64,000 bases of DNA from Azorinus chamasolen (Eukaryota; Mollusca; Bivalvia; Cardiida; Solecurtidae), in assembly GCA_963576725.1 (NCBI GenBank), contig OY755244.1, forward strand, positions 34,506,446 through 34,570,445. The letters run 5' to 3'. Shown piece by piece: positions 1-64,000 of this stretch. A program made the translations under genes and the position numbers. Under the pieces are notes generated by a model. That model was not told where the DNA came from. It searched no databases and worked only from the letters and a program-made list of their open reading frames with translations. Each line of letters opens with the position of its first letter. Positions within the stretch are counted from its first letter, which is position 1.

Positions 1-177
1 TATGGAAAAGGAGCATAAACTAGAGGAAAGGAAAATGTTAGAATTTTGTAGTTTGAAACCACTGTGATAAATAGAGCATTTGCTCCTATAGGAGCAAATG
101 CTCTATTTATCACAATGGTTTCAAAAAGAGACTTTTACAGAGGCGTAGAAAGGCGTATTTATTGAGGAAAGGGTTAA
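1..177 (+). mobile_element. Family A TTAA MITE, cut by window edge
   Basis: This is the right part of a family A copy. An intact family A element is about 205-250 bp, starts TTAACCCATTCCCTCATA, ends in the inverted form of that sequence, and carries a central perfect hairpin built on AAACCATTGTGATAAATAG and GCATTTGCTCC with an apex TATA. TTAA plus a CCC start is the hallmark of piggyBac-type target sites and termini, so a piggyBac-like transposase acting in trans is the likely mobiliser; none is coded here. The plus orientation is used throughout for copies whose left half reads TAGGCTATTTTTAGA. This copy has a right end reading GGCGTAGAAAGGCG, which is a family C-like terminus, so it is mosaic. 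The hairpin lies at about 56-125. Confidence 0.85.
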
Positions 178-361
178 TCTCTTTGTTGCAAAGTTTACTC
201 TTTCATGTTAAATAGACTTACTGTTCAACCATGATGGGCCATTCCACTTTGAAAAAATGGAAATGTTACTTAACAGGATAGATGTTTTGAGATAACATTG
301 AATGAATGTGAGTCTTCAATGTGTGAACATGAACCTTTATGTCGCTATGGTAACCTTTGCA

Positions 362-424
362 AACAGTTTGGATCCAGATGAGACACCGAGTAATGGTGTC
401 TCATCAGGATCCAAACTCTTTGTC
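362..424. mobile_element. Family E hairpin fragment
   Basis: The hairpin has arms GGATCCAGATGAGACACCG and GGTGTCTCATCAGGATCC. Intact family E copies (47899-48121, 56412-56607) have TTAACTCTTTG ends. Here those ends are not recognisable, so this is a remnant core. The arm mismatch CCAGATG versus CCTGATG typical of the family is present. Confidence 0.6.
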
Positions 425-1070
425 ACCCTGATTGCATTTTGGTAGATAAAATAATTACAGATTGAATTTTGAAAATGTAGTGGATGAACAATTGTGTGAA
501 AATGATTTGAACAGCAGGCTTAAGATTTAATCACATGTGAATACCAAAGTTGTCAATGTGCTTCTGAATAATTGTACTGAATTGTGTGTAACTATGGTAA
601 TAGTCACAATGATTCTTAATTAGAGAAAAGATCATTTGTCTTCGATGTTTAATAATCACAAAGAGAAGCCACACGACAGAAGTAAGGAAAGTTTTGTGCA
701 TTCCAATGTTTTATGGATAATTTCCAGTGAATAATTTGCACTTTAGAATAAGAACAAGGAGCATTTTCCTATAAGAAGTCAAGGGATCAGTATTTATGTT
801 GATTCCTCTGTAAAATTACTTTATAACATAACCTGCTGTGTGGGAGTGCCGAAACAGAGTACCATAAACACTGCTGACATGTACTTGTGCAATTTTTAGT
901 CAAATTAGCACTTTGAACCCAGCCAATAATGAACTTAAAAGAAAATATGCAGAACCAATGCATGACACATTTAATAGTTAGCCAATCGTAGTGTTGCTTG
1001 ACTGATTCACTCCATGTGCATAGCCTTCAGCTATAGAGCCCGTTTCACTTTATATGGCACATTTTAAGAA
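425..1070. other. No feature recognised
   Basis: AT-rich sequence without a long ORF, palindrome or copy of the families listed here. It may be ancient repeat or plain intergenic DNA. Confidence 0.4.
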
Positions 1071-1690
1071 GGGGGTGGGGGGGGGGGGGTGCTGTCCTTA
1101 ACAAAACTTTACCATTGCTTATAACTTCTAAATTACTTAAGCTAGACAATTCATATTTGGTATGCAGATAGCTTAGGTGAAGGCCTTTCACTTGATACAA
1201 GGAAACATGAAATCATCTTTGGTATACAGTTGGCAATCATTGAAAAACTTCAGCATTTTGACTTAACTTCTGAACCACATATGCTAGACAATTCATATAT
1301 GGTATGACAATAGCTTTGGTGAAGGTCTTTCAGTTGATACAAGAATACATGAAATTGGGTCAAGGTCAAGGTCACTATTTTGAAAACTTGGCTGTTTTTA
1401 ACAAACTTTAACATTTTGCTATAACTACTGATCCAGGAATGCTAGGCAATTCACCTTCAGTATTTAGATAGCTTTGGTAAGTACCTTACAGATGACATAA
1501 GGATACCTGAAATTAGGTCAAGGTCACTATTTTGAAAACATGGCTGTCATTAAAAAAAATTCTTTTGAACTACATATGCTAGACAATATATATTTGGTAT
1601 GCAGATAGCATGGGTGAAGGTCTTTCAGTTGATACAAGGATACATAAAATCAGGTCAAGGTCAACACAAAAATTCCAGCTTTAATGAGGT
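1071..1690. repeat. Tandem-core repeat after a poly-G tract
   Basis: A poly-G run (about 1073-1090) is followed by four diverged units of about 140-150 bp. Each contains CTAGACAATTCATATTTGG, GATAGCTTTGGTGAAGG, TTGATACAAGGATAC and GGTCAAGGTCA. The layout, homopolymer or microsatellite followed by tandem cores, matches the CTTGTT-ended elements found elsewhere in the window, but neither terminus is clear. Probably a decayed member of that class. Confidence 0.55.
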
Positions 1691-1845
1691 TTCTGCATTT
1701 TTTTGCTAGTTATAATGGTATATTATCAATAGGATTTTCTGCTATTGGTAGAAACTGTAATGTCAGATCTATTATACTTTCATAAGCAAACGGAGATGAC
1801 TCTAGGTCTTCTCTGTTTGTAATGGTTATATGTGTTTACTTTAAT

Positions 1846-2095
1846 TTAACCCATTCCCTCATATAAATGTGTTTTCACGCATTTGCAAACAGAGTAGACC
1901 CAGATCAGACAGCTCCTAGAGGAGCCGTCTGATCAGGGTCTGCTCTGTTTGCCAATAGAATTTGATAGATCTTTTTCCTTGCTTTCTAAAATGTCTACAA
2001 TGTTCCACCTGCCATTTTTCTTTATAACTAATTTGTTAATGAGTACACAGTAGGTATTGAAATTTGGAATAAACACAGAACAGGGAAAGGGTTAA
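1846..2095 (-). mobile_element. Family B TTAA MITE
   Basis: Complete 250-bp copy from TTAA to TTAA. Family B in plus orientation starts TTAACCCTTTCCCTGTTC and ends in GTTTATATGAGGGAAAGGGTTAA-like sequence; this copy is reversed. It contains the family hairpin GATCAGACGGCTCC/GGAGCCGTCTGATC, flanked by GCAAACAGAGTAGACCC on one side and GGGTCTGCTCTGTTTGC on the other. The right TTAA is shared with the next element. Confidence 0.85.
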
Positions 2096-2225
2096 CCCTT
2101 TCCTTCATAGGAGCCATCTGATCAGGGTCTGCTCTGTTTGCTTATGGAGTAATATAGATCTTATTCTACAGTTTCTACCATTTAGGTAAAAAAAATCCAA
2201 TGTTCATGTTCCATTATGGACATTC
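2092..2225 (+). mobile_element. Truncated family C TTAA MITE
   Basis: Starts at the TTAA that ends the preceding B copy. It keeps only GGAGCCATCTGATCAGGG, TCTGCTCTGTTTGCTTATG and the following family C sequence. The left hairpin arm and right terminus are missing. Confidence 0.65.
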
Positions 2226-2635
2226 AGCTACCGTATATCTCCGGTCATAAGTCAAACTTTTCAGACCCAAAAATCACCTTCAGAAACCTGTCTGGACTTA
2301 CGGCTGTATCCTAGCCAGGTTTGGAAAAAGAAGGTTGAGCAAAAATCAAATCAGAAGTTCAATTTTCAATCACGAAACATACGACACTCCCTTGAATAAC
2401 ACTTCCAGTCAACAAGTTCAAAACCATGTTCTCCTGTGAAAATTTGCCACCTCAGCATGCTACATAGATAGAATAACAGAGTTTTGTGATGAAACTGATA
2501 TTTGTGCTGTTTATTATGATTATAGTCCATTATTATGCCTTTGGAAATAATTTGAAACTGCCAGCGTTCCCACTGACTATTGCAGAAAATGGCACTCACT
2601 TTATACAAGGGTGGCAATTCTGTTGATGTAACAGA
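2226..2635. other. No feature recognised
   Basis: A reverse-strand ORF of 134 codons crosses this region, but its N-terminal part is translated family A sequence and it resembles no known family. I do not support a gene here. Confidence 0.4.
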
Positions 2636-2835
2636 CTCAAACTCTTTAAATAAATCTACTGAAAAGGAGCGTATAATAGAAAAAAGGATTCTTAAAGAAT
2701 TGTGTAGTTTTGAAACCATTGTTTTAAATAGAGCATTTTTGCTTCTATGTAGCAAATGCTTTTTTATCATAATGGTATCAAAAAATGATTTTTACACAGG
2801 CATCAAAAGGCAACAATATGAGTGATTGTGTTAAA
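2636..2835 (+). mobile_element. Degenerate family A MITE
   Basis: Shows AAATAAATCTACTGAAAAGG, GTAGTTTTGAAACCATTG, the hairpin apex region and TTTTTACACAGGCATCAAAAG in family order. Both TTAA ends are eroded. Confidence 0.65.
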
Positions 2836-2993
2836 ACATATTAAAACAGCTTTGAATGACCCATTGCATCATATAAATCACATATCGTATTAGCTGGCAC
2901 AACTGTGAAAGACTTCTTGCACCATATCAATAAATTTCTTGAAACGTATGACTGTAATGTCAAACCCAGACTGTTTATTCTGGAAAGAAAAGT

Positions 2994-3243
2994 TTAACTC
3001 TTTCCCTCATATAAATGTGTTTTCATGCATCAGCAAACATAGTAGACCCAGATCAGACGGCTCCTGTAGGAGCCGTCTGATCAGGGTCTGCTCTGTTTGC
3101 TAATGGAATTAGATATATCTGTTTCTTTACTTTCTGAAGTAGCTACAATGTTCCACCTTCCATACTTCATTATAACTATTTTGTCCATGCATATTCAGTA
3201 GGTATTTAAATTTGTAATAAACATAGAACAGGGAAAGGGTTAA
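2994..3243 (-). mobile_element. Family B TTAA MITE
   Basis: Complete 250-bp copy with TTAA at both ends. The hairpin AGACGGCTCCTGTAGGAGCC GTCT is intact, and the right end GGAATAAACATAGAACAGG-type sequence is followed by GGGTTAA. One of the better-preserved B copies. Confidence 0.9.
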
Positions 3244-3463
3244 CTGTAGATCGAGTGTGAGTTAAATGACAGACACAGTGAATAATAATTCATTTGTTAT
3301 AGTTTATTTTATAGCATTTATTTGACATCTGCTATTCTAAAGTTCTGTTCATTGGTAGACTGAGCATTGTATAACAAAAGAGCAACATAGAAGCACATGT
3401 GTTCAAAATCTTCCACCTGATTTGCTGCACACGACTTGCCCAAATCCCAGCTGCCAACCTCAC

Positions 3464-3706
3464 ATATCCCTTTCCCTGTTCTATGTTTATTCTAAATTTC
3501 AATACCTACTGAATATTTCATGGACAAAATAGTTCTAATGCAATATGTAAGTTGGAATATTGTAGTCATTTTAGAAACTTCTATCAAATTCCATTAGCAA
3601 ACACAGCAGACCCTGATCAGACGGCTCCAGTATAAGAGCTGTCTGATATGGGTCCACTCTGTTTGCAGATGCATGAAAAGGCGTTATAATAGGAAATGGA
3701 TAACCC
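3464..3706 (+). mobile_element. Family B TTAA MITE, eroded ends
   Basis: Full-length B layout in plus orientation: CCCTTTCCCTGTTCTATG, CAATACCTACTGAATATT, hairpin, then CTGTTTGCAGATGCATG. Both TTAA ends have mutated and the hairpin has an imperfect apex. Confidence 0.75.
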
Positions 3707-3799
3707 TGGCGGTGTCATTCTTTGATAAATGTAAATGTCAGGTTCAGAAACATACACATTTAGAGAAATGTCAAACTTTTCACAGCTCCAGATAAGAGG

Positions 3800-3990
3800 G
3801 GTATTATTAGTTACATAGTCATGTAGTGACAGGGTACGGGATGATAACTGGTTAGTAAATATTATACCCAGCGAGGCAAAGCCGAGCTGGGTATAACATT
3901 TACTAACCAGGTATCATCCCGAGCTGGGTATAACATTTACTAACCAGGTATCATCCCGTACCCGGTCACTACATGACTATGTGACGAATT
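3800..3990. repeat. Foldback with duplicated arm
   Basis: The left arm carries ATAGTCATGTAGTGAC, ACGGGATGATAACTGG and TTAGTAAATATTATACCC. The right arm is its inverted form and is present as a tandem duplication: GAGCTGGGTATAACATTTAC and ACCAGGTATCATCCCG occur at about 3885-3921 and again at 3921-3958. This gives one left arm and two right-arm copies. Confidence 0.7.
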
Positions 3991-4607
3991 TACCCCACCA
4001 ATGACCAGTCTATTTTCTATCAGTGCTCAGTGTTGCTTCTTTTTCTCAAGCTCGTCCGCGTCCAAGGAAGCAAAGCGTTTGGTATATTTGTAAACAAACT
4101 AACCACAACTCTTACTGTAACTGTACCGTGTCAATTCGGTCCAACATCAATTCGGCACAGTCCAATCGAGCTAACCAAAATTGTAACGGAAAACAAATCT
4201 AATACAAAAATCCGTTATGTATTTAACTTTAAAACAAAATCTAATCTACTCAGTAACCATTTTGCTGACAAAAACACTGTGCAGCCATTACCTCAAATTT
4301 GGGCTCTACGCTGGCAGGGGAAGTAACCTAGCTACTGACCGTGTATTGGATTTCTACTGACTGTGTATTGAATTTCTAGTGACCGTGTATAAGTTTTACT
4401 CTTCGATCACATGACATAATTCAGCCAATCAAACACACGGATTTCGAGGTGGGATAATGTTCTATCCTAATCTGTTGTATCATGGCAAAACTTAATATTG
4501 TTGGGACTCGTTATTTTGTCCTTTGGCAAGGCAATTCCAATGATTCTAATAATTATCTCTACAAGATAAAGTTCGGGGCAAAAAATTTTGTTTACAGATT
4601 TCCGAAA
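3991..4607. other. No recognised element; short tandem at its end
   Basis: Contains a 98-codon ORF (4030-4326) with no recognised domain. After it comes a short repeat of CTGACCGTGTATT-like units at about 4335-4395. No gene is supported. Confidence 0.4.
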
Positions 4608-4677
4608 TACAGTAAAACCCCTCTGATATGACCATCAAAAGGATGTGCAATATTAAATCATACAGGCAGATAACGCC

Positions 4678-4926
4678 TTAACCCTTTCCTTTATATAAAT
4701 GCATGTTCATACATTTGCAAACAGGGTAGCCCCAGATCAGTCGGCTCCTATAGGAGACGTCTGATCAGGGTCTGCTCTATTTGCTTATGATATAATATAG
4801 ACATGAGTCTGCAGTTTCTGCCGTGGCCAAACATTCCTGTGTCAATGTACTATTATAACAATTAATCTATTTAATATTCATGATATCATTATATCTTATA
4901 TGAATATTCATGGAATAAAGGGTTAA
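4678..4926 (+). mobile_element. Family C TTAA MITE
   Basis: Complete copy. Family C in plus orientation starts TTAACCCTTTACTCCATAAA, has GCAAACAGGGTAG before a GATCAGA hairpin, continues with CTGCTCTGTTTGCTTATG and CAGTTTCTGCC, and ends TGAATATTCATGG-AATAAAGGGTTAA. It is nested in a G element at the TTAA of the G left arm. Confidence 0.9.
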
Positions 4927-4954
4927 AGCAGGGGGGGAGTTATGCAGAAGGCTT

Positions 4955-5162
4955 TTAACCCATTCCCTCATATTGACGACTTTTGACGCCTCTGTAAAAG
5001 TCAATTTTTAAAACCATTGTGATAGAGCAATGCTATATTGATCACAATGGTTTCAGAACTACACAATTCCAAAACTTTACTTTTCTCTAGTAAATGCTCC
5101 TTTTTTGGTAGATTTATTCAAAGAGGTTGGATCTAAAAATAGCCTATGAGGTAATGGGTTAA
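4955..5162 (-). mobile_element. Family A TTAA MITE
   Basis: Complete 208-bp copy, reversed. The hairpin loop has a small deletion (GATAGAGCAATGCTATATTGATC). The right end is AGCCTATGAGGTAATGGG-TTAA. Nested in the G element at 4610-5414. Confidence 0.9.
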
Positions 5163-5180
5163 AGACGCCATGTTTATTCA

Positions 5181-5388
5181 TTAACCCATTCGCTCATTTT
5201 GACGCCTCTGAAAAAGTCACTTTTTGAAGCCATTGTGATAAATAGAGCATTTGCTCCATAGGAGCAAAATTAATGCTCTATTTATCACAATGGTTTCTAA
5301 ACTACACAGTTCTAAACATTTGCTCCTTTTCGGTAGATTTTGTTGCAAGAGGTTGGGTCTAAAAATAGCATATGAGGTAATGGGTTAA
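5181..5388 (-). mobile_element. Family A TTAA MITE
   Basis: Second nested A copy, 208 bp, TTAA to TTAA. The hairpin AGCATTTGCTCCATAGGAGC is intact except for an inserted TTAA-like motif in the right arm. Only 18 bp of host G sequence separate it from the previous A copy. Confidence 0.9.
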
Positions 5389-5599
5389 GTGGTCACTGTA
5401 GAGGTGGTCTACTGTACTTTTATTCTGGAGCTCTGTGGCCGGTGCCTTTTTGCACTATTTCAAACTTTTCAAATAGAAATAATAAATCTGAATCCTATGA
5501 TGTCTTGGAATTTGAAATTATGACAGAGAAAAATAAGAAAATTATTGTGTTTTTACCTCATTTGAGTATGAACTGTAAGAACCATTCAATGTCCGTCGC

Positions 5600-5775
5600 C
5601 TGTCTGTTCATCCATCTGTCATACTCTACAATTAGATTCTGAGATTGTCATCTGTCTGTCTGTCCATCCATCTTTCATACTCTACAATTAGATTGTCATC
5701 CATCTGTCATACTCAACAATTGGTTTGTCATCTGTCTGTCTCTCTATCCATCTGTCATACTCTGCAATTAGTTTG
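5600..5775. repeat. Minisatellite, about 50-bp unit
   Basis: Four imperfect units, each with CATCCATCTGTCATACTC, ACAATTAG and GTTTGTCATCTGTCTGTC. The short ORFs across it are translated repeat. Confidence 0.75.
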
Positions 5776-6026
5776 TTTGCATTAATTGTAGCACCCACAA
5801 TTCTCAAGCAGTCATAAATTTGATATTTTTGTGTATGGCTGTAAGATCTCAAATGAGACCTTTTTTTGGGCGAATGTCTGGAGTTACATGCCCCTGATCG
5901 ATAAAAAAAAAATGGCATATGATATTTTACCACGTTTGTATTCTAGTCCGGTTATTTTCCCATCATCTGTACAAACTTGTATTGATGTATTGCAAATTAC
6001 TGAAAAAGGAAAAGCTTTGAGATTAT

Positions 6027-6335
6027 TTAACCCTTTCCCTCTTCAATACTTATGTAATGACACCATGAATATTTATTTTACTGAACTTTTATAATGAACT
6101 TTTCAAGGAATGTTTTTGCTCTGACAAACACTGTAGAATCTGGGTCCATACTTGTAAGCTTTTTAGTTGAGTCTGAGTTTGTTCTCAAGCTTTTTATTGG
6201 CCAGATTTAGACTCAAATCTGACCAATCAAAAACTTGAGAACGAACTCAAGACTCAACTAAAAAGTTTTACACGGACCCAGGTCTATATATCATGTCTAA
6301 AGCAAACAGAACAGACCCTGATCAGATGGCTCCCT
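6027..6335 (-). mobile_element. Family C-like MITE split by a foldback
   Basis: The left part starts TTAACCCTTTCCCTC and contains CACCATGAATATTTATTTT and ACTGTAGAATC. After the insert it resumes with TATATATCATG, AAGCAAACAGAACAGACC and CTGATCAGATGGCTCC, then is cut off. Joined across the insert it matches the copy at 36118-36354. Confidence 0.7.
6140..6281. repeat. Foldback palindrome, about 140 bp
   Basis: The left arm (GGGTCCATACTTGTAAGC, TTTTTAGTTGAGTC, TTGTTCTCAAGC) pairs with the right arm (ACTTGAGAACGAACTC, GACTCAACTAAAAAG, ACACGGACCC). It sits inside a C-like MITE between GAATC and TATATC. Confidence 0.75.
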
Positions 6336-6399
6336 TGTACTGGTATGTCCAATGCCTCTTACACCAATTGGAGGTTATTTTACTGAAAAGTTTACAGAT

Positions 6400-6831
6400 G
6401 AACCAAGTTGATGTAAAGAAAGAAATTTTTGAGGTAGGAATACCAAATTTGTACACGTTGGGATGACAGAGAGTCATATACTGTTTTTAGGTATTTGTTG
6501 AGATGGGAATACCAATTTTATTGTGTGTATGTGTGAGTACATCTTGAGAAAGTGGAGTGTAGTGTTCCATTTTTAGGTCACTGTGGACTTGACCTTGACC
6601 TTTGCCCTCAGCTATAGAAAAATATTGTCAGGGGCATATTTCCTATATTTCTTTAGTATTAAGGGATGCCAAATTTGGTGTGTGATTACATCTAGGGAGT
6701 GTCACATACCATTTTCTGCTCACTTTGACCTTGACCTTTGACCTCAATAATAGAAAACATTCACATCTGCAGTTAAAAAATGGGTATTTAAGATTATATC
6801 TACATTTTTCTTAGGTGTTTCTTGTTTAAGG
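6400..6831. repeat. Tandem-core element, CTTGTT end
   Basis: Three diverged units of about 140 bp with GGTAGGAATACCAAATTTG, TGAGTACATCT, GGTCACTGTG and TTGACCTTTGACCTCA. The stretch ends TTTCTTGTTT, like the other tandem-core elements here. The 5' hairpin is missing. The same core appears at 18716-19220. Confidence 0.6.
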
Positions 6832-6998
6832 TAACTTTAGTTCAAATTCTAGTCACACTGTGCAATCTAATTACTTTCAAGTAGTAATAACATATACAAG
6901 CCTGTCTACAAAACACATTTCAGTATCAGTGTTTTGTTTTTGTTTTTCATACATCCATTTAAAAGAAAATAAGATCAGTTCATAATATAAAAAGTATA

Positions 6999-7207
6999 CA
7001 GTAAAACCCCTCTAAATTGGAATTTTAGTAGAGAAGAATTTAGATACTTTTAGGCAGGTGGCTGCTTAATACTGGATGAAAGTCATGCAAAAAGCTCCTA
7101 GAGAAGAGGAGCTTTCTGCATGACTTTCACCCTGCAATAAGCTGCCACCTATCTCCATTATCAACATTTATACAAAATATAATGTCTGGTTTAGAGGGGT
7201 TTTACTG
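6999..7207. mobile_element. Family G (TA-flanked) MITE
   Basis: Complete 209-bp copy with TA on both sides. The left end is CAGTAAAACCCCTCTAAAT and the right end is its inverse. The inner arms AGGTGGCTGCTTAATACTGG and hairpin GTCATGCAAAAAGCTCC/GGAGCTTTCTGCATGAC are well kept. Confidence 0.9.
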
Positions 7208-7362
7208 TATTTGGACATATTCACTGAGAAACCTTGACTTAAACAGGTTACAGACATGACAGTTGCAGTGTATGTAGTACCACTCCAAAATATGGAACAC
7301 TACCAATAGCAAGCATCAAATATTGAAATCTATCTACTGGTAATTAACAAAATCTTAACTCG

Positions 7363-7590
7363 TTAACCCTTTACTCTATACTTTCTACACCTTTGCAAAC
7401 AGTGTAGACCCAGATCAGATCGGTCGCCATCTGATCAGGGTCTGCTCTGTTTTCTTATGATATAATATTACAGTTTCTGCCATGGCCAAAAATTCCTGTG
7501 TCAATGTACTTACTATTATAACAATTTATTTTATTTCATATTCATGATGTAATTATTTCATACATGAATATTCATGGAGTAAAGGGTTGA
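7363..7590 (+). mobile_element. Family C TTAA MITE
   Basis: Full-length copy, TTAA to mutated TTGA. The hairpin apex is altered (GATCAGATCGGTCGCCATCTG). The right end is CATGAATATTCATGGAG-TAAAGGG. Confidence 0.85.
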
Positions 7591-7829
7591 AAAAAAACCC
7601 AGGTTACCATTAGTTACAGGGATTAAGTTCCACTTCCACAGGAATCATTGAAGAGAGATAATACAGTGGGTGGTCGAGTCTTCCATCTGTCTTCCGTTCA
7701 GGAGTGCAACAAATGTAATCTTTGCATGCTAGCGGTGAATTCATTATAAATTATGTCTGTGTGAACAGTTTTAAGTCTGATGAGCAGCTGATTAACTGTG
7801 ACATATCTTCCTGATTTGACACTTTGACA

Positions 7830-8079
7830 TTAAGCCATTCCCTCATGTTTACACCTTTTGACGCCCTCTGTAAAAATCACTTTTTGAAACCATTATGATT
7901 AAAAGAGCATTAAATTTTGCTCCATAGGAGCAAATGCCCTATTGATTACAATGATTTCAAAACTATGCAATTTTCTAAAAAATTTCCTTTAACAAGTAAA
8001 TTTTCAGTAGATTTATTTTATTATAGTTTTTTTCAAAGAGTTTTGTATCTAAATGTTAAATAATAAGGGAATGGGTTAA
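7830..8079 (-). mobile_element. Family A TTAA MITE
   Basis: Full length, diverged: TTAAGCCATTCCCTCATG at left, imperfect hairpin AGCATTAAATTTTGCTCC with apex ATAG, GGGAATGGGTTAA at right. Confidence 0.85.
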
Positions 8080-8139
8080 TTGTAGCGGAGGAAAAAAATG
8101 AGGAGAATTAAATTCAACAGATCATTATATAAGAGAACG

Positions 8140-8235
8140 ATTCACAAGAGTGGTCACAAGATAGGGTTTGGCGGAGAAATAAAGAGGTTATTCTTGAAAA
8201 TGTTTTAATTTAAGCATATTATCTGGACCACAGCA
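8140..8235. mobile_element. Family F palindromic element, half copy
   Basis: Contains AGTGGTCACAAGATAGGG, TTTGGCGGAGAAATAAAG and CATATTATCTGGACCACAG. This is the right half of the F elements at 16675-16862 and 22608-22817; the left arm is missing. Confidence 0.6.
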
Positions 8236-8240
8236 TAAAG

Positions 8241-8490
8241 TTAACCCTTCGCTTGCTGTTCACGCCAATATACCTACCTGTAAATAGTGAAGACCCAGAT
8301 GAGACAGCTCCTGCAGGAGCTGTCTCATCAGGGTCTGCACTATTTACAAGTTGATTGTGCAACCAGTGCACTCCACAGCAGTGATTGCACAGCGAAATAC
8401 TTGTACACAGTGAAGATATATGTAATTATACAACAGGGCATGGGTAAAGAAGGAGAACTGTATTTTAAAATTCAGCAAGCGAAGGGTTAA
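8241..8490 (+). mobile_element. Family D TTAA MITE
   Basis: Complete 250-bp copy. The terminal inverted repeats TTAACCCTTCGCTTGCTG / inverse are a perfect 18 bp. The hairpin AGATGAGACAGCTCCTGCAG/GAGCTGTCTCATC is flanked by GTAAATAGTG and CACTATTTAC. The ORF crossing it is not a gene; the reversed copy at 12965-13214 translates almost the same. Confidence 0.9.
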
Positions 8491-8701
8491 ACCTGGATAT
8501 CCTGTTCTCGTTATTTAACACCTTCCTGTTTAAATCACCAAACATCAACAAACTCAGCTCAACAACCCGGTTTTAATCTGCAAGAAAAAAACGACACTTC
8601 TATTTGGTTTGTATATTCAGAATTTGCTTATGCAGGTGAAAGTGTTTTGGTTTTTGATCTAACAATTAGCTTATATGAACCCCAATGTATGAAAAACAAC
8701 T

Positions 8702-8931
8702 TTAACTCATTCCCTCCTAGACTATTTTTAAACCCAGCCTCTTTGAATTAATCTACCGAAAAGGAGCATTAACTATAGAAAAGGAGAATTTTAGAATTGT
8801 GTAGTTTTGAAACCATTGTGATAAATAGAGCATTTGCTCCTATGGAGCAAATGCTCTATTTATCACAATGGTTTAAAAAAAAATAGTTTTACAGAGACAC
8901 AAAAATGTGTCAGTACGAGAGAATGGGTTAA
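8702..8931 (+). mobile_element. Family A TTAA MITE
   Basis: Full 230-bp copy. Left TTAACTCATTCCCTCCTAG; perfect hairpin GAGCATTTGCTCCTATGG-AGCAAATGCTC; right end GAGAGAATGGG-TTAA. Confidence 0.9.
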
Positions 8932-9097
8932 AACCATGCCATCTTTTATTTTGCCTTTACAGAGTGGACCAAGCAGCTGTCTCATCTGGGTCTATTCTGT
9001 TTACAGATCTGATTATCTACTGTTTGTTGTGGCAATAAACTTAACTGAATTCATTATTTTGATTAGAATGACAGAGTCATGCATGAATATTGATCAG

Positions 9098-9299
9098 TTT
9101 ATTTTTAGATACAACCTCTTTGAATAAAACTACCGAAAAGGAGCATTAACTAGAGAAAGGGAGAGTTTTAGAATTGTGTAGTACTGAAACCATTGTGATA
9201 AATAGAGCATTTGCTCCTATGGAGCAAATGCTCTATTTATCACAGTGGTTTCACAATGTGAATTTTATAGAGGCGCAAAAATGCGTCACTAGGGGTTAA
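9098..9299 (+). mobile_element. Family A MITE, left end lost
   Basis: Starts abruptly at TTTTTAGATACAACCTC. The hairpin is intact and the right end is CACTAGGGGTTAA. The left junction lies next to a diverged B/C-like stretch (8938-9097) that shows GTCTCATCTGGGTCTATTC. Confidence 0.8.
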
Positions 9300-9428
9300 T
9301 GTGTTAAGCCTTTACTCTACGAATATTCATGTAAGAAATAAAGACATCATGAATAGTAATTAGATTAATTGTTATAATAGTGGGCACAGGCAATTTTGGT
9401 CACTGCAGAATCTGTAGAATTATATCTA

Positions 9429-10971
9429 CTGTCGACTCTCAAATGTTCAAACCGGGAAAGTTCGAACACCTCCCATAATTCGATTATGCCCCAAAGTCCC
9501 AGTCGAATTTCTATATTTAAAGTCATATGTTGGACTGTGGTTAATTCGGACCTCGATAATAGGAACTCTAGTAGAACACAGTATATGCGGTTCCTAGAAA
9601 CTATTATAGTGTATATATTTACCTGATGGTTCGAACTACCTGACTGGTCAATATGGGTTTTCACACCTTGTTACCTCCGGGCCAAAGGTGATAAGGGCCA
9701 AAGGTGATAAGAGCACGTTGCAAACACAATAGAGTGACAAATGCCAGATCGCTGATCTGTGATCGGTCCATTGTCTTAAGTTGAGATTAATTACTGACAC
9801 ACCGGCTTATGTTTGCAGAAATGCTTCTCTCTTGGCTGCAGTCGAGTAAATTATTTCTCAAATTTCAGTGCTATAAAACATGTGAATTTCTCCTGACTCA
9901 TCATAACTGCAAAAATGCAGATAGGCCTACATCGCACACATAGACGACTGAGCAATTTGGCGATCGAAGGACCTGGTAAAAAATGGCGATATAACCATGT
10001 CTAGCTGTCATGGCTCCACTTGTTTGTTCTTCTATCATATGTCATATGAATGATATTATGTATGTAAATAAAAGAAATGTTTAAAAAAGATTTTTGTTTT
10101 TCCTTTTTTTCTCCCAAAAATATTGCGTCATCAATAAGACAGCGGTAATATTTTAATATCATTCAGACATTAGCCATTCCCATCTGTAAACACATCGTTT
10201 TGTTTACAGTCCAGTTTGAAAGACAAAATGGTAACGTTTATGAAGTACATGTACATTTGTGAAAGCATGTAAACGGAAAAAAACAGGATCGTGCAGCTCT
10301 GGTAAACTGGTAAACAGAACTGTCTCTGGAAAATTCGAACATCCGATAATTGGAGTGAGTGAGTGAGTTGGGTTTTACGGCACTGTGACACAGAATAGGT
10401 CATATAGCGCCAATGAATGGTGAGGTGACACAATGATGAGGCATGATGACTGAGCAACTTATCGGATCATCGTTAGAGGAAAGGTTGGGTGCAAATAACC
10501 ACAGGCCCCGATCTGGTTGATAAATTTGATGATGAGGCATAATTTCAGGAAGATGACTTTGGCTAATCTCAATCGCTGCAAAGCGAGGGGATAATCTCCG
10601 TCAAATAAACAAAAACATCCCCAGCGACAATTAAGCCCCAGAACCACAGCAAGGTAGGAAGGTCTCTGGGGCCAATAATTGAAAACCAACCCACAGATTC
10701 TGAGGACAGTCACACCATGACGTCACATTTTCCAAGGATGCTCCCCAGTCAGAAATGATGTGACTAAAAAAACTGACAATATTAGTACTTCAGTGATATG
10801 TTTTATATCCTGACGAAGACCTGAATAAGGTGGAAACCGGTAGATTGAAGAAAATGTATCAACCAGATCGGGCCTGTGGTTATTTGTACCCAACCTTTCC
10901 TGTTACGATGATCCGATAATTGGAACAAATTATTCATCCCCGAGGGTGTTCGAAGTTTCGAGAGTCGACTG
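9429..10971. mobile_element. Pogo/Tigger-like non-autonomous element, 1.54 kb
   Basis: The ends read CTGTCGACTCTCAAATGTTC and, inverted, CAGTCGACTCTCGAAACTTC, with TA target duplication. This matches the CAGT-start, TCGAA-rich termini of pogo/Tigger elements. The interior repeats TTCGAAC-type motifs near both ends. No transposase ORF is present. It carries a retroposed insert at 10355-10912. The 76-99 codon ORFs here are not genes. Confidence 0.7.
10355..10912 (-). mobile_element. Retroposed insert with ACTC tail and 14-bp target duplication
   Basis: Flanked by ATCCGATAATTGGA on both sides (10341-10354 and 10911-10924). On the minus strand it ends GTAAAACCCAACTCACTCAC with ACTC repeats, a 3' tail typical of many mollusc retroelements. 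It contains a 60-odd-bp inverted repeat: about 10457-10520 is the inverse of about 10857-10920 and includes the flanking target sequence. Probably a LINE or SINE end; no protein domain recognised. Confidence 0.6.
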
Positions 10972-11093
10972 TATATTGTAACATAAGCAAACAGAGTAGA
11001 CAGACCCTTATCAGATGGCTCCTACTCGAGCTGTCTGATCTGGGTCTACTCTGTTTGCAAAGGCATAGAAAGGTGTATTTATGGAGTAAAGCT

Positions 11094-11214
11094 CTAAGCC
11101 TTTCCTCCATAAATACGCCTTTCTACGCCTCTTTTTTTTCTAGTTAATACTCCTTTTCAGTAGATTTATTCAAAGTAGTTGGATCTAAAAATAGCCCATG
11201 AGGGAATGGCTTAA
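11094..11214 (-). mobile_element. Family A MITE lacking its hairpin
   Basis: Both ends are present (CCTTTCCTCCATAAATACGC at left, CATGAGGGAATGGC-TTAA at right), but the whole hairpin from TGTAAAAGTCAC to ATTTCC is missing. The left end is family C-like. It abuts the preceding C copy. Confidence 0.75.
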
Positions 11215-11215
11215 A

Positions 11216-11407
11216 CAACACCTCAGACAGAATTTTCACAAATTTTTTTTCACAAGAATCATCTGCAGATGACCTTCTATCAAATTTGTATAAATTCTTC
11301 CAGTGCACTTTCATAAGAAACAATCAATTTCATTAAAATTCATCTCCTCAAAATACCAGTCACTGGATTTTCACCAAATGTCACAAGATTGATTTGCAGG
11401 TGACCCT
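11216..11407. repeat. Diverged tandem-core remnant
   Basis: Repeating phrases TTTTCACAAATTT, CACAAGAATCATCTGCAG and ATGACCTTCTATCAAAT recur at about 130-bp spacing, as in tandem-core elements elsewhere. Termini not seen. Confidence 0.45.
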
Positions 11408-11657
11408 CTAACCCTTTCCCTGTTCTATATTTATTCCACATTTCAATACCTACTGAATATTCATGAACAATATAATTATAATGAAATATGGAAGGTGGAA
11501 CATTGTAGCCATTTTAGAAAGTAAAAACACATACATTTCAAATTCCAATAGCAAACAGAGTAGGCCCTGATCAGACGGCTCCTATAGGAGCCGTCTGATC
11601 TGGGTCTACTCTGTTTGCAAATGCGTGAAAACACGTTAATATGAGGGAAAAGGTTAA
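11408..11657 (+). mobile_element. Family B TTAA MITE
   Basis: Full 250-bp copy. The left TTAA has mutated to CTAA and the right is GGTTAA. The hairpin GATCAGACGGCTCCTATAGG is perfect. Confidence 0.9.
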
Positions 11658-11660
11658 ACT

Positions 11661-11713
11661 GTTCCGGTCTGCTGCATATTAGTAGGTCACAGGAGCTATT
11701 ATAATAGACTTTA
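11661..11713. repeat. Dispersed repeat J
   Basis: Contains GTCTGCTGCATATTAGTAGG and TCACAGGAGCT. Related segments lie at 25209-25260, 37761-37815 and 60846-60895. No termini are defined. Confidence 0.5.
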
Positions 11714-12046
11714 ACGAACAATGCAGAAATTTAGCAAACAATTGCAGTTATTAAAAGGAAGAATAATGCAGAAGTTTTTTTCTTTTTTAAATACTTTTGA
11801 TGGTATCAAGCCCTTTATGACTTGTTGCCTCATATCAGGTTGTTTATGATTGATTGCCAGAATGGCAGGGTGGCTGGTAAGAGGTCTCAATTTATGGAAG
11901 CCTTTCAATAATGCCATTACCTTTGATGTAACTGCTGCCAACCTCCATTTCTAATTACCTCCGTCTTTTGCAAGATGACAACTGATTGCGCATGGATAAT
12001 GTAAGACAGTAATTAGCTCATAATTATACTGGAATTCTTTTGTCTG
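11714..12046. other. No feature recognised
   Basis: AT-rich, no palindrome, no recognised repeat. A 76-codon reverse ORF has no recognisable domain. Confidence 0.4.
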
Positions 12047-12286
12047 TTAACCTTTTCCCTCATATAAATGCCTTTTCATGCATTTACAAACAGTCTAGTA
12101 GAACCAGATCACGTGGCTCCTACAGGAGCCATCTGATCAGGGTCTGCTCTGTTTGCTTTTTGACGTGATATAGATTCGATTCTACAGTTTTTGACAAAGC
12201 AAAATATTACATAATAAAAAATCAGTTGATAATTATGCATGCTTTCATCATTTCTTACATGAATATTGAAACAGATAAAGGGTCAA
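12047..12286 (+). mobile_element. Family C TTAA MITE
   Basis: Left TTAACCTTTTCCCTCATATA is B-like, while the interior and right end (GCTTTTTGACGTGATATAG, TACATGAATATTG) are C-like, so the copy is mosaic. The hairpin is GTGGCTCCTACAGGAGCC. The right TTAA has mutated. Confidence 0.8.
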
Positions 12287-12334
12287 AACTGAGCATGTGA
12301 TGGGAGAATGACTTCTAACCATCACCCACCATTT

Positions 12335-12895
12335 GTGTCCAGATGACACGCCCACTTAATGGGCTTCACCCCACTCACAGGGCATCACTCCACTCACAGG
12401 GCACCACCACCAGGGCACCACTCACAGAGCACCACTCACAGGGAGAATTATTTCTAACCATCACCCACCATTTGTGTCCAGATGAGACACCCACTTACGG
12501 GGCTTCGCTCCACTCACTGGGCACCACTCACAGGGCATCACTCCTTTCACAGGGCACCACTCACAGGGCACTACTCACAGGTAGAATTACTTCTAACCAC
12601 CACCAACCATTCTTTCCAGATGAGAACTCACTTACTGGGATTCACTCCACTCATTGGACGCCACACACAGGGCATCACTACACTCACAGGGCACCACTCA
12701 TTGGGCACCACTCACAGGGCACCACTCATTGGGAACCACTCACAGGGCACTAATCATTGGGAACCACTCACAGCTAATTGGGCACCACTCACAGGGAGAA
12801 TTACTTCTAACCATCACCCACCATTTGTGTTCAGATGAAACGCCCACTCACTGGGCACTACTCATTCCAGGGCACCACTCACAAGGCATCTAATC
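12335..12895. repeat. Minisatellite, ACTCACAGGGCACC unit
   Basis: Short units of about 15-16 bp (CACTCACAGGGCACCA, CACTCATTGGGCACCA) are grouped in blocks separated by a longer spacer, TTCTAACCATCACCCACCAT plus TTCCAGATGAGA, about every 120-200 bp. Overlapping ORFs of 79-136 codons in all three frames are translated tandem repeat rich in His, Thr and Gly. Confidence 0.9.
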
Positions 12896-12964
12896 TGAAT
12901 GTGTTTCTGTAGAGCAAAAACCATAGTTTGTACTATATACTGAAGTAGAAGATTAGTAGAGCTC

Positions 12965-13214
12965 TTAACCCTTCACTTGCTGAATTTTAGAATACATTTC
13001 TCCTTCTTTACCCATGCCCTGTTGTATAATTACATATATCTTCACTGTGTACAAGTATTTCGCTGTGCAATCACTGCTATGAAGTGCACTGGTTGCACAA
13101 TCAACTTGTAAATAGTGCAGACCCTGATGAGACAGCTCATGCAGGAGCTGTCTCATCTGGGTATTCGCTAATTACAGGTAGGTATATTGACGTGAACAGC
13201 AAACGAAAAGTTAA
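12965..13214 (-). mobile_element. Family D TTAA MITE
   Basis: Reversed copy of the element at 8241-8490 and close to it in sequence along its whole 250 bp. The left end is TTAACCCTTCACTTGCTG, and the right end has drifted to AAACGAAAAGTTAA. The hairpin ATGAGACAGCTCATGCAGG has one arm change. Confidence 0.9.
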
Positions 13215-13324
13215 CTAATTGTATAACCCTTCTCGTGTTGAAAAAATAATGTCTGCTCAATCTTGGATTGGCTGAAATTTTCACCGACACCCGATTCGAT
13301 CAGACTTTTGAGAAACTATTGACC

Positions 13325-13400
13325 AAGTGTCAAAACAGCTTGGATCCTGATGAGATGCTGAGTGACTCGGCGTCTCATCTGGATCCACGCTGTTTTAGAA
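13325..13400. mobile_element. Family E hairpin fragment
   Basis: AACAGCTTGGATCCTGATG, apex AGTGACTCGGCG, then TCTCATCTGGATCCACG. The ends of an intact E element are not visible. Confidence 0.6.
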
Positions 13401-13586
13401 ATGGCAGTCAAGATGCACTTAGCATGAAAAGAGACAGTGTGGTAGGGGAAATACAAAAACCAGGAATCCGCTTGCCAACCTGTTTGTTGTAACAGAAACT
13501 TACACTTCCTGGCAATAACATTAAGCACAGGATCGGTATTTTCACCTGCTAAATAATTGTCATAAAATCATGCAGAAGAATCTGTT

Positions 13587-13795
13587 TTAACCCTTTCCTT
13601 CATATAAACGCATTTCCATGCATTTGTAAACAGAGTTGCCCCAGAACAGATCTGATCAGGATCTGCTCTGTTTGCTAATGGAATTTGATCTGTTTCTTTA
13701 GCTTCTAGAATGGCTACAATGTTCCACCTTTCATATTTCATTATAAATAATTTGTCCATGAATATTCAGTAGGTATTGAAATTTGTAATAAGCTA
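13587..13795 (-). mobile_element. Family B MITE, right end lost
   Basis: Left TTAACCCTTTCCTTCATATA. The hairpin has lost its apex, leaving AACAGATCTGATCAGG. The interior runs to CAGTAGGTATTGAAATTTG and stops at AGCTAG. Confidence 0.8.
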
Positions 13796-13937
13796 GTAGA
13801 CTTTCCTTTTCCATTTCTTAGTAAGAATAACAGAAGTTTAATTACCTGGTATTGCCCCATGAAATAAAGACTTTGCAAAGGACAAAATTCTCACAGTGCA
13901 TGATTACTGTATTGTATCCTATACTTATCAGAATACA

Positions 13938-13983
13938 GTAGAACCTGTCTTAAGAGACCATTCATTTATTGAACATAGGAGTC
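13938..13983. mobile_element. Left end of a G-like element
   Basis: CAGTAGAACCTGTCTTAAG follows TA and runs to GAACATAGGAGTC, where a family A copy is inserted. The matching right end is not found nearby. The G-like element ending at 37756 has the inverse terminus. Confidence 0.5.
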
Positions 13984-14113
13984 TTAACCCATTCCCTCAT
14001 ATTGACGACTTTTGACGACTCTGTAAAAGTCACTTTGTGAAACCATTGTGATAAATAGAACATTTGCTCCTTATATATATATAGAGGAGCAAATGCTCTA
14101 TTTATCACAATGC
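13984..14113 (-). mobile_element. Truncated family A MITE
   Basis: Left TTAACCCATTCCCTCATATT and the whole hairpin are present, with a TATATATATA expansion at the apex. It ends abruptly after ATCACAATG. Confidence 0.8.
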
Positions 14114-14349
14114 AGCGTTTTTTTCCACCCAATTGGGAACGGGTCCGCGGTGCCCTTCAGGTTGGGAATTGTAAACTCTTGACAATATCTGTAGATTTAT
14201 TATCACTGAACGTAAACCAGTCTCGATGAAGGGGCATGTATAGATCGGGACCGTTTCCGAAATGCGGCCATATTCAGTGGTTGCCTCTCATCCAATGGCT
14301 TCATCAGGAACAATTTGATCTGGGTCTAAACTGTTTGCCAAACTCTGGC

Positions 14350-15620
14350 TTAGCCCTTTCAAAGTTCTACAGTAAAACCCCGAACTCTCGAACCCCGGAA
14401 AACTCGTTCACTACCCTTAATTCGAACTAATTCTGCGGTCCCAACTCCTTCCTTCTTAAATTCTATATGTTTGACCTCGGATAATTAGACCATGCGAAAC
14501 TCGAACTCTCGAACTCATCTCCCGGTCCGCTGATTAATAAAACTGTGCAAAGTACCTTTGATAAGTCGAACCGTTGTCTTACCTGTATGGCTGCGCGTCG
14601 AACCAAAGATTCACACCTCTCAGGTGACTATCTCAGCTCGCCGATAATTACGTGATTGGTAGACAATGGGTGAATGTGTGATGTTTTATCAAGGTGTTAA
14701 AATTTAAATGTGTGTGTTTGTGAAGGTTGTTTTGGGCTAACATTGACTGTCATATCGTAGGGCTATAACACGATCGAAATGGTTAAACTTCATCGTTCAC
14801 AATGGCAGAAATAACAGTTGAACGAATATATTTGTTCTCCTCTGTTTTTATCCGTGAATGTTAATTGAGTTAATTTCTAATGGCCCTATATGCGAATCCA
14901 CTTACGAAAACACAAGGAATAGTTTTTCCCCAATACTGATCTGTTGCAACCATCTAAATAACGGAATTTTACCAATTTTGTGTGTTCTCGTAGATATTTA
15001 AATGGGTTGTAGACCGTTGTACATAAACTGAGACGATGATGACAGGTCGTTCAGTCCCGGTTTTTAACCAGACCAAAATGGCGAGATATATACATAGCAT
15101 AGATACGTTCATGGCAGAAACATGAAATTTGGAATAATGGGACGATGTTTTTATAGAATTATGTGTTGCATTAGTATTTTCATTGTATTGCAAAGGCAGC
15201 AAAAACAGTGAGTTTTGTAATAGAAGTTTGTTTATTCATTTTCGACATGAAAATATTCTCAAACTCATGTTCGAACAATTTCTGTACCATTTGCTACCAA
15301 ACGAATGTGAGACTCGGATCTTTCGAACCACCCTTAATTCGAACTAAAATTTATGGTCCCCAAGGTGTTCGAGAGATCGGGGTTTTACTGTATATTTATT
15401 TCAATTTTCAATATCTACAGAATATTCATGGACAAAATAGTTATAATGAAATATGGAAGGTGGAACATTGTAGACATTTCAGAAAGTAAAGAAACAGATC
15501 TATCAAATTCCATTAGCAAACAGAGCAGACCTAATCAGATGGCTCCTACAGGAGCCGTCTGATCTTGGTCTACTCTGTTTGCAAATGAGTGATAGGCGTT
15601 TATATGAGGGAAAGGATTAA
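14350..15620 (+). mobile_element. Family B MITE opened by a 1.0 kb insertion
   Basis: The left 20 bp read TTAGCCCTTTCAAAGTTCTA. The right part (15391-15620) resumes with TATTTATTTCAATTTTC and contains the hairpin AGATGGCTCCTACAGGAGCC and GAGGGAAAGGATTAA. Rejoining the parts at TA restores an ordinary B copy. Confidence 0.85.
14370..15390. mobile_element. Pogo/Tigger-like non-autonomous element, 1.02 kb
   Basis: Left end CAGTAAAACCCCGAACTCTC; right end, inverted, CAGTAAAACCCCGATCTCTC. The inverted repeats are about 24 bp with one clear difference, and the flanks are TA (14368-14369 and 15391-15392). The interior repeats CGAAC and AATTCGAACTAA motifs. No transposase ORF is present. Insertion into a B element is shown by that element's resumed sequence. 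Confidence 0.85.
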
Positions 15621-15763
15621 TATTTTTGGTAGTTATGGTAGTTATTGCTGATGAAAATACTTTTCAGCGGAATGTCATGTCGGGAATGCAGACAAGGAAT
15701 CTAGTGTTTTGAGGTTATGACAGTGATCTAAAGCAGACAAATTAACCTTCAGGGATTTCCACA

Positions 15764-15975
15764 TTATAACCCTTTGAATGCAGGAAATTGGTGTACTCGT
15801 CCTTGCATTCCATGTAGATCCAGATCAGAGGACTCCTAGAGGAGCCCACTGGTCCAGGTGTGCACTGTTTGTCATTCAAAATCCTCTAGAAAATTTAAGA
15901 ATTTACACGGAGTTGACTTTATAGTGATCGATGGGTCATTCCAGTGAGACAATTTAGTATTCAAAGTGTAAATAC
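15764..15975. mobile_element. TTAA-type hairpin element, related to family K
   Basis: Starts ATAACCCTTTGAATGCAGG and contains an imperfect hairpin AGATCAGAGGACTCCTAGAG. The GTGTGCACTGTTTGTC after the hairpin matches the K copy at 62305-62516. The right end is unclear. Confidence 0.5.
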
Positions 15976-15987
15976 AGCACCATCAAT

Positions 15988-16232
15988 GTAACCAATTCTC
16001 TCATATTGAAGCCTTTTGACGCCTCTGTAAAAGTCTCTTTTTTAAACCATTGTGATAAATAGAGCATTTGCTCCCTCCCTAGGAGCAAATGCTCTATTAT
16101 CTCGAAACTACACAATTTCTAAAAAGAATTTCCTTTTCTCTAGTAAATGCTCCTTTTTGTTAGATTTAATAAAAGAGATAGGATCGAAAAAAGAGATAGG
16201 ATCGAAAAATAGCCTATGTGGGAATGGGTTAA
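15988..16232 (-). mobile_element. Family A TTAA MITE
   Basis: Left end drifted to GTAACCAATTCTCTCATATT; hairpin GCATTTGCTCCCTCCCTAGG. The right half contains a 17-bp tandem duplication (AGAGATAGGATCGAAAA twice) before GGGAATGGGTTAA. Confidence 0.85.
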
Positions 16233-16674
16233 AACTCATGCCAAAATAGTACCCGAGTCTTGGTCAGTCATTTATGATAGTTGGGTCTCCTCGTCAAATG
16301 GCACATAGTCTCACTAGAGTTTACTCAAGGTCTGCCTGACAGATTTGATCAAGAATTTGTTGTCGAGTAATTTTTGTTACATCCTAAAGTGGTTTGTGTC
16401 CAGTTTTCCAAAGTGATAAAAATTTACTTTATATTGACTGCAGGTTGCTTAAAATAATGCAATTTGAGTTTACTTGAAGTTTACAGGATAAAATTCATTT
16501 TAGAATAGTGAATTTATTGAAATTTTATTTTCTCAGGATGTAACGGTGACAACATACTAAAGAAGCACTTTGGCTTTACACTCGCTGTAAGTGCAAATGA
16601 AGTTTGGACATGTTTAATAAATTTGCTTTACAGTTTTCTTGCCTTACTGGTTTCAATAAACAATGAATGTTGTA
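16233..16674. other. No feature recognised
   Basis: No ORF, palindrome or known repeat copy seen. Confidence 0.4.
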
Positions 16675-16862
16675 TAGATAAAGGCGCATACCCAAATACT
16701 AAAATCGTCATTTCTCGACCAAACCCTATACTGTGACCACTCTTTAGAATCATCTCTTCGAGACGATTCTAAAGAGTGGTCATAGTATAGGGTTTGGTGG
16801 AGAAATAAAGGAGCTATTCTTGTAAATGCTCAAATTTACTCACTATATCTGGACCGCTGTTG
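16675..16862. mobile_element. Family F palindromic element
   Basis: The hairpin arms TTTCTCGACCAAACCC and TATACTGTGACCACTC pair with AGAGTGGTCATAGTATAG and GGTTTGGTGGAGAAAT, with apex AATCATCTCTTCGAGACG. Outer parts AGATAAAGGCGCATACCC and CATATCTGGACC are loosely inverted. The same element occurs at 22608-22817. Confidence 0.75.
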
Positions 16863-17572
16863 TATCAATTAAACATAAATTCATTATTCCAGAGATGGAA
16901 TAACTGGGCACTAAAGGGACAAATGGGAAATCAAACGTAACTTTGACTTTATTAAAATGTTACCGTTTCCGAATGTCTTGTGGATGCATGTTAGGAAGGT
17001 AGATTATCAAATACTGCTTTGATGTCTCTGTGACCGTGACTCACCAACACGGGAAGTAAAATGTTGAAACATGCATCCACTCAGGTCAGCATACAGCCAC
17101 CTTGAAAATGAATGAATCATTCTGACTACACTGTATAAGTACCATTATAAAAAGTTACACAGCAACGTCATATATATATATATATATATATTCTTGTGAT
17201 GTCAATAAATATTCCCCATTAGTCTAAATCCAGCTCAAGGTAATGACTAGAAATGCTGAGAGTAGTCTCCGGTGGGGGACAATGGATTGCTTGACAACAC
17301 TTGCTTGAATTATTTTTGTTCCTTTTAAAGAAATACAATTGCAGTGTGTCAGTTTGAATGCTGGTGAGATTCCTGATTACTGTGTATCCTATTTGGATCC
17401 AAGCTGTTTACAATATCAATTAAGAATGTGTACAGCGAGCTGAGAGCTAATGACTTTGAATTGTTCAGTTGGGAGTTGTAATCTGATGTGCTCAAGAAAT
17501 GTAATCAATCTTCAAGGATTTTCAAAAAATAACTGATTGAATCTGCATAGTTTGATTGCGTTTTAAGTCTTT
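16863..17572. other. No gene; (TA)n microsatellite inside
   Basis: Contains a run of about 11 TA units at 17170-17191. Otherwise unrecognised sequence without a convincing ORF. Confidence 0.5.
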
Positions 17573-17670
17573 GCAGACTAGCAGCAAATGCATGATAACA
17601 CCAACATCTTGAAGCCAGATGAGGAATGAAGTAATTTGGTGTCACATCAGGATCCAAACTGTTTAAAACT
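17573..17670. mobile_element. Degenerate family E element
   Basis: GCAGACTAGCAGCAAATGC, then a decayed hairpin ending GTGTCACATCAGGATCC-AAACTGTTT. Confidence 0.5.
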
Positions 17671-17675
17671 CTTTT

Positions 17676-17765
17676 TTAACCCTTTCCAGCATATTGACAC
17701 CTTTTGATGCCTCTGTAACTTTTTGAAACCATTCTGATAAATAGAGCATTAATTTGCTCCTAATT
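17676..17765 (-). mobile_element. Truncated family A MITE
   Basis: TTAACCCTTTCCAGCATATT through the left hairpin arm to AATTTGCTCC, then cut at the apex by tandem-core sequence. Confidence 0.75.
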
Positions 17766-18010
17766 TGCCCCAGGGGTGCCTTGTTTTCAATAGAAACATA
17801 TAGTGAAAACTTTGAAAATCTTCTCATCTGAATCTATAGGGTTCTCAGCTTTCATATTTGGCACATAGCATCATGTTCAGGTCCTCTACAATAGTTATAT
17901 AAATTGTGCCCTTTGGGTCAAAATTGGCCCCGCCCCAGGTCTAGTTTTCTATAGAAGCATATAGTGAAAATTTTGAAAATCTTCTCCTCTGATTGTCTGG
18001 TTTTCTCTTA
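17766..18010. repeat. Tandem-core remnant
   Basis: Two units with GAAACATATAGTGAAAACTT, TGAAAATCTTCTC, TTTCATATTTGGCACATAGC and ATTGGCCCCGCCCCAGG. The same core is found at 61013-62053. Confidence 0.6.
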
Positions 18011-18186
18011 CAATGTGGCAGTGTGGGGTATATGAGCTTGCTCACTAACGTTATTTAATTTCCCTACCAATCTGCATTGTCTTTAATATTGTATGTTGCA
18101 TTGACTCACATGTTATACCTTTCTCAAGATAGGACTTGAAAAATGAATGAACGTTACTTTGACAAACTGAAAATACAACTTCAATA

Positions 18187-18520
18187 CAGTGAACCCTGAA
18201 TATACCGGCATTCGTTACAATGGCATGCTCGTTATACCGGCAGTATGCATTGAAACAAAATTACCATTAATTCTTTGAAACAACCACTGAATAAATAGGT
18301 GCAATGCCAATAACACAGGTGATCGCTTAATGCAGTACACAAGAAGTGCAAAAAGCTCCCTTTTGCATTTCTTGTGTTCTGCATTAAGCGATCACCTGTT
18401 GGCACCAGTTTAAAACTGGTCATATGGTTCCTTTCATATTTAAACTCGTTATAACGACAACCTCGTTATACTAGCACAATGTCCGGAAACAAACACCTCC
18501 GTTGTAATGAGGGTTCACTG
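18187..18520. mobile_element. TA-flanked pogo-like MITE, 334 bp
   Basis: Ends CAGTGAACCCTGAATATACC and, inverted, CAGTGAACCCTCATTACAAC, with TA on both sides. A central palindrome reads ACAGGTGATCGCTTAATGCA, GTACACAAGAAGTGC, AAAAGCTCCC and inverse. The inner GCTTAATGCAG and AAAGCTCC are shared with family G. Confidence 0.8.
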
Positions 18521-18715
18521 TATAAAAAAATGTTTGAGGCCAATCAATCAAGATACACTGTTAAAATGTTTATAAACATAGAATGGAAATATTCAGAGCT
18601 AAGAAATGTATCAAGATAATTACACAATCGAGTTTAGCACGTTTGTAAGATCGGAGCTAGATTGTATTCGCATAAATTACATTTTTTGAAAATTGGGGTT
18701 TTACTTTGTTGACAC

Positions 18716-19220
18716 AGAGTAATCAAACTGTCTGTGTTTGTGAGTGTGTCTGTGTATTCATGTACACCTTGTCTGGAGCATATCGTCTATATTGCTTGAG
18801 GTAGGAATGCCAAATTTGGGGAATTAGTACATCTTAGCATGATAGAGTCTCATGTACCGTTTTCAGGTCACTGTTACCTTGTCCTTGACCTCAGCTACAG
18901 ATAAACCTTGTCTAGAGCATATCTCCTATATAACCAGCGATAGGAATGCCAGATATGGTTTGTGAGTACATCAGATCTTGAGATTCCAGAATGTTATATA
19001 CCTTTTTCAGGTCACTGTGACCTTGACCTCAGCTATAGAAAAACCTAATTTGGAGCATATTTCCTATATTACTTGAGGTAGGAATGTCAAAGTAGATGTA
19101 TGAGTACATTTCGGATGACAGAATGTGGCATACCATTTTCAGGTCACTGCATGCAGTGGTGTTGGCCTTGACCTCTGACTTAAGCTATAGAAAAACCTTG
19201 TCTGGAGCATATCTCCTACC
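18716..19220. repeat. Tandem-core element
   Basis: Three to four units of about 140 bp with ACCTTGTCTGGAGCATATC, TGAGGTAGGAATGCCAAAT, TTTTCAGGTCACTG and CTTGACCTCAGCTA. Same core as 6400-6831. No CTTGTT end, because a family A copy follows. Confidence 0.6.
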
Positions 19221-19239
19221 TTTAGATGAATCCACTTAG

Positions 19240-19329
19240 TAGTATGGAGCAAATGCTCTATCACAATGGTAATTCATAAGTGATTATTACAGAGGCGTTG
19301 AAAGGCGTATTTATGGAGGAAAGGGTTAA
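19240..19329 (+). mobile_element. Right half of a family A MITE
   Basis: GGAGCAAATGCTCTATCACAATGG, written here as a partial hairpin arm, then TTATTACAGAGGCGTTGAAA and GGAGGAAAGGGTTAA. The left half is absent. Confidence 0.75.
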
Positions 19330-19599
19330 AATGTGTGGCAATGAGATGCACATGGCTGATGATAGTGCAGTATAATAATAATTTTAATGATACTTTTATT
19401 TGGCAAGTATATACAACATGGCAATTTAAAACAAAATGATGCATAAAAATACAATATAATAACAACTGTGAAATTCATCAGTCTAAAAAATAATATCATT
19501 ACATAAATAAAAGTTACATTTATTCATGTATTAACTCGATGTAAGAATAGCCATGCAATGCACACCAATACCAGGGATAACACACACAAAAAAGAGGAA

Positions 19600-20340
19600 A
19601 GGATGCCGGTGTATAAACAGTATACCAAATAAATAGCATTCCAACTAAATGGTGAACCAAATAAAAATAGCAAATCCAAATAAATAGTATACCAAATAAA
19701 CAGTATATCAATTTTTAACACTATACCAAATAAACAGTATACAGTATACATGTACCACATAAACAACTAATATACCAAATAAATAACATACCCAATAAAA
19801 CTGTACCAAATAAATAATGCACCAAATAAAGTATTCCAAATAAATAGCATACTAACTAAACAGTATACCAAATAAATAACATACCAATTAAATAGTATAC
19901 CAAATAAATAACATACCTAATAAATAGTATAGTGTACCAAATAAATAATGTACCAAATAACATTCCAAATAAAGTATTCCAAATAAATAGCATACTAACT
20001 AAACAGTATACCAAATAAATAGCATACCAATTAAATAATATATCAAATAAAAAAGCATACCAAATAAATAGTACACCAAATAAATAGCAGTATTCCAAAT
20101 AAATAGCATACTAAATAGATATTATAGTATACCAAATAAAAAGCATACCAAATAAATAGTATCCCAAATAAATAGCATACCAAATAAATAGTACTCCAAA
20201 TAAATAGCATACCAAATAATTAGTATTCCAAATAAATAGCATACCAAATAGATATTATGGTATACCAAATAAAAAGCATACCAAATAAATAGTACCCCAA
20301 ATAAATTGCATACCAAATAGATATTATAGTATACTAAATA
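19600..20340. repeat. AT-rich minisatellite, 15-16 bp unit
   Basis: Dozens of units of the type ACCAAATAAATAGCAT / TCCAAATAAATAGTAT, with a longer block around ATAGATATTATAGTATACC recurring at about 20115, 20250 and 20320. Reverse-strand ORFs of 63-80 codons, rich in Tyr, Leu, Phe and Ile, are translated repeat. Confidence 0.9.
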
Positions 20341-20344
20341 GGAA

Positions 20345-20990
20345 TATTTTGAGTGTTTACTTTAGAAAGGTTTGACTGTGAATATATTGTTTTATTGTCT
20401 AGGGTAGACAGTATATATGTCTGATCAGTTTCATTGGGAAAATGAATTATTTGTTGAAAGTAAATTCTATTATGAAATATCGAACTAACATAAATTCTGT
20501 CTTTTTATCTCCCAGATGGGTTTTGCATGAGTCTGTTCTTAACTCCCTAAGCTTGATTTATATGGAAACAGAAAAAGCAATTTAACTATTTAATACTTAG
20601 TATGCTGGCCAATTTATTATTTCCAAAAATGGCAGAATTCTCTTTGCCTTAAAGTAATTTTTTCTTTAATTCTTTATCATGAAGTTGACCAGGGTCAGTT
20701 TGTTTTGATCCTGATGAGATGCCAACTTTCTTGATGCTTCATTTTGATAATAGGGGTTGCAAAGGTCTGTACGGAACTTCCCCGTTAACTTGTTAAATGT
20801 TAAGATATAATAGGATTTAAAACTGGAAAGAAAGTCATCTTCCTGGCTGATTTTGGGATTAATTGTGAACATTCTAGTTTGCAATTTGGATGACAAAATG
20901 AAATAAATGCAATCCCAGGTTTGTAATTGTGTGTGGTAAAATTTGCAGGATGAAAATGTTGAGCATCTGTATTCTCACTGCTTAAAAAAT
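20345..20990. other. No feature recognised
   Basis: No supported gene. A weak family E-like core (GATCCTGATGAGATGCC) lies near 20708. Confidence 0.4.
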
Positions 20991-21120
20991 ATTTTATGAA
21001 AATTTCTTAAAAATAATGGCTAGTCAGTTAATGCCAATAGCTGGTCTGGGCTAAAAGATAATGCCTAGTCTGTACTTAAAGATACCTAGGCAGTTCTACA
21101 AGATAATGTTTTGTCAGTTC

Positions 21121-21332
21121 TTAACCCTTTCCTTCATAAATACGCCTTTCTACACCTCTGTAAAAGTCATTTTATGAAAACATTGTGATAAATAGAGCAT
21201 TTGCTCTATTTATCAAAATGGTTCCAAAGCTGCACAATTTTAAGATGTTCCTTTTCTCTAGTAAATGCTCCTTTTTGGTAGATTTATTCAAAGAAGTTGC
21301 ATCTAAAAAAAGTCAATGAGGGAATAGGTTAA
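21121..21332 (-). mobile_element. Family A TTAA MITE
   Basis: 212-bp copy. The left end is C-like (CCTTTCCTTCATAAATACGC). The hairpin lacks its apex (GCATTTGCTCTATTTATC). The right end is AATGAGGGAATAGG-TTAA. Confidence 0.9.
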
Positions 21333-21372
21333 AGATACCTAGTCAGTTGTACAAGATAATGCTTTGTCAGTT

Positions 21373-21933
21373 TTAACCCATTCCCGCATAGGCTATTTTT
21401 AGATCCAACCTCTTTGATTCAATTTACCAAAAAGGAGCATTTACTAGAGAAAAGAATTTTTTTAGTATTGTGTAGTTTTGAATACAGTGTTCCCTCTCTA
21501 CAACGACCCTCTCAATAACTATTCCCTCCTTACAACAACACATGTCACTGTTTCCGAAACAACAAGGCTCCAGAAACAACTTTTTCCATCGTATTTTATT
21601 TATGCCTCCATCAAACCCTATGTTGTGACCACTCTTTAAGTGACGATTCTAAAGATTGGTCACAACATAGGGTTTGATTGAGGCATAACGGTTTTAGTTC
21701 TCGAAATACGCCTTATCTGGGGATCTGCAAACAAGCTAATTAGGTTTGATTTTCCCTCCCTATAACAACTCCCTCTGAACAACACATACAATCTTCGTAT
21801 CCCAAAGGGTGTCGTTGTAGAGAGGGAGCACTGTAGAGCAATTACTCCTGTGGAGCAAATCCTCTATCACAATGGTTCACAAAGTGACTTTTACAGAAGC
21901 GTCAAATGGCGTCAATATGGGGGAATGGGTTAA
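21373..21933 (+). mobile_element. Family A MITE opened by a TA element
   Basis: Left TTAACCCATTCCCGCATAGG to GTAGTTTTGAATA; right TAGAGCAATTACTCCTGTGG to GGGGGAATGGG-TTAA. The break is inside the left hairpin arm at TA. Confidence 0.9.
21485..21833. mobile_element. TA-flanked element carrying an F-type hairpin, 349 bp
   Basis: The inverted ends CAGTGTTCCCTCTCTACAAC and CAGTGCTCCCTCTCTACAAC (right end inverted) differ by one base in 20, and TA flanks both. The interior hairpin ATCAAACCCTATGTTGTGAC/ inverse resembles family F, so F may be the core of this TA element class. Confidence 0.85.
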
Positions 21934-22154
21934 ATGTAGTCCCTACTAGTCAGTTCTAAAAGATGCCTCCTGGGTTTCCATCTGTCTATCAAACATACTT
22001 TTTGTGTCAAGCTCTTTTCCTCACACTTATGTTGGCCAAGAGTTATCTGCCCTTGACTTTTACAAATGCCTTACTTTTCAATGCTTGTAATGTATCTCCA
22101 TTTTTTTTTAATTGATCTTCATCATATTTATTCAGCTTTTGTATAACCTTATAT

Positions 22155-22395
22155 TTTTATGCCCCCCTGAACGTCGGGCATATTATAGTAATCGCGTTGT
22201 CAGTCCTTCCATCTATCCATCCGTCTGTCCCAAATTTCGTGTCCCTTCTGTAACTTTTTTATGTGTGAATGGATTTCAAAATAACCAGACACATGTTCAC
22301 CACACAAAGACAATGTGTTGTGTTCAACTCCCTGGTCCATGGCTCAAAGGTCAAGGTCATCCTTCAGGGTCAAAGGTCGAAGCATAAGTGTTTCA
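22155..22395. mobile_element. Hairpin-start, GTCC-type element, fragment
   Basis: Starts ATGCCCCCCTGAACGTC then GGGCATAT, a terminal hairpin, followed by CCATCTATCCATCCGTCTG and a body with GGTCAAGGTCATCC. The last part resembles the element at 55825-56261, but the CTTGTT end is not present. Confidence 0.6.
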
Positions 22396-22577
22396 CAAAC
22401 ACACTCTTGGGTAAATTGGTTAAGTAGTATTGAGAGTTATTTTTTCTGAGGATTTAAATCCCCTTATTTACAGCATTTATACTGTTAACACCTTCATTCA
22501 TTGACAAATCTTTATCATATTTTCACAAGATGTATATATAAAACAAAATTGATTCTGTATGTTGTGTACCCTTGCTT

Positions 22578-23036
22578 CATCAACCCCACTTTCCCTGTTC
22601 TATGTTCAGAGCTACAGATAATGATGCATACCCAAATACTAAAATTGTCATTTCTCAACCAAACCCTATACTGTGACCACTCTTTAGAATCGTCTTCTTG
22701 AGACCATTCTAAAGAGTGGACACAGTATAATGGCTTGGTGGAGAAATAAAGGAGCTATGCTTGAAAATGTTTAAATTGAAAATGTTTAAATTTATGCATC
22801 TAATTATCTGGACCACTATTGTGGTATTACATAGTTACCCTGTATGTTTATTATTATATAGTAGAGTACCTACTGAATATTCATGGACAAATTAGTTATA
22901 ATGAAATATGGAAGACGGAATATTGTAGCCATTTAGAAACTAAAGAAAATGATCTATCAAATTATGTTAGCTAACAGAGCATCTGGGTCCACTCTGCATA
23001 TGCATGAATAAACATTTTTATGAAGGAAAAGGTTAA
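22578..23036 (+). mobile_element. Family B MITE opened by an F element
   Basis: Left CCCCACTTTCCCTGTTCTATG; right resumes near 22850 with GTACCTACTGAATATTCATG and ends GAAGGAAAAGG-TTAA. The hairpin is largely deleted (AACAGAGCATCTGGGTCC). Confidence 0.75.
22608..22817. mobile_element. Family F palindromic element
   Basis: ACAGATAATGATGCATACCC at left and, inverted, CCAGATAATTAGATGCAT at right. The central hairpin CCCTATACTGTGACCACTC / inverse is nearly intact. Inserted in a B copy. Confidence 0.75.
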
Positions 23037-23086
23037 CCCTTGACTCTATAAATACATCTTTCTATGCATTTGCAAACAGAGACTCA

Positions 23087-23507
23087 AAGAGGCTTAAAGC
23101 TAGGTGAAAGTAAAACAGAATGCTCCTATAGGAGCGTTCTGTTTTACTTCCACCTTGCTTTAACCCTTTCCCTCATATAAACGTGTTTTCACGCATGTGC
23201 AAACAGAGTAGACAGAGTAGACCCAGATCCTTGAGGAGCTGTCTGATCAGGGTCTGCTCTGTTTGCTAATATAATTTGATAGATCTATTTCTTTGCCTTC
23301 TGAAATGGCTACAATGTTCCATCTTTAACATTTCGTTATAAAATAATTTTTCCATGAATAAACAGTAGGTAATAAAATTTGAAATGAACAAAGAACAGGG
23401 AAAGGGTTAAGCAGCCACCTGCCTTTAACACATAATATTTGATGTAGAGAGGTTTTACTGTATGTAATTTAGTGGCCGTTATAGAGAAGTTTTTACTATA
23501 TTATAAT
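23087..23507. mobile_element. G-like element nested in C, holding a B copy
   Basis: Contains the hairpin GTGAAAGTAAAACAGAATGC, TCCTATAGGAGCG and inverse, identical in type to the G copy at 38489-38693. After the inserted B copy it resumes TTAAGCAGCCACCTGCC and ends TTTAGTGGCCGTTATAGAG. The left terminus is lost. Confidence 0.7.
23160..23410 (-). mobile_element. Family B TTAA MITE
   Basis: 251 bp, TTAA to TTAA, nested at the TTAA in the right arm of a G element. The hairpin has lost its left arm (AGATCCTTGAGGAGCTGTC). A short GTAGACAGAGTAGACCC duplication is present. Confidence 0.9.
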
Positions 23508-23775
23508 TCTGCAGTTTCACCAAAGGCCATTATTATAATGAATATTCATCATGTCATGAATATTCATGGTGTAAAAGGTGATTCTATATTGACGGGCGAC
23601 CCATGGGACCTAATATAATCCTATTCCTAATTATTCCTAATTAGAATATCAAATGGAATTACCAACGGATCTATGTTCGATGATATAAATGTCAGATAAA
23701 ATTTCCCATACAAGATTGGTGATGATATGACTTGCTAATTATGATATATACACAGCAAATAATAAAATATCTGCA

Positions 23776-23820
23776 TTAAACTCTTTACTCCATGAATATT
23801 CATGGCAAATTCCACCCATT
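23776..23820. mobile_element. Family C terminal fragment
   Basis: AAACTCTTTACTCCATGAAT then ATTCATGGC. Only the inverted right end of a C copy is left. Confidence 0.5.
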
Positions 23821-23843
23821 TTGAATATTTATCTACTAACTAT

Positions 23844-23957
23844 ATAACCCTTTCCTCCATAAATACGCCTTTCTACGCCTCTGTAAAAATCACCTGTTGA
23901 AACCATTGTGATAAATAGAGCATTTACTCCTATAAGAGCAAAATTAATGCTCTATTT
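23844..23957 (-). mobile_element. Truncated family A MITE
   Basis: ATAACCCTTTCCTCCATAAA through the hairpin to AATGCTCTA. The rest is replaced by the following TA-type element. Confidence 0.8.
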
Positions 23958-24938
23958 TACTCCAACTTGGATAACTCAAAATGTTTGCTCCAACTCCAAC
24001 TTTTTTCTCGGTCCTAAATTATTTCCTTCTTTATCTATGTAACTTGACTACGGATAAGTCAAAGTTCGTTAACTCCAAATTTTTGCTAACTCCAATTTAT
24101 TTTCTGGTCTGATGAGAGTACCAAACTATAAATTGTTAGTGTAAGTCAAACTACCTGCTGGCTGGGCACGAAGACAAACTTTCACACCTTTCAATCAACT
24201 TGAGAACTAGGCTGTCACCTCAATGCTCAAATGATATCAGATCAAACTGTCAAAACACTGACACCGTTAACTGCCATTGTTGTTATCATTAATAGCCAAA
24301 CTTATAATTAAATGAAATTACATATGACGGCTTGCATAGAACACAAGCAGATTACGGGCGAGTTGAGCATCGGCTGTTGTGACTACTGTTCGTCTAAATG
24401 TTATGATCGAACTGTCTCTGGTTAGAGGAAATGGCTTTAGTTTAATGTCTATGGTCAGACCAACAGTTGTGGTATGGTCAGACTAAAGTTGAACTAAAGA
24501 GGAACGAAACCAAACTTCGACCAGTTTGCGTTCGAACATTAACCGTAGTGACCATGGTTAATGGTTGAACGCGCTGTATGCTTTGCATAGTGTGTATAAA
24601 ATACACGTTTGGTAAGAATCATTTAAGGTTTTACTTTTGGTGCATTCATTACACTAAGTTGATTAATGAAATGAAATGTTGTTCCATATCCTTGTATTAT
24701 TTAAGTTTGAGTCAAGATGACATGCTAGTGTGTACATGTAAAGGCCGAGAGGCTTTACGGAAAATAATGTTGTTCCATATCCTTGTATTATTTATTTATT
24801 CAATACCAGTAATTCAGTAAACTTGTATCATACGCACACATTGCATGTACACAATGTATGTAAGTAACTTTGGTTAACTCAAAATAATTTTGACGGTCCC
24901 TTGAAATTGGAGAAATTGGAGATAAGGAGAGTAGACTG
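23958..24938. mobile_element. Probable pogo-like element, about 1 kb
   Basis: The right end, inverted, is CAGTCTACTCTCCTTATC, followed by TA. The left end is degraded (TTTTACTCCAACTTGGATAA). The interior near the left (GGTCCTAAATTATTTCC, TTGACTACGGATAAGTC) parallels the elements at 14370 and 9429. The 80-codon ORF (24578-24820) is not recognised. Confidence 0.55.
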
Positions 24939-25168
24939 TACATTTACTCTTCTGGTAATTGAGCCTACAATATTGAGCACTGCTAACATTATGCGATTAC
25001 GCAGACGCAGTACCGGCTAGTGACCCTCACAGGTACCCTTTTTATCGCCTGGATGGAGAGGAGGCAGCCACATGTGAGTGAGAGACGCTGAAAAGCGTCT
25101 CAGAAATTGTCAAGCTCAGACGCCAGGGTTATCAGTTCAACGCTCAACCACTAGACCAAGCCATCACC
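24936..25168 (-). mobile_element. tRNA-derived SINE (type 1), reversed
   Basis: On the minus strand it begins GGTGATGGCTTGGTCTAGTG (pol III A box TGGTCTAGTGG). The B-box region has decayed to GTTGAACTGATAACC. It continues with GAGACGCTTTTCAGCGTCTC and GGTACCTGTGAGGGTCACTA. The same body is in the two copies at 41371-41975. Confidence 0.75.
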
Positions 25169-25208
25169 AGAAATATCGATGACCTAGATATCAGATTTGT
25201 ATAAATCA

Positions 25209-25260
25209 CTTCAGTCTGCTTCATAAGTAGGTCGCAGGAGCTTTAAATAGATTTTAACTG
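25209..25260. repeat. Dispersed repeat J
   Basis: TTCAGTCTGCTTCATAAGTA, GGTCGCAGGAGCTTTAAATA. See 11661-11713. Confidence 0.5.
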
Positions 25261-25703
25261 AAAGTTTCTTCAAACAACATCTCCTTTTAAACCACTCAAT
25301 TAATCGCGTAATGGTTCTTGTATATGTTTGCAGAGTCATAGACGTCTGTATGTGATCCAGTCTGTGTGGATTTGTCTATTGTTGTGGTATTCTGAAAAGC
25401 AGCTAGTCCCTGGGTAAATCAATGCATCCATGCATCGTCTCCTTGGCCTTCCACTTGGAGTATTGTTTCCCATTAGCCGAAAATGAAGACGCGGCCTGGC
25501 ATTACTCCCGGTTCATATTGTGTTGTTAGTAGCAGGTCATTTGTTTCGACTGCTTTTATGCCCATTGTCTATCAGTGAAGCCTCACTTGTTGTATAAGTT
25601 ACAATAGTCTTCATTTATCATCTGCAGTACACAAATTAAACAGTTATTTTACTGTAAAAATGTTTTAAGTTTTTATTTCCCATGAGTCGTAAAAATTATT
25701 TCA
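25261..25703. other. No feature recognised
   Basis: No supported gene or repeat. Confidence 0.4.
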
Positions 25704-25800
25704 TTAACCCTTTCCTGCATTTAAACACATAGGATCCGTCTGATCACTGTCTACTCTATTTGCTTATGACATGATATAGATCTTATTCTGCAGTATTTGT
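25704..25800 (+). mobile_element. Truncated family C MITE
   Basis: TTAACCCTTTCCTGCATTTA, a broken hairpin (ATAGGATCCGTCTGATC) and TATTTGCTTATGACATG, then lost. After it, CTTCATTTGATTGGCTG occurs twice (about 25810 and 25870). Confidence 0.7.
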
Positions 25801-25984
25801 CACACAGCTCTTCATTTGATTGGCTGGTTTAAGTTTGAGTTGGTTAACGTCTGTTTCTGCTCAATATGGGCTTCATTTGATTGGCTGTTATAGTGTGAAT
25901 TTTGTTGATGATTGGCCTTCTATTAATAGAAACATTGAATAGCCAAATCAGTAATTTTCAGAAAATGAAATAAATTTTTTTGTG

Positions 25985-26187
25985 TTAACCCTTTCCTCCA
26001 TAATACGCCTTTCCTACGCCTCTGTAAAAGTCACTTTTTGAAACCATTGTGATAAATTGAGCATTTGCTCCTAAGGAGCAAAATTATTGCTCTATTTATC
26101 ACAATAGTTTCTGTAGTTAATGCTCCTTTTCGGTAGATTTATTCAAAGAGGTTGGATCTAAAAATAGCCTATGAGGTAATGGGTTAA
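25985..26187 (-). mobile_element. Family A TTAA MITE
   Basis: TTAACCCTTTCCTCCATAAT (C-like left end) and GCCTATGAGGTAATGGG-TTAA (A right end). The hairpin is well kept except for an AAATTA insertion in the right arm. Confidence 0.9.
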
Positions 26188-26199
26188 CCAAACTTTGGG

Positions 26200-26325
26200 A
26201 ATAACGAGCAATAGATGAAGGTGTGTATGGATATACTAAAATCGTCTCAAATAGATGGATCGAAAGAGTAGTCACACAAATGGGGTTTGGTGGAGATAGA
26301 AAGGAGTTATATTCTTGAACATGTT
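26200..26325. mobile_element. Family F half copy
   Basis: AGAGTAGTCACACAAATGGG, GTTTGGTGGAGATAGAAAGG. Left arm reduced to ACTAAAATCGTCTC. Confidence 0.55.
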
Positions 26326-27179
26326 TTAATCCCCTCCCTCATATAAAGGCTTTTCATGCCTTTGCAAACAGAGTGGACCCAGATCAGATGGCTCCAGAAG
26401 GAGTCATCTGATAAGGGTCTGCTCTGTTTGCTTATTACATGATATAGGTCTGATTCTACAGTTTTTTAGCTCACCTGAGCCAAAGGCTCAAGGTGAGCTA
26501 TTGTGACCGCCTGTCGTCCGTCGTCCGTCTGTCCGTCTGTCCGTCTGTCCGCACTCACCAAAGGGTAGTAGTATGTCCGTCCGTCTGTCCGTTCACTTTT
26601 ATTTCAAATGACTTCTTCTCCTAAACCACTGGGAGGATTTCAACCAAATTTCACAGAAATGTACCTTAGGATGTCCTCTATCAGTTTTGTTAAAATCATG
26701 ACCCCCGGGCAAAAAATGGCCCCGCCCCACTACTTTTACAGGTTTTTTTTTTAAATCTTTAAAAATCTTCTTCTCTGAAACCACAATTTCTAGAGCTTTG
26801 ATATTTGGTATATAGCATCATCTAATGGTCCTTTACCAAGTTTGTTAAAATGATGACCCCCGGGCCAAAAATGGCCCTGCCCTGGGGCTTGTAGTTTTTA
26901 CATAGACTTATATAGGGAAACCTTTAAAAATCTTTTTGTCTGAAACCACATAATCTAGAGCTAAGATATTTGGTATGAAGCATCACCTAATATACCACTA
27001 CCAGGTGTGTTCAAATAATGACCCCTGGGCCATAAATGGTCTCACCCTGGGGTTTTATGCTACTTAACATCAGAATCTGTAACACTTAAAAGGTAATTTC
27101 CTCACAGTTATTTCCCTTGTCCCATCAGCATAGCCATAAGAGACAAAGGGAGATAACTGCATTGGAGTGCTAGTATCAT

Positions 27180-27367
27180 TCTATTTATAACTATTTATAG
27201 TAAAATGTTGAAGGTGAATCAGTGTAGCTGTTTTAGAAGGCATAGAAACATCTATCAAATTCCATTAGCAAATAACAGACCTTGATCCTATAGGAGCCAC
27301 CTTATCTGGGTCTACTCTGTTTGCAGATGCATGAAAACAAGTTTATATGAGAGAAATTAAGGGTTAA
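27180..27367 (+). mobile_element. Degenerate family B MITE
   Basis: AAATGTTGAAGGTGAATCAG, CATCTATCAAATTCCATTAG, partial hairpin GATCCTATAGGAGCC, then ATTAAGGG-TTAA. The left TTAA end is lost. Confidence 0.7.
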
Positions 27368-27453
27368 ATATCAACTCCAGATCCTAAAATGCAGACCAGC
27401 AGCAGTTCAAAGATTACAGCTGCCCAGAATCTCTCCAGGTCAATGCTTGACTC

Positions 27454-27645
27454 TTAACTCTTTGCATGCTAGTGGTGAAACTGTGATTACCTATGCAAAC
27501 AGTTTGGATCCAGATGAGAGGCCGCATACTGCGGCATCTCATCAGGATCCAAACTGTTTGTCATCTTAATCATATTTTTGCAAAAAAATGAAAGTAAGTT
27601 TATTTTAAGAATTGAAGCAGATGACAATAACTTTTTGTTGCAGAC
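27454..27645. mobile_element. Family E TTAA element
   Basis: TTAACTCTTTGCATGCTAG at left; hairpin GGATCCAGATGAGAGGCCGC, apex ATACT, inverse; then AAGAATTGAAGCAGATGAC. The right TTAA end is missing. Confidence 0.75.
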
Positions 27646-27804
27646 GAAACATTAAAGGCATTTTGACCCATTCACCCCAGTGTGTAGTGTGAGTGATGTT
27701 ACATGGTGTCTTCCAATGTCTCTCAAATTAGATGTGAGAGATATAGGAAAGTAACAATTCAGGCAATCAAGGAAATTGATCACCATCTAGACTTTTGATC
27801 TGGG

Positions 27805-27910
27805 TCCAAACCCAACTGATGTAAGTCATGGTAATGTTTAAGAAAACTGTGAAAACATGATTATGCAATGGCCCAACTGATATAAGTCATGGTAATTCTT
27901 AAAAAAAACA
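27805..27910. repeat. Direct duplication, about 63-bp spacing
   Basis: CCCAACTGATGTAAGTCATG, GTAATG is repeated as CCCAACTGATATAAGTCATG, GTAATT. It directly precedes the left LTR. Confidence 0.6.
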
Positions 27911-27923
27911 TGATAATCCCCCC

Positions 27924-28108
27924 CGCCAGTATATGGTACTGGTGCGGTATGGGTTTTAGAGTAATAATGATACTTTACTGTTATCTCCCTTATTTTACTC
28001 TCGCTTGTTCTCCGGTTTGGTTTCCATGTTGAAAGTATACCAATAAAGTGTATAAGCATATAAGTCGTCGGTAGTCAGCTCTTGAAGACGAATACCTTCT
28101 TACTGGCG
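27924..28108 (+). repeat. Left LTR
   Basis: 185 bp starting CGCCAGTA and ending TACTGGCG, an 8-bp perfect inverted terminal repeat instead of the usual TG...CA. Just inside the left end, CCAGTATATGGTACTGG forms a small hairpin. The polyadenylation-type hexamer AATAAA lies at 28042-28047. Confidence 0.9.
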
Positions 28109-28120
28109 TGGTGGCAGCGG
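28109..28120 (+). promoter_or_regulatory. Putative primer binding site
   Basis: TGGTGGCAGCGG directly abuts the left LTR. The leading TGG would pair with the CCA end of a tRNA. I cannot assign the tRNA without a search. Confidence 0.55.
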
Positions 28121-28217
28121 TGAGGACAAAAACTCGTACCGCAAGTTCAATTTGCATCAATATAGAAATAGACAGTAGGTTAAAATTCGACTTCGCCCGG
28201 CGCACTAACAAAACAAC

Positions 28218-31200
28218 ATGGCAACACGTGCACCCAAACAGTGGTCACTGACAAAACAAGAAACGATCACTTCGTTCGAAGCATGGAGACAGAATTTGCA
28301 GTATGTTCTCTCACTAGACAGTAACTTTACACCGTTCTTGATCGACGGTTTTACATGGAACAAGAAAACTCCTGCTTCCCCTGTGCGTGGTTTCACTGAT
28401 GATGGAGAGGCCGTGCCAGAGGCTAAGCGGCGCACTGCTGCTCAGAAGGCTACTCATTTAGACTTGATGTTAGGACAAATTGCGAATTATTGCCCCATCA
28501 TTTCACGAAACACCATTGTGAAAAATTCAACATCAGTAACAGTGATTTGGCAGGCTATTAGACAGCATTTTGGCTTTCAGTCTTCTGGCGCACATTTTTT
28601 GGACTTTGACAAACTTAAACTTGAAATGGGTGAGAGGCCTGAAGATTTGTACCAGCGTATTAATAGTTTTGTTGAGGACAACCTTGTCAGGAGAGATGGA
28701 AGTATCCGTCACCATGATAATATTCCAGAAGAAGACGAAGAAATGTCCCCTACCCTTGAGAATTTTATTGTTTTAACATGGCTTCGTTTGATTAACAAAG
28801 ATTTGCCGGCACTGGTCAAGCAACGCTATGGAACAGATCTTCGCTCCAATTCGTTGGCGACTTTAAAACCTGAAATTTCACAAGCATTAGACAGCTTGCT
28901 TGATGAACTGCACAGTAGTGCTGAAGCACGTGTGTTGCGGACTGCTTTCAGCTCCAAAAGGTTCAATGTCAATGAAAGAAAGACCTCAAAAAGTAAAAGC
29001 GTCGTGTGCCCACTTTGTAAACAAGCTGGCCGGCCAAAATACCAACATTTCTTGAGTGCTTGCAAATACTTGCCTCCTGGCGATAGGGAGTATATTGCAA
29101 AGACCCGACAAACAACGTGCGAAGAGGAAAATGATGATGCAATCTCAGAATCATCAGATGAGGAGGTGGCACATAACCACAGAATAACGACTACAACGCG
29201 CAGAGTATCAACAAAGCAGTCGCCATATTTGAAAGTATTTTACAAAGAATTCCCCTTACAGATAACCCTGGACACAGGGGCAGAAATCAGTATGCTAAGA
29301 AAGAGTACTGCTACACACATTGGTGCAAAAATTGTGAAAAGTGAACAAAAAGCCCTCCAAGCAGATGGCGTTACTCCGTTGAACATCGTTGGTGAGACGC
29401 ACCTGACCCTCTCACTTGGCAATCTGCGCTTACATCTGGAAGCCCTTGTCGTTGACAGTTTGGATGTCGACGTTTTGGCTGGTATACCGTTTATGACAAC
29501 AAATGACATTTCTGTTCGACCTGCCAAACAGTCAATAAGTTTTTCTGACAACAGCATCGCATATTACGGTCAGAGTAGCTCAGAGTCAGGAAGCAACAAA
29601 GTACGCCGAACTCAAGCCTTTGTTATCCGTTCAGACATCCCATCTACAGTTGTTTGGCCAGGAGAGTATTTTGAAGCGAAAGTACCTGGCAATGTTGACC
29701 CAGATGGAACGCTTGCAATAGAGTGCCGCACAGACCAAAACAAGAGTAGATACTGGCCTGAGCCCAGCATTGTCGAAGCAGTGAATGGCACAGTTCGCAT
29801 TGTAAACAACACTGAAGAACCCCAACACATTCAGAAACATGAACATTTCTGTCAGGTTCGACACACTACAAAGGTGCCCCGAGCTGGAAAAGATCCGATT
29901 CCAACAGTGTCGCAACCGACAGTGTCATCACAAGCCTATCACACAGACTCAGTCAAGTTAGATCCGGACCATATTCTTCCAACGAACACCAAAAGTGACT
30001 TTAAGACATTGCTCGAAAAATATGATGAGGTGTTTGATCCTGCCATAAAGGGATACAATGGTGCTGCTGGCCCGTTTGAGGCTAATGTGAACATGGGACC
30101 GGTACAACCACCTCAGAGAAAAGGAAGAGTTCCACAGTACTCGCGCAATAAGCTTGTTGAATTACAACAGAAATTCGATGAGTTAGAAAAATGTGGTGTG
30201 TTTAGAAAACCAGAGGACATAGGAGTCAATGTAGAGTACCTTAACCCGTCATTCCTTGTAAAAAAGCCAAATGGTGGCCATAGACTTGTAACTGCCTTTG
30301 CAGATGTTGGTCGGTATAGTAAACCTCAGCCATCCTTACTACCTGACGTTGACTCTACCCTGCGTACAATTGGCCATTGGAGATATCTGATCGTATCTGA
30401 TTTAACAAGCGCGTTTTATCAAATCCCGCTCGCGACCTCATCCATGAAGTATTGCGGCGTCGCAACGCCATTTCGGGGCACAAGAGTTTACACAAGAAGC
30501 GCAATGGGAATGCCAGGTTCGGAAACTGCCCTCGAAGAAATGATGTGTCGCGTTCTGGGCGATTGTTTGCAGGACGGTATTGTTGCTAAACTCGCAGACG
30601 ATCTTTATTGCGGTGGTAGTACTCCCGAAGAATTGTTTAGTAACTGGGAACGCGTCCTTATTGCCCTTCAGGAAAACAATCTTCGCTTATCGGCTACTAA
30701 GACAATTGTGTGCCCCGCGTCGACCACCATACTTGGGTGGATATGGTCTCAGGGTCGTTTATCTGCTAGTCCCCACCGGGTAGCTACCCTTGCTGTATGT
30801 CCTCGTCCTGAGACAGTTCATGGTCTTCGTTCCTTCATAGGCGCATACAAATTTCTTGCTAGGGTACTACCAAACTGCTCTCAAGTTCTTTCCCCCCTTG
30901 AAAATATCATTTCAGGAAGGTCAGCACAGGAACTAATAGTTTGGTCTGAAGACTTGATAAACTCTTTTAATAAAGCTCAGAAACACCTTGGGGAAAGTAA
31001 GTCAGTTATGCTCCCAAGACCTAATGACCATTTATGGATAGTGACTGATGGATCGGTTTCAAAGCGCGGTTTAGGCGCTACCCTTTACATTAATAGAGAC
31101 AACAAACTTTCACTAGCTGGCTTCTTCAGTGCTAAGTTAAGAAAACATCAGGTAACATGGCTTCCATGCGAAATTGAAGCCTTGTCCATAGCTGCCGCGG

Positions 31201-33053
31201 TAAAGCATTTCAGTCCATTCATAATTCAGTCAAAATACCCAGCGCATGTTCTTACTGACAGTAAACCTTGTACACAAGCAATTGAAAAGCTGTGCAGAGG
31301 AGAATTCTCTGCAAGCCCTCGCGTTACATCTTTCCTGTCTACAGTCAGTAGATACCAGGTCAGTGTACATCATCTTGCTGGGTCTGCAAACATTCCTTCC
31401 GATTTCTCAAGCCGCAATGCACCCGAGTGCAACGAACAACGTTGCCAGATATGTTCCTTCATTATCCAAACCGAGGAGTCGGTCGTGCGATCGGTTCAAA
31501 ATAGTGATTTGATAGATCACTTGCCCTTCACGTCACGGTCAGCTTGGTTAGACATACAAGCTGAATGTCCAGACCTTAGGAGAACTAGTGCCCACCTTCG
31601 CCAGGGCACTCGCCCTTCAAAGAAAGTGAAAAACATGAAAGACATGAAACGATATCTCAATGTAGCTTCTATAGCTAAGGACAGGTTATTAGTAGTAAAA
31701 CGTAGTGAGCCAATGATACCCACAAAAGAACTCATCATCATTCCTAGGTCTGTGTTAGATGGCATAGTTACGGCGCTTCATGTCAAACTTGATCACCCCA
31801 CCAAACACCAGTTACTCATGGTAATGAAACGACATTTCTTTGCCCTTGATATGCCACAAGCAGTTGGGCGAGCCACTTCATCGTGCCATTTGTGTGCCTC
31901 ACTGCAGAAATTCCCGGACTCGCTTATTAAACAGACCTCAGAAGATGCTCCAGAGACAGTTGGCATTTCGTTTGCCGCAGATGTATTGAGGCGTAGCAAA
32001 CAGTTCATACTTCTAATACGAGAAACTGCTACATCCTTCACAACAGCGTGTTTCATCGAAAATGAGAGACACGACACCTTACGTGACTCCATTGTTCGGT
32101 TAATATTAGAGTTACATCCACTGGACGGTCCACCCGCAGTCATCCGTGTTGATCCAGCTCCAGGTTTTGTCGCGCTTAAGGACTGCCATATGTTGAGAGA
32201 GTTAGGCATTTGCTTAGAAGTAGGTCGTGTTAAGAACGTTAACAAAAACCCAATAGCAGAAAAAGCAATATACGAACTAGAAAGAGAACTTTTGCGTAAA
32301 GAGCCAAGTGGTGGCCCAATTTCGCCTTTAGTACTGTCTCTCGCACTTGCTAGGTTGAATTCTCGCATACGTTCAGGTGGATTGTCTGCGCGAGAGCTTT
32401 GGACTCAAAGAGACCAATTTTCACATGAGCAGATTCCTGTTAGTGACAGAGAGATCATAATCAGCCAACATGATCGTAGATGTCAAAACCACAGTTTCAG
32501 TGAAAAATCTAAACATAAATCTGGTAACTTTAGGCCCTCTGCTACGGTTCATGTTGGTGACCTGGTTTACTTGTACACTGATAGGAATAAGTCAAATGCA
32601 CGCAATCGGTACTTAGTGACATCAGTAAATGGTGAATGGTGCATGGTAAAGAAGTTCACTGGGAACCAGTTGCGTGCAACTTCATATAAGGTCAAACAGT
32701 CAGAATGTTTTGCTGTGCCTAGTAGTTTTACCGAGTCCCAGACAATGGATCCTTATGAAAATATTGACAGTGACAATGAGCAAGTGCCTATCAATATCCC
32801 AGATAAAGACAACATACCCCGTAGTCAGACAAGTGTGCCTGAAATTCTGACGCGCCCCGCAGAAAGTCGAACTTTAGATAAGGAGTTGACTCCAGTTGAC
32901 ACAACAGGCGAAAGCATTGACGCAGAACTAAATTATGAAGTACAGTCAATGCCAGATAGCACAATCGTAGTGAGTGACCCAGTGTCACCATTGCTTAATA
33001 GGCCTCAGCGAGCTCGAAAGCCTCCTAAGTATCTTGAAGACTATGTGTCTTAG
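28218..33053 (+). CDS. Gag-Pol polyprotein of a Gypsy-type retrotransposon
   Basis: Single ORF of 1611 codons from the first ATG after the left LTR. Residues 1 to about 250 are Gag-like without a recognised fold. A zinc knuckle lies at C264, C267, H277, C282, with nine residues before the His where retroviral CCHC knuckles have four. A retropepsin-type protease has LDTGAE with the catalytic Asp at 352. Reverse transcriptase follows, with D728 in VSDLTSAF and the active-site box LADD (D794, D795) in place of the commoner YxDD. RNase H has D944 in TDGS, E985/E987 and D1014. Integrase has an HHCC-like region (HVKLDHPTKH, CHLC) and a DD35E triad D1255, D1312, E1348. The C-terminal tail is acidic, then basic. 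No stop or frameshift separates gag from pol, so Pol would be made by processing of one product. No envelope ORF follows. Probably still able to be translated; activity is inferred only from integrity. Confidence 0.93.
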   Translation: MATRAPKQWSLTKQETITSFEAWRQNLQYVLSLDSNFTPFLIDGFTWNKKTPASPVRGFTDDGEAVPEAKRRTAAQKATHLDLMLGQIANYCPIISRNTIVKNSTSVTVIWQAIRQHFGFQSSGAHFLDFDKLKLEMGERPEDLYQRINSFVEDNLVRRDGSIRHHDNIPEEDEEMSPTLENFIVLTWLRLINKDLPALVKQRYGTDLRSNSLATLKPEISQALDSLLDELHSSAEARVLRTAFSSKRFNVNERKTSKSKSVVCPLCKQAGRPKYQHFLSACKYLPPGDREYIAKTRQTTCEEENDDAISESSDEEVAHNHRITTTTRRVSTKQSPYLKVFYKEFPLQITLDTGAEISMLRKSTATHIGAKIVKSEQKALQADGVTPLNIVGETHLTLSLGNLRLHLEALVVDSLDVDVLAGIPFMTTNDISVRPAKQSISFSDNSIAYYGQSSSESGSNKVRRTQAFVIRSDIPSTVVWPGEYFEAKVPGNVDPDGTLAIECRTDQNKSRYWPEPSIVEAVNGTVRIVNNTEEPQHIQKHEHFCQVRHTTKVPRAGKDPIPTVSQPTVSSQAYHTDSVKLDPDHILPTNTKSDFKTLLEKYDEVFDPAIKGYNGAAGPFEANVNMGPVQPPQRKGRVPQYSRNKLVELQQKFDELEKCGVFRKPEDIGVNVEYLNPSFLVKKPNGGHRLVTAFADVGRYSKPQPSLLPDVDSTLRTIGHWRYLIVSDLTSAFYQIPLATSSMKYCGVATPFRGTRVYTRSAMGMPGSETALEEMMCRVLGDCLQDGIVAKLADDLYCGGSTPEELFSNWERVLIALQENNLRLSATKTIVCPASTTILGWIWSQGRLSASPHRVATLAVCPRPETVHGLRSFIGAYKFLARVLPNCSQVLSPLENIISGRSAQELIVWSEDLINSFNKAQKHLGESKSVMLPRPNDHLWIVTDGSVSKRGLGATLYINRDNKLSLAGFFSAKLRKHQVTWLPCEIEALSIAAAVKHFSPFIIQSKYPAHVLTDSKPCTQAIEKLCRGEFSASPRVTSFLSTVSRYQVSVHHLAGSANIPSDFSSRNAPECNEQRCQICSFIIQTEESVVRSVQNSDLIDHLPFTSRSAWLDIQAECPDLRRTSAHLRQGTRPSKKVKNMKDMKRYLNVASIAKDRLLVVKRSEPMIPTKELIIIPRSVLDGIVTALHVKLDHPTKHQLLMVMKRHFFALDMPQAVGRATSSCHLCASLQKFPDSLIKQTSEDAPETVGISFAADVLRRSKQFILLIRETATSFTTACFIENERHDTLRDSIVRLILELHPLDGPPAVIRVDPAPGFVALKDCHMLRELGICLEVGRVKNVNKNPIAEKAIYELERELLRKEPSGGPISPLVLSLALARLNSRIRSGGLSARELWTQRDQFSHEQIPVSDREIIISQHDRRCQNHSFSEKSKHKSGNFRPSATVHVGDLVYLYTDRNKSNARNRYLVTSVNGEWCMVKKFTGNQLRATSYKVKQSECFAVPSSFTESQTMDPYENIDSDNEQVPINIPDKDNIPRSQTSVPEILTRPAESRTLDKELTPVDTTGESIDAELNYEVQSMPDSTIVVSDPVSPLLNRPQRARKPPKYLEDYVS

Positions 33054-33474
33054 ATTAAAGGGCCAACCTTTAATACAGACAATGATAAAAAGTAATGTTC
33101 ACTTGTGTATATATAACTCATACTGATAGCGTTTATATGTCATTTTGCTTAGCATTGTTCAAGATTTCAGTTACTTTTTGTCGTTTGTACATTTATTAGT
33201 GTGTCTCAATCAAAGTTATTTGCAAAAAGTATGTATACCCTCTGTATGTGGTGGTCTGCAGGATACTAGATAATGAGAGTATATCTTACCTAGCAATATT
33301 TGTCTAGATATATAGTTTGCTGGATCTTTCTACTCGGTCTAGTAACCATTTCCCTTAGATCTTCTAGTGTTAATACTGTTCTAGTCATTATATAGTCTTA
33401 GTTTTTCATCTGTATTAGTATTTGTGTTTGTTTTATACAAGCTAGTGAAAACAGGGAAGACAAGTATGATGTTT
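33054..33474 (+). other. 3' untranslated interior of the retrotransposon
   Basis: 421 bp between the stop codon and the purine tract. No second ORF or envelope-like reading frame is visible. Confidence 0.6.
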
Positions 33475-33494
33475 AAAAAGAAAGAAAGAAGAAA
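33475..33494 (+). promoter_or_regulatory. Polypurine tract
   Basis: AAAAAGAAAGAAAGAAGAAA lies three bases before the right LTR, the expected place for plus-strand priming. Confidence 0.75.
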
Positions 33495-33497
33495 TCA

Positions 33498-33682
33498 CGC
33501 CAGTATATGGTACTGGTGCGGTATGGGTTTTAGAGTAATAATGATACTTTACTGTTATCTCCCTTGTTTTACTCTCGCTTGTTCTCCGGTTTGGTTTCCA
33601 TGTTGAAAGTATACCAATAAAGTGTATAAGCATATAAGTCGTCGGTAGTCAGCTCTTGAAGACGAATACCTTCTTACTGGCG
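33498..33682 (+). repeat. Right LTR
   Basis: 185 bp, same CGCCAGTA/TACTGGCG ends. It differs from the left LTR only by G instead of A in CTCCCTTGTTTTAC. AATAAA at 33616-33621. A poly-C run with one T follows at once. Confidence 0.9.
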
Positions 33683-33988
33683 CCCCCCCCCCCCCCCCCT
33701 CCCCCTAACAATGATAGGTGTTAAAGTTACTACTGTGGATTAAGTCTGCTGCCCCAAAAAGCATCTTAAATATAACTTTTTTTTATAAAATTTGATGACA
33801 ACACATTAAAAAGTCCTAAAATGTCTGAATCTTGTATGATATTAATGAAATAACTGAGTAAATATAACTTAATTATAACAGTAGACGTAACTCTTCTCAA
33901 TTTCAATTGTTAAAAATACTAATGACCAGATTAATTGAATTATCATCAGATATTCACACCTAGAGCTAGACTTATTTCTAAACACCTA
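33683..33988. other. Poly-C tract and unrecognised sequence
   Basis: About 15 C, then TCCCCCT, then AT-rich DNA without ORF or known repeat. Confidence 0.5.
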
Positions 33989-34385
33989 TTAACCCTTAAC
34001 CTGTTTGCTTTGACAAAAATTGATCTGGGACTACTCTTGTTTGCTAATGCTTAAAAAAATTGTTAATGCCATAAATAGAAGTTTTAGCTTTGAAAAAAAC
34101 TGTAAAATCAAATCTATATCTTGTCAAATGTAAAAAGAGCAGACCCTGATCAGACAGCTTCTATAGCAGCCGTCTGATCTAGTCTACTCTTATTTTTAAT
34201 GTGTAAAACACATTATTTCTCTGAAGAGAAGTTTTTGTTTTGACAAAAACTGTAGAATCCGATCTATATTGTGTCAAAAGAAACAGAGAAGACCCAGATC
34301 AGACAGCTTCCGTAGGAGTCGTCTGATCTGAGTCTTCTCTGTTTGCTAATGCATAAAAACAGCTTTATATGAGGGAAAGGGTTAA
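33989..34385 (-). mobile_element. Tandem double C-like MITE
   Basis: TTAACCCTTAACCTGTTTGC at left and GAGGGAAAGGG-TTAA at right enclose two hairpins: GATCAGACAGCTTCTATAGC (34148) and GATCAGACAGCTTCCGTAGG (34297). Each is preceded by TTTTGACAAAAACTGTA-type and ATCTATATTGTGTC sequence. Two elements or a 130-bp internal duplication. Confidence 0.7.
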
Positions 34386-34749
34386 ACGATTTTTAAAGAT
34401 ATTCTTATTGGTCATTTCACACAAAAACTGGCATTATGTACTGCCTAGCACTCTATTTGCCTATATACCTGGGTCAAGGTATAATTGCATAGCTTTATTG
34501 AAGTCATTTGAATTTCTCAAAGACCAGTTTTAGGCATTTTGAGCTAAGGCAAAAATGGCACAAGTTGTAAACAGTTTAGGTCTTGGTCAACCAGTCACTT
34601 GGTATTAGTTCTGAATTCAGTTCAAGTTTATTCAGCAGTGAAAGGGTGAAAGCAGTGCACTAAGCTTATTTCATCTGCTAGAAATGTTGTCCACTGAAAA
34701 ATTAACATGTCAATATACATGTATTACTGTAACTCAGGTGAGCGATATA
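34386..34749. other. Tail of the hairpin-start element
   Basis: Unrecognised body leading into GGTGAGCGATATAGGGCC and the CTTGTT end at 34769. Confidence 0.45.
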
Positions 34750-34868
34750 GGGCCAATGGCCCTCTTGTTTCAAATAAAAAAAAAATCCTTTTAAGATTAT
34801 ACTTTATAAAAAAATTCAGCTAATAAATATTCATGATGTCATTACATGAATATTGAACAGGTAAAGGG

Positions 34869-35099
34869 TTAACCCATTCCCTCGTAGGCTAATTTTAGAT
34901 CCTGCCTCTTTGAATAAATCTACCAAAAAGGAGCATTTACTAGAGAAAAGGACACATTTAGAATTGTGTAGTTTTGAAACATGATTGTTATAAATAGAGC
35001 ATTTGTTCCATAGGAGCACATGCTCTATTTATCACAATGGTTTCAGAAAGTGACATTTACAGAGGTGTCAAAAGGCGTCAATATGCGGGAATGGGTTAA
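34869..35099 (+). mobile_element. Family A TTAA MITE
   Basis: Complete, 231 bp; its left TTAA is the end of the preceding C copy. Hairpin GAGCATTTGTTCCATAGG with one arm change. Right end CAATATGCGGGAATGGG-TTAA. Confidence 0.9.
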
Positions 35100-35325
35100 C
35101 TTAAGCATTGTATCTGGGCCTTAGGGAATACATTGCAATACACCCTACCCTGTCTGACACTGTGTTTGTCTGTGTATCTGTCAAATTCTGATAAATTTGT
35201 TAGTGGGACACTTGTTTACAAATTAATTCAATTCATTGAAGGCCAAGTATCTGTAGACTGTGTTATACTGTTGTCTGCTGAAGTATATCTTTGTGTTCAG
35301 TTAGTTCAAATACAGTCTAATCGCA

Positions 35326-35554
35326 TTAACCCATTACCTCATAGGCTATTTTTAGATACAACCTCTTTGAATAAATCTACCGAAAAAGGGCATTAATTAG
35401 AGAAAAGGATTTTTTTAGAATTTTGTAGTTTGAAACCATTGTGATAAATAGAGCATTTGCTCCTATAGGAGCAAATGCTCTATTTATCACAATGGTTTCA
35501 CAAAGTGACTTTTACAGAGTTGTCAGAAGTCGTCAATATGAGGGAAAGGGTTAA
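35326..35554 (+). mobile_element. Family A TTAA MITE
   Basis: Complete, 229 bp, perfect hairpin with TATA apex. Left CCCATTACCTCATAGGC; right AATATGAGGGAAAGGG-TTAA. Confidence 0.92.
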
Positions 35555-35689
35555 CTCGGATGCTTACCTGACTGCATGTAAAATCCAAATTATCGCATGT
35601 TCTGAACAGTTGCATTTTCATCTCACAGGCCGGCAGTGACTTGTCTATGGTAATTTTCTATGTATCATAAGAATTACTCAATGTATGGT

Positions 35690-35850
35690 TTTAGCAAGTG
35701 TCCTACCCGATTCATCTTTCCCCCCATATCTAGGGCTTGGTGCAAAACTATTCTAAACTTTGTGAAGGAGTTAGAATAGTTTTGCACCAAGCCCTCGATA
35801 TGTCCTGGGTCGTAAGCTGAATTACTCTGGGTGTAAGTGACAATTTTGCT
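35690..35850. repeat. Foldback palindrome
   Basis: The perfect stem TAGGGCTTGGTGCAAAAC, TATTCTAA and inverse lies at 35731-35756 and 35769-35794. Weaker outer pairing of GTCCTACCCGATTC with GACCCAGGACATATCG-type sequence suggests a larger element. Confidence 0.65.
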
Positions 35851-36008
35851 AAACAGAAAGTTATATGGTTGCAGATATATGTTGTATTGTTTATAATCTT
35901 CGTACAATATGTAATCTCTGTGATAGCAGGTTTGCAAGGACATGCATATCGCTTTTTTATCCCATTTTATACAATTTGAAGGCTTGGTTAAATTTGTTTG
36001 CCTTCACA

Positions 36009-36052
36009 CTTAACCCGTCGCTTGCTGTTCACGTCAATATACCTACCTATAG
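36009..36052 (+). mobile_element. Family D terminal fragment
   Basis: TTAACCCGTCGCTTGCTG, TTCACGTCAATATACCTACC. Only the first 44 bp of a D copy. Confidence 0.75.
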
Positions 36053-36117
36053 GGAGATACAAAATCAGGACCAAACTTCTCCCTCAATATCACTCGATAT
36101 ATGGTTATAGTAAACAT

Positions 36118-36354
36118 TTAACCCTTTCCCTGTTCAATATTCATGTAAGAAATAATGACATCATGAGTATTTATGAGCTGATTTTTTATAATGTAAACTT
36201 TACAAGGAAATGTTTTGCTTTGAAAGAAACTAAGATCAGATCTATATCATATCAAAAGCAAACAGAGCAGACCCTGATCAGACTGTGCTCCTACAGGAGC
36301 CATCTGATCTGGGTCTACTCTGTCTGCAAATGTGTGAAAAGGAAAGTGTCTTAA
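36118..36354 (-). mobile_element. Family C-like TTAA MITE
   Basis: 237 bp, TTAA to TTAA. Left CCCTTTCCCTGTTCAATATT (B/C mosaic), hairpin GATCAGACTGTGCTCCTACAG with a two-base bulge, right end GAAAAGGAAAGTGTC-TTAA. Confidence 0.85.
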
Positions 36355-36569
36355 CTATTTTGTTTTATTTACAGGTAAGTTTGCCCTTCAAGTCTGATTG
36401 TTTATGTTGATAACAAACTCCAATTGCACCCATGAGGTAAGTTGTTAGTGCTTTCTTGATGAAGTGCTTTCTTGATGACATATATATTATATAGTACAGA
36501 AAGATTAGTCGACTATGACCTATGGGAGCTCCCTCGCACATCATCCTTTTCTGTCCATTGTGCGACTTC

Positions 36570-36710
36570 CATTGTCTGGCATCAACAATACATTGAAAGA
36601 CATCTCCTCCTAAAAGGCTGAAAGGATTTTATCATATTTCAAAGGAAAGACCATCTTCTATCAAAGTTTTATAAATGGTTCCTGACCATTGTGTCACAAA
36701 TGCTAGCAAA
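36570..36710. repeat. Tandem-core remnant
   Basis: ACATCTCCTCCTAAAAGG, TTTCAAAGGAAAGACCATC, TTCTATCAAAGTTTTATAAA resemble one core unit of hairpin-start elements. Confidence 0.4.
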
Positions 36711-36730
36711 AGATGTAATACAGGAATTTC

Positions 36731-37295
36731 TTAACACTTTACTCCATATATACACCTTTCTATGCCTTTGCAAGCTGAGTAGACCCAGATCAGATGGCTC
36801 GTGTAGGAGCCATCTGATCAGAGTCTGCTCTTTTTGCATATGACATAATATAATTATGTCTGATTCTAAAGTTTCTGTCATGATAAAAAAAAAAAATCCC
36901 TTGTTCATAATGCCATTTTACAGTGTACATGTATGTATAAAAATTCAATTTATTAATATAGTTTAACCCATTCCTCCATAGGCAATTTTTAGACTCAACC
37001 ACTTTGAATGAAACTACCCAAAAGGAGCATTTACTAGAGAAAAGTAAAATTTTAGAATTTTGTAGTTTGAAACCATTGCGATAAATAGAGCATTTGCTCC
37101 TATAGGAGCAAATGCTCTATTTATCACAACGGTTTCAAGAAGTGGTTATTACAGAGGCGGAGAAAGGCGTATTTTGTGGAGGAAAGGGTTAATTAGTATT
37201 ATAGTATTAGTTAATTATCCTTCAGGAGTCATCTGATCTGGGTCTACTCTGTTTGCAAAAGCATAGAAAGGCATTTTTATGGAGTAAAGTGTTAA
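36731..37295. mobile_element. Composite: two inverted C halves around an A copy
   Basis: The left half (36731-36961) is a plus C copy with hairpin GATGGCTCGTGTAGGAGCC. The right part (37193-37295) is the left end of another C copy in inverse orientation: GTCATCTGATCTGGGTC, TTTATGGAGTAAAGTG-TTAA. The whole unit is bounded by TTAA and has about 80 bp of inverted ends. Confidence 0.7.
36962..37192 (+). mobile_element. Family A TTAA MITE
   Basis: 231 bp with perfect hairpin. Left end CCCATTCCTCCATAGGC; right end GGCGGAGAAAGGCG...GGAGGAAAGGG-TTAA, which is C-like. Confidence 0.9.
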
Positions 37296-37299
37296 GTAG

Positions 37300-37756
37300 C
37301 CACTCTATTAACATAGGAGTCTAAACAAGCAGGTGGTTGCTTAACATAGGAGTCTAAACAAGCAGGTGGTTGCTTAACATAGGAGTCTAAACAAACAGGT
37401 GGTTGCTTAACCCTTTCCTCCATAACTACACCTTTCTACGCCTCTGTAAAGTCACTTCTAAAAACCATTGTGATGAATAGAGCATTTGGTCCATAGGAAC
37501 AAATAATCTATTTACCACAATGGTTTCTAACATTTTCCTTTTCCTCTAGTAAATGCTTCTTTTAGGTAGATTTATTCAAAGGGGTTGGGTCTAAAAATAG
37601 CCTATGAGGGAACTGGTTAATGCAGGGAAAAGGTAATGCAGAAAGCTCCTACAAGAGCTTTTTGCATTACCTTTGACCTTCATTAAGCTACCATCTTCCT
37701 TACAGACCCATAACTAGACATGTTTTTGATGGCCGCTTAAGAGAAGGTTCTACTGT
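37300..37756. mobile_element. G-like element with tandem left arm and nested A copy
   Basis: Three 33-bp tandem units (ACATAGGAGTCTAAACAAGC, AGGTGGTTGCTTA) at 37308-37409, then an A copy, then TGCAGGGAAAAGG and the hairpin AATGCAGAAAGCTCCTACAAG/inverse. The right end, inverted, is CAGTAGAACCTTCTCTTAAG. The left terminus is not clear. Confidence 0.65.
37407..37620 (-). mobile_element. Family A TTAA MITE
   Basis: 214 bp, nested at GGTTGC-TTAA of the G-like arm. The hairpin is diverged (GCATTTGGTCCATAGGAAC). Left end C-like, right end GCCTATGAGGGAACTGG-TTAA. Confidence 0.9.
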
Positions 37757-37760
37757 AAAT

Positions 37761-37815
37761 GATTCCAGTCTGCTGCATGCATAAGTAGGCCACAGGAGCT
37801 AGAAATAGAGTTTAG
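37761..37815. repeat. Dispersed repeat J
   Basis: GATTCCAGTCTGCTGCATGC, ATAAGTAGGCCACAGGAGC. See 11661-11713. The 250 bp after it hold nothing I recognise. Confidence 0.5.
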
Positions 37816-38062
37816 AAACAATTTCTGTAAAAGCATGCACTCTAGCTAAACTGCTGACTTGAATTTCATCAATTTCTCAGTAAATATCCTTTTTCAAAGT
37901 ACAGCTAAACTTCACTAGGTCAAGGTCATTTAATTTTAAGGCAGTGCTCGACCTAGTGAGGGTGCTTGAGCAAGTAAATTTTATTTAAAAAAATGTCATT
38001 ATGGGATGCCCTAGATTGTCAAAGATATTATAACATGACATAGTGATTGTGTTCATTACTTG

Positions 38063-38266
38063 TTAAAGCCTTTTCTTCATAGGCTATTTTTAGACCCAAC
38101 CTCTTTGAATGAATCTGCCCAAAACGAGCATTTACAAGAGAAAAGTAAAATTTTAGAATTTTGTAGTTTGAAACCATTGTGAGCAAATGCTCTATTTATC
38201 ACAATGGTTTCAAGAAGTGGTTATTACAGAGGCTTAGAAAGGCCTATTTATGGAGGAAAGGATTAA
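38063..38266 (+). mobile_element. Family A TTAA MITE, shortened hairpin
   Basis: TTAAAGCCTTTTCTTCATAG to GGAGGAAAGGATTAA. The left hairpin arm jumps from ACCATTGTG to AGCAAATGCTC, so half the stem is deleted. Confidence 0.88.
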
Positions 38267-38488
38267 AGCCTTTAAAATTTTAATGGCTTGTGTTTTGATG
38301 TTGTATTTTGATGTTGGGTATCATTTACATGGTCTCTGTCTCTAGTGTTGCATACTGCAAGTACTTTGGATGCAGTAAATTTAAGCACGGAAACCTGCAT
38401 TCCGTGCTTCTTTATGTCTTTTCCTTTGTGTTGCTAATTATACACCTAGACTTCTGGTATGGTAAAATTTATTACAAAATTGTATTTA

Positions 38489-38693
38489 CAGTAAAACCTC
38501 TCTATAACGGCCACTAAATTGCATCAAGTATTTTTGTGTTAAAGGCAGGTGACTGCTTAAAGCAAGTTGAAAGTAAAACAGAACGCTCCTATAGGAGTGT
38601 TCTGTTTTACTTTCACCTTGCTTTAAGCAGCCACCTGCCCTAAATACCAACTAATTAACACAATTTAGTGGCCGTTATAGAGAGGTTTTACTG
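38489..38693. mobile_element. Family G (TA-flanked) MITE, best copy
   Basis: 205 bp with TA on both sides. The terminal inverted repeats are perfect over about 33 bp, starting CAGTAAAACCTCTCTATAAC. The central hairpin is AAGTAAAACAGAACGCTCC with apex TATA and near-perfect inverse. The stem differs from that of the 6999 copy on both arms at once. Confidence 0.92.
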
Positions 38694-38789
38694 TATGTAT
38701 TGGTTTTGGTACATTGTAAATAATATTTTATATCAAAATTAACCTTTGGTAAGTGAGGAAAAAAAACCCAGATACAAAAGCACCTACTG

Positions 38790-41115
38790 AATCCTTTCCC
38801 TGTTGGATATTCATGTAAGAAATAATGACATCATGAAGTTTCTTGTCGAATTTTCATAATGGCATTATGTGCAAATGAGTTTTTATACGCCCACCTAATA
38901 AAGGTGGTCGTATATTGTCATGGCCCTGTCCGTCCGTCCGTCCGTCCGTCCATCCGTTCGTTCGTTCGTTCGTTCGTACGTTCGTTCGTTCGTTCGTACG
39001 TTCATTCATTCGTCCGTCAACATTTTGTTTGTCCGCTGTTTTCTGGGAAAACTATTTGAGAGATATTAATGAACCTTCACACAAATGTTAAATGCATCAA
39101 GATCTGAAGCTGAGTTGATTCTGAGGTTCCTTTGGTTTTTCATTTCAGAGTTATGGCCCTTGTCCTTAAAAAATATGCAAATAGTTTGTCCGCTGTTTTC
39201 TGGGAAAACTATTTAAGAGATATTAATGAAACTTCACACAAATGTTTAATGCATGAAGATCTGAAGCTGAGTCGATTCTGAGGTTCATTTGATTTTTCGT
39301 TTCGGAGTTATGGCCCTTTTACTTAAAAAATAATGCAAATACATGCAAATAGTTTGTCCGCTGTTTTCTGGGAAAACTATTTGAGAGATATTAATGAAAC
39401 TTCACACAAATGTTTAATGCATCAAGATCTGAAGCTGAGTTGATTCTGAGGTTCATTTGATTTTTCATTTCAGAGTTATGGCCCTTGTCCTTAAAAAATA
39501 TGCAAATAGTTTTTCCGCTGTTTTCTGGGAAAACTATTTGAGAGATATTAATGAAACTTCACACAAATGTTTAATGCATCAAGATCTGAAACTGATTCGA
39601 TTCTGAGGATCATTTGATTTGTCGTTTCAGAGTTATGGCCCTTTTACTTAAAAAATAATGCAAATACATGCAAATAGTTTATCCGCTGTTTTCTGGGAAA
39701 ACTATTTGAGAGATATTAATGAAACTTCACACAAATGTTTAATGCATCAAGATCTGAAGCTGAGTTGATTCTGAGGTTCATTTGATTTTTCATTTCAGAG
39801 TTATGGCCCTTGTCCTTAAAAAATATGCAAATAGTTTTTCCGCTGTTTTCTGGGAAAACTATTTGAGAGATATTAATGAAACTTCACACAAATGTTTAAT
39901 GCATCAAGATCTGAAACTGATTCGATTCTGAGGATCATTTGATTTGTCGTTTCGGAGTTATGGCCCTTTTACTTAAAAAATAATGCAAATACATGCAAAT
40001 AGTTTATCCGCTGTTTTCTGGGAAAACTATTTGAGAGATATTAATGAAACTTCACACAAATGTTTAATGCATCAAGATCTGAAGCTGAGTTGATTCTGAG
40101 GTTCATTTGATTTTTCATTTCAGAGTTATGGCCCTTGTCCTTAAAAAATATGCAAATAGTTTGTCCGCTGTTTTCTGGGAAAACTATTTGAGAGATATTA
40201 ATGAAACTTCACACAAATATTTAATGCATCAAGATCTGAAACGGAATTGATTCTGAGGATCATTTGATTTTTCGTTTCAGAGTTATGGCCCTTGTCCTTA
40301 AAAAATAATGCAAATAGTTTGTCCGCTGTTTTCTGGGAAAACTATTTGAGAGATATTAATGAAACTTCACACAAATGTTTAATGCATCAAGATCTGAAGC
40401 CGAGTCGATTCTGAGGATCATTTGATTTATTGTTTCGGAGTTATGGCCCTTGCACTTAAAAAAATAATGCAAATATGAGGATGGCCATAACTTTTTCAAA
40501 ATTTTGAAATGATATTTACTTCAATTTTTTTATATGGTTAAACCTTTATGTGAATTTTCACATATATTGCGGGAGTTTTGATATGTCATTTTATTCTAAA
40601 GTTATGGTCCTTGAACTTCGTGTGTTCGTTGCTTTATTAGTCGGTCAACTTTTAGTTTGTCTGTTGTTTTCTGGGAAACTATTAAAATGATATAAATGAA
40701 ACTTAACACAAATGTTTTAAGCAATAAAGTTTGAAGCTGAGTTATGGCCTTGCACTTTACAAAAATCTGCAAAAATGAGGATTAGCTGTAACTTTTTTAT
40801 TTAATAAGATATTCACTTCATTTATTTTAAAAAATAGTATCACCTTAATATGGAAATCAAGATCTGAAGCACAGATTAGAGAATATCAACACTTATAAGG
40901 CATGTTGAATCAGAGAAAGTTTGCAAGTGGGCGTATTATGTACCGTATGCGGTACTCTTGTTGATATTAGTAGAAGCTGTAGAGTTAGACCTATTATAGT
41001 TTCATAAGCAAACAGAGCAGACCCTGATCAGATGGCTCCTACTGTACAGGATCTGTCGGATCTGGATCTACTCTGCAAAGACATGAAAAGGCGTTTATAT
41101 GAAAGAAAGGGTTAA
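38790..41115 (-). mobile_element. Family C-like MITE opened by a 2.1 kb element
   Basis: The left part (to 38884) has CCTTTCCCTGTTGGATATTC and GAAATAATGACATCATG. The right part (from 40973) has AGAGTTAGACCTATTATAG, the hairpin AGATGGCTCCTACTGTACAG and GAAAGAAAGGG-TTAA. Confidence 0.75.
38885..40972. mobile_element. Hairpin-start, tandem-core, CTTGTT-end element
   Basis: Starts ATACGCCCACCTAATAAAGG then TGGTCGTAT (terminal stem), then (GTCC)n/(GTTC)n at 38930-39020. The core GTCCGCTGTTTTCTGGG recurs at about 39030, 39187, 39356, 39513, 39680, 39838, 40006, 40158 and 40320, alternating near 157 and 168 bp, so the true period is a dimer of about 325 bp. The end is TACCGTATGCGGTAC then TCTTGTT. 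Short ORFs (38859-39059) are translated microsatellite. Confidence 0.8.
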
Positions 41116-41130
41116 ATTAATAAACATTAT

Positions 41131-41336
41131 TTAACCCATAAAATCTCTTATATTGACACCCCTGTAAAAGTCACTTTTTGAAACCATTATGATAAATAGA
41201 GCATTAATTTTGCTCCCATGGAGCAAATTCTCTGTTTATGACAATGGTTTAAAAACAAAACTATTCTAAAAGTGTCCTTTTGTCTAGTAAATGGTCCTTT
41301 TGAGTAGATTTAAAGAGGTTGGGTCTAAAAATGGCA
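41131..41336 (-). mobile_element. Family A MITE, right end lost
   Basis: TTAACCCATAAAATCTC, hairpin AGCATTAATTTTGCTCCC, then GAGGTTGGGTCTAAAAATGG, cut before GGGTTAA. Confidence 0.85.
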
Positions 41337-41370
41337 TCATGTATATGTAAATGTAAACTATGTAAACTTT

Positions 41371-41670
41371 GTGGTGTGTGGTGGTCTAGTGGTAACGCGT
41401 TTGACCGGAGGTCCTGGGTTCAAATCCCGGTCTCTCCCGGAAATTTCAGAGAGGCTTTCAGTGTCTCCCACCTGCACCTCCTCTCCACCCAGGAGTTAAA
41501 ATGGGTACCTGTGAGGGTCACTAGCCAGTACTGCGGCTGCATGATTGCGCCTTATGTTAGCAGTGCTCAATATTGTAGTCGAATGTGACTCACTGACCAG
41601 GGGAGTAAATGTACAGTCGGCTGAGCGGTCATTCGGACTGAAAGTAGACTATAACTAGATACTTTACTTT
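41371..41670 (+). mobile_element. tRNA-derived SINE (type 1), copy 1
   Basis: The head is tRNA-like with pol III A box TGGTCTAGTGG (about 41382) and B box GGGTTCAAATCC (about 41416). The body contains GAGGCTTTCAGTGTCTCCCA, CCCAGGAGTTAAAATGGG and TACCTGTGAGGGTCACTAGC, and the tail GTAGACTATAACTAGATAC. It is not a functional tRNA gene: the acceptor stem does not close. The 89-codon ORF across it is spurious. Confidence 0.82.
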
Positions 41671-41975
41671 GATGGTGTGCGGTGGTCTAATGGGAACGTG
41701 CTTGATTACCAATCTGGAAGTCTGGGGTTGAAATCCCTCTCCTGGAAATTCAGAGACGCTTTTCAGTGTCTCCCATCCGCACCAACTCTCTACCCAGGAG
41801 TTGAAATGGGTACCTGTGAGGGTCACTAGCCGATACTGCGGCTGCATGATTGCGCCATATGTTAGCAGTGCTCAATATTGTAGGCGAATGAGGCAGTGAC
41901 CAGGGGAGTAAATGTACAGTCGGCTGAGCGGTCCTTCAGACTGAAAGTAGACTATAACTAGGTTCTTTACTTTAT
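41671..41975 (+). mobile_element. tRNA-derived SINE (type 1), copy 2 in tandem
   Basis: Head to tail with copy 1: CGGTGGTCTAATGGGAACG (mutated A box), GGGGTTGAAATCC (mutated B box), the same body and the same tail GACTATAACTAGGTTC. The two copies have clearly drifted from each other. Confidence 0.82.
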
Positions 41976-42639
41976 ATCTCTAGCATGATTCCATATACAG
42001 CCAGATCCATCAATAGATTGCTTGAGTGGTTGTGAGCTGCATTCTGATGTAGGCGTTGCCATGTTAACCGTTTGTTCCATAAAAATGCTTTTCTATGCCT
42101 TTGCAGACAGAGAGGCTCCTGTAGGAGCCGTCTGATCAACGTCTGCTCTGTTTGCTTATGAAATAATATAAATTTGATTCTGCAGTTTCTGCCATTGCCA
42201 AAACGTCCTATGTACATGTGCCATTATTAAAACGAATCTAATCAATAGTCATGATGTCATTATTCATTACATGAATACAGGGTTTGCACAGCCTTGAAAA
42301 CTCCTTGAATTTCAGGGGTGGCCTTGAAAAGTGCTTGAAAACATAAATAAGTACTTGAAAAGTGCTTACATTTTGGCACATCCTAAAAAGTTCTTATAAA
42401 GTGCTTGAAAATCTTCATTAATGTCCATGAAAACTGTCCAGGCAGAACTATTAGCTACTATAGATTTCATATGACTCATCATTCAAATATGCTATATAGT
42501 AGAATCTTTGACATTTGCAGTTATGTGACTACTAATTGAATTGTAAAAGTAATGCAGAAAGATCCTTTAGAAACCTTCTGCATTACTCTTGCACTCAATT
42601 AAGCTATTTCCTGCTTATGGTTGCTTTTGAATAGGCTTT

Positions 42640-44959
42640 TTTACGCCCATCTAATAAAGGTGGTCGTATATTTGCGTGGCTCCGTCCATCCGTCCATTCG
42701 TTCGTTTGTTCGTCTGTTAACATTTTGTTTGTTCGCTGTTTTCTCAGAAACTATTTTACAGGTATTAATGAAACTTCACACAAATGTTTAATGCATCAAG
42801 AACTGAAGCTGAGTCGATTTTGAGGTTCCTTGATTTGTCGTTTTGGAGTTATGGCCCTTTCACTTAAAAAAAAATAATGCAAATGTATGCAAATAGTTAG
42901 TCCGCTGATTTCTGGGGAAAACTATTTGACAGATATTGATGAAACTTCACACAAATGTTTAATGCATCAAGATCTGAAGCTGAGTCGATTCTGAGGTTCA
43001 TTTGACTTGTCATTTAGGATTTATGGCCCTTGCACTTAAAAAAAAATAATGCAAATATGAGGATGGCCGTAACTTTTTCATTTTAAATGATATTTACCTC
43101 AATTTTTTATACGCCCGAAGGGACGTATTATGGTATGGCGCATGTCGTCCGTCCGTCCGTCCGTCCGTCCGTCTGTCCGTCCGTCCGTCCGTCCGTCCGT
43201 TAGCAATTTCTTGTGCAACTAACTCCTCCTTTATTTTTCAACATAATTTCTTCAAACTTTCAGGAATGATAGATACTGATTTGTAGTTGTGCATATCAGT
43301 GAGATAACTCTCATATCATTTTTCATTCTGGAGTTATTGCCCTTTGATAGTTTCGGGTAGCAATTTCTTGTGCAACTAACTCCTCCTTTATTTTTCAACA
43401 TAATTTCTTCAAACTTTCAGGAATGATAGATACTGATGTGCAGTTGTGCATATCAGTGAGATAACTGTCATATCATTTTTCATTCGGGAGTTATTGCCCT
43501 TTGATAGTTTCGGGTAGCAATTTTTTGTGCAACTAACTCCTCCTTTATTTTTCAACATAATTTCTTCAAACTTTCAGGAATGATAGATACTGATGTGTAG
43601 TTGTGCATATCAGTGAGATAACTCTCATATCATTTTTCATTCTGGAGTTATTGCCCTTTGATAGTTTCGGGTAACAATTTCTTGTGCAACTAACTCCTCC
43701 TTTATTTTTCAACATAATTTCTACAAACTTTCAGGAATGATAGATATTGATGTGTAGTTGTGCATATCAGTGAGATAACTCTCATATCATTTTTCATTCT
43801 GGAGTTATTGCCCTTTGATAGTTTCGGGTAGCAATTTCTTGTGCAACTAACTCCTCCTTTATTTTTCAACATAATTTCTTCAAACTTTTAGGAATGATAG
43901 ATACTGATGTGTAGTTGTGCATATCAGTGAGATAACTCTCATATCATTTTTCATTCTGGAGTTATTGCCCTTTGATAGTTTCGGGTAGCAATTTCTTGTG
44001 CAACTAACTCCTCCTTTATTTGTCAACATAATTTCTTCAAACTTTCAGGAATGATAGATACTGATGTGTAGTTGTGCATATCAGTGAGATAACTCTCATA
44101 TCATTTTTCATTCTGGAGTTATTGCCCTTTGATAGTTTCGGGTAGCAATTTCTTGTGCAACTAACTCCTCCTTTATTTTTCAACATAATTTCTTCAAACT
44201 TTCAGGAATGATAGATATTGATGTGTAGTTGTGCATATCAGTGAGATAACTCATATCATTTTTCATTCTGGAGTTATTGCCCTTTGATAGTTTCGGGTAG
44301 CAATTTCTTGTGCAACTAACTCCTCCTTTATTTTTCAACATAATTTCTTCAACATAATTTCTTCAAACTTTCAGGAATGATAGATATTGATGTGTAGTTG
44401 TGCATATCAGTGAGATAAATCTCATATCATTTTTCATTCTGGAGTTATTGCCCTTTGATAGTTTCGGGTAGCAATTTCTTGTGCAACTAACTCCTCCTTT
44501 ATTTTTCAACATAATTTTATAGAACAGCCTTCGGGCGTATATTGCCCCGTCTTGCGGTGCTCTTGTTTTATATGATATAACCTTAATATTGATTTTCACA
44601 TATGGTGCGGGTTTTTTGATATGTCAAGTTATGGCCTTTAAACTTTGTATGTTCGTTGCTTTGTTTGTCTGTCAACTTTTAGTTTGTCTGTTGATCTCTC
44701 GGAAAACTATTAATGAAACTTTACACAAATGTTTAATGCAACAAAATCTGAAGCTGAGTTGATTTTGAGGTTCATTCAATATATCGTTACTGAGTAATGG
44801 CCCAAGATATTCACTTCAAATTTTTTTTATATGATATCACCTTAATATGGAGATCAAGATCTGAAGCACAAGTTAGAAAGTGTCAAAACTTATAAGGCAT
44901 ATTGAATCAGAGAAAGTTTGCAAGTGGGCATATCATGTACCGTACGCGGTACTCTTGTT
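42640..44959. mobile_element. Hairpin-start, CTTGTT-end element, outer
   Basis: TTACGCCCATCTAATAAAGG then TGGTCGTAT; short GTCC tract; core GTTTTCTGGGGAAAACTATT; end TACCGTACGCGGTAC then TCTTGTT. Same subfamily as 38885-40972, interrupted at 43109-44567 by a second subfamily. Confidence 0.75.
43109..44567. mobile_element. Hairpin-start, CTTGTT-end element, nested
   Basis: ATACGCCCGAAGGGACGTAT terminal hairpin, (GTCC)n at 43146-43200, then eight or more units of about 158 bp (AGCAATTTCTTGTGCAACTA, ACTCCTCCTTTATTTTTC, GTTATTGCCCTTTGATAG). End CGGGCGTATATTGCCC, TTGCGGTGCTCTTGTT. The units are highly alike, so the array has homogenised recently. The host resumes at TTATATGATATAACC, as in the uninterrupted copies. 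Confidence 0.85.
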
Positions 44960-46585
44960 CAGTGTTTGAGCAAGACAGTTTCTGTAACTAACAGTGCTTC
45001 AATTTTTATACGCCCACCTAATAAAGGTGGTCGTATATTGTCGTGGCCCTGTCTGTCCGTCCGTTCGTTCGTTCGTTCGTTCGTTTGTTCGTTCGTCCGT
45101 CAACATTTTGTTTGTCCCCTGTTTTCTGGGAAAACTATTTGACAGATATTAATGAAACTTCACACAAATGTTTAATGCATCAAGATCTGAAGCTGAGTTG
45201 ATTCTGAGGTTCATTTGATTTTTCATTTCAGAGTTATGGCCCTTGTCCTTAAAAAATATGCAAATAGTTTGTCCGCTGTTTTCTGGGAAAACTATTTGAG
45301 AGATATTAATGAAACTTCACACAAATGTTTAATGCATCAAGAACTGAAGCTGAGTCGATTCTGAGGTTCATTTGATTTATCGTTTCGGAGTTATGGCCCT
45401 TTTACTTAAAAAATAATGCAAATACATGCAAATAGTTTGTCCGCTGTTTTCTGGGAAAACTATTTGACAGATATTAATGAAACTTCACACAAATGTTTAA
45501 TGCATCAAGATCTGAAGCTGAGTTGATTCTGAGGTTCATTTGATTTTTCATTTCAGAGTTATGGCCCTTGTCCTTAAAAAATATGCAAATAGTTTGTCTG
45601 CTGTTTTCTGGGAAAACTGTTTGACAGATATTAATGAAACTTCACACAAATGTTTAATGCATCAAGATCTGAAACTGAATAGATTCTGAGGATCATTTGA
45701 TTTTTCGTTTAAGAGTTATGGCCCTTGTCCTAAAAAAATAATGCAAATAGTTTGTCTGCTGTTTTCTGGGAAAACTATTTGAGAGATATTAATCAAACTT
45801 CACAAAAATGTTTAATGCATCAAGATCTGATGCTGAGTCGATTTTGAGGTTTATTTGATTTTTCGTTTCGGAGTTATTGCCCTTTTACTTAAAAAAAATG
45901 CAAATAGTTTGTCCGCTGTTTTCTGGAAAAACTGTTTGACAGATATTAATGAAACTTCATACACATGTTTAATGCATCAAGACCTGAAGCTAAGTAGATT
46001 CTGAGGATCATTTGTGTTGTTGTTTCGGAGTTATGGCCCTTGCACTTAAAAAAATATTGCAAATCTATGCAAATATGAGGATGGCCATAACTTTTTCATT
46101 TGAAATGATATTTACTTCAATCTTTTTATATGGTTAAACCTTAATGTGAATTTTTACATATATTGCAGGGGTTTTGATATGTCATTTTATTCTAAAGTTA
46201 TGGTCCTTGAACTTCGTGTGTTCATTGCTTTGTTAGTCGGTCAACTTTTAGTTTGTCTTTTGTTTTCTGGGAAAACTATTAGAATGATATAAATGAAACT
46301 TAATACAAATGTTTTAAGCAACAAAATTTGAAGTTGACTTTATTTTGAGGTTCATTCAGTTTGTCTTTACAGAGTTATGGCCGTTGCACTTTACAAAAAT
46401 CTGCAAAAATGAGGATTAGCTGTAACTTTTTTATTTAATAAGATATTCACTTCATTTTTTTTAAAAATAGTATCACCTTAATATGGAAATCAAGATCTGA
46501 AGCACAGATTAGAAAATGTCAACACTTATAAGGCATGTTGAATCAGAGAAAGTTTGCAAGTGGGCGTATTATGTACCGTATGCGG

Positions 46586-47812
46586 CAGGGCTCTAGAAAT
46601 TTTCAAATCCCAACCGGTCCAGTCGGTAAACGGACATTAGCCCCCCCCCCTTTTCCCGGACATTTGCCACCTATTTCTTGATGGGCGGACATTTGCCCCC
46701 TTGTCTTCTTGTGATATGCGGACATAAGACACCCGGTAATATGTATATGAGGGGCCAACTTATAGTTTGTATATAATAATATGATAGCATGAAATATCGA
46801 AATTTGTGAACACCATTTGACATTCGCGAAAACTAATGACATTTCAAGTTTGCATGAATGGCAGTTTTAAAGACTTTGATAGAGAAGCAAGAAAACTAGT
46901 TTGTATTTAAAAACTTACATGATTAGTCATTATCATTTAGCTTATGATGCATACTTATTTCTCATCAGATAAACGAAAGCAACAAGCCAACATAGTTTTT
47001 CTGTTCACTGCAGCATATTTTTGGCAGATAAGATGTAGATCTACCCACAGGATTCTGAAGTTTGCCTGGACCCCAAAATGACGCACCTGTGTAAAAAAAT
47101 CATTTTGGGTCGAAGTCATTGATTACATATATATATATATACATATATCTTATGTATTTATATGTAATCAATGACTTCGACCCAGAATGGATTTTTTACA
47201 CAGGTGTGCCATTTTTGGGTCCAGGCACACTTCAGACCCCTGTGGATCTACCTAAGGAGCTCTTTAATGTGGAGTCTCAAAAATAGGTCAATCTTTACCT
47301 TGAAACAAGCGGACATGTTGTTGACTTTTTGTTATGATTGTTTTAAGTCAACTGTGTTGCTGATGGATATCAAGAGAGTATTTGCTCTTTAAAAAAACTG
47401 ATTACCCGATGCAAAGATGTTATTTCTTAGTGACCTTTCAGCCTTAATATAACTGCAGTAGCCTAAATCTATGGACTGTAACGTGTTTGTTAACAGGTAC
47501 AAGGTAGGTAATGTTTCGATTTGTGTCATAAGAGATAAATGTCTTATCAATATTACTACCATGGTTGATTGGCTAGCTGAGAAGAGACCAAGTGGAACTG
47601 GACTGACTGCCCGGGGCCTCTAGCCTTTAATCTCTTGACACGTTAATGCTGGGGTCAAATGAAAACAGTTACTTTCAGCAGATGATTTTGATTACAAACG
47701 TTGTCTGCTTAAGATTTTCGGACCGAATTTTTTTCAGATTCTGAAATACAAACCGGTCTCAAAATGCAAAAATCGGTCCAGACCGGCGATTTTCCGGATT
47801 TCTAGAGCCCTG
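46586..47812. mobile_element. hAT-type non-autonomous element, 1227 bp
   Basis: Starts CAGGGCTCTAGAAATTTTC and ends, inverted, CAGGGCTCTAGAAATCCGG. It is flanked by a perfect 8-bp duplication GTATGCGG (46578-46585 and 47813-47820). CAGGG ends and 8-bp duplications are hAT hallmarks. ACCGGTCC-type motifs lie inside both ends. No transposase ORF. The ORFs of 73-79 codons are not genes. Confidence 0.9.
47036..47250. repeat. Long hairpin inside the hAT element
   Basis: Arms of about 95 bp: TAGATCTACCCACAGGATTC, TGAAGTTTGCCTGGACCCC, CACCTGTGTAAAAAAATC, GACGAAG-type GTCGAAGTCATTGATTAC and their inverse. The loop is (TA)n. About 85-90 percent arm identity by eye. Confidence 0.85.
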
Positions 47813-47898
47813 GTATGCGGTACTCTTGTTAAATAAAGTACTTGAATTTCCCCCAGCATATCTCTGTATGAACCCAGGAATATTCATGGAGTAAAGGG

Positions 47899-48121
47899 TT
47901 AACTCTTTGTACGCTAAGTAATTTTTTCGTCTGCTTCAATTCTTAAAATGAATTTTCTCTCATTTCTTTGCAAAAATATGGTCAAGATGACAAACAGTTT
48001 GGATCCTGATGAGATGCCGCATTATGCGGCGTCTCATCTGGATCCAATTTGTTTGCATGGGTAATCACAGGTTCGCCGCCAGCATGCAAAGAGTAACAAA
48101 GAATAGCGTGCAAAGAGTTAA
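47899..48121 (+). mobile_element. Family E TTAA element, intact
   Basis: 223 bp, TTAACTCTTTGTACGC to GCGTGCAAAGAGTTAA. Hairpin TTGGATCCTGATGAGATGCC, apex GCATTATGC, inverse GGCGTCTCATCTGGATCC. It starts at the TTAA that ends the C copy. Confidence 0.88.
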
Positions 48122-48283
48122 TAACAGTTATGATGCTAAGAGAAATGCAAGTTCCTTGATATCTTCTTTCATTTTGCTAAAAAATGACATGGGCATTGAT
48201 TGCAAACGGATAAGCGATATCATGTAAAAGCCTTTCTTCCCTAAGTCATTGCTTGTTTTTCTAATTAAAGTTAAAAATATCAT

Positions 48284-48512
48284 ATAACCCATTACCTCAA
48301 AGGCTATTTTTAGACCCAACCTCTTTGAATAAATCTACCAAAAAGGAGCACTAACTAGAGAAAAGGAAAATATTAGAATTTTGTAGTTTGAAACCATTGT
48401 GATAAATAGAGCATTTGCTCCTATAGGAGCAAATGCTCTATTTATCACAATGGTTTCACAAAGTGACTTTCACAGAGTCGTCAAAAGTCGTCAATATGAG
48501 GGGAAGGGTTAA
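48284..48512 (+). mobile_element. Family A TTAA MITE
   Basis: 229 bp, left end ATAACCCATTACCTCAAAGG, perfect hairpin, right GAGGGGAAGGGTTAA. Confidence 0.9.
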
Positions 48513-49217
48513 AGGTGTTATCTGCTAATTACAAACACTGACTGACAGGTGAGACTTGCCAAACAACAAATTCATTTTCCACACCTTACGAGATCGAGCA
48601 AACAACTTGTTTACTTGGCGAGCTAACAACTTGTTTACTTGGCGAATATATAACTTTAGCTTGACTCATACTGGGAGCTCAAGTGTTAATTGCTCAAACT
48701 GTTAATTTTTAATTAAATTGAATAAAGAACAATAACAAGCCGAGACCTCAGTCCAAGCTCGAGCCTCGTCATGTACTTTGTGGGAGTGATGCTCGAGCTA
48801 CTAAAGTTTGACTAGTATACAGTATAATTATACTCATTATGAAAAGCAAAACATAAAAGATTTGTAGCCATACAACCATGTCATAGCAGCAAGTGGGTCG
48901 CCATTTAGAGTGCATAACAATGGCAAGTTCTTAATATGTACTAGAAGGGAAGTATTACATATGCATATTGGGTACAGTAAACAAAATTGTTTCTTGAATA
49001 TTTTATCATTTAAATTACATTTAAGATTGGCACCGCTCAAAAATTCTACAGATAAGGGTTTCGTATCCAATTCTGTATCAATTGCTCCAAATTTATGCAT
49101 TGATTTTCCTACTGTCTTATTTTATACACCACAAATTGAATGTAAAATTAAGAGTGAATTGTACCTGTTTGAACCGTCATTCATGTTCAACAGTTATCAC
49201 AAACAATTCAGAAAGTA
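48513..49217. other. No feature recognised
   Basis: Contains a 22-bp near-duplication (ACAACTTGTTTACTTGGCGA at about 48602 and 48627). A 116-codon ORF starts at 48910 but runs into the Tc1 inverted repeat and has no known domain. Confidence 0.4.
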
Positions 49218-50691
49218 CACTGACGTCAATAAAAAACGCTACAATGAAAAAAGTGAATAACTTTTCTGTTTTTCAAAATATTGATATCATAACCGACACA
49301 CCATATATTTAGCTCATAACGCGTCTATTGAAGCGAAAGAAAATACGCTCTCTGGCTCCTATGTTTACAGGTATGATTAGCTGCACGTTTCGCACCTCGA
49401 CCCGTGCGCCATTGCCACGAGATTATGTCAATCGAAAAAATCAAATTTATATGCTACAGTTGATTTACAAGTGGAAATTCAAAAGGAAATCTGTCAATTA
49501 AAAGGAGATAAAATGCCGCGATTAAATAATGAAAACTGAGCATGGGCTTTAGGAATGCTAGAAAGTGGAATTTCACAAACTGACGTCGCTAGGCGATTTG
49601 GTTTTGCAAGATGCACTATTGCTAGGTTAGTTCAACGCGTAAATGCCACTGGGAGCTTAGCAGATAGGCCTCGCTCAGGTGCGCCACCTGTGACCTCTGT
49701 ACGTCAAGACGTTTATATCCTTCAACGTCACCTGCGTGACTGCTTTATAACAGCCCAATCAACTTCTTTCCAAGTTGTCTATAATCGTGGTCAGACTGTG
49801 AGCAGAAATACTGTAAGGAATTGCATGAGAGAGCGTGGGATTATCTGCAGAAGACCTCATCGTGGAGTTATTCTTACGGAACCTCACCATCGTGATCGGC
49901 GTCAATGGGGACAGAATAACCTCCAACGAAACTGGAGAACAGTCGTATTCAGTGATGAATCCAGGTTTAACCTTTCGAATGCTGACAGACGATTTCGCGT
50001 GTATAGGCGACGTCATGAACGTTTGGCACGTAACTGCATCTTGGGGTATAACAGCTACGGTGGAGGAGGCGTAATGGTTTTAAGATGGATTTCGTTGTGA
50101 TTAATGGAAATATGATAGCACAGCGCTACATAAACCAGGTTTTACGACCCGTAGTGCTTCCTATTTTCCGTCAACGTCCCGCAATGACCTTCCAACACGA
50201 TAACGCACGTCCTCCCGTAGCCCATGTGACAAGAAACTTTCTTAATGGCAACAGTATTGATGTTTTGCAATGGCCAGCCAATTCCCTGGACTGCAATCCA
50301 ATCGAACACATGTGGGACGTTCTTGGACGCCGTTTACGTCAGCGTCATCCCCAGCCACAAAACATTCAGCAATTAATACAAGCTCTACACCAGGAGTGGG
50401 CACGTATTCCACGGTACATGTTGCGTAACTTGTGTGGGTCAATGAGACGAAGATTGCAAGCAGTCATCGCAGGACACGGAGGCCATACTCGATACAGACA
50501 TTTTGGACAAGGCAATGTTTTTGTATCACCATTCTGAACATCTCAATGGCGATAATAACAAATGAAACTTTGTATACATGTTTGAAAATCTCTTTATATT
50601 GGTATTTGACAAGAGTTGTAGCTGTTACTACCATACTGTAGTAAATATGCATTCATAAATACAGGTGTAGCGTTTCTTTTTGACGTCAGTA
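49218..50691 (+). mobile_element. Tc1-like DNA transposon, decayed
   Basis: TA flanks (49216-49217, 50692-50693). Left end CACTGACGTCAATAAAAAAC, right end inverted TACTGACGTCAAAAAGAAAC; inverted repeats about 26 bp. 1474 bp, a normal Tc1 length, with one broken transposase gene inside. Confidence 0.9.
49513..50534 (+). pseudogene. Tc1/mariner (DD34E) transposase pseudogene
   Basis: The likely original start is ATG 49513. An in-frame TGA at 49537-49539 breaks it after eight codons, and the frame is open again from 49540 (next ATG 49555). The N-terminal part has the paired helix-turn-helix DNA-binding region (VARRFGFARCTIARLVQR). The catalytic domain shows VVFSDESRFNL (first Asp), then GGGGVMV. 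Around 50065-50095 the frame changes and about ten residues expected after GGVMV are missing. The second frame continues with VVINGNMIAQRYINQVL, FQHDNARPP (second Asp) and SLDCNPIEHMWD (Glu, 34 residues after the second Asp). Family length is about 340 residues, and the two parts together approach that. One stop plus one frameshift/deletion make it non-coding for a full enzyme. Confidence 0.9.
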
Positions 50692-50693
50692 TA

Positions 50694-51169
50694 TATATTG
50701 CCATAATTAAAAAACATACCATATTTGATTGAATGACCGCTGTCAGACAAAGGTAAAGCCCAGGATGCAATTATCGCATAACATCTACTTTCACACCTTG
50801 CAGCGTATTTATTAAACTAAAATGTCGGTGACTGTGGAAGTGTGAACTTGCTATTCGTTGAAAATACATTGAATGACCCAAATATTGTTTTGTAGAATTG
50901 ATTTTTTCATACCGTCGCTTTGTTATATCGGAAAAGAATTTATATAGAAATAAGAAGAGATGAACTCAGGACCATCAACGATTTTCGTAGGAACAAGAAT
51001 TGCGTTATTTTAAGTCCAGCCTGTATAATTATACATGTATCTGATTTGAAGTACAGTGATTCATGCCATGTATGTACAGGTATATATATTTAGTTTTGAA
51101 ATGCAGTGTTTCACGCAATGTATGTAGTTTTGTTTTCTCCAATTTGAAGACAACCAAAACGAATTTGAG
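50694..51169. other. No feature recognised
   Basis: AT-rich, no supported gene or palindrome. Confidence 0.4.
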
Positions 51170-51392
51170 TTAACCAACCCATTACCTCATAGGCTATTTT
51201 AGATCCTTCCTCTTTGAATAAATCTACCAAAAAGGAGCATTTACTGGAGAAAAGGAAAATTTCAGAATTGTATAGTTCTGAAACCATTGTGATAAATAAA
51301 GCATTTGCTCCTCCTGGAGCAAATGCTCTGTTTATCACAATGGTTTCAAAAAGTGACATTTACAGAGGCGTCAATATGGGTGAAAGGGTTAA
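51170..51392 (+). mobile_element. Family A TTAA MITE
   Basis: Left end has an extra CCAA after TTAA, then CCCATTACCTCATAGGC. Hairpin GCATTTGCTCCTCCTGGAGC. Right GGTGAAAGGG-TTAA. Confidence 0.88.
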
Positions 51393-51422
51393 GGAGACCA
51401 TTGGTTATCTAAAGTTAGTATT

Positions 51423-52147
51423 GTTGAACACTTATATCTCAAACTTAAATAACTTGAACTTGATTGGGATATCTTGAAGTAAAATTTCTGAAGGGAGGTG
51501 ATCGCCTGAGAGCAAAAATTGCAACACAAAAAGAGAAAACTGCAGACTCGGTTTTATTGAGTCTGTTCATGAACAGTAATTGAAAGTGCAACACTGCTCA
51601 CGCCCCCTAAGCACCGGCTTAAGCGGTATTCAATTTTCAGAACAAGAAGTGCTGAAATTCATGATCTCGAAGGATCAGAAGGTATAACAACACTGAGAAA
51701 AGTTTGGTCTTTCCAAAAATTTACAATACAAAATTATTCTAAAATGTATCACCATGCGTATCTAGAAACACATGTTACAGCTTAATGCAGGTCGAAGGAT
51801 TACTTTATTTACTGCATTAAGCTGTGAACTTGAGAAATTGTTCAGATTAGAAATCGGATGACTCGAACCTCTGTTAACCAATTCCCTCATATTTGACGCC
51901 TCTGTAAAAATGACTTTGTGAAACCATTGTGATAAATAGAGCATTTGCTCCATAGGAGCAAATGCTCTATTTATCACAATGGTTTCAAAACTACACAATT
52001 CTAAAAATTTCCTTTTCTCTAGTTAATGCTCCTTTTCAGTAGATTTATTCAAAGAGGTTGTATCTAAAAATAGCCTATGAGGTAATGGGTTAACTCAAAG
52101 TAATTTGTATCGTCCATTGAAGTTCGAGATATCGAAGTTCAGCTATA
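51423..52147. mobile_element. Pogo-like element with nested A copy
   Basis: Left TTGTTGAACACTTATATCTC and right, inverted, AGCTGAACTTCGATATCTCG are imperfect inverted ends near TA. An inner palindrome (51778-51827: ACAGCTTAATGCAG and CTGCATTAAGCTGT) resembles the G arms. An A copy (51874-52093) splits its right side. Confidence 0.55.
51874..52093 (-). mobile_element. Family A TTAA MITE
   Basis: 220 bp, TTAACCAATTCCCTCATATT to GCCTATGAGGTAATGGG-TTAA, perfect hairpin with CATAGG apex. Confidence 0.92.
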
Positions 52148-52265
52148 TTTATAATGTATGCTTACAAAATAAACAACGGTTAAAGTCCCACTATAGTTTG
52201 GTAAACTTTATTCCAGCGAATGGTGCCACAATATAAATGTAGTGAAAATACATCTTTAATGAAGC

Positions 52266-52497
52266 TTAACCCATTCCCTCATAGGCTATTTTTAGACCCA
52301 ACCTCTTTAAATAAATCTACTGAAAAGGAACATTTAATTACAAGAGAAAATGAAACTTTTAGAACGGTGTAGTTTTGAAGCAGTTGTGATAAATAAGCAT
52401 TTGCTCCTATGGAACAATGCTCTAGTTTATCACAATGATTTTAAAATACGACTTTTACTGAGGCGTTAAAAGCGGTCAATATGAGGAAATAAGTTAT
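52266..52497 (+). mobile_element. Family A TTAA MITE
   Basis: TTAACCCATTCCCTCATAGG; decayed hairpin (AAGCATTTGCTCCTATGG); right end GAGGAAATAAG-TTAT. Confidence 0.85.
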
Positions 52498-52756
52498 CCC
52501 TTTACTTCATGAATATTCATGTAAGAAATAATGATGTCATAAATATTAATTTGATAATATTTTTATATTGGCACATCAACACAGAAATTTTTAGCCACAC
52601 CAGAAACTGTAGAATAATATCTGTATAATATTTCACAAGCAAACACAGCAGAGTAACCCTGATCAGATGGCTCCTACAGGAGTCGTCTGATCTGGGTCTG
52701 CTCTTTTTGCAAAGGCTTAGCTAGCCAGAAAGGTGTATTTATGGGGTAAAGGCCAC
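52494..52756 (-). mobile_element. Family C TTAA MITE, eroded ends
   Basis: TTATCCCTTTACTTCATGAA, CATGTAAGAAATAATGATG, hairpin GATCAGATGGCTCCTACAGG with AGTC arm change, TTTATGGGGTAAAGGCC. Abuts the previous A copy. Confidence 0.8.
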
Positions 52757-53313
52757 GGCAGTAAGATTCATTTCAGTAAAACTGATGTTAAAAAATAAAT
52801 GCCATATATCATGTACAGGTCTAGCTATCAATCTAAAAATGCAATATTTTAAGTAGTTGGAAAAGGCAGCTGATATTTAATGGGATTTCATGTTGAGAGA
52901 AAATGAGAGAAAATGTCCACTTTGTGGCTGATTCGAGGATTATGTAGAAACTTGTTGAAATTCTGGTTTGGAATTAAAGGCGAAATGAAATCAGCGAGGT
53001 TCATAGAATAGTATAAGCGAGTTTCTGGTACGCAATTACGAATAATTGCCACCTAATTAAAGGCATACATTGGAGTTTGATTTAGCAAAATTACTTAATA
53101 AATTACTTTCATGAAACGCCTTAGCATACTAAATTATGATTACCACCAGAAATTCTATTATAGAATTTAAGGGTTTACAATATTATGCATATCAGTGTTT
53201 GGCTCTTTAGGGGTTTTGGCCTGGCAATATATTCAAGCATGGGAAAATCGAGATCTTGCAGGAAACTGCTATATATATATGCTGTGAGCTAGTTTCCTGC
53301 CAGTTTCCCATCC
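52757..53313. other. No gene; short stem-loop near the end
   Basis: TTGCAGGAAACTGC and GCTAGTTTCCTGCC at 53256-53302 form a small stem around (TA)n. The rest is unrecognised. Confidence 0.45.
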
Positions 53314-53538
53314 TTAACCCTTTCCTCCATAAATACGCCTTAAATTTCTACGCCTCTGTAATAACCACTTCTTGAAACCATTGAGATAATAGAGCATTTG
53401 CTCCTATAGGAGCAAATACTCTATTCATCACAATGGTTTCTAACTACAAAATTTTATTTTTCTCTAGTAAATGCTCCTTTTGGGTAGATTCATTCAAAGA
53501 GGTTGGGTCTAAAACTAGCCTATGGAGGAAAGGGTTAA
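53314..53538 (-). mobile_element. Family A TTAA MITE, both ends C-like
   Basis: TTAACCCTTTCCTCCATAAA and, inverted, TTAACCCTTTCCTCCATAGG. The central A hairpin GCATTTGCTCCTATAGGAGC is intact. Confidence 0.9.
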
Positions 53539-53589
53539 AATTTTGGCCTATGCATAAATTAAAAGAGTCAAATGTTTATATGTAGATAA

Positions 53590-53812
53590 TTACAAAGTGT
53601 TATTTGTCATCAAATGGAAATCTCTCACCGCTATGGTTTGAATCTCGGCCTAAGCGTATCAATTTTTCATGTGAGGAAGCCTTCCAGCTGGCTTATGGTT
53701 GGTTAATGCTCTGCCCGGATGTTCTTCTGTGCACACATAATGCAATTTGTTTCGTGCACAGAAAAAGCTTTGGGGGTTTCCTCCACCTCCAAGTTGCGAT
53801 ATGACTGAAATA
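53590..53812 (+). mobile_element. SINE type 2, diverged
   Basis: GTTTGAATCTCGGCC (B-box-like) near 53626, then GTGAGGAAGCCTTCCAGCTG, GTTCTTCTGTGCAC, AATGCAATTTGTTTCGTGCA and GATATGACTGAAATAC. Same body as 61520-61716 and 62054-62285. Confidence 0.7.
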
Positions 53813-53815
53813 CTT

Positions 53816-54043
53816 TTAACCCTTTCCCTGTTCTATGTTTATTTCAAATTTCAATACCTAATGAATATTCATTAACAAAATAGTTATAAAGAAATATGCA
53901 AGGTGGACCATTGTAGACATTTCAGAAAGCAAAGAAACAGATCTATCAGATTATATTAGCAAAATGAGCAGACCCTGATCAGACGGCTCCTCTACTCTGT
54001 TTGCAAATGTGTGAAAACACGTTTATATAAGGGAAAGGGTTAA
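53816..54043 (+). mobile_element. Family B TTAA MITE, hairpin half lost
   Basis: TTAACCCTTTCCCTGTTCTA to AAGGGAAAGGG-TTAA. The right hairpin arm is deleted (AGACGGCTCCTCTACTCTG). Confidence 0.88.
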
Positions 54044-54571
54044 GGAACATAAAACCTGATGCAAACAAGTCCTCAAATTGAAAGTGGTAATAATGTTTTA
54101 GAACACTTAGCCAGTGCTTTAAATAAGGTGCTTAAGTGCGTTTTTTACGCATAGTTTTCATAAAAAAAAAAAAACATGTTTAATTTAAACTCGGACCGTG
54201 TGTTCTGAAATGCATTTAGGAAATTGCGTACATATTTTAATTGTCAGACTGCATTTCACCCTGTCAATTTTGTTTTCAAATTAGATTGCAATGAACTGTC
54301 AGTAACAAAGTTTGGTCTGGTATATTAATAGTGAGAACCATTAAAAAGTCAAGGTTGATTATGTAGCTCTACATCAAATATAGGGGTACCGGAATTGATC
54401 GCCTTTGTCAAATGGGTGAGAAGGGGCTGGGGCTGAGAAGTAGTCACATTGCAAGCATCTGACTGATGTCAAATTTACTAAAAATGTCCATTTCATTTGC
54501 TTCCAATCTTGTTTTAGCATTTCATTTTGAATGGAAGCATTGAAAACATATGTGTGCATATATATACATAT
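54044..54571. other. No feature recognised
   Basis: No supported gene or repeat copy. Confidence 0.4.
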
Positions 54572-54797
54572 TTAACCAATTACCTCATAGGCTAATTTTT
54601 GATCCAGCCTGATCTACCAAAAAGGAGCATTAACTAGAGAAAAGGGACGTTTTAGAATTTTGTAGTTCTGAAACAATTGTGATAAATAGAGCAGTAAAAT
54701 TTTGCTCCTTAGGAGCAAATGCTCTATTTATCACAATGGTTTCAAAAGGTGACTATTACAGAGGCGTAGAAAGGTGTATTTAGGGAGGATAGGGTTA
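54572..54797 (+). mobile_element. Family A TTAA MITE, mosaic ends
   Basis: Left TTAACCAATTACCTCATAGG (A-type), right AGGCGTAGAAAGGTGTATTT...GGATAGGGTTAA (C-type). Hairpin AAATTTTGCTCCTTAGGAGC. Confidence 0.9.
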
Positions 54798-55104
54798 ACA
54801 TGCAATAATTATCTGGAGCACTGAGAAACATTTTGTGAATATGATTTATTGAGTAAACTCATGTCTGCCCATATATAGTGGCCCAGATCGAGCAAGCTCA
54901 AAATTCTATCACAAAAAATTCAATTCATACCGTCATTATTTCTTACATGAAAATTGATGCGGTAAATGTATAAAGTCATGTTCTGTCGAATTTTCACGTT
55001 AATCAATCAATTAACTCCAAAAGTTGTACATGTATGTCCTTATTATTAACATATTAGTAACCTACAGTCTTATTTTCCTACAAATATATATATTACACTA
55101 AATG
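54798..55104. other. No feature recognised
   Basis: AT-rich; a short C-like phrase (CATTATTTCTTACATGAAAA) near 54935 is all I see. Confidence 0.4.
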
Positions 55105-55299
55105 TTAACCCATTACCTCATAGGCTATTTTTAGACCCAACTTCTTTGAACAAATCTACCAGAAACGAGCATTTACTAGAGAAAAGGAAAATTTTAGAAT
55201 TGTGTAGTTTTGAAACCATTGTGATAATTTATCACAATGGCTTCGTAAAATTACTTTTGCAAAGGCGTCAAAAGGCGTCAATATGAGGGAATGGATTAA
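55105..55299 (+). mobile_element. Family A TTAA MITE, hairpin apex deleted
   Basis: TTAACCCATTACCTCATAGG to GAGGGAATGGATTAA. The hairpin is reduced to ACCATTGTGATAATTTATCA then CAATGG, a symmetric deletion. Confidence 0.9.
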
Positions 55300-55536
55300 A
55301 GATATCTTAATACTGATAAAACATTTAGAAAGCCCGACTTTTGAAGAGAGAGAATAATACTTTGTCGATTTTTAGCAAATCAATGGACATGTTTGGCCAA
55401 GCTGCGATTGACTCGCTGTGGATTTCTGAACAACACTATGAATATAAATTAGGTGCTTACAACAATAGCTGACACGAGTCAGTCAAAAATGAAACCGAGC
55501 AAATCAAAAACAAATATCTTTTGTGTAATACATTAT

Positions 55537-55753
55537 ACAATTAAAACCCTCTCTAAACAGATGTTAAAATTTACTATTAGTCTTGGAAACAGGTGGCAGC
55601 TAAATGCAGGAAACAGGTGGCAGCTAAATGCAGGGTGAAAGTCATACAGAAAGCTCCTGTAGGAGCTTTCTGTATGACTGCAGTAAGCAGCCACCTGGCT
55701 AAAGGTATATAAGTTCTTCTCTACTAGAAGTTTGATTTAGAGGGGTTTTGCTG
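55537..55753. mobile_element. Family G (TA-flanked) MITE
   Basis: Ends CAATTAAAACCCTCTCTAAA and, inverted, CAGCAAAACCCCTCTAAATC, with TA flanks. Left arm AGGTGGCAGCTAAATGCAGG is duplicated in tandem (55587-55633). Hairpin TCATACAGAAAGCTCCTGTAG, inverse. Confidence 0.85.
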
Positions 55754-55824
55754 TATTCACATCGAAATTTGTTTGTACAGATTATTGAGTTTATGACATT
55801 CTGGTGAATGGTTCGGACACATTT

Positions 55825-56261
55825 TTATGCCCCCCCCCCCCCCCCCCCCCCCCCCCGATCAGATCTAGGGGCATATTGTTTTTGACCTGTATGTCAGTGT
55901 CTGTTTGTCCGTTTGTCTGTTTGTCACCAACCTTAACATTGGTCATAGCTTTTGAACACTTACAAATATAGACTTGATATTTGGCATGCATATGTATCTC
56001 ATTAATCCGTTCATTTTGAGGGCTGACATGTCAAGGTGAAGGTCATCCTTCAAGGTCAGAGGTCAAATATATAGGTCAAATCACAGACTTTAACTTTGGC
56101 CATAACTTTTGAACCACTAGGGATAGAGACTTGATATTTGGCATGCATGTTTATCTCATGAAGCTGCACATTTTGAGGGGTGACATGTCATGGTCAAGGT
56201 CATCCTTTAGGGTCAAAGGTCAAATTGGGCGGGTCATAGTGTTTCACAAATACATCTTGTT
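55825..56261. mobile_element. Hairpin-start element with poly-C, CTTGTT end
   Basis: ATGCCCC..., a C run of about 28, GGGGCATAT, GTCTGTTTGTCCGTTTGTC, then two units of about 165 bp (TTTGAACACTTACAAATATA / TTTGAACCACTAGGGATAGA, GACTTGATATTTGGCATGCA, GGTCATCCTT). End ACATCTTGTT. Confidence 0.75.
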
Positions 56262-56411
56262 GATCTTGTAACAATAAAATTTTCTCTTTTTATTGATACA
56301 AACAACACTTTCCTTACTCTTTAGTACAAAGTTAAGTATCAAGTTACATAGACTCTGATTCTGAAGTCATTTCGTTACACAAATTTTGTGAAAATGTATG
56401 AGAACACATCT

Positions 56412-56607
56412 TTAACTCATTGCTCGATAACAACAGTTGTCATCTGCTTCATTTCTTCAACTGAAATTTGTTATTTCTTTGAACAAATATGGTCATCGTG
56501 TCAAACAGTTTGGATCCTGATGAGATGCTGCATGATGTGGCGTCTCATCTGGATCCAAACTGCGTGCATGGGTAATCACGGTTTTGCTGCTAGCGTGCAA
56601 AGAGTAA
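56412..56607 (+). mobile_element. Family E TTAA element
   Basis: TTAACTCATTGCTCGATAAC, hairpin GGATCCTGATGAGATGCTGC, inverse with two changes, then GCTAGCGTGCAAAGAGTAA. Confidence 0.82.
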
Positions 56608-56899
56608 GACCACTTGTACTGGCACAAAGTGGCAGTGTTATTGAGTCAGACTCAGTGATACAGATAAAGATGCTCTAGATAAAGCTAAAATTGTCATTTA
56701 TCCAGTAAACCCATTAGAGAAATTAGGAGATATTTTTAAATGTTTGAATCTATTTCATCTACTTCCTGTTTACCAACACATTGATTGAATTTTGGTGATT
56801 GTTGCATGACAAAAATTTTCATCAAAGATTTCTTCACTTGTGCAAGCTGGAATGATTTGATATTTGGTCTGAAGCATAATCATAATGAGTTGTACCGTG

Positions 56900-56976
56900 T
56901 TTACAAGAGCTGTCTGATCTGCAGCTACTTTGTTTGCAAAGGTGTTGAAAGGCATATTTATGAAGGAAAGGGTTAA
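56900..56976 (-). mobile_element. Family C right-end fragment
   Basis: AGAGCTGTCTGATCTGC, TTTGTTTGCAAAGGTG, GAAGGAAAGGG-TTAA. The left half is lost. Confidence 0.7.
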
Positions 56977-57151
56977 CTCATTCTCTCCTAGACTATTTTT
57001 AGGCTCAACCTCATTGAATTAATCTACTGAAAAGGAGCATTAATTATAGAAAAAGAGAATTTTAGAATTGTTTAGTTTTGAAACCATTGTGATGGTTTCA
57101 AAAAACCAGTTTTACATAGGCGCAAAAAGGCGTCAGGCGAGAATGAGTTAA
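56973..57151 (+). mobile_element. Family A MITE, hairpin deleted
   Basis: TTAACTCATTCTCTCCTAGA to GCGAGAATGAG-TTAA. The hairpin is reduced to ACCATTGTGATGGTTTC. Starts at the TTAA of the preceding C fragment. Confidence 0.88.
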
Positions 57152-57167
57152 TGAATAAAGACAAATA

Positions 57168-57338
57168 CAGTAAAACTCGATACAACGAAATCTGTCTTTG
57201 TAGGCAGGTGGCTGCTTAATGCAGGGTGAAAGTCATGCAGAAAGCTCTGCATGACTTTTGCCCTGCATTGAGCTGCCACCTGTCTTACAGATTGATAATG
57301 ATATATGTTTTAGCGATTAAATTACCGGGATTTTACCG
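57168..57338. mobile_element. Family G (TA-flanked) MITE
   Basis: CAGTAAAACTCGATACAACG and, inverted, CGGTAAAATCCCGG, TA flanks. Arms GGCAGGTGGCTGCTTAATGC / inverse and hairpin AAGTCATGCAGAAAGCTC-TGCATGACTTTT with shortened apex. Confidence 0.85.
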
Positions 57339-57659
57339 TATATATATAAAAATGCTCCGACACAATGATGAAATATACAAAATAATTGCAAATATGCCGC
57401 ATGTGCCATAAATTTTCCCTATTTTGAAATTGCATTAGTAAAAAATCAGATTATAAGAGATGAGATTTCTCTCTGGAATTGAGAGTCTATTATAAAATGA
57501 ACAATTAATAGCTCCTAAATTCTTTTGATCCCTATGTGGAATTTTATAACAGTTTTATTTTAGTAATTGAAATAGTATAAATTGAAGATATTTTTAGATT
57601 GCTTGAGTATGCTCAGGTGAGCTTCTGTGATCATCCCAGCCAGCCATCAACAATTTGCT
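57339..57659. other. No feature recognised
   Basis: AT-rich and without a supported gene. Confidence 0.4.
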
Positions 57660-57865
57660 GTAACCCATTTCCGCATATTAACACCTTTAATTTGACGCCT
57701 CTGTAAAAATAATTTTTTGAAATCATTGTGTTAAATAGAGCATAAATTTTGCTCCATAGGAGAAAAATTAATGCTCTCTTTATCACAATGATTTCAAAGC
57801 TACCCAATTCTATCAATTTAATCAAAGAGGTGGGATCTAAAAAAGCCTAAGTGGGAATGGTTTAA
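57660..57865 (-). mobile_element. Family A TTAA MITE, diverged
   Basis: GTAACCCATTTCCGCATATT; hairpin AAATTTTGCTCCATAGGAG; right AAGTGGGAATGG-TTTAA. Confidence 0.85.
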
Positions 57866-57982
57866 ACAACATCTGCTCTGAAACAACAAGATAGAATGTA
57901 ACCAAACATTACATGTACACAATGTATCATGTCATATCAAAAAATGGCAACAATAGGAAATGCAACTAATGGGAAATATCTT

Positions 57983-58246
57983 TTAACCCTTTCCCTGTTC
58001 TATATTTATTAAAAATTTCAATACCCACTGATTATTCATTGGCAAAATACATGTAGTTATAATAGAATATGGAAGATGGAACATTGTAGCTATTTTAGAA
58101 AGTAAAGGAGCAGATCTGTCAAATTCCATGAGCAAATAGAACATATTCTAGTCAGACGGCTCCTAGGCTCCTATAGGAGCTGTCTGATCTGGGTCTACTC
58201 TGTTTGCAAATGCATGAAAACATGTTTATATGAAGGAAGGGGTTAA
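57983..58246 (+). mobile_element. Family B TTAA MITE
   Basis: 264 bp. The hairpin has a duplicated GGCTCCTA unit before the apex. Right GAAGGAAGGGG-TTAA. Confidence 0.9.
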
Positions 58247-58822
58247 ACACCTTTTCTGAAACTAGAAGTCAAAATTGAAGTGATTCGAATAGCCTTCTGG
58301 TGATCCTCTACCAAAATTGCAAAAACCAAGTTGATTTGCAAAAAAACATGGCTGCCAGGGATGGAAATAAATAATATTTTATTATATCTCATTAACATTG
58401 GCTGCCAGGGACTGGGCTAGATTTCCTTACTAGTATATTTCTATATTATTGTTTTGTCGGAATAAAAGCCCATCAGGGCTTATGTTATTATGTTATGAAT
58501 ATCCGACGTTAAATAAAACTTGTCTTATGTCTTACAAATCTTCTTCTCTATTTATATAACCGATGGTTCAATTTGAATGGATTTTGGTAGGAATAGTCCC
58601 CTAGTGACCCTTTATCAACATGGATAAAACCATACTGATAAAAACGTGTTCAAGTTAAGCAAGTGATAAATATTACAAGTCGGCATAGAGTCAGCAGATA
58701 ACATAAGCTCTATCAAGCTTTTAACACCAACATTAACTTGTAACACTGACATGCTTATGTCTGAAAGAAGATGGCTGCCAGAGATTGGCTAAATTTTAAA
58801 AACTTAAAAAAAACTTTTCCCC

Positions 58823-59047
58823 TTGACCCATTCCCTCATAGGCTATTTTTAGATCCAATCTCTTTATATAAATCTATGAAAAAGGAGCATTTACTAGAGA
58901 AAAGGAGACTTTTAGAATTGTGCAGTTTTTAAACCAATCATTTTGATAAATAAAGCATTTGCTCTTGTGGAGCAAAATGCTCTGTTTATCACAATGGTTT
59001 CTAAAAAAAAGAAGTGTCAAAAGGCATCAATATGAGGGAATTGGTTA
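58823..59047 (+). mobile_element. Family A TTAA MITE, eroded ends
   Basis: TTGACCCATTCCCTCATAGG to GAGGGAATTGGTTAG. Hairpin AAAGCATTTGCTCTTGTGG. Confidence 0.85.
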
Positions 59048-59214
59048 GTTAACTGGGTCCAATTCAAATGGTATTTACTAAGATAGGAATAGTCTTATGG
59101 TGACTACCAAAATTGCTAAAACTCATAAAAACATGGCTGCCAGGGGCGGGGCTAAATTATTGTATATGTCTATGTGGAAAACTTTATAAAAAGAATCTTT
59201 TTTCCTAATTACCA

Positions 59215-59400
59215 TTAATCCTTTACTCCATTAATATGCTTTTCTACGCCTTTGCAAACAGATTAAACCCAGATCAGACTGCTCCTATAGGAGCAGTCTG
59301 ATCAGTGTCTGTTCTGTTTGCTTATGATATGATATAAATATGAATCTTCAGTTTCTGACATGAACAAAAATTCCTGTGTCCATGTGTTATAATTTTTTTT
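59215..59400 (+). mobile_element. Family C MITE, right end lost
   Basis: TTAATCCTTTACTCCATTAA. Hairpin GATCAGACTGCTCCTATAGG with fully matching inverse, so both arms differ from the usual GATGG/CCATC. Cut after the TTCCTGTGTCC region. Confidence 0.82.
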
Positions 59401-59646
59401 TAAAAAAATGAATGGTTCAATAAAAATGGCATTTGGTAGGAATTAGTCATATGTTGACCATGTATCAAAAATCTCAAAAAAAAAACCCATGGCTGCCTGG
59501 GGTTTTTGGTTTAAATTTCCTCATTTGTCTGTTGGGAAAACTAAAACTAAAACTCTTCTGCATGGTGGTCCAATTTGAATAGTATTTGGTAATAATAGGC
59601 TACAATTTGCAGGTGAGCAATATATGGCCATCATTGCCCTCTTGTT

Positions 59647-60845
59647 TATGTTGTCGTTTTTACAATATCGAGAAATAATATGTTTCACAGCTGGGATGCA
59701 TTGATTTCTCTGAAAGAAGCGCTTGTCTTTTTGTGCTGTAAGCATTTTGCAATACAACTGTTATGCAATGGAGACAGATTTTCATTATTGCAGACAAACA
59801 TAAGAAGATAGATGATCTTCAAGAATTTAGTGATTTGTTTTTGGCTCACCTGGCACAAAATGCTCAGTATTGAAGTTACAGTAAATATTGTTTATAACGT
59901 TTCGCAAGGGACCGTGGTAAAGGAATCACATTATAACGGAAACGTTATAAGTATTGTATCTTTCATTATGAGCAACAAGCTACCATTGTCCACTGAGCCT
60001 TTCACACACTTCTGTCACTTCGTTTGAATCAATATTTGTTTCTATTTCTTACCGGATTGAGATAAATTTTATATCACTTATATGGTTGTTTCTAGGAACT
60101 CTTGTGTCCGCTTTCTCCATGATTGCATGTTAAAATAAAAAAATTCAGACCCTATTTATATATATAAACACTTGTTCCCCATTGTAAACATCATTTTCAA
60201 ATTGCAAATGGCGGAAGAATGATGTCGAGTGAAACTTTAGATTTTTTCCGATGGTTAATACCGCCCTTAAAATTTGACATTATATTATAAAATTGTATTG
60301 AGATCGATTTCAAACAGTCATAGTTTTAACAGAATGGAGATTAAAAAAAAGCACTAAAATAACTACAAATCAGACTTGAGTTTTGACAGATCAGAATCAA
60401 CGGTGCGGTAATAATAAAACTCGGACCGAATCTCAACAGAAAGTGAAGTTGAAGCAGCAATTCGTGGCTATTGATTATTGTTTTTAATTGATCCTGTACA
60501 TACGTATTTACTCAATGTTAAACGAAAGATGCCATTACAATTAGGTGTCAAGTAATGACTCTATAAGTTTGCGTATTCGTTAATATGTTATAGTGATTTT
60601 CATGGTTAATCGATTCCTACACATGACCGTTGTCTTTGTTAGACTACGGGAAAACGTTACAATTACAGCTTTTAGCGATTTGGGACATACTCTCTCGAAC
60701 GTTCAAAACAGAAAAACGTTCAAAACATGAATGTTATATCTGATCTTTTTCAATATAGATAAAGGAGGCATTTTGTCGGGACTTGCTTTGAATCTAAACG
60801 TTTTATAAAAGGAAACATATTAACCAAGAATCTTAACTGTATATG
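59647..60845. other. No feature recognised
   Basis: The longest stretch here without a recognised repeat. Short ORFs at 59521-59757 and 59812-60027 show no domain. The best place in the window to look for unique host sequence, but nothing supports an exon. Confidence 0.45.
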
Positions 60846-60895
60846 GTTCTGATCCACTGCATAAGTATGTTATTGGAGCCAAAAATAGATTTTTA
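60846..60895. repeat. Dispersed repeat J
   Basis: TTCTGATCCACTGCATAAGT, then TATTGGAGCCAAAAATAG. The most diverged of the four copies. Confidence 0.4.
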
Positions 60896-60900
60896 TGAAT

Positions 60901-61012
60901 TTAACACTTTAATCTATGATTATTCATGTAAAAAATAATTACATCATGAATGTCAATCACATTATTTTTTTTCCAAAATCGCACATTAACACATGAAATT
61001 TTTGCCACTTTT
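60901..61012 (-). mobile_element. Family C MITE, truncated by insertion
   Basis: TTAACACTTTAATCTATGAT, ATTCATGTAAAAAATAATT, CACATGAAATTTTTGCCAC, then a hairpin-start element begins. The rest is not found downstream. Confidence 0.7.
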
Positions 61013-62053
61013 TAGCTCATCAGAGCACAAAATGCTGGGGGTGAGCTTTTGTGATCGTCTGATGTTCATCTTTCGTCTTCTGCTCTGAATCTACAGGGTT
61101 CTCACCTTTCATCTTTGGCACATAGCATCATCTGAAAGGTCCTCTAAAATTATGTCCCTGGGGTCAAAATTGGCCCAGCCCCAGGGGTGGCCATTTTTCA
61201 GTAGAAAAATATAGTGAAAAATTTGAAAATCTTCTCCTCTAAAACTGGAAGGTTCTCAGCTTTCATTTTTGGCACATAGCATAAACTCCTCAGCTTTCAT
61301 ATTTGGCATATAGCATCATGTTCAGGTCCTCTACAAAAATAATACCCCTTAGTCAAAATTGACCCCGCCCCAGGGGTGCCCAGTTTTCAATAGAAACATA
61401 TAGTAAAAACTTTGAAAATCTTCTCCTGAAACTGGAAGGTTCTCAGCTTTCATTTTTGGCACATAGCATCAACTTCAGGTCCTTTACAAAAGTTACATTT
61501 ATAATGCCCCTGGGGTCAATATTTTTCATGTGAGGAAGCCTTCAAGCTGGCTTGCAGTTGGTCGGTGGTTCTTCTTGGATGGTCTTCTGTGCACCAAACA
61601 ATGCAATTTGTTCCGTGCACAGAATAATCTCTGGGATCCACGTGTAATTAGCTGGACGTCATGATATGAAATACTGTTAAAACGACATAAAACCCGATAA
61701 TAACGATAAAAAAAAAAAATCTCCTGAAATTGGAAGGTTCTAGCTTTCATATTGGCACATAGCATCTGTAGGTCCTCTACAAAAGTTATATAAATTATGT
61801 CCCTGGGGTCAAAATTGGCTCTGCCCCAGGGCTGCCTTGTTTTCTAAAAAAAACATTTAGTGAAAACTTTGAAAATCTTCTCCTGTGAAACTGGAAGATT
61901 CTCAGCTTTCATGTTTGGCACATAGCATCATGATCAGGTCCTCTACAGGTCCTCTATAAATTATGTCCCTTGGGTAAAAATTGGCCCTGTCCTAGGGGTG
62001 GCCATTTTTCAATAGAAACATATAGTGAAAACTTTGAAAATCTTCTCCTGAAA
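61013..62053. mobile_element. Hairpin-start element with tandem cores
   Basis: TAGCTCATCAGAGCACAAAA then GGGGGTGAGCTT (terminal stem), reduced GTCT tract, then four to five units with GAAACATATAGTGAAAACTT, AAATCTTCTCCT, CTGGAAGGTTCTCAGC, TTGGCACATAGCATCA and ATTGGCCC-GCCCCAGGGG. No CTTGTT end; SINEs interrupt it. Confidence 0.6.
61520..61716 (+). mobile_element. SINE type 2, 5' truncated
   Basis: TTCATGTGAGGAAGCCTTCA, GTGCACCAAACAATGCAATT, GGGATCCACGTGTAATTAGC, TGATATGAAATACTG, AACGACATAAAACCC. Confidence 0.75.
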
Positions 62054-62285
62054 CATGGCAGAGTGGTTATGGTCTTCGACTGTCAAGCACTTAGCCCCTC
62101 ACCACTGTGGGTTCGAATCCCGGTGTGGAAGCCTTCCAACTGGCTTGTGGTAGGTCGTGGTTCTACTTGGATGTTCTTCTGTGCACCAAATAATGCAATT
62201 TGTTCCATGCACAGAATAATCTCTGGGATCCACCTGTAATTAGCTGGACGTCGTGATATGAAATTCTGTTAAAAAGACATAAAAT
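62054..62285 (+). mobile_element. SINE type 2 with tRNA-like head
   Basis: The head ATGGCAGAGTGGTTATGG carries an A box (TGGCAGAGTGG), and GTGGGTTCGAATCCCGG carries a B box, like Leu- or Ser-type tRNAs. The body is GGAAGCCTTCCAACTGGC, AATGCAATTTGTTCCATGCA, and the tail GAAATTCTG-TTAAAAAGACATAAA. This copy shows that type 2 is tRNA-derived. Confidence 0.82.
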
Positions 62286-62308
62286 CCAATATGAGGGAAT
62301 GGAGTAAC
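62286..62308 (+). mobile_element. Family A right-end fragment
   Basis: CCAATATGAGGGAATGGAGTAA is the last 20-odd bases of an A copy, with GTAA for TTAA. Confidence 0.5.
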
Positions 62309-62516
62309 CGGTACTGTGCAGGACACGATTTACTTATGTCCTTTGCAAACAGTGTAGGCCAGATGAGAGGGCTCCTAAAGGAGCCCTCTCATCTGGGTCT
62401 GCACTGTTTGTCGTGTTACACTTTTCCTTAGAAAAATTCCTAAATGTTCAACATAAGCTTGACCTGATTGAGTTTTGGAACAGTCCCATTTGATATGTGA
62501 GCGTTGTAAGGGTTAA
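62305..62516 (+). mobile_element. Family K TTAA element
   Basis: GTAACCGGTACTGTGCAGG at left, GCGTTGTAAGGGTTAA at right, about 212 bp. Perfect hairpin CAGATGAGAGGGCTCCTAAA/GGAGCCCTCTCATCTG, flanked by GCAAACAGTG and CACTGTTTG. Here both arms read CAGATGAG, so the mismatch seen in other families is absent. Confidence 0.75.
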
Positions 62517-62781
62517 GAATAACCAACTTATGTCAGTACATAATGTATAGATTTCTTATGTAAATGTATTCAATATCTCGACTGTATATCATATAATGGA
62601 AAATTGTGTTGTATTTAGCATATATGATGCATTTATCGTATATCGAGTGTATGTGGTGCATTTATTTATCGTATATCAATCACAAATTGAATGTTTATCT
62701 TGACAGCAAACATGATCCCACTACTGCAGTTGGGTGTATATATATATGATACAGGGCCATCATGGCTCTCTGTCTCTCTCT

Positions 62782-63031
62782 TTCCTTCGTATAAATGCCT
62801 TTCACACATTTTCATGCATTTGCAAACAGAGTAGACCCAGATCAGACGTCTGCTAAAGAAGCCGTCTGATCAGGGTCTGCTCTGTTTGCTTATGAAATAA
62901 TGTAGATATGGCTCTACAGCTTCTAGCAATACCAAAAATTCATGCCTATATAAGCCAGTATAAAAATTCACCTAATAAATATTCATGATATTATTATTTT
63001 TTTAAGGAATGCTAAACAGGGAAAGGGTTAT
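62782..63031 (+). mobile_element. Family C/B mosaic TTAA MITE
   Basis: CTCTCTTTCCTTCGTATAAA; hairpin AGATCAGACGTCTGCTAAAG; C-type middle GTTTGCTTATGAAATAATG and AATATTCATGATATTATT; B-type right end AAACAGGGAAAGGG-TTAT. Confidence 0.8.
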
Positions 63032-63081
63032 TTAGTGCCCTTGATAGATGAAAAAAGTCATATTTTACCATGGTAAATTGC

Positions 63082-63180
63082 CAGGATCAGAGTACAAAGT
63101 GCTCAGGGTGAGCTTTTGTGATCGCCTGATGTCCGTCGTCCGTCGTCAACAATTTGAACCGTCTGCAAATAAGTGAAATA
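63082..63180. mobile_element. Hairpin-start element, fragment
   Basis: CAGAGTACAAAGTGCTCAGG, GTGAGCTTTTGTGATCGCC, GATGTCCGTCGTCCGTCG. It is followed at 63195-63222 by GTAAAACCCAACTCGCTCAC, the ACTC-tail motif also present (inverted) at 10355. Confidence 0.55.
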
Positions 63181-63322
63181 CTGTTGGTCGGAGGTAAAAC
63201 CCAACTCGCTCACTCTCTACATTGGCTGATGTTCATGCAGTTATGAAAAGAATATTCATCGTAAATTATAATGTGCAGAGATTATAATTATGATAATGTG
63301 CAGAGGTGCCAGTAGAGCTTTA

Positions 63323-63734
63323 CAGTAAAACCCTCTAAACCAGACTTTCAGACAGGTGGTAGCATAATGCAGGTTGAAAGTCAGGCAGAAAGCTCCCTTG
63401 GGAGCTTTCTGCATCACTTTCACCCTGCATTAACCCGTTACTCCATAAATATGCCTTTCTGCTCCTTTGGAAACAGAGTATATACTGATCATGGTCTGCT
63501 CTGTTTACTTATGATATGGATATGATTCTACATATCTGCCATGGCCAAAATATCATGTGTCCATGACATTGTGATATCAAACCAATTAATAAAATTAATA
63601 TTCATGATTTTATTTTTCTTAAGTGAATATTCAAGAAGTAATAAATGGGTTATTTTTGCAGCCACCTGCATTAAAAAATCTAAATTGTTCTTTATTAAAA
63701 TTAAAATTCCAGTTTATAGGTGTTTTATTCCTGT
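63323..63734. mobile_element. Family G MITE with nested C copy
   Basis: TA-CAGTAAAACCCTCTAAACC; arm CAGGTGGTAGCATAATGCAG; hairpin GCAGAAAGCTCCCTTGGGAGC. A C copy sits at the TTAA of the right arm, after which GCAGCCACCTGCATT resumes. The right terminus is eroded (CCAGTTTATAGGTGTTTTA). Confidence 0.75.
63430..63652 (+). mobile_element. Family C TTAA MITE
   Basis: TTAACCCGTTACTCCATAAA; the hairpin is almost entirely deleted (GAGTATATACTGATCATGG); right GTAATAAATGGG-TTAT. Confidence 0.82.
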
Positions 63735-64000
63735 TTTCTAAGGAATCAAGTACTGGTTTTATTGTGACTCTGAAAAGTCTCTTTATGTATTGGGGTATAT
63801 AGCTGTCTATAGGACTGCCTTCTTCTTTATTTACAGGTACTTTTATGTTTTATGTGAGTACACATTTCCAGTTCAATAAACTCAGCTCAAGTAGTTTCAG
63901 ATAATTGAATTTATCCTGAAATTCCATGTGTGCTTGAGGTGTGTAAATAAACTTAAGTCATTGATCACAGAAGGATAAATGATACTACATGTATAAGCAC
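63735..64000. other. No feature recognised
   Basis: No ORF or repeat copy recognised up to the window end. Confidence 0.4.

Follow-up and report, generated by a model that had tools for sequence, protein, structure and literature searches.

piggyBac and piggyBat are both TTAA elements. Their ends carry imperfect palindromes that are bound by the C-terminal domains of the transposase and are arranged differently at the two ends, as described in the available part of PMC11707139. The closest precedent for the elements analysed here is provided by the CMITEs of Acropora corals, families of ~100-bp elements that number about 1,600 in A. millepora and are thought to use a piggyBac-like transposase; their internal region is suspected by the describing authors to take part in transposition (PMC2872659, available part). 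The arms of quasi-palindromes are homogenised by template switching, which generates two-sided changes in one event (PMC8794818, PMC8604942 and PMC3820800, available parts).

The hairpin families of the window, the whole 64,000-nucleotide stretch of Azorinus chamasolen DNA analysed here, are, as judged from their sequences, one superfamily of non-coding piggyBac-type MITEs, flanked by TTAA and with CCCTT-like tips. They are similar to CMITEs in the TTAA target duplication, in the CC[C/T]T tips (CCCTTTCCC...) and in an internal region whose conservation between families exceeds that of the ends, a property that the 75-bp internal region displays in several CMITE families. The comparison is one of architecture, not of internal sequence: CMITEs measure ~100 bp against 205-256 bp here and number about 1,600 copies against 163,797 strict hairpins, while the oriented asymmetric palindrome described below contrasts with the available part of the CMITE description, which contains no hairpin or fixed mismatch (PMC2872659). 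With piggyBac and piggyBat the elements share subterminal imperfect palindromes of unequal left and right arrangement, to which paired C-terminal domains bind in the known systems; these palindromes are short (19 bp in piggyBac, one of 14 bp in piggyBat), whereas the palindrome here extends over ~70 bp, lies on one side and has a putative binding function (PMC11707139, available part). Among the matches listed from the open-access literature and in a search of it with six hairpin fragments, no description of the hairpin was found, and it is absent from the available parts of papers on the Mercenaria genome (PMC8905726), on bivalve transposons (PMC10294476), on mollusc small RNAs (PMC12479628) and on Lucina histones (PMC6210712). 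The exact hairpin patterns gave 0 matches in viral contigs and prokaryote genome contigs, a search from which records near the genome itself were possibly excluded.

The window contains 52 occurrences of the motif CCWGATSAGA, whereas shuffled sequence would give 0.5. Similarity search revealed 34 hairpins, several of them degraded, of which 31 display A opposite A at one stem position (the focal site), two are paired and one is A/C; under a stricter stem score 21 remain, 20 mismatched and one paired, the K copy falling below the score. The strand given is the one that presents the CCAGAT arm before its partner, and each end is the start plus the consensus length, approximate in copies with indels. 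Once oriented, every hairpin in which the initial annotation had reported the mismatch is A/A, comprising type E at 359..425 (+), 13331..13397 (-), 27495..27561 (+), 47990..48056 (-, inside a TTAA MITE) and 56501..56567 (-), type B at 3033..3100 (+, inside a 250-bp TTAA-ended MITE) and 11551..11618 (-, with site -7 paired), type D at 8279..8348 (+, inside a 250-bp TTAA MITE) and 13107..13176 (-), and the copies named as C at 36258..36327 (-, C/B) and 62822..62889 (+, B/C). The same A/A state is observed in a 250-bp B-family MITE that runs from TTAA to TTAA at 1846..2095 (+), with its hairpin from 1885, and in B hairpins at 3597..3666 (-), 4717..4784 (+), 10987..11054 (-), 15516..15583 (-), 26364..26431 (+), 34130..34197 (-), 36770..36837 (+), 41008..41077 (-), 52639..52710 (-) and 59254..59321 (+), as well as in degraded B copies at 12086..12155 (+), 23199..23267 (+), 42088..42155 (+) and 58132..58200 (-). 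Also A/A are a degraded E hairpin at 17600..17666 (+), E-like degraded hairpins at 17345..17411 (-) and 20695..20761 (-), a short-loop hairpin scored as K type at 7395..7454 (+) and a K-like degraded hairpin at 14271..14338 (-), while a K-type hairpin at 15805..15872 (+) displays A/C. The two exceptions named in the annotation were correctly identified: the B hairpin at 34279..34346 (-, an orientation that is ambiguous in a paired copy) has both the focal and the -7 sites paired A-T, and the K hairpin at 62345..62412 (+) is paired A-T at the focal site and remains T/G at -7. K is nevertheless no exception as a family, the consensus of its three-copy cluster being A/A.

The pattern extends over the whole genome. 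The strict hairpin pattern CCWGATSAGAC..10-40..GTCTSATCWGG was found at 163,797 places, against 51 for the reversed-pattern control, and the mismatched form CCAGAT...ATCAGG at 75,026 + 74,704 = 149,730 places (controls 1 and 0). The tally of hairpin arms proposed with the original observation thus bears it out, 91.4% of strict hairpins being mismatched at the focal site; the 14,067 paired hairpins (8.6%) were obtained by subtraction only. Individual copies were analysed in a sample of 264 kb consisting of the window and twenty regular 10-kb stretches, in which 180 of 187 copies were readable at the focal site. These comprise 144 A/A, 29 Watson-Crick (16%) and seven other states; without the 34 copies of the window, the remaining 146 comprise 113, 27 and six, respectively. 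Elsewhere in the stem, Watson-Crick pairing is present in 53-89% of sample copies at every offset, save for a second asymmetric site at offset -7, 7 nt outward of the focal site, which is paired in 32%. In the sample, mismatches are thus concentrated at the focal site, in line with the earlier observation; they are not spread evenly over the stem, nor is the site paired in most copies. Among F-type sample copies, which include GGTC-like ones, three of the four read are paired and one is A/A; the focal site is paired in two copies of a GGTC variant (L042_9635 and L048_8231).

Both ends were recognised by a strict rule in 22 of 102 hairpins, and these bounded elements measure 205-256 bp, 17 of them 243-256 bp. 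Clustering by flanks gave 10 clusters of at least three copies, covering 111 of 254 records. Seven of the 10 consensuses (fam134, 120, 40, 117, 52, 48 and 51) have TTAA at both ends, while in fam121, 113 and 57 one end or both ends show no clear TTAA. A terminal inverted repeat starting CC[C/T]T is present as CCCTTTCCCT in fam134 and 117, CCCTTTACTC in 120, CCCTTCGCTTGC in 40, CCCTTTCACCGCC in fam48 and CCCTTTCGTTGCC in fam51; the tip of the E cluster fam52, CTCTTTGCATGC, departs from CC[C/T]T at its second base. As a rule, 38-39 nt separate the left end from the beginning of the hairpin, whose A-arm lies to the left. Among 145 A/A sample copies a TTAACYCTT-like end occurs only on the A-arm side in 67 and only on the other side in three (both sides, two; neither, 73), a single polarity relative to the left end that agrees with the common oriented hairpin at one constant position put forward initially. 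More genomic places match the hairpin than match its flanks. Although the flanks have diverged, the families are not unrelated as their look had suggested, since clusters with clear ends have the TTAA target duplication, the CCCTT-like tip and the position of the hairpin in common and are mostly ~250 bp long, which makes a common founder hairpin the simplest origin.

All 10 flank-cluster consensuses are A/A at the focal site, one of them weakly, and none is paired; the four-copy F cluster also has an A/A consensus. In seven family consensuses 95.7% of stem cells are paired, while the focal pair is unpaired in 7/7. Among these consensuses 15 of the 33 stem pairs have changed on both sides, against a shuffle mean of 7.4 (15 was reached in 0/500 shuffles) and 0-2 in slid controls, and the changed pairs include offsets -3 and +4 from the focal site. 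That the arms otherwise stayed complementary through 15 two-sided changes argues, at the level of sequence comparison, for upkeep of the mismatch. Sixteen of the 33 stem pairs are likewise the same in every family, so that the constancy of the mismatch alone is compatible with plain inheritance and is no proof of selection. Under such inheritance an ancestral quasi-palindrome, asymmetric by chance and unselected, would have been passed on while short template-switch tracts, mostly missing the site, kept the arms complementary. We regard this as a possible, though somewhat improbable, explanation: the architecture common to the families and the equal invariance of the 16 pairs are consistent with it, and template switching needs no selection to produce two-sided changes (PMC8794818, available part), but the mismatch was never lost in seven consensuses while pairs as close as -3 and +4 were exchanged.

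Families differ in the stem by double transversions (AU to UA, GC to CG), and one-sided G-U states occur in no more than 2/33 pairs. Such a pattern is unusual for an RNA stem, and the double transversions fit DNA inverted half-sites or arm copying better than RNA pairing. Strand marking in transposase binding, suggested initially alongside a structured RNA, is a putative role. A structured RNA, in which the A/A strand would fold in a pre-miRNA-like or element-required manner with the A/A internal loop as a processing or binding feature, is unlikely, even though B folds with -62.3 and -58.4 kcal/mol on the two strands against shuffle means of -18.4 and -18.0. On the A/A strand, offset -7 of B and K forms a G-U wobble, as such an RNA would favour, whereas D and F have A/G or C/T and no wobble; no Rfam family reached gathering score in the window. 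A hammerhead ribozyme, prompted by CTGATGAG, was rejected. The hammerhead core has CTGATGAG at stem II followed by GAAA, whereas the stem here is followed by CTCATCTGG, with 0 Rfam matches in the window.

Within types, matched two-sided changes number 101 against 58.5 expected (0/500 shuffles). At the focal site A-to-T changes, which restore pairing, reach 25/354 (7.1%), about twice the rate of 106/2,848 obtained when eight further A/T stem sites are pooled (Fisher p 0.004, with arms treated as independent), although the single control site -11, at 6.0%, is near the focal value. Changes from A to G/C are found in 2.5% at the focal site versus 4.3% at the other A/T stem sites, a difference that is not significant. 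With no extra conservation relative to other A/T stem sites found within single copies, and with decay there at an ordinary rate, conservation of the mismatch in each copy was rejected, and the mismatch is best regarded as a property of amplifying masters. The selection first suggested to keep the mismatch is favoured indirectly by the complementary arms, but not by the single copies or by the equally invariant pairs. Ordinary decay is also what chance inheritance from a founder predicts; against that reading stands the higher frequency of pairing flips relative to the pooled matched changes.

The mismatch faces one way in nearly every family, suggesting that the hairpin is a directional working part and not a decaying leftover. 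The placement and polarity of the palindrome, the complementary changes from family to family and the fixed asymmetry are observed; from them we infer, with moderate confidence, that this imperfect palindrome is an oriented cis-signal belonging to the left end, for which the binding, the role in transposition and the selection on masters are putative. Founder TTAA elements would have carried the ~70-bp imperfect palindrome 38-39 nt inside the left end, and daughter families would have diverged in ends and bodies while retaining palindrome, tip distance and polarity. The mismatch is real only on strand fold-back; in duplex DNA it corresponds to asymmetric inverted half-sites (left CCAGATSAGA, right CCTGATSAGA). 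In our view the palindrome most probably acts as a mobilisation signal specific to the left end, recognised either as a pair of half-sites or in the form of an extruded cruciform, with its A-left/T-right asymmetry read by the binding factor, and elements without the asymmetry would cease founding families. Consistent with this, pairing flips occur at about twice the pooled rate of matched changes, yet 0/10 clusters have a paired consensus. The paired GGTC-variant and F-type copies weigh against it. MITEs are usually defined by their ends, with the middle regarded as filler. In the present, extraordinarily abundant elements, conservation between families is highest in an internal directional palindrome with a single preserved asymmetry, and why one MITE family explodes and others do not becomes a testable question.

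A second hairpin family, M, unrelated to the TTAA-type hairpin, displays its own fixed, oriented A/T asymmetry in a GYWGC context. M elements are TA-type with TACAGTAAAACCCCTCTAA ends, unlike the ends of the TTAA elements; in the M pair tally at least one arm was entered in two pairs (55592 and 55616). This independent W/W asymmetry is a further point against chance inheritance from a founder and in favour of the cis-signal reading. In a third family, A, the left end is nearly that of fam120, but the hairpin differs and carries no fixed mismatch, so the mismatch is not required by every such element. It is doubtful that a shared structure-reading factor, not a transposase, selects the oriented interrupted hairpin in both TTAA and TA-type elements, distinguishing strands or ends. 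Still more improbable is a hypothetical host DNA-structure factor, independent of transposase, that recognises or tolerates palindromes of several transposon types and prefers one W/W mismatch between a pyrimidine and G. Of the three hairpin groups that are abundant, two do contain a fixed W/W in pyrimidine-W-G context (CCWGA; GYWGC), each of single polarity, and the apex GCTCC-NNNN-GGAGC is common to B/K/D, A and M hairpins, but group A has the same apex without a mismatch and the AAAGCA subfamily of M is paired in 11/11.

With 10^5 copies per genome and two marker sites each in most types, the hairpins constitute a natural experiment on arm correction. Template-switch correction removes mismatches, whereas here one mismatch persists across families. 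Sample copies corrected at both sites were 5/19 versus 13/110 (p 0.10), an excess that is not significant. Candidate fully corrected copies, resembling the products of template-switch correction, do occur, as exemplified by L043_3331.

Once each hairpin in the window was turned so that its CCAGAT arm came first, the focal site, at which a CCAGATSAGA arm faces an inverted CCTGATSAGA arm, read A/A in 31 of 34 hairpins, A/C in one and paired in two (34279 and 62345). The coordinates from which the initial annotation had described a fixed one-base mismatch were confirmed in these hairpins, both of its exceptions being paired as claimed; the motif concerned was counted 52 times in the window, where 0.5 occurrences would be expected. 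A strict hairpin pattern permitting either base at the focal site matched 163,797 places in the genome (1.72 Gb searched, 137 contigs), and its reversed control 51. The A/A form, which is T/T on the opposite strand, accounts for 149,730 of the 163,797 strict hairpins (91.4% mismatched), leaving by subtraction 14,067 that are paired.

Other stem positions were read in a sample comprising the window and twenty 10-kb stretches at regular coordinates (264 kb), where BLAST with six family hairpins recovered 195 distinct copies, 187 of which were kept after those with too little flank and the H hairpin type were dropped. Extrapolation from 195 copies in 264 kb, rather than a count, places focal hairpins, degraded ones included, on the order of a million per genome. 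The focal site was readable in 180 sample copies (A/A 144, Watson-Crick 29, other 7); because the window had been chosen for the mismatch finding, figures without its 34 copies are also given (n = 146; A/A 113, Watson-Crick 27, other 6). At offsets -17 to +13 from the focal site, Watson-Crick pairs were present in 53-89% of copies, except at a second asymmetric position 7 nt outward (the -7 site), where they were found in 32% overall, 14% in families B, D and K and 85% in E. Since the other offsets are mostly paired and the focal site rarely so, decay scattered over the stem is ruled out, as the initial annotation had held.

Seven of the ten cluster consensuses were aligned as family hairpins, undetermined K letters being filled in by hand. 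The arms covary: among 33 stem pairs, 15 had changed on both sides and 16 others were as invariant as the focal pair, which was unpaired in 7/7 consensuses. Double transversions make up many of the two-sided changes, with one-sided G-U states in only two pairs, a pattern that fits an RNA stem less well than it fits inverted half-sites or arm copying. Within types, 101 matched two-sided changes were seen against 58.5 under independence, an excess that may come from copying between arms or from sub-families. The focal-site substitution rate over 62 B copies (0.05 per arm) resembled the rates at the remaining A/T stem sites, which argues against copy-by-copy upkeep and makes the mismatch a property of amplifying masters. 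Pairing-restoring A-to-T changes were about twice as frequent at the focal site (25/354) as in the pool of eight other A/T sites (106/2,848; p 0.004), yet one of those eight alone reached 6.0%. Some copies, among them the perfect palindrome L043_3331, have the -7 and focal sites both paired from one arm; pairing at the two sites was not significantly associated in the sample (5/19 vs 13/110).

Clustering of flanks in 254 records, including the pattern-picked loci L001-L030, yielded ten clusters of at least three copies (111 records), and the consensus at the focal site was A/A in all ten, in one weakly. Clear TTAA borders both ends in seven of the ten clusters, the tips are CCCTT-like (CTCTTT in one E cluster), and bounded copies (22 of 102 examined) span 205-256 bp, with 17 of the 22 at 243-256 bp; judged by target site and tip, the elements are piggyBac-type MITEs. 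The spacing between the left TTAA and the base of the hairpin peaks at 38-39 nt in each of the types B, D, E, K and F, despite sequence differences between the cluster consensuses in this stretch. A left-end motif lies only on the A-arm side in 67 of 145 A/A copies, only on the other side in 3, on both in 2 and on neither in 73. Where it is present on one side alone, that side is almost always the A-arm side, so the polarity of the mismatch is fixed relative to the element. The families, earlier termed unrelated-looking, do differ in appearance, nearly everything except hairpin and tips having diverged, but on the evidence of their architecture they are homologous. The motif GCAGACGACAA, near the right end in the E and F consensuses and twice in the E flank cluster fam51, is a candidate right-end binding motif.

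In duplex DNA there is no mismatch, just an asymmetry between inverted half-sites. The ends of piggyBac-family elements are described, in the accessible text of PMC11707139, as carrying imperfect palindromes that are read by paired transposase C-terminal domains and arranged unequally at the two ends. A palindrome lying on one side only, at a set spacing from the left tip, fits a left-end-specific signal, and we infer that the hairpin would be bound and required for movement, with selection acting on the masters. The nearest known counterpart found, the coral CMITE group, is alike in its TTAA, its CCCTTT tips and an internal region conserved above the ends (PMC2872659, accessible text). TTAA MITEs with a conserved interior were therefore known; relative to that text, what is new in the A. 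chamasolen elements is that their palindrome is asymmetric and directional and that they number at least 1.6 x 10^5.

Within the focal group, some results count against the signal reading: the two copies of a GGTC variant (L042_9635 and L048_8231) are both paired at the focal site, as are three of four F-type sample copies read, GGTC-like ones included. A 4-copy F cluster has an A/A consensus, and 7/7 F-type entries picked by eye among the genome matches listed were mismatched. In cluster consensuses, the -7 asymmetry of F has the sense opposite to that of D. Together with L031_4498, the GGTC copies are focal-group hairpins lacking the mismatch (ACTCTGATCAGAC...; CCAGGTCAGA...), and the three possibly represent small families paired at this site.

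Family A (window 52-125, 8805-8879, 9185-9253, 35431-35500, 48389-48458, 51279-51348 and 51919-51987, among others) is a TTAA MITE whose left end is nearly that of the flank cluster fam120, joined to a different 70-bp hairpin (TGAAACCATTGTGATAAATAGAGCATTTGCTCCTATAGGAGC...). No fixed mismatch was found across its 33 positions, which are paired in 76-100% of flanked copies (55 copies found) and, on re-scoring of 47 copies, in at least 75% at every position. From these sequences hairpins look exchangeable on similar ends, and a mismatch is thus not indispensable.

An unsupervised scan of the 264-kb sample detected 179 long hairpins in groups of 75 (focal), 39 (M), 38 (A), 9, 7 and 3, the remainder being single. 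Family M (window 7056-7150, 18315-18399, 37617-37686, 38544-38639, 55640-55679, 57205-57282 and 63365-63432) is a MITE with a 92-bp hairpin and TACAGTAAAACCCCTCTAA ends, which we take to be Tigger/pogo-like. Among 44 stem positions (52 copies), the sole one paired in less than 55% is a W/W site. Arm pairs, read allowing up to 3 substitutions and with at least one pair double-counted, comprised 31 AATGCA pairs (A in one arm and T in the other 23, paired 4, other 4), mixed pairs that were A/T in 2/3, and an AAAGCA subfamily that was paired in 11/11, with the fixed W/W asymmetry in 0/11. When 24 aligned copies were oriented by the T arm, flank types were consistent left and right, and no swapped copy was seen by eye. 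A fixed, oriented W/W asymmetry has arisen on unrelated ends too. Either such asymmetries are common relics of founders, or those of M and the focal group are both selected; for this reason inheritance of the mismatch from a founder, without selection, is a possible if somewhat improbable account. An apex GCTCC-NNNN-GGAGC, its loop often TATA, is common to B/K/D, A and M hairpins on two kinds of transposon end (window 82-95, 3060-3073 and 38585-38598).

The window also holds a Gypsy-type polyprotein (28218-33053), open over 1611 aa, with aspartyl protease, reverse transcriptase and RNase H. Named matches listed for its first 500 residues include a Candidatus Thiodiazotropha MAG, Ruditapes, Mytilus and Haliotis and, further down, the corals Paramuricea and Oculina; the first, presumably a lucinid-clam symbiont, is perhaps host contamination. 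A Tc1-like transposase occupies two overlapping frames at 49555-50537 (HTH_Tnp_Tc3_2, with DDE_3 below the curated cut-off), and a unit of ~157 bp forms tandem arrays at 39027-40475, 43201-44517 and 45110-46064.
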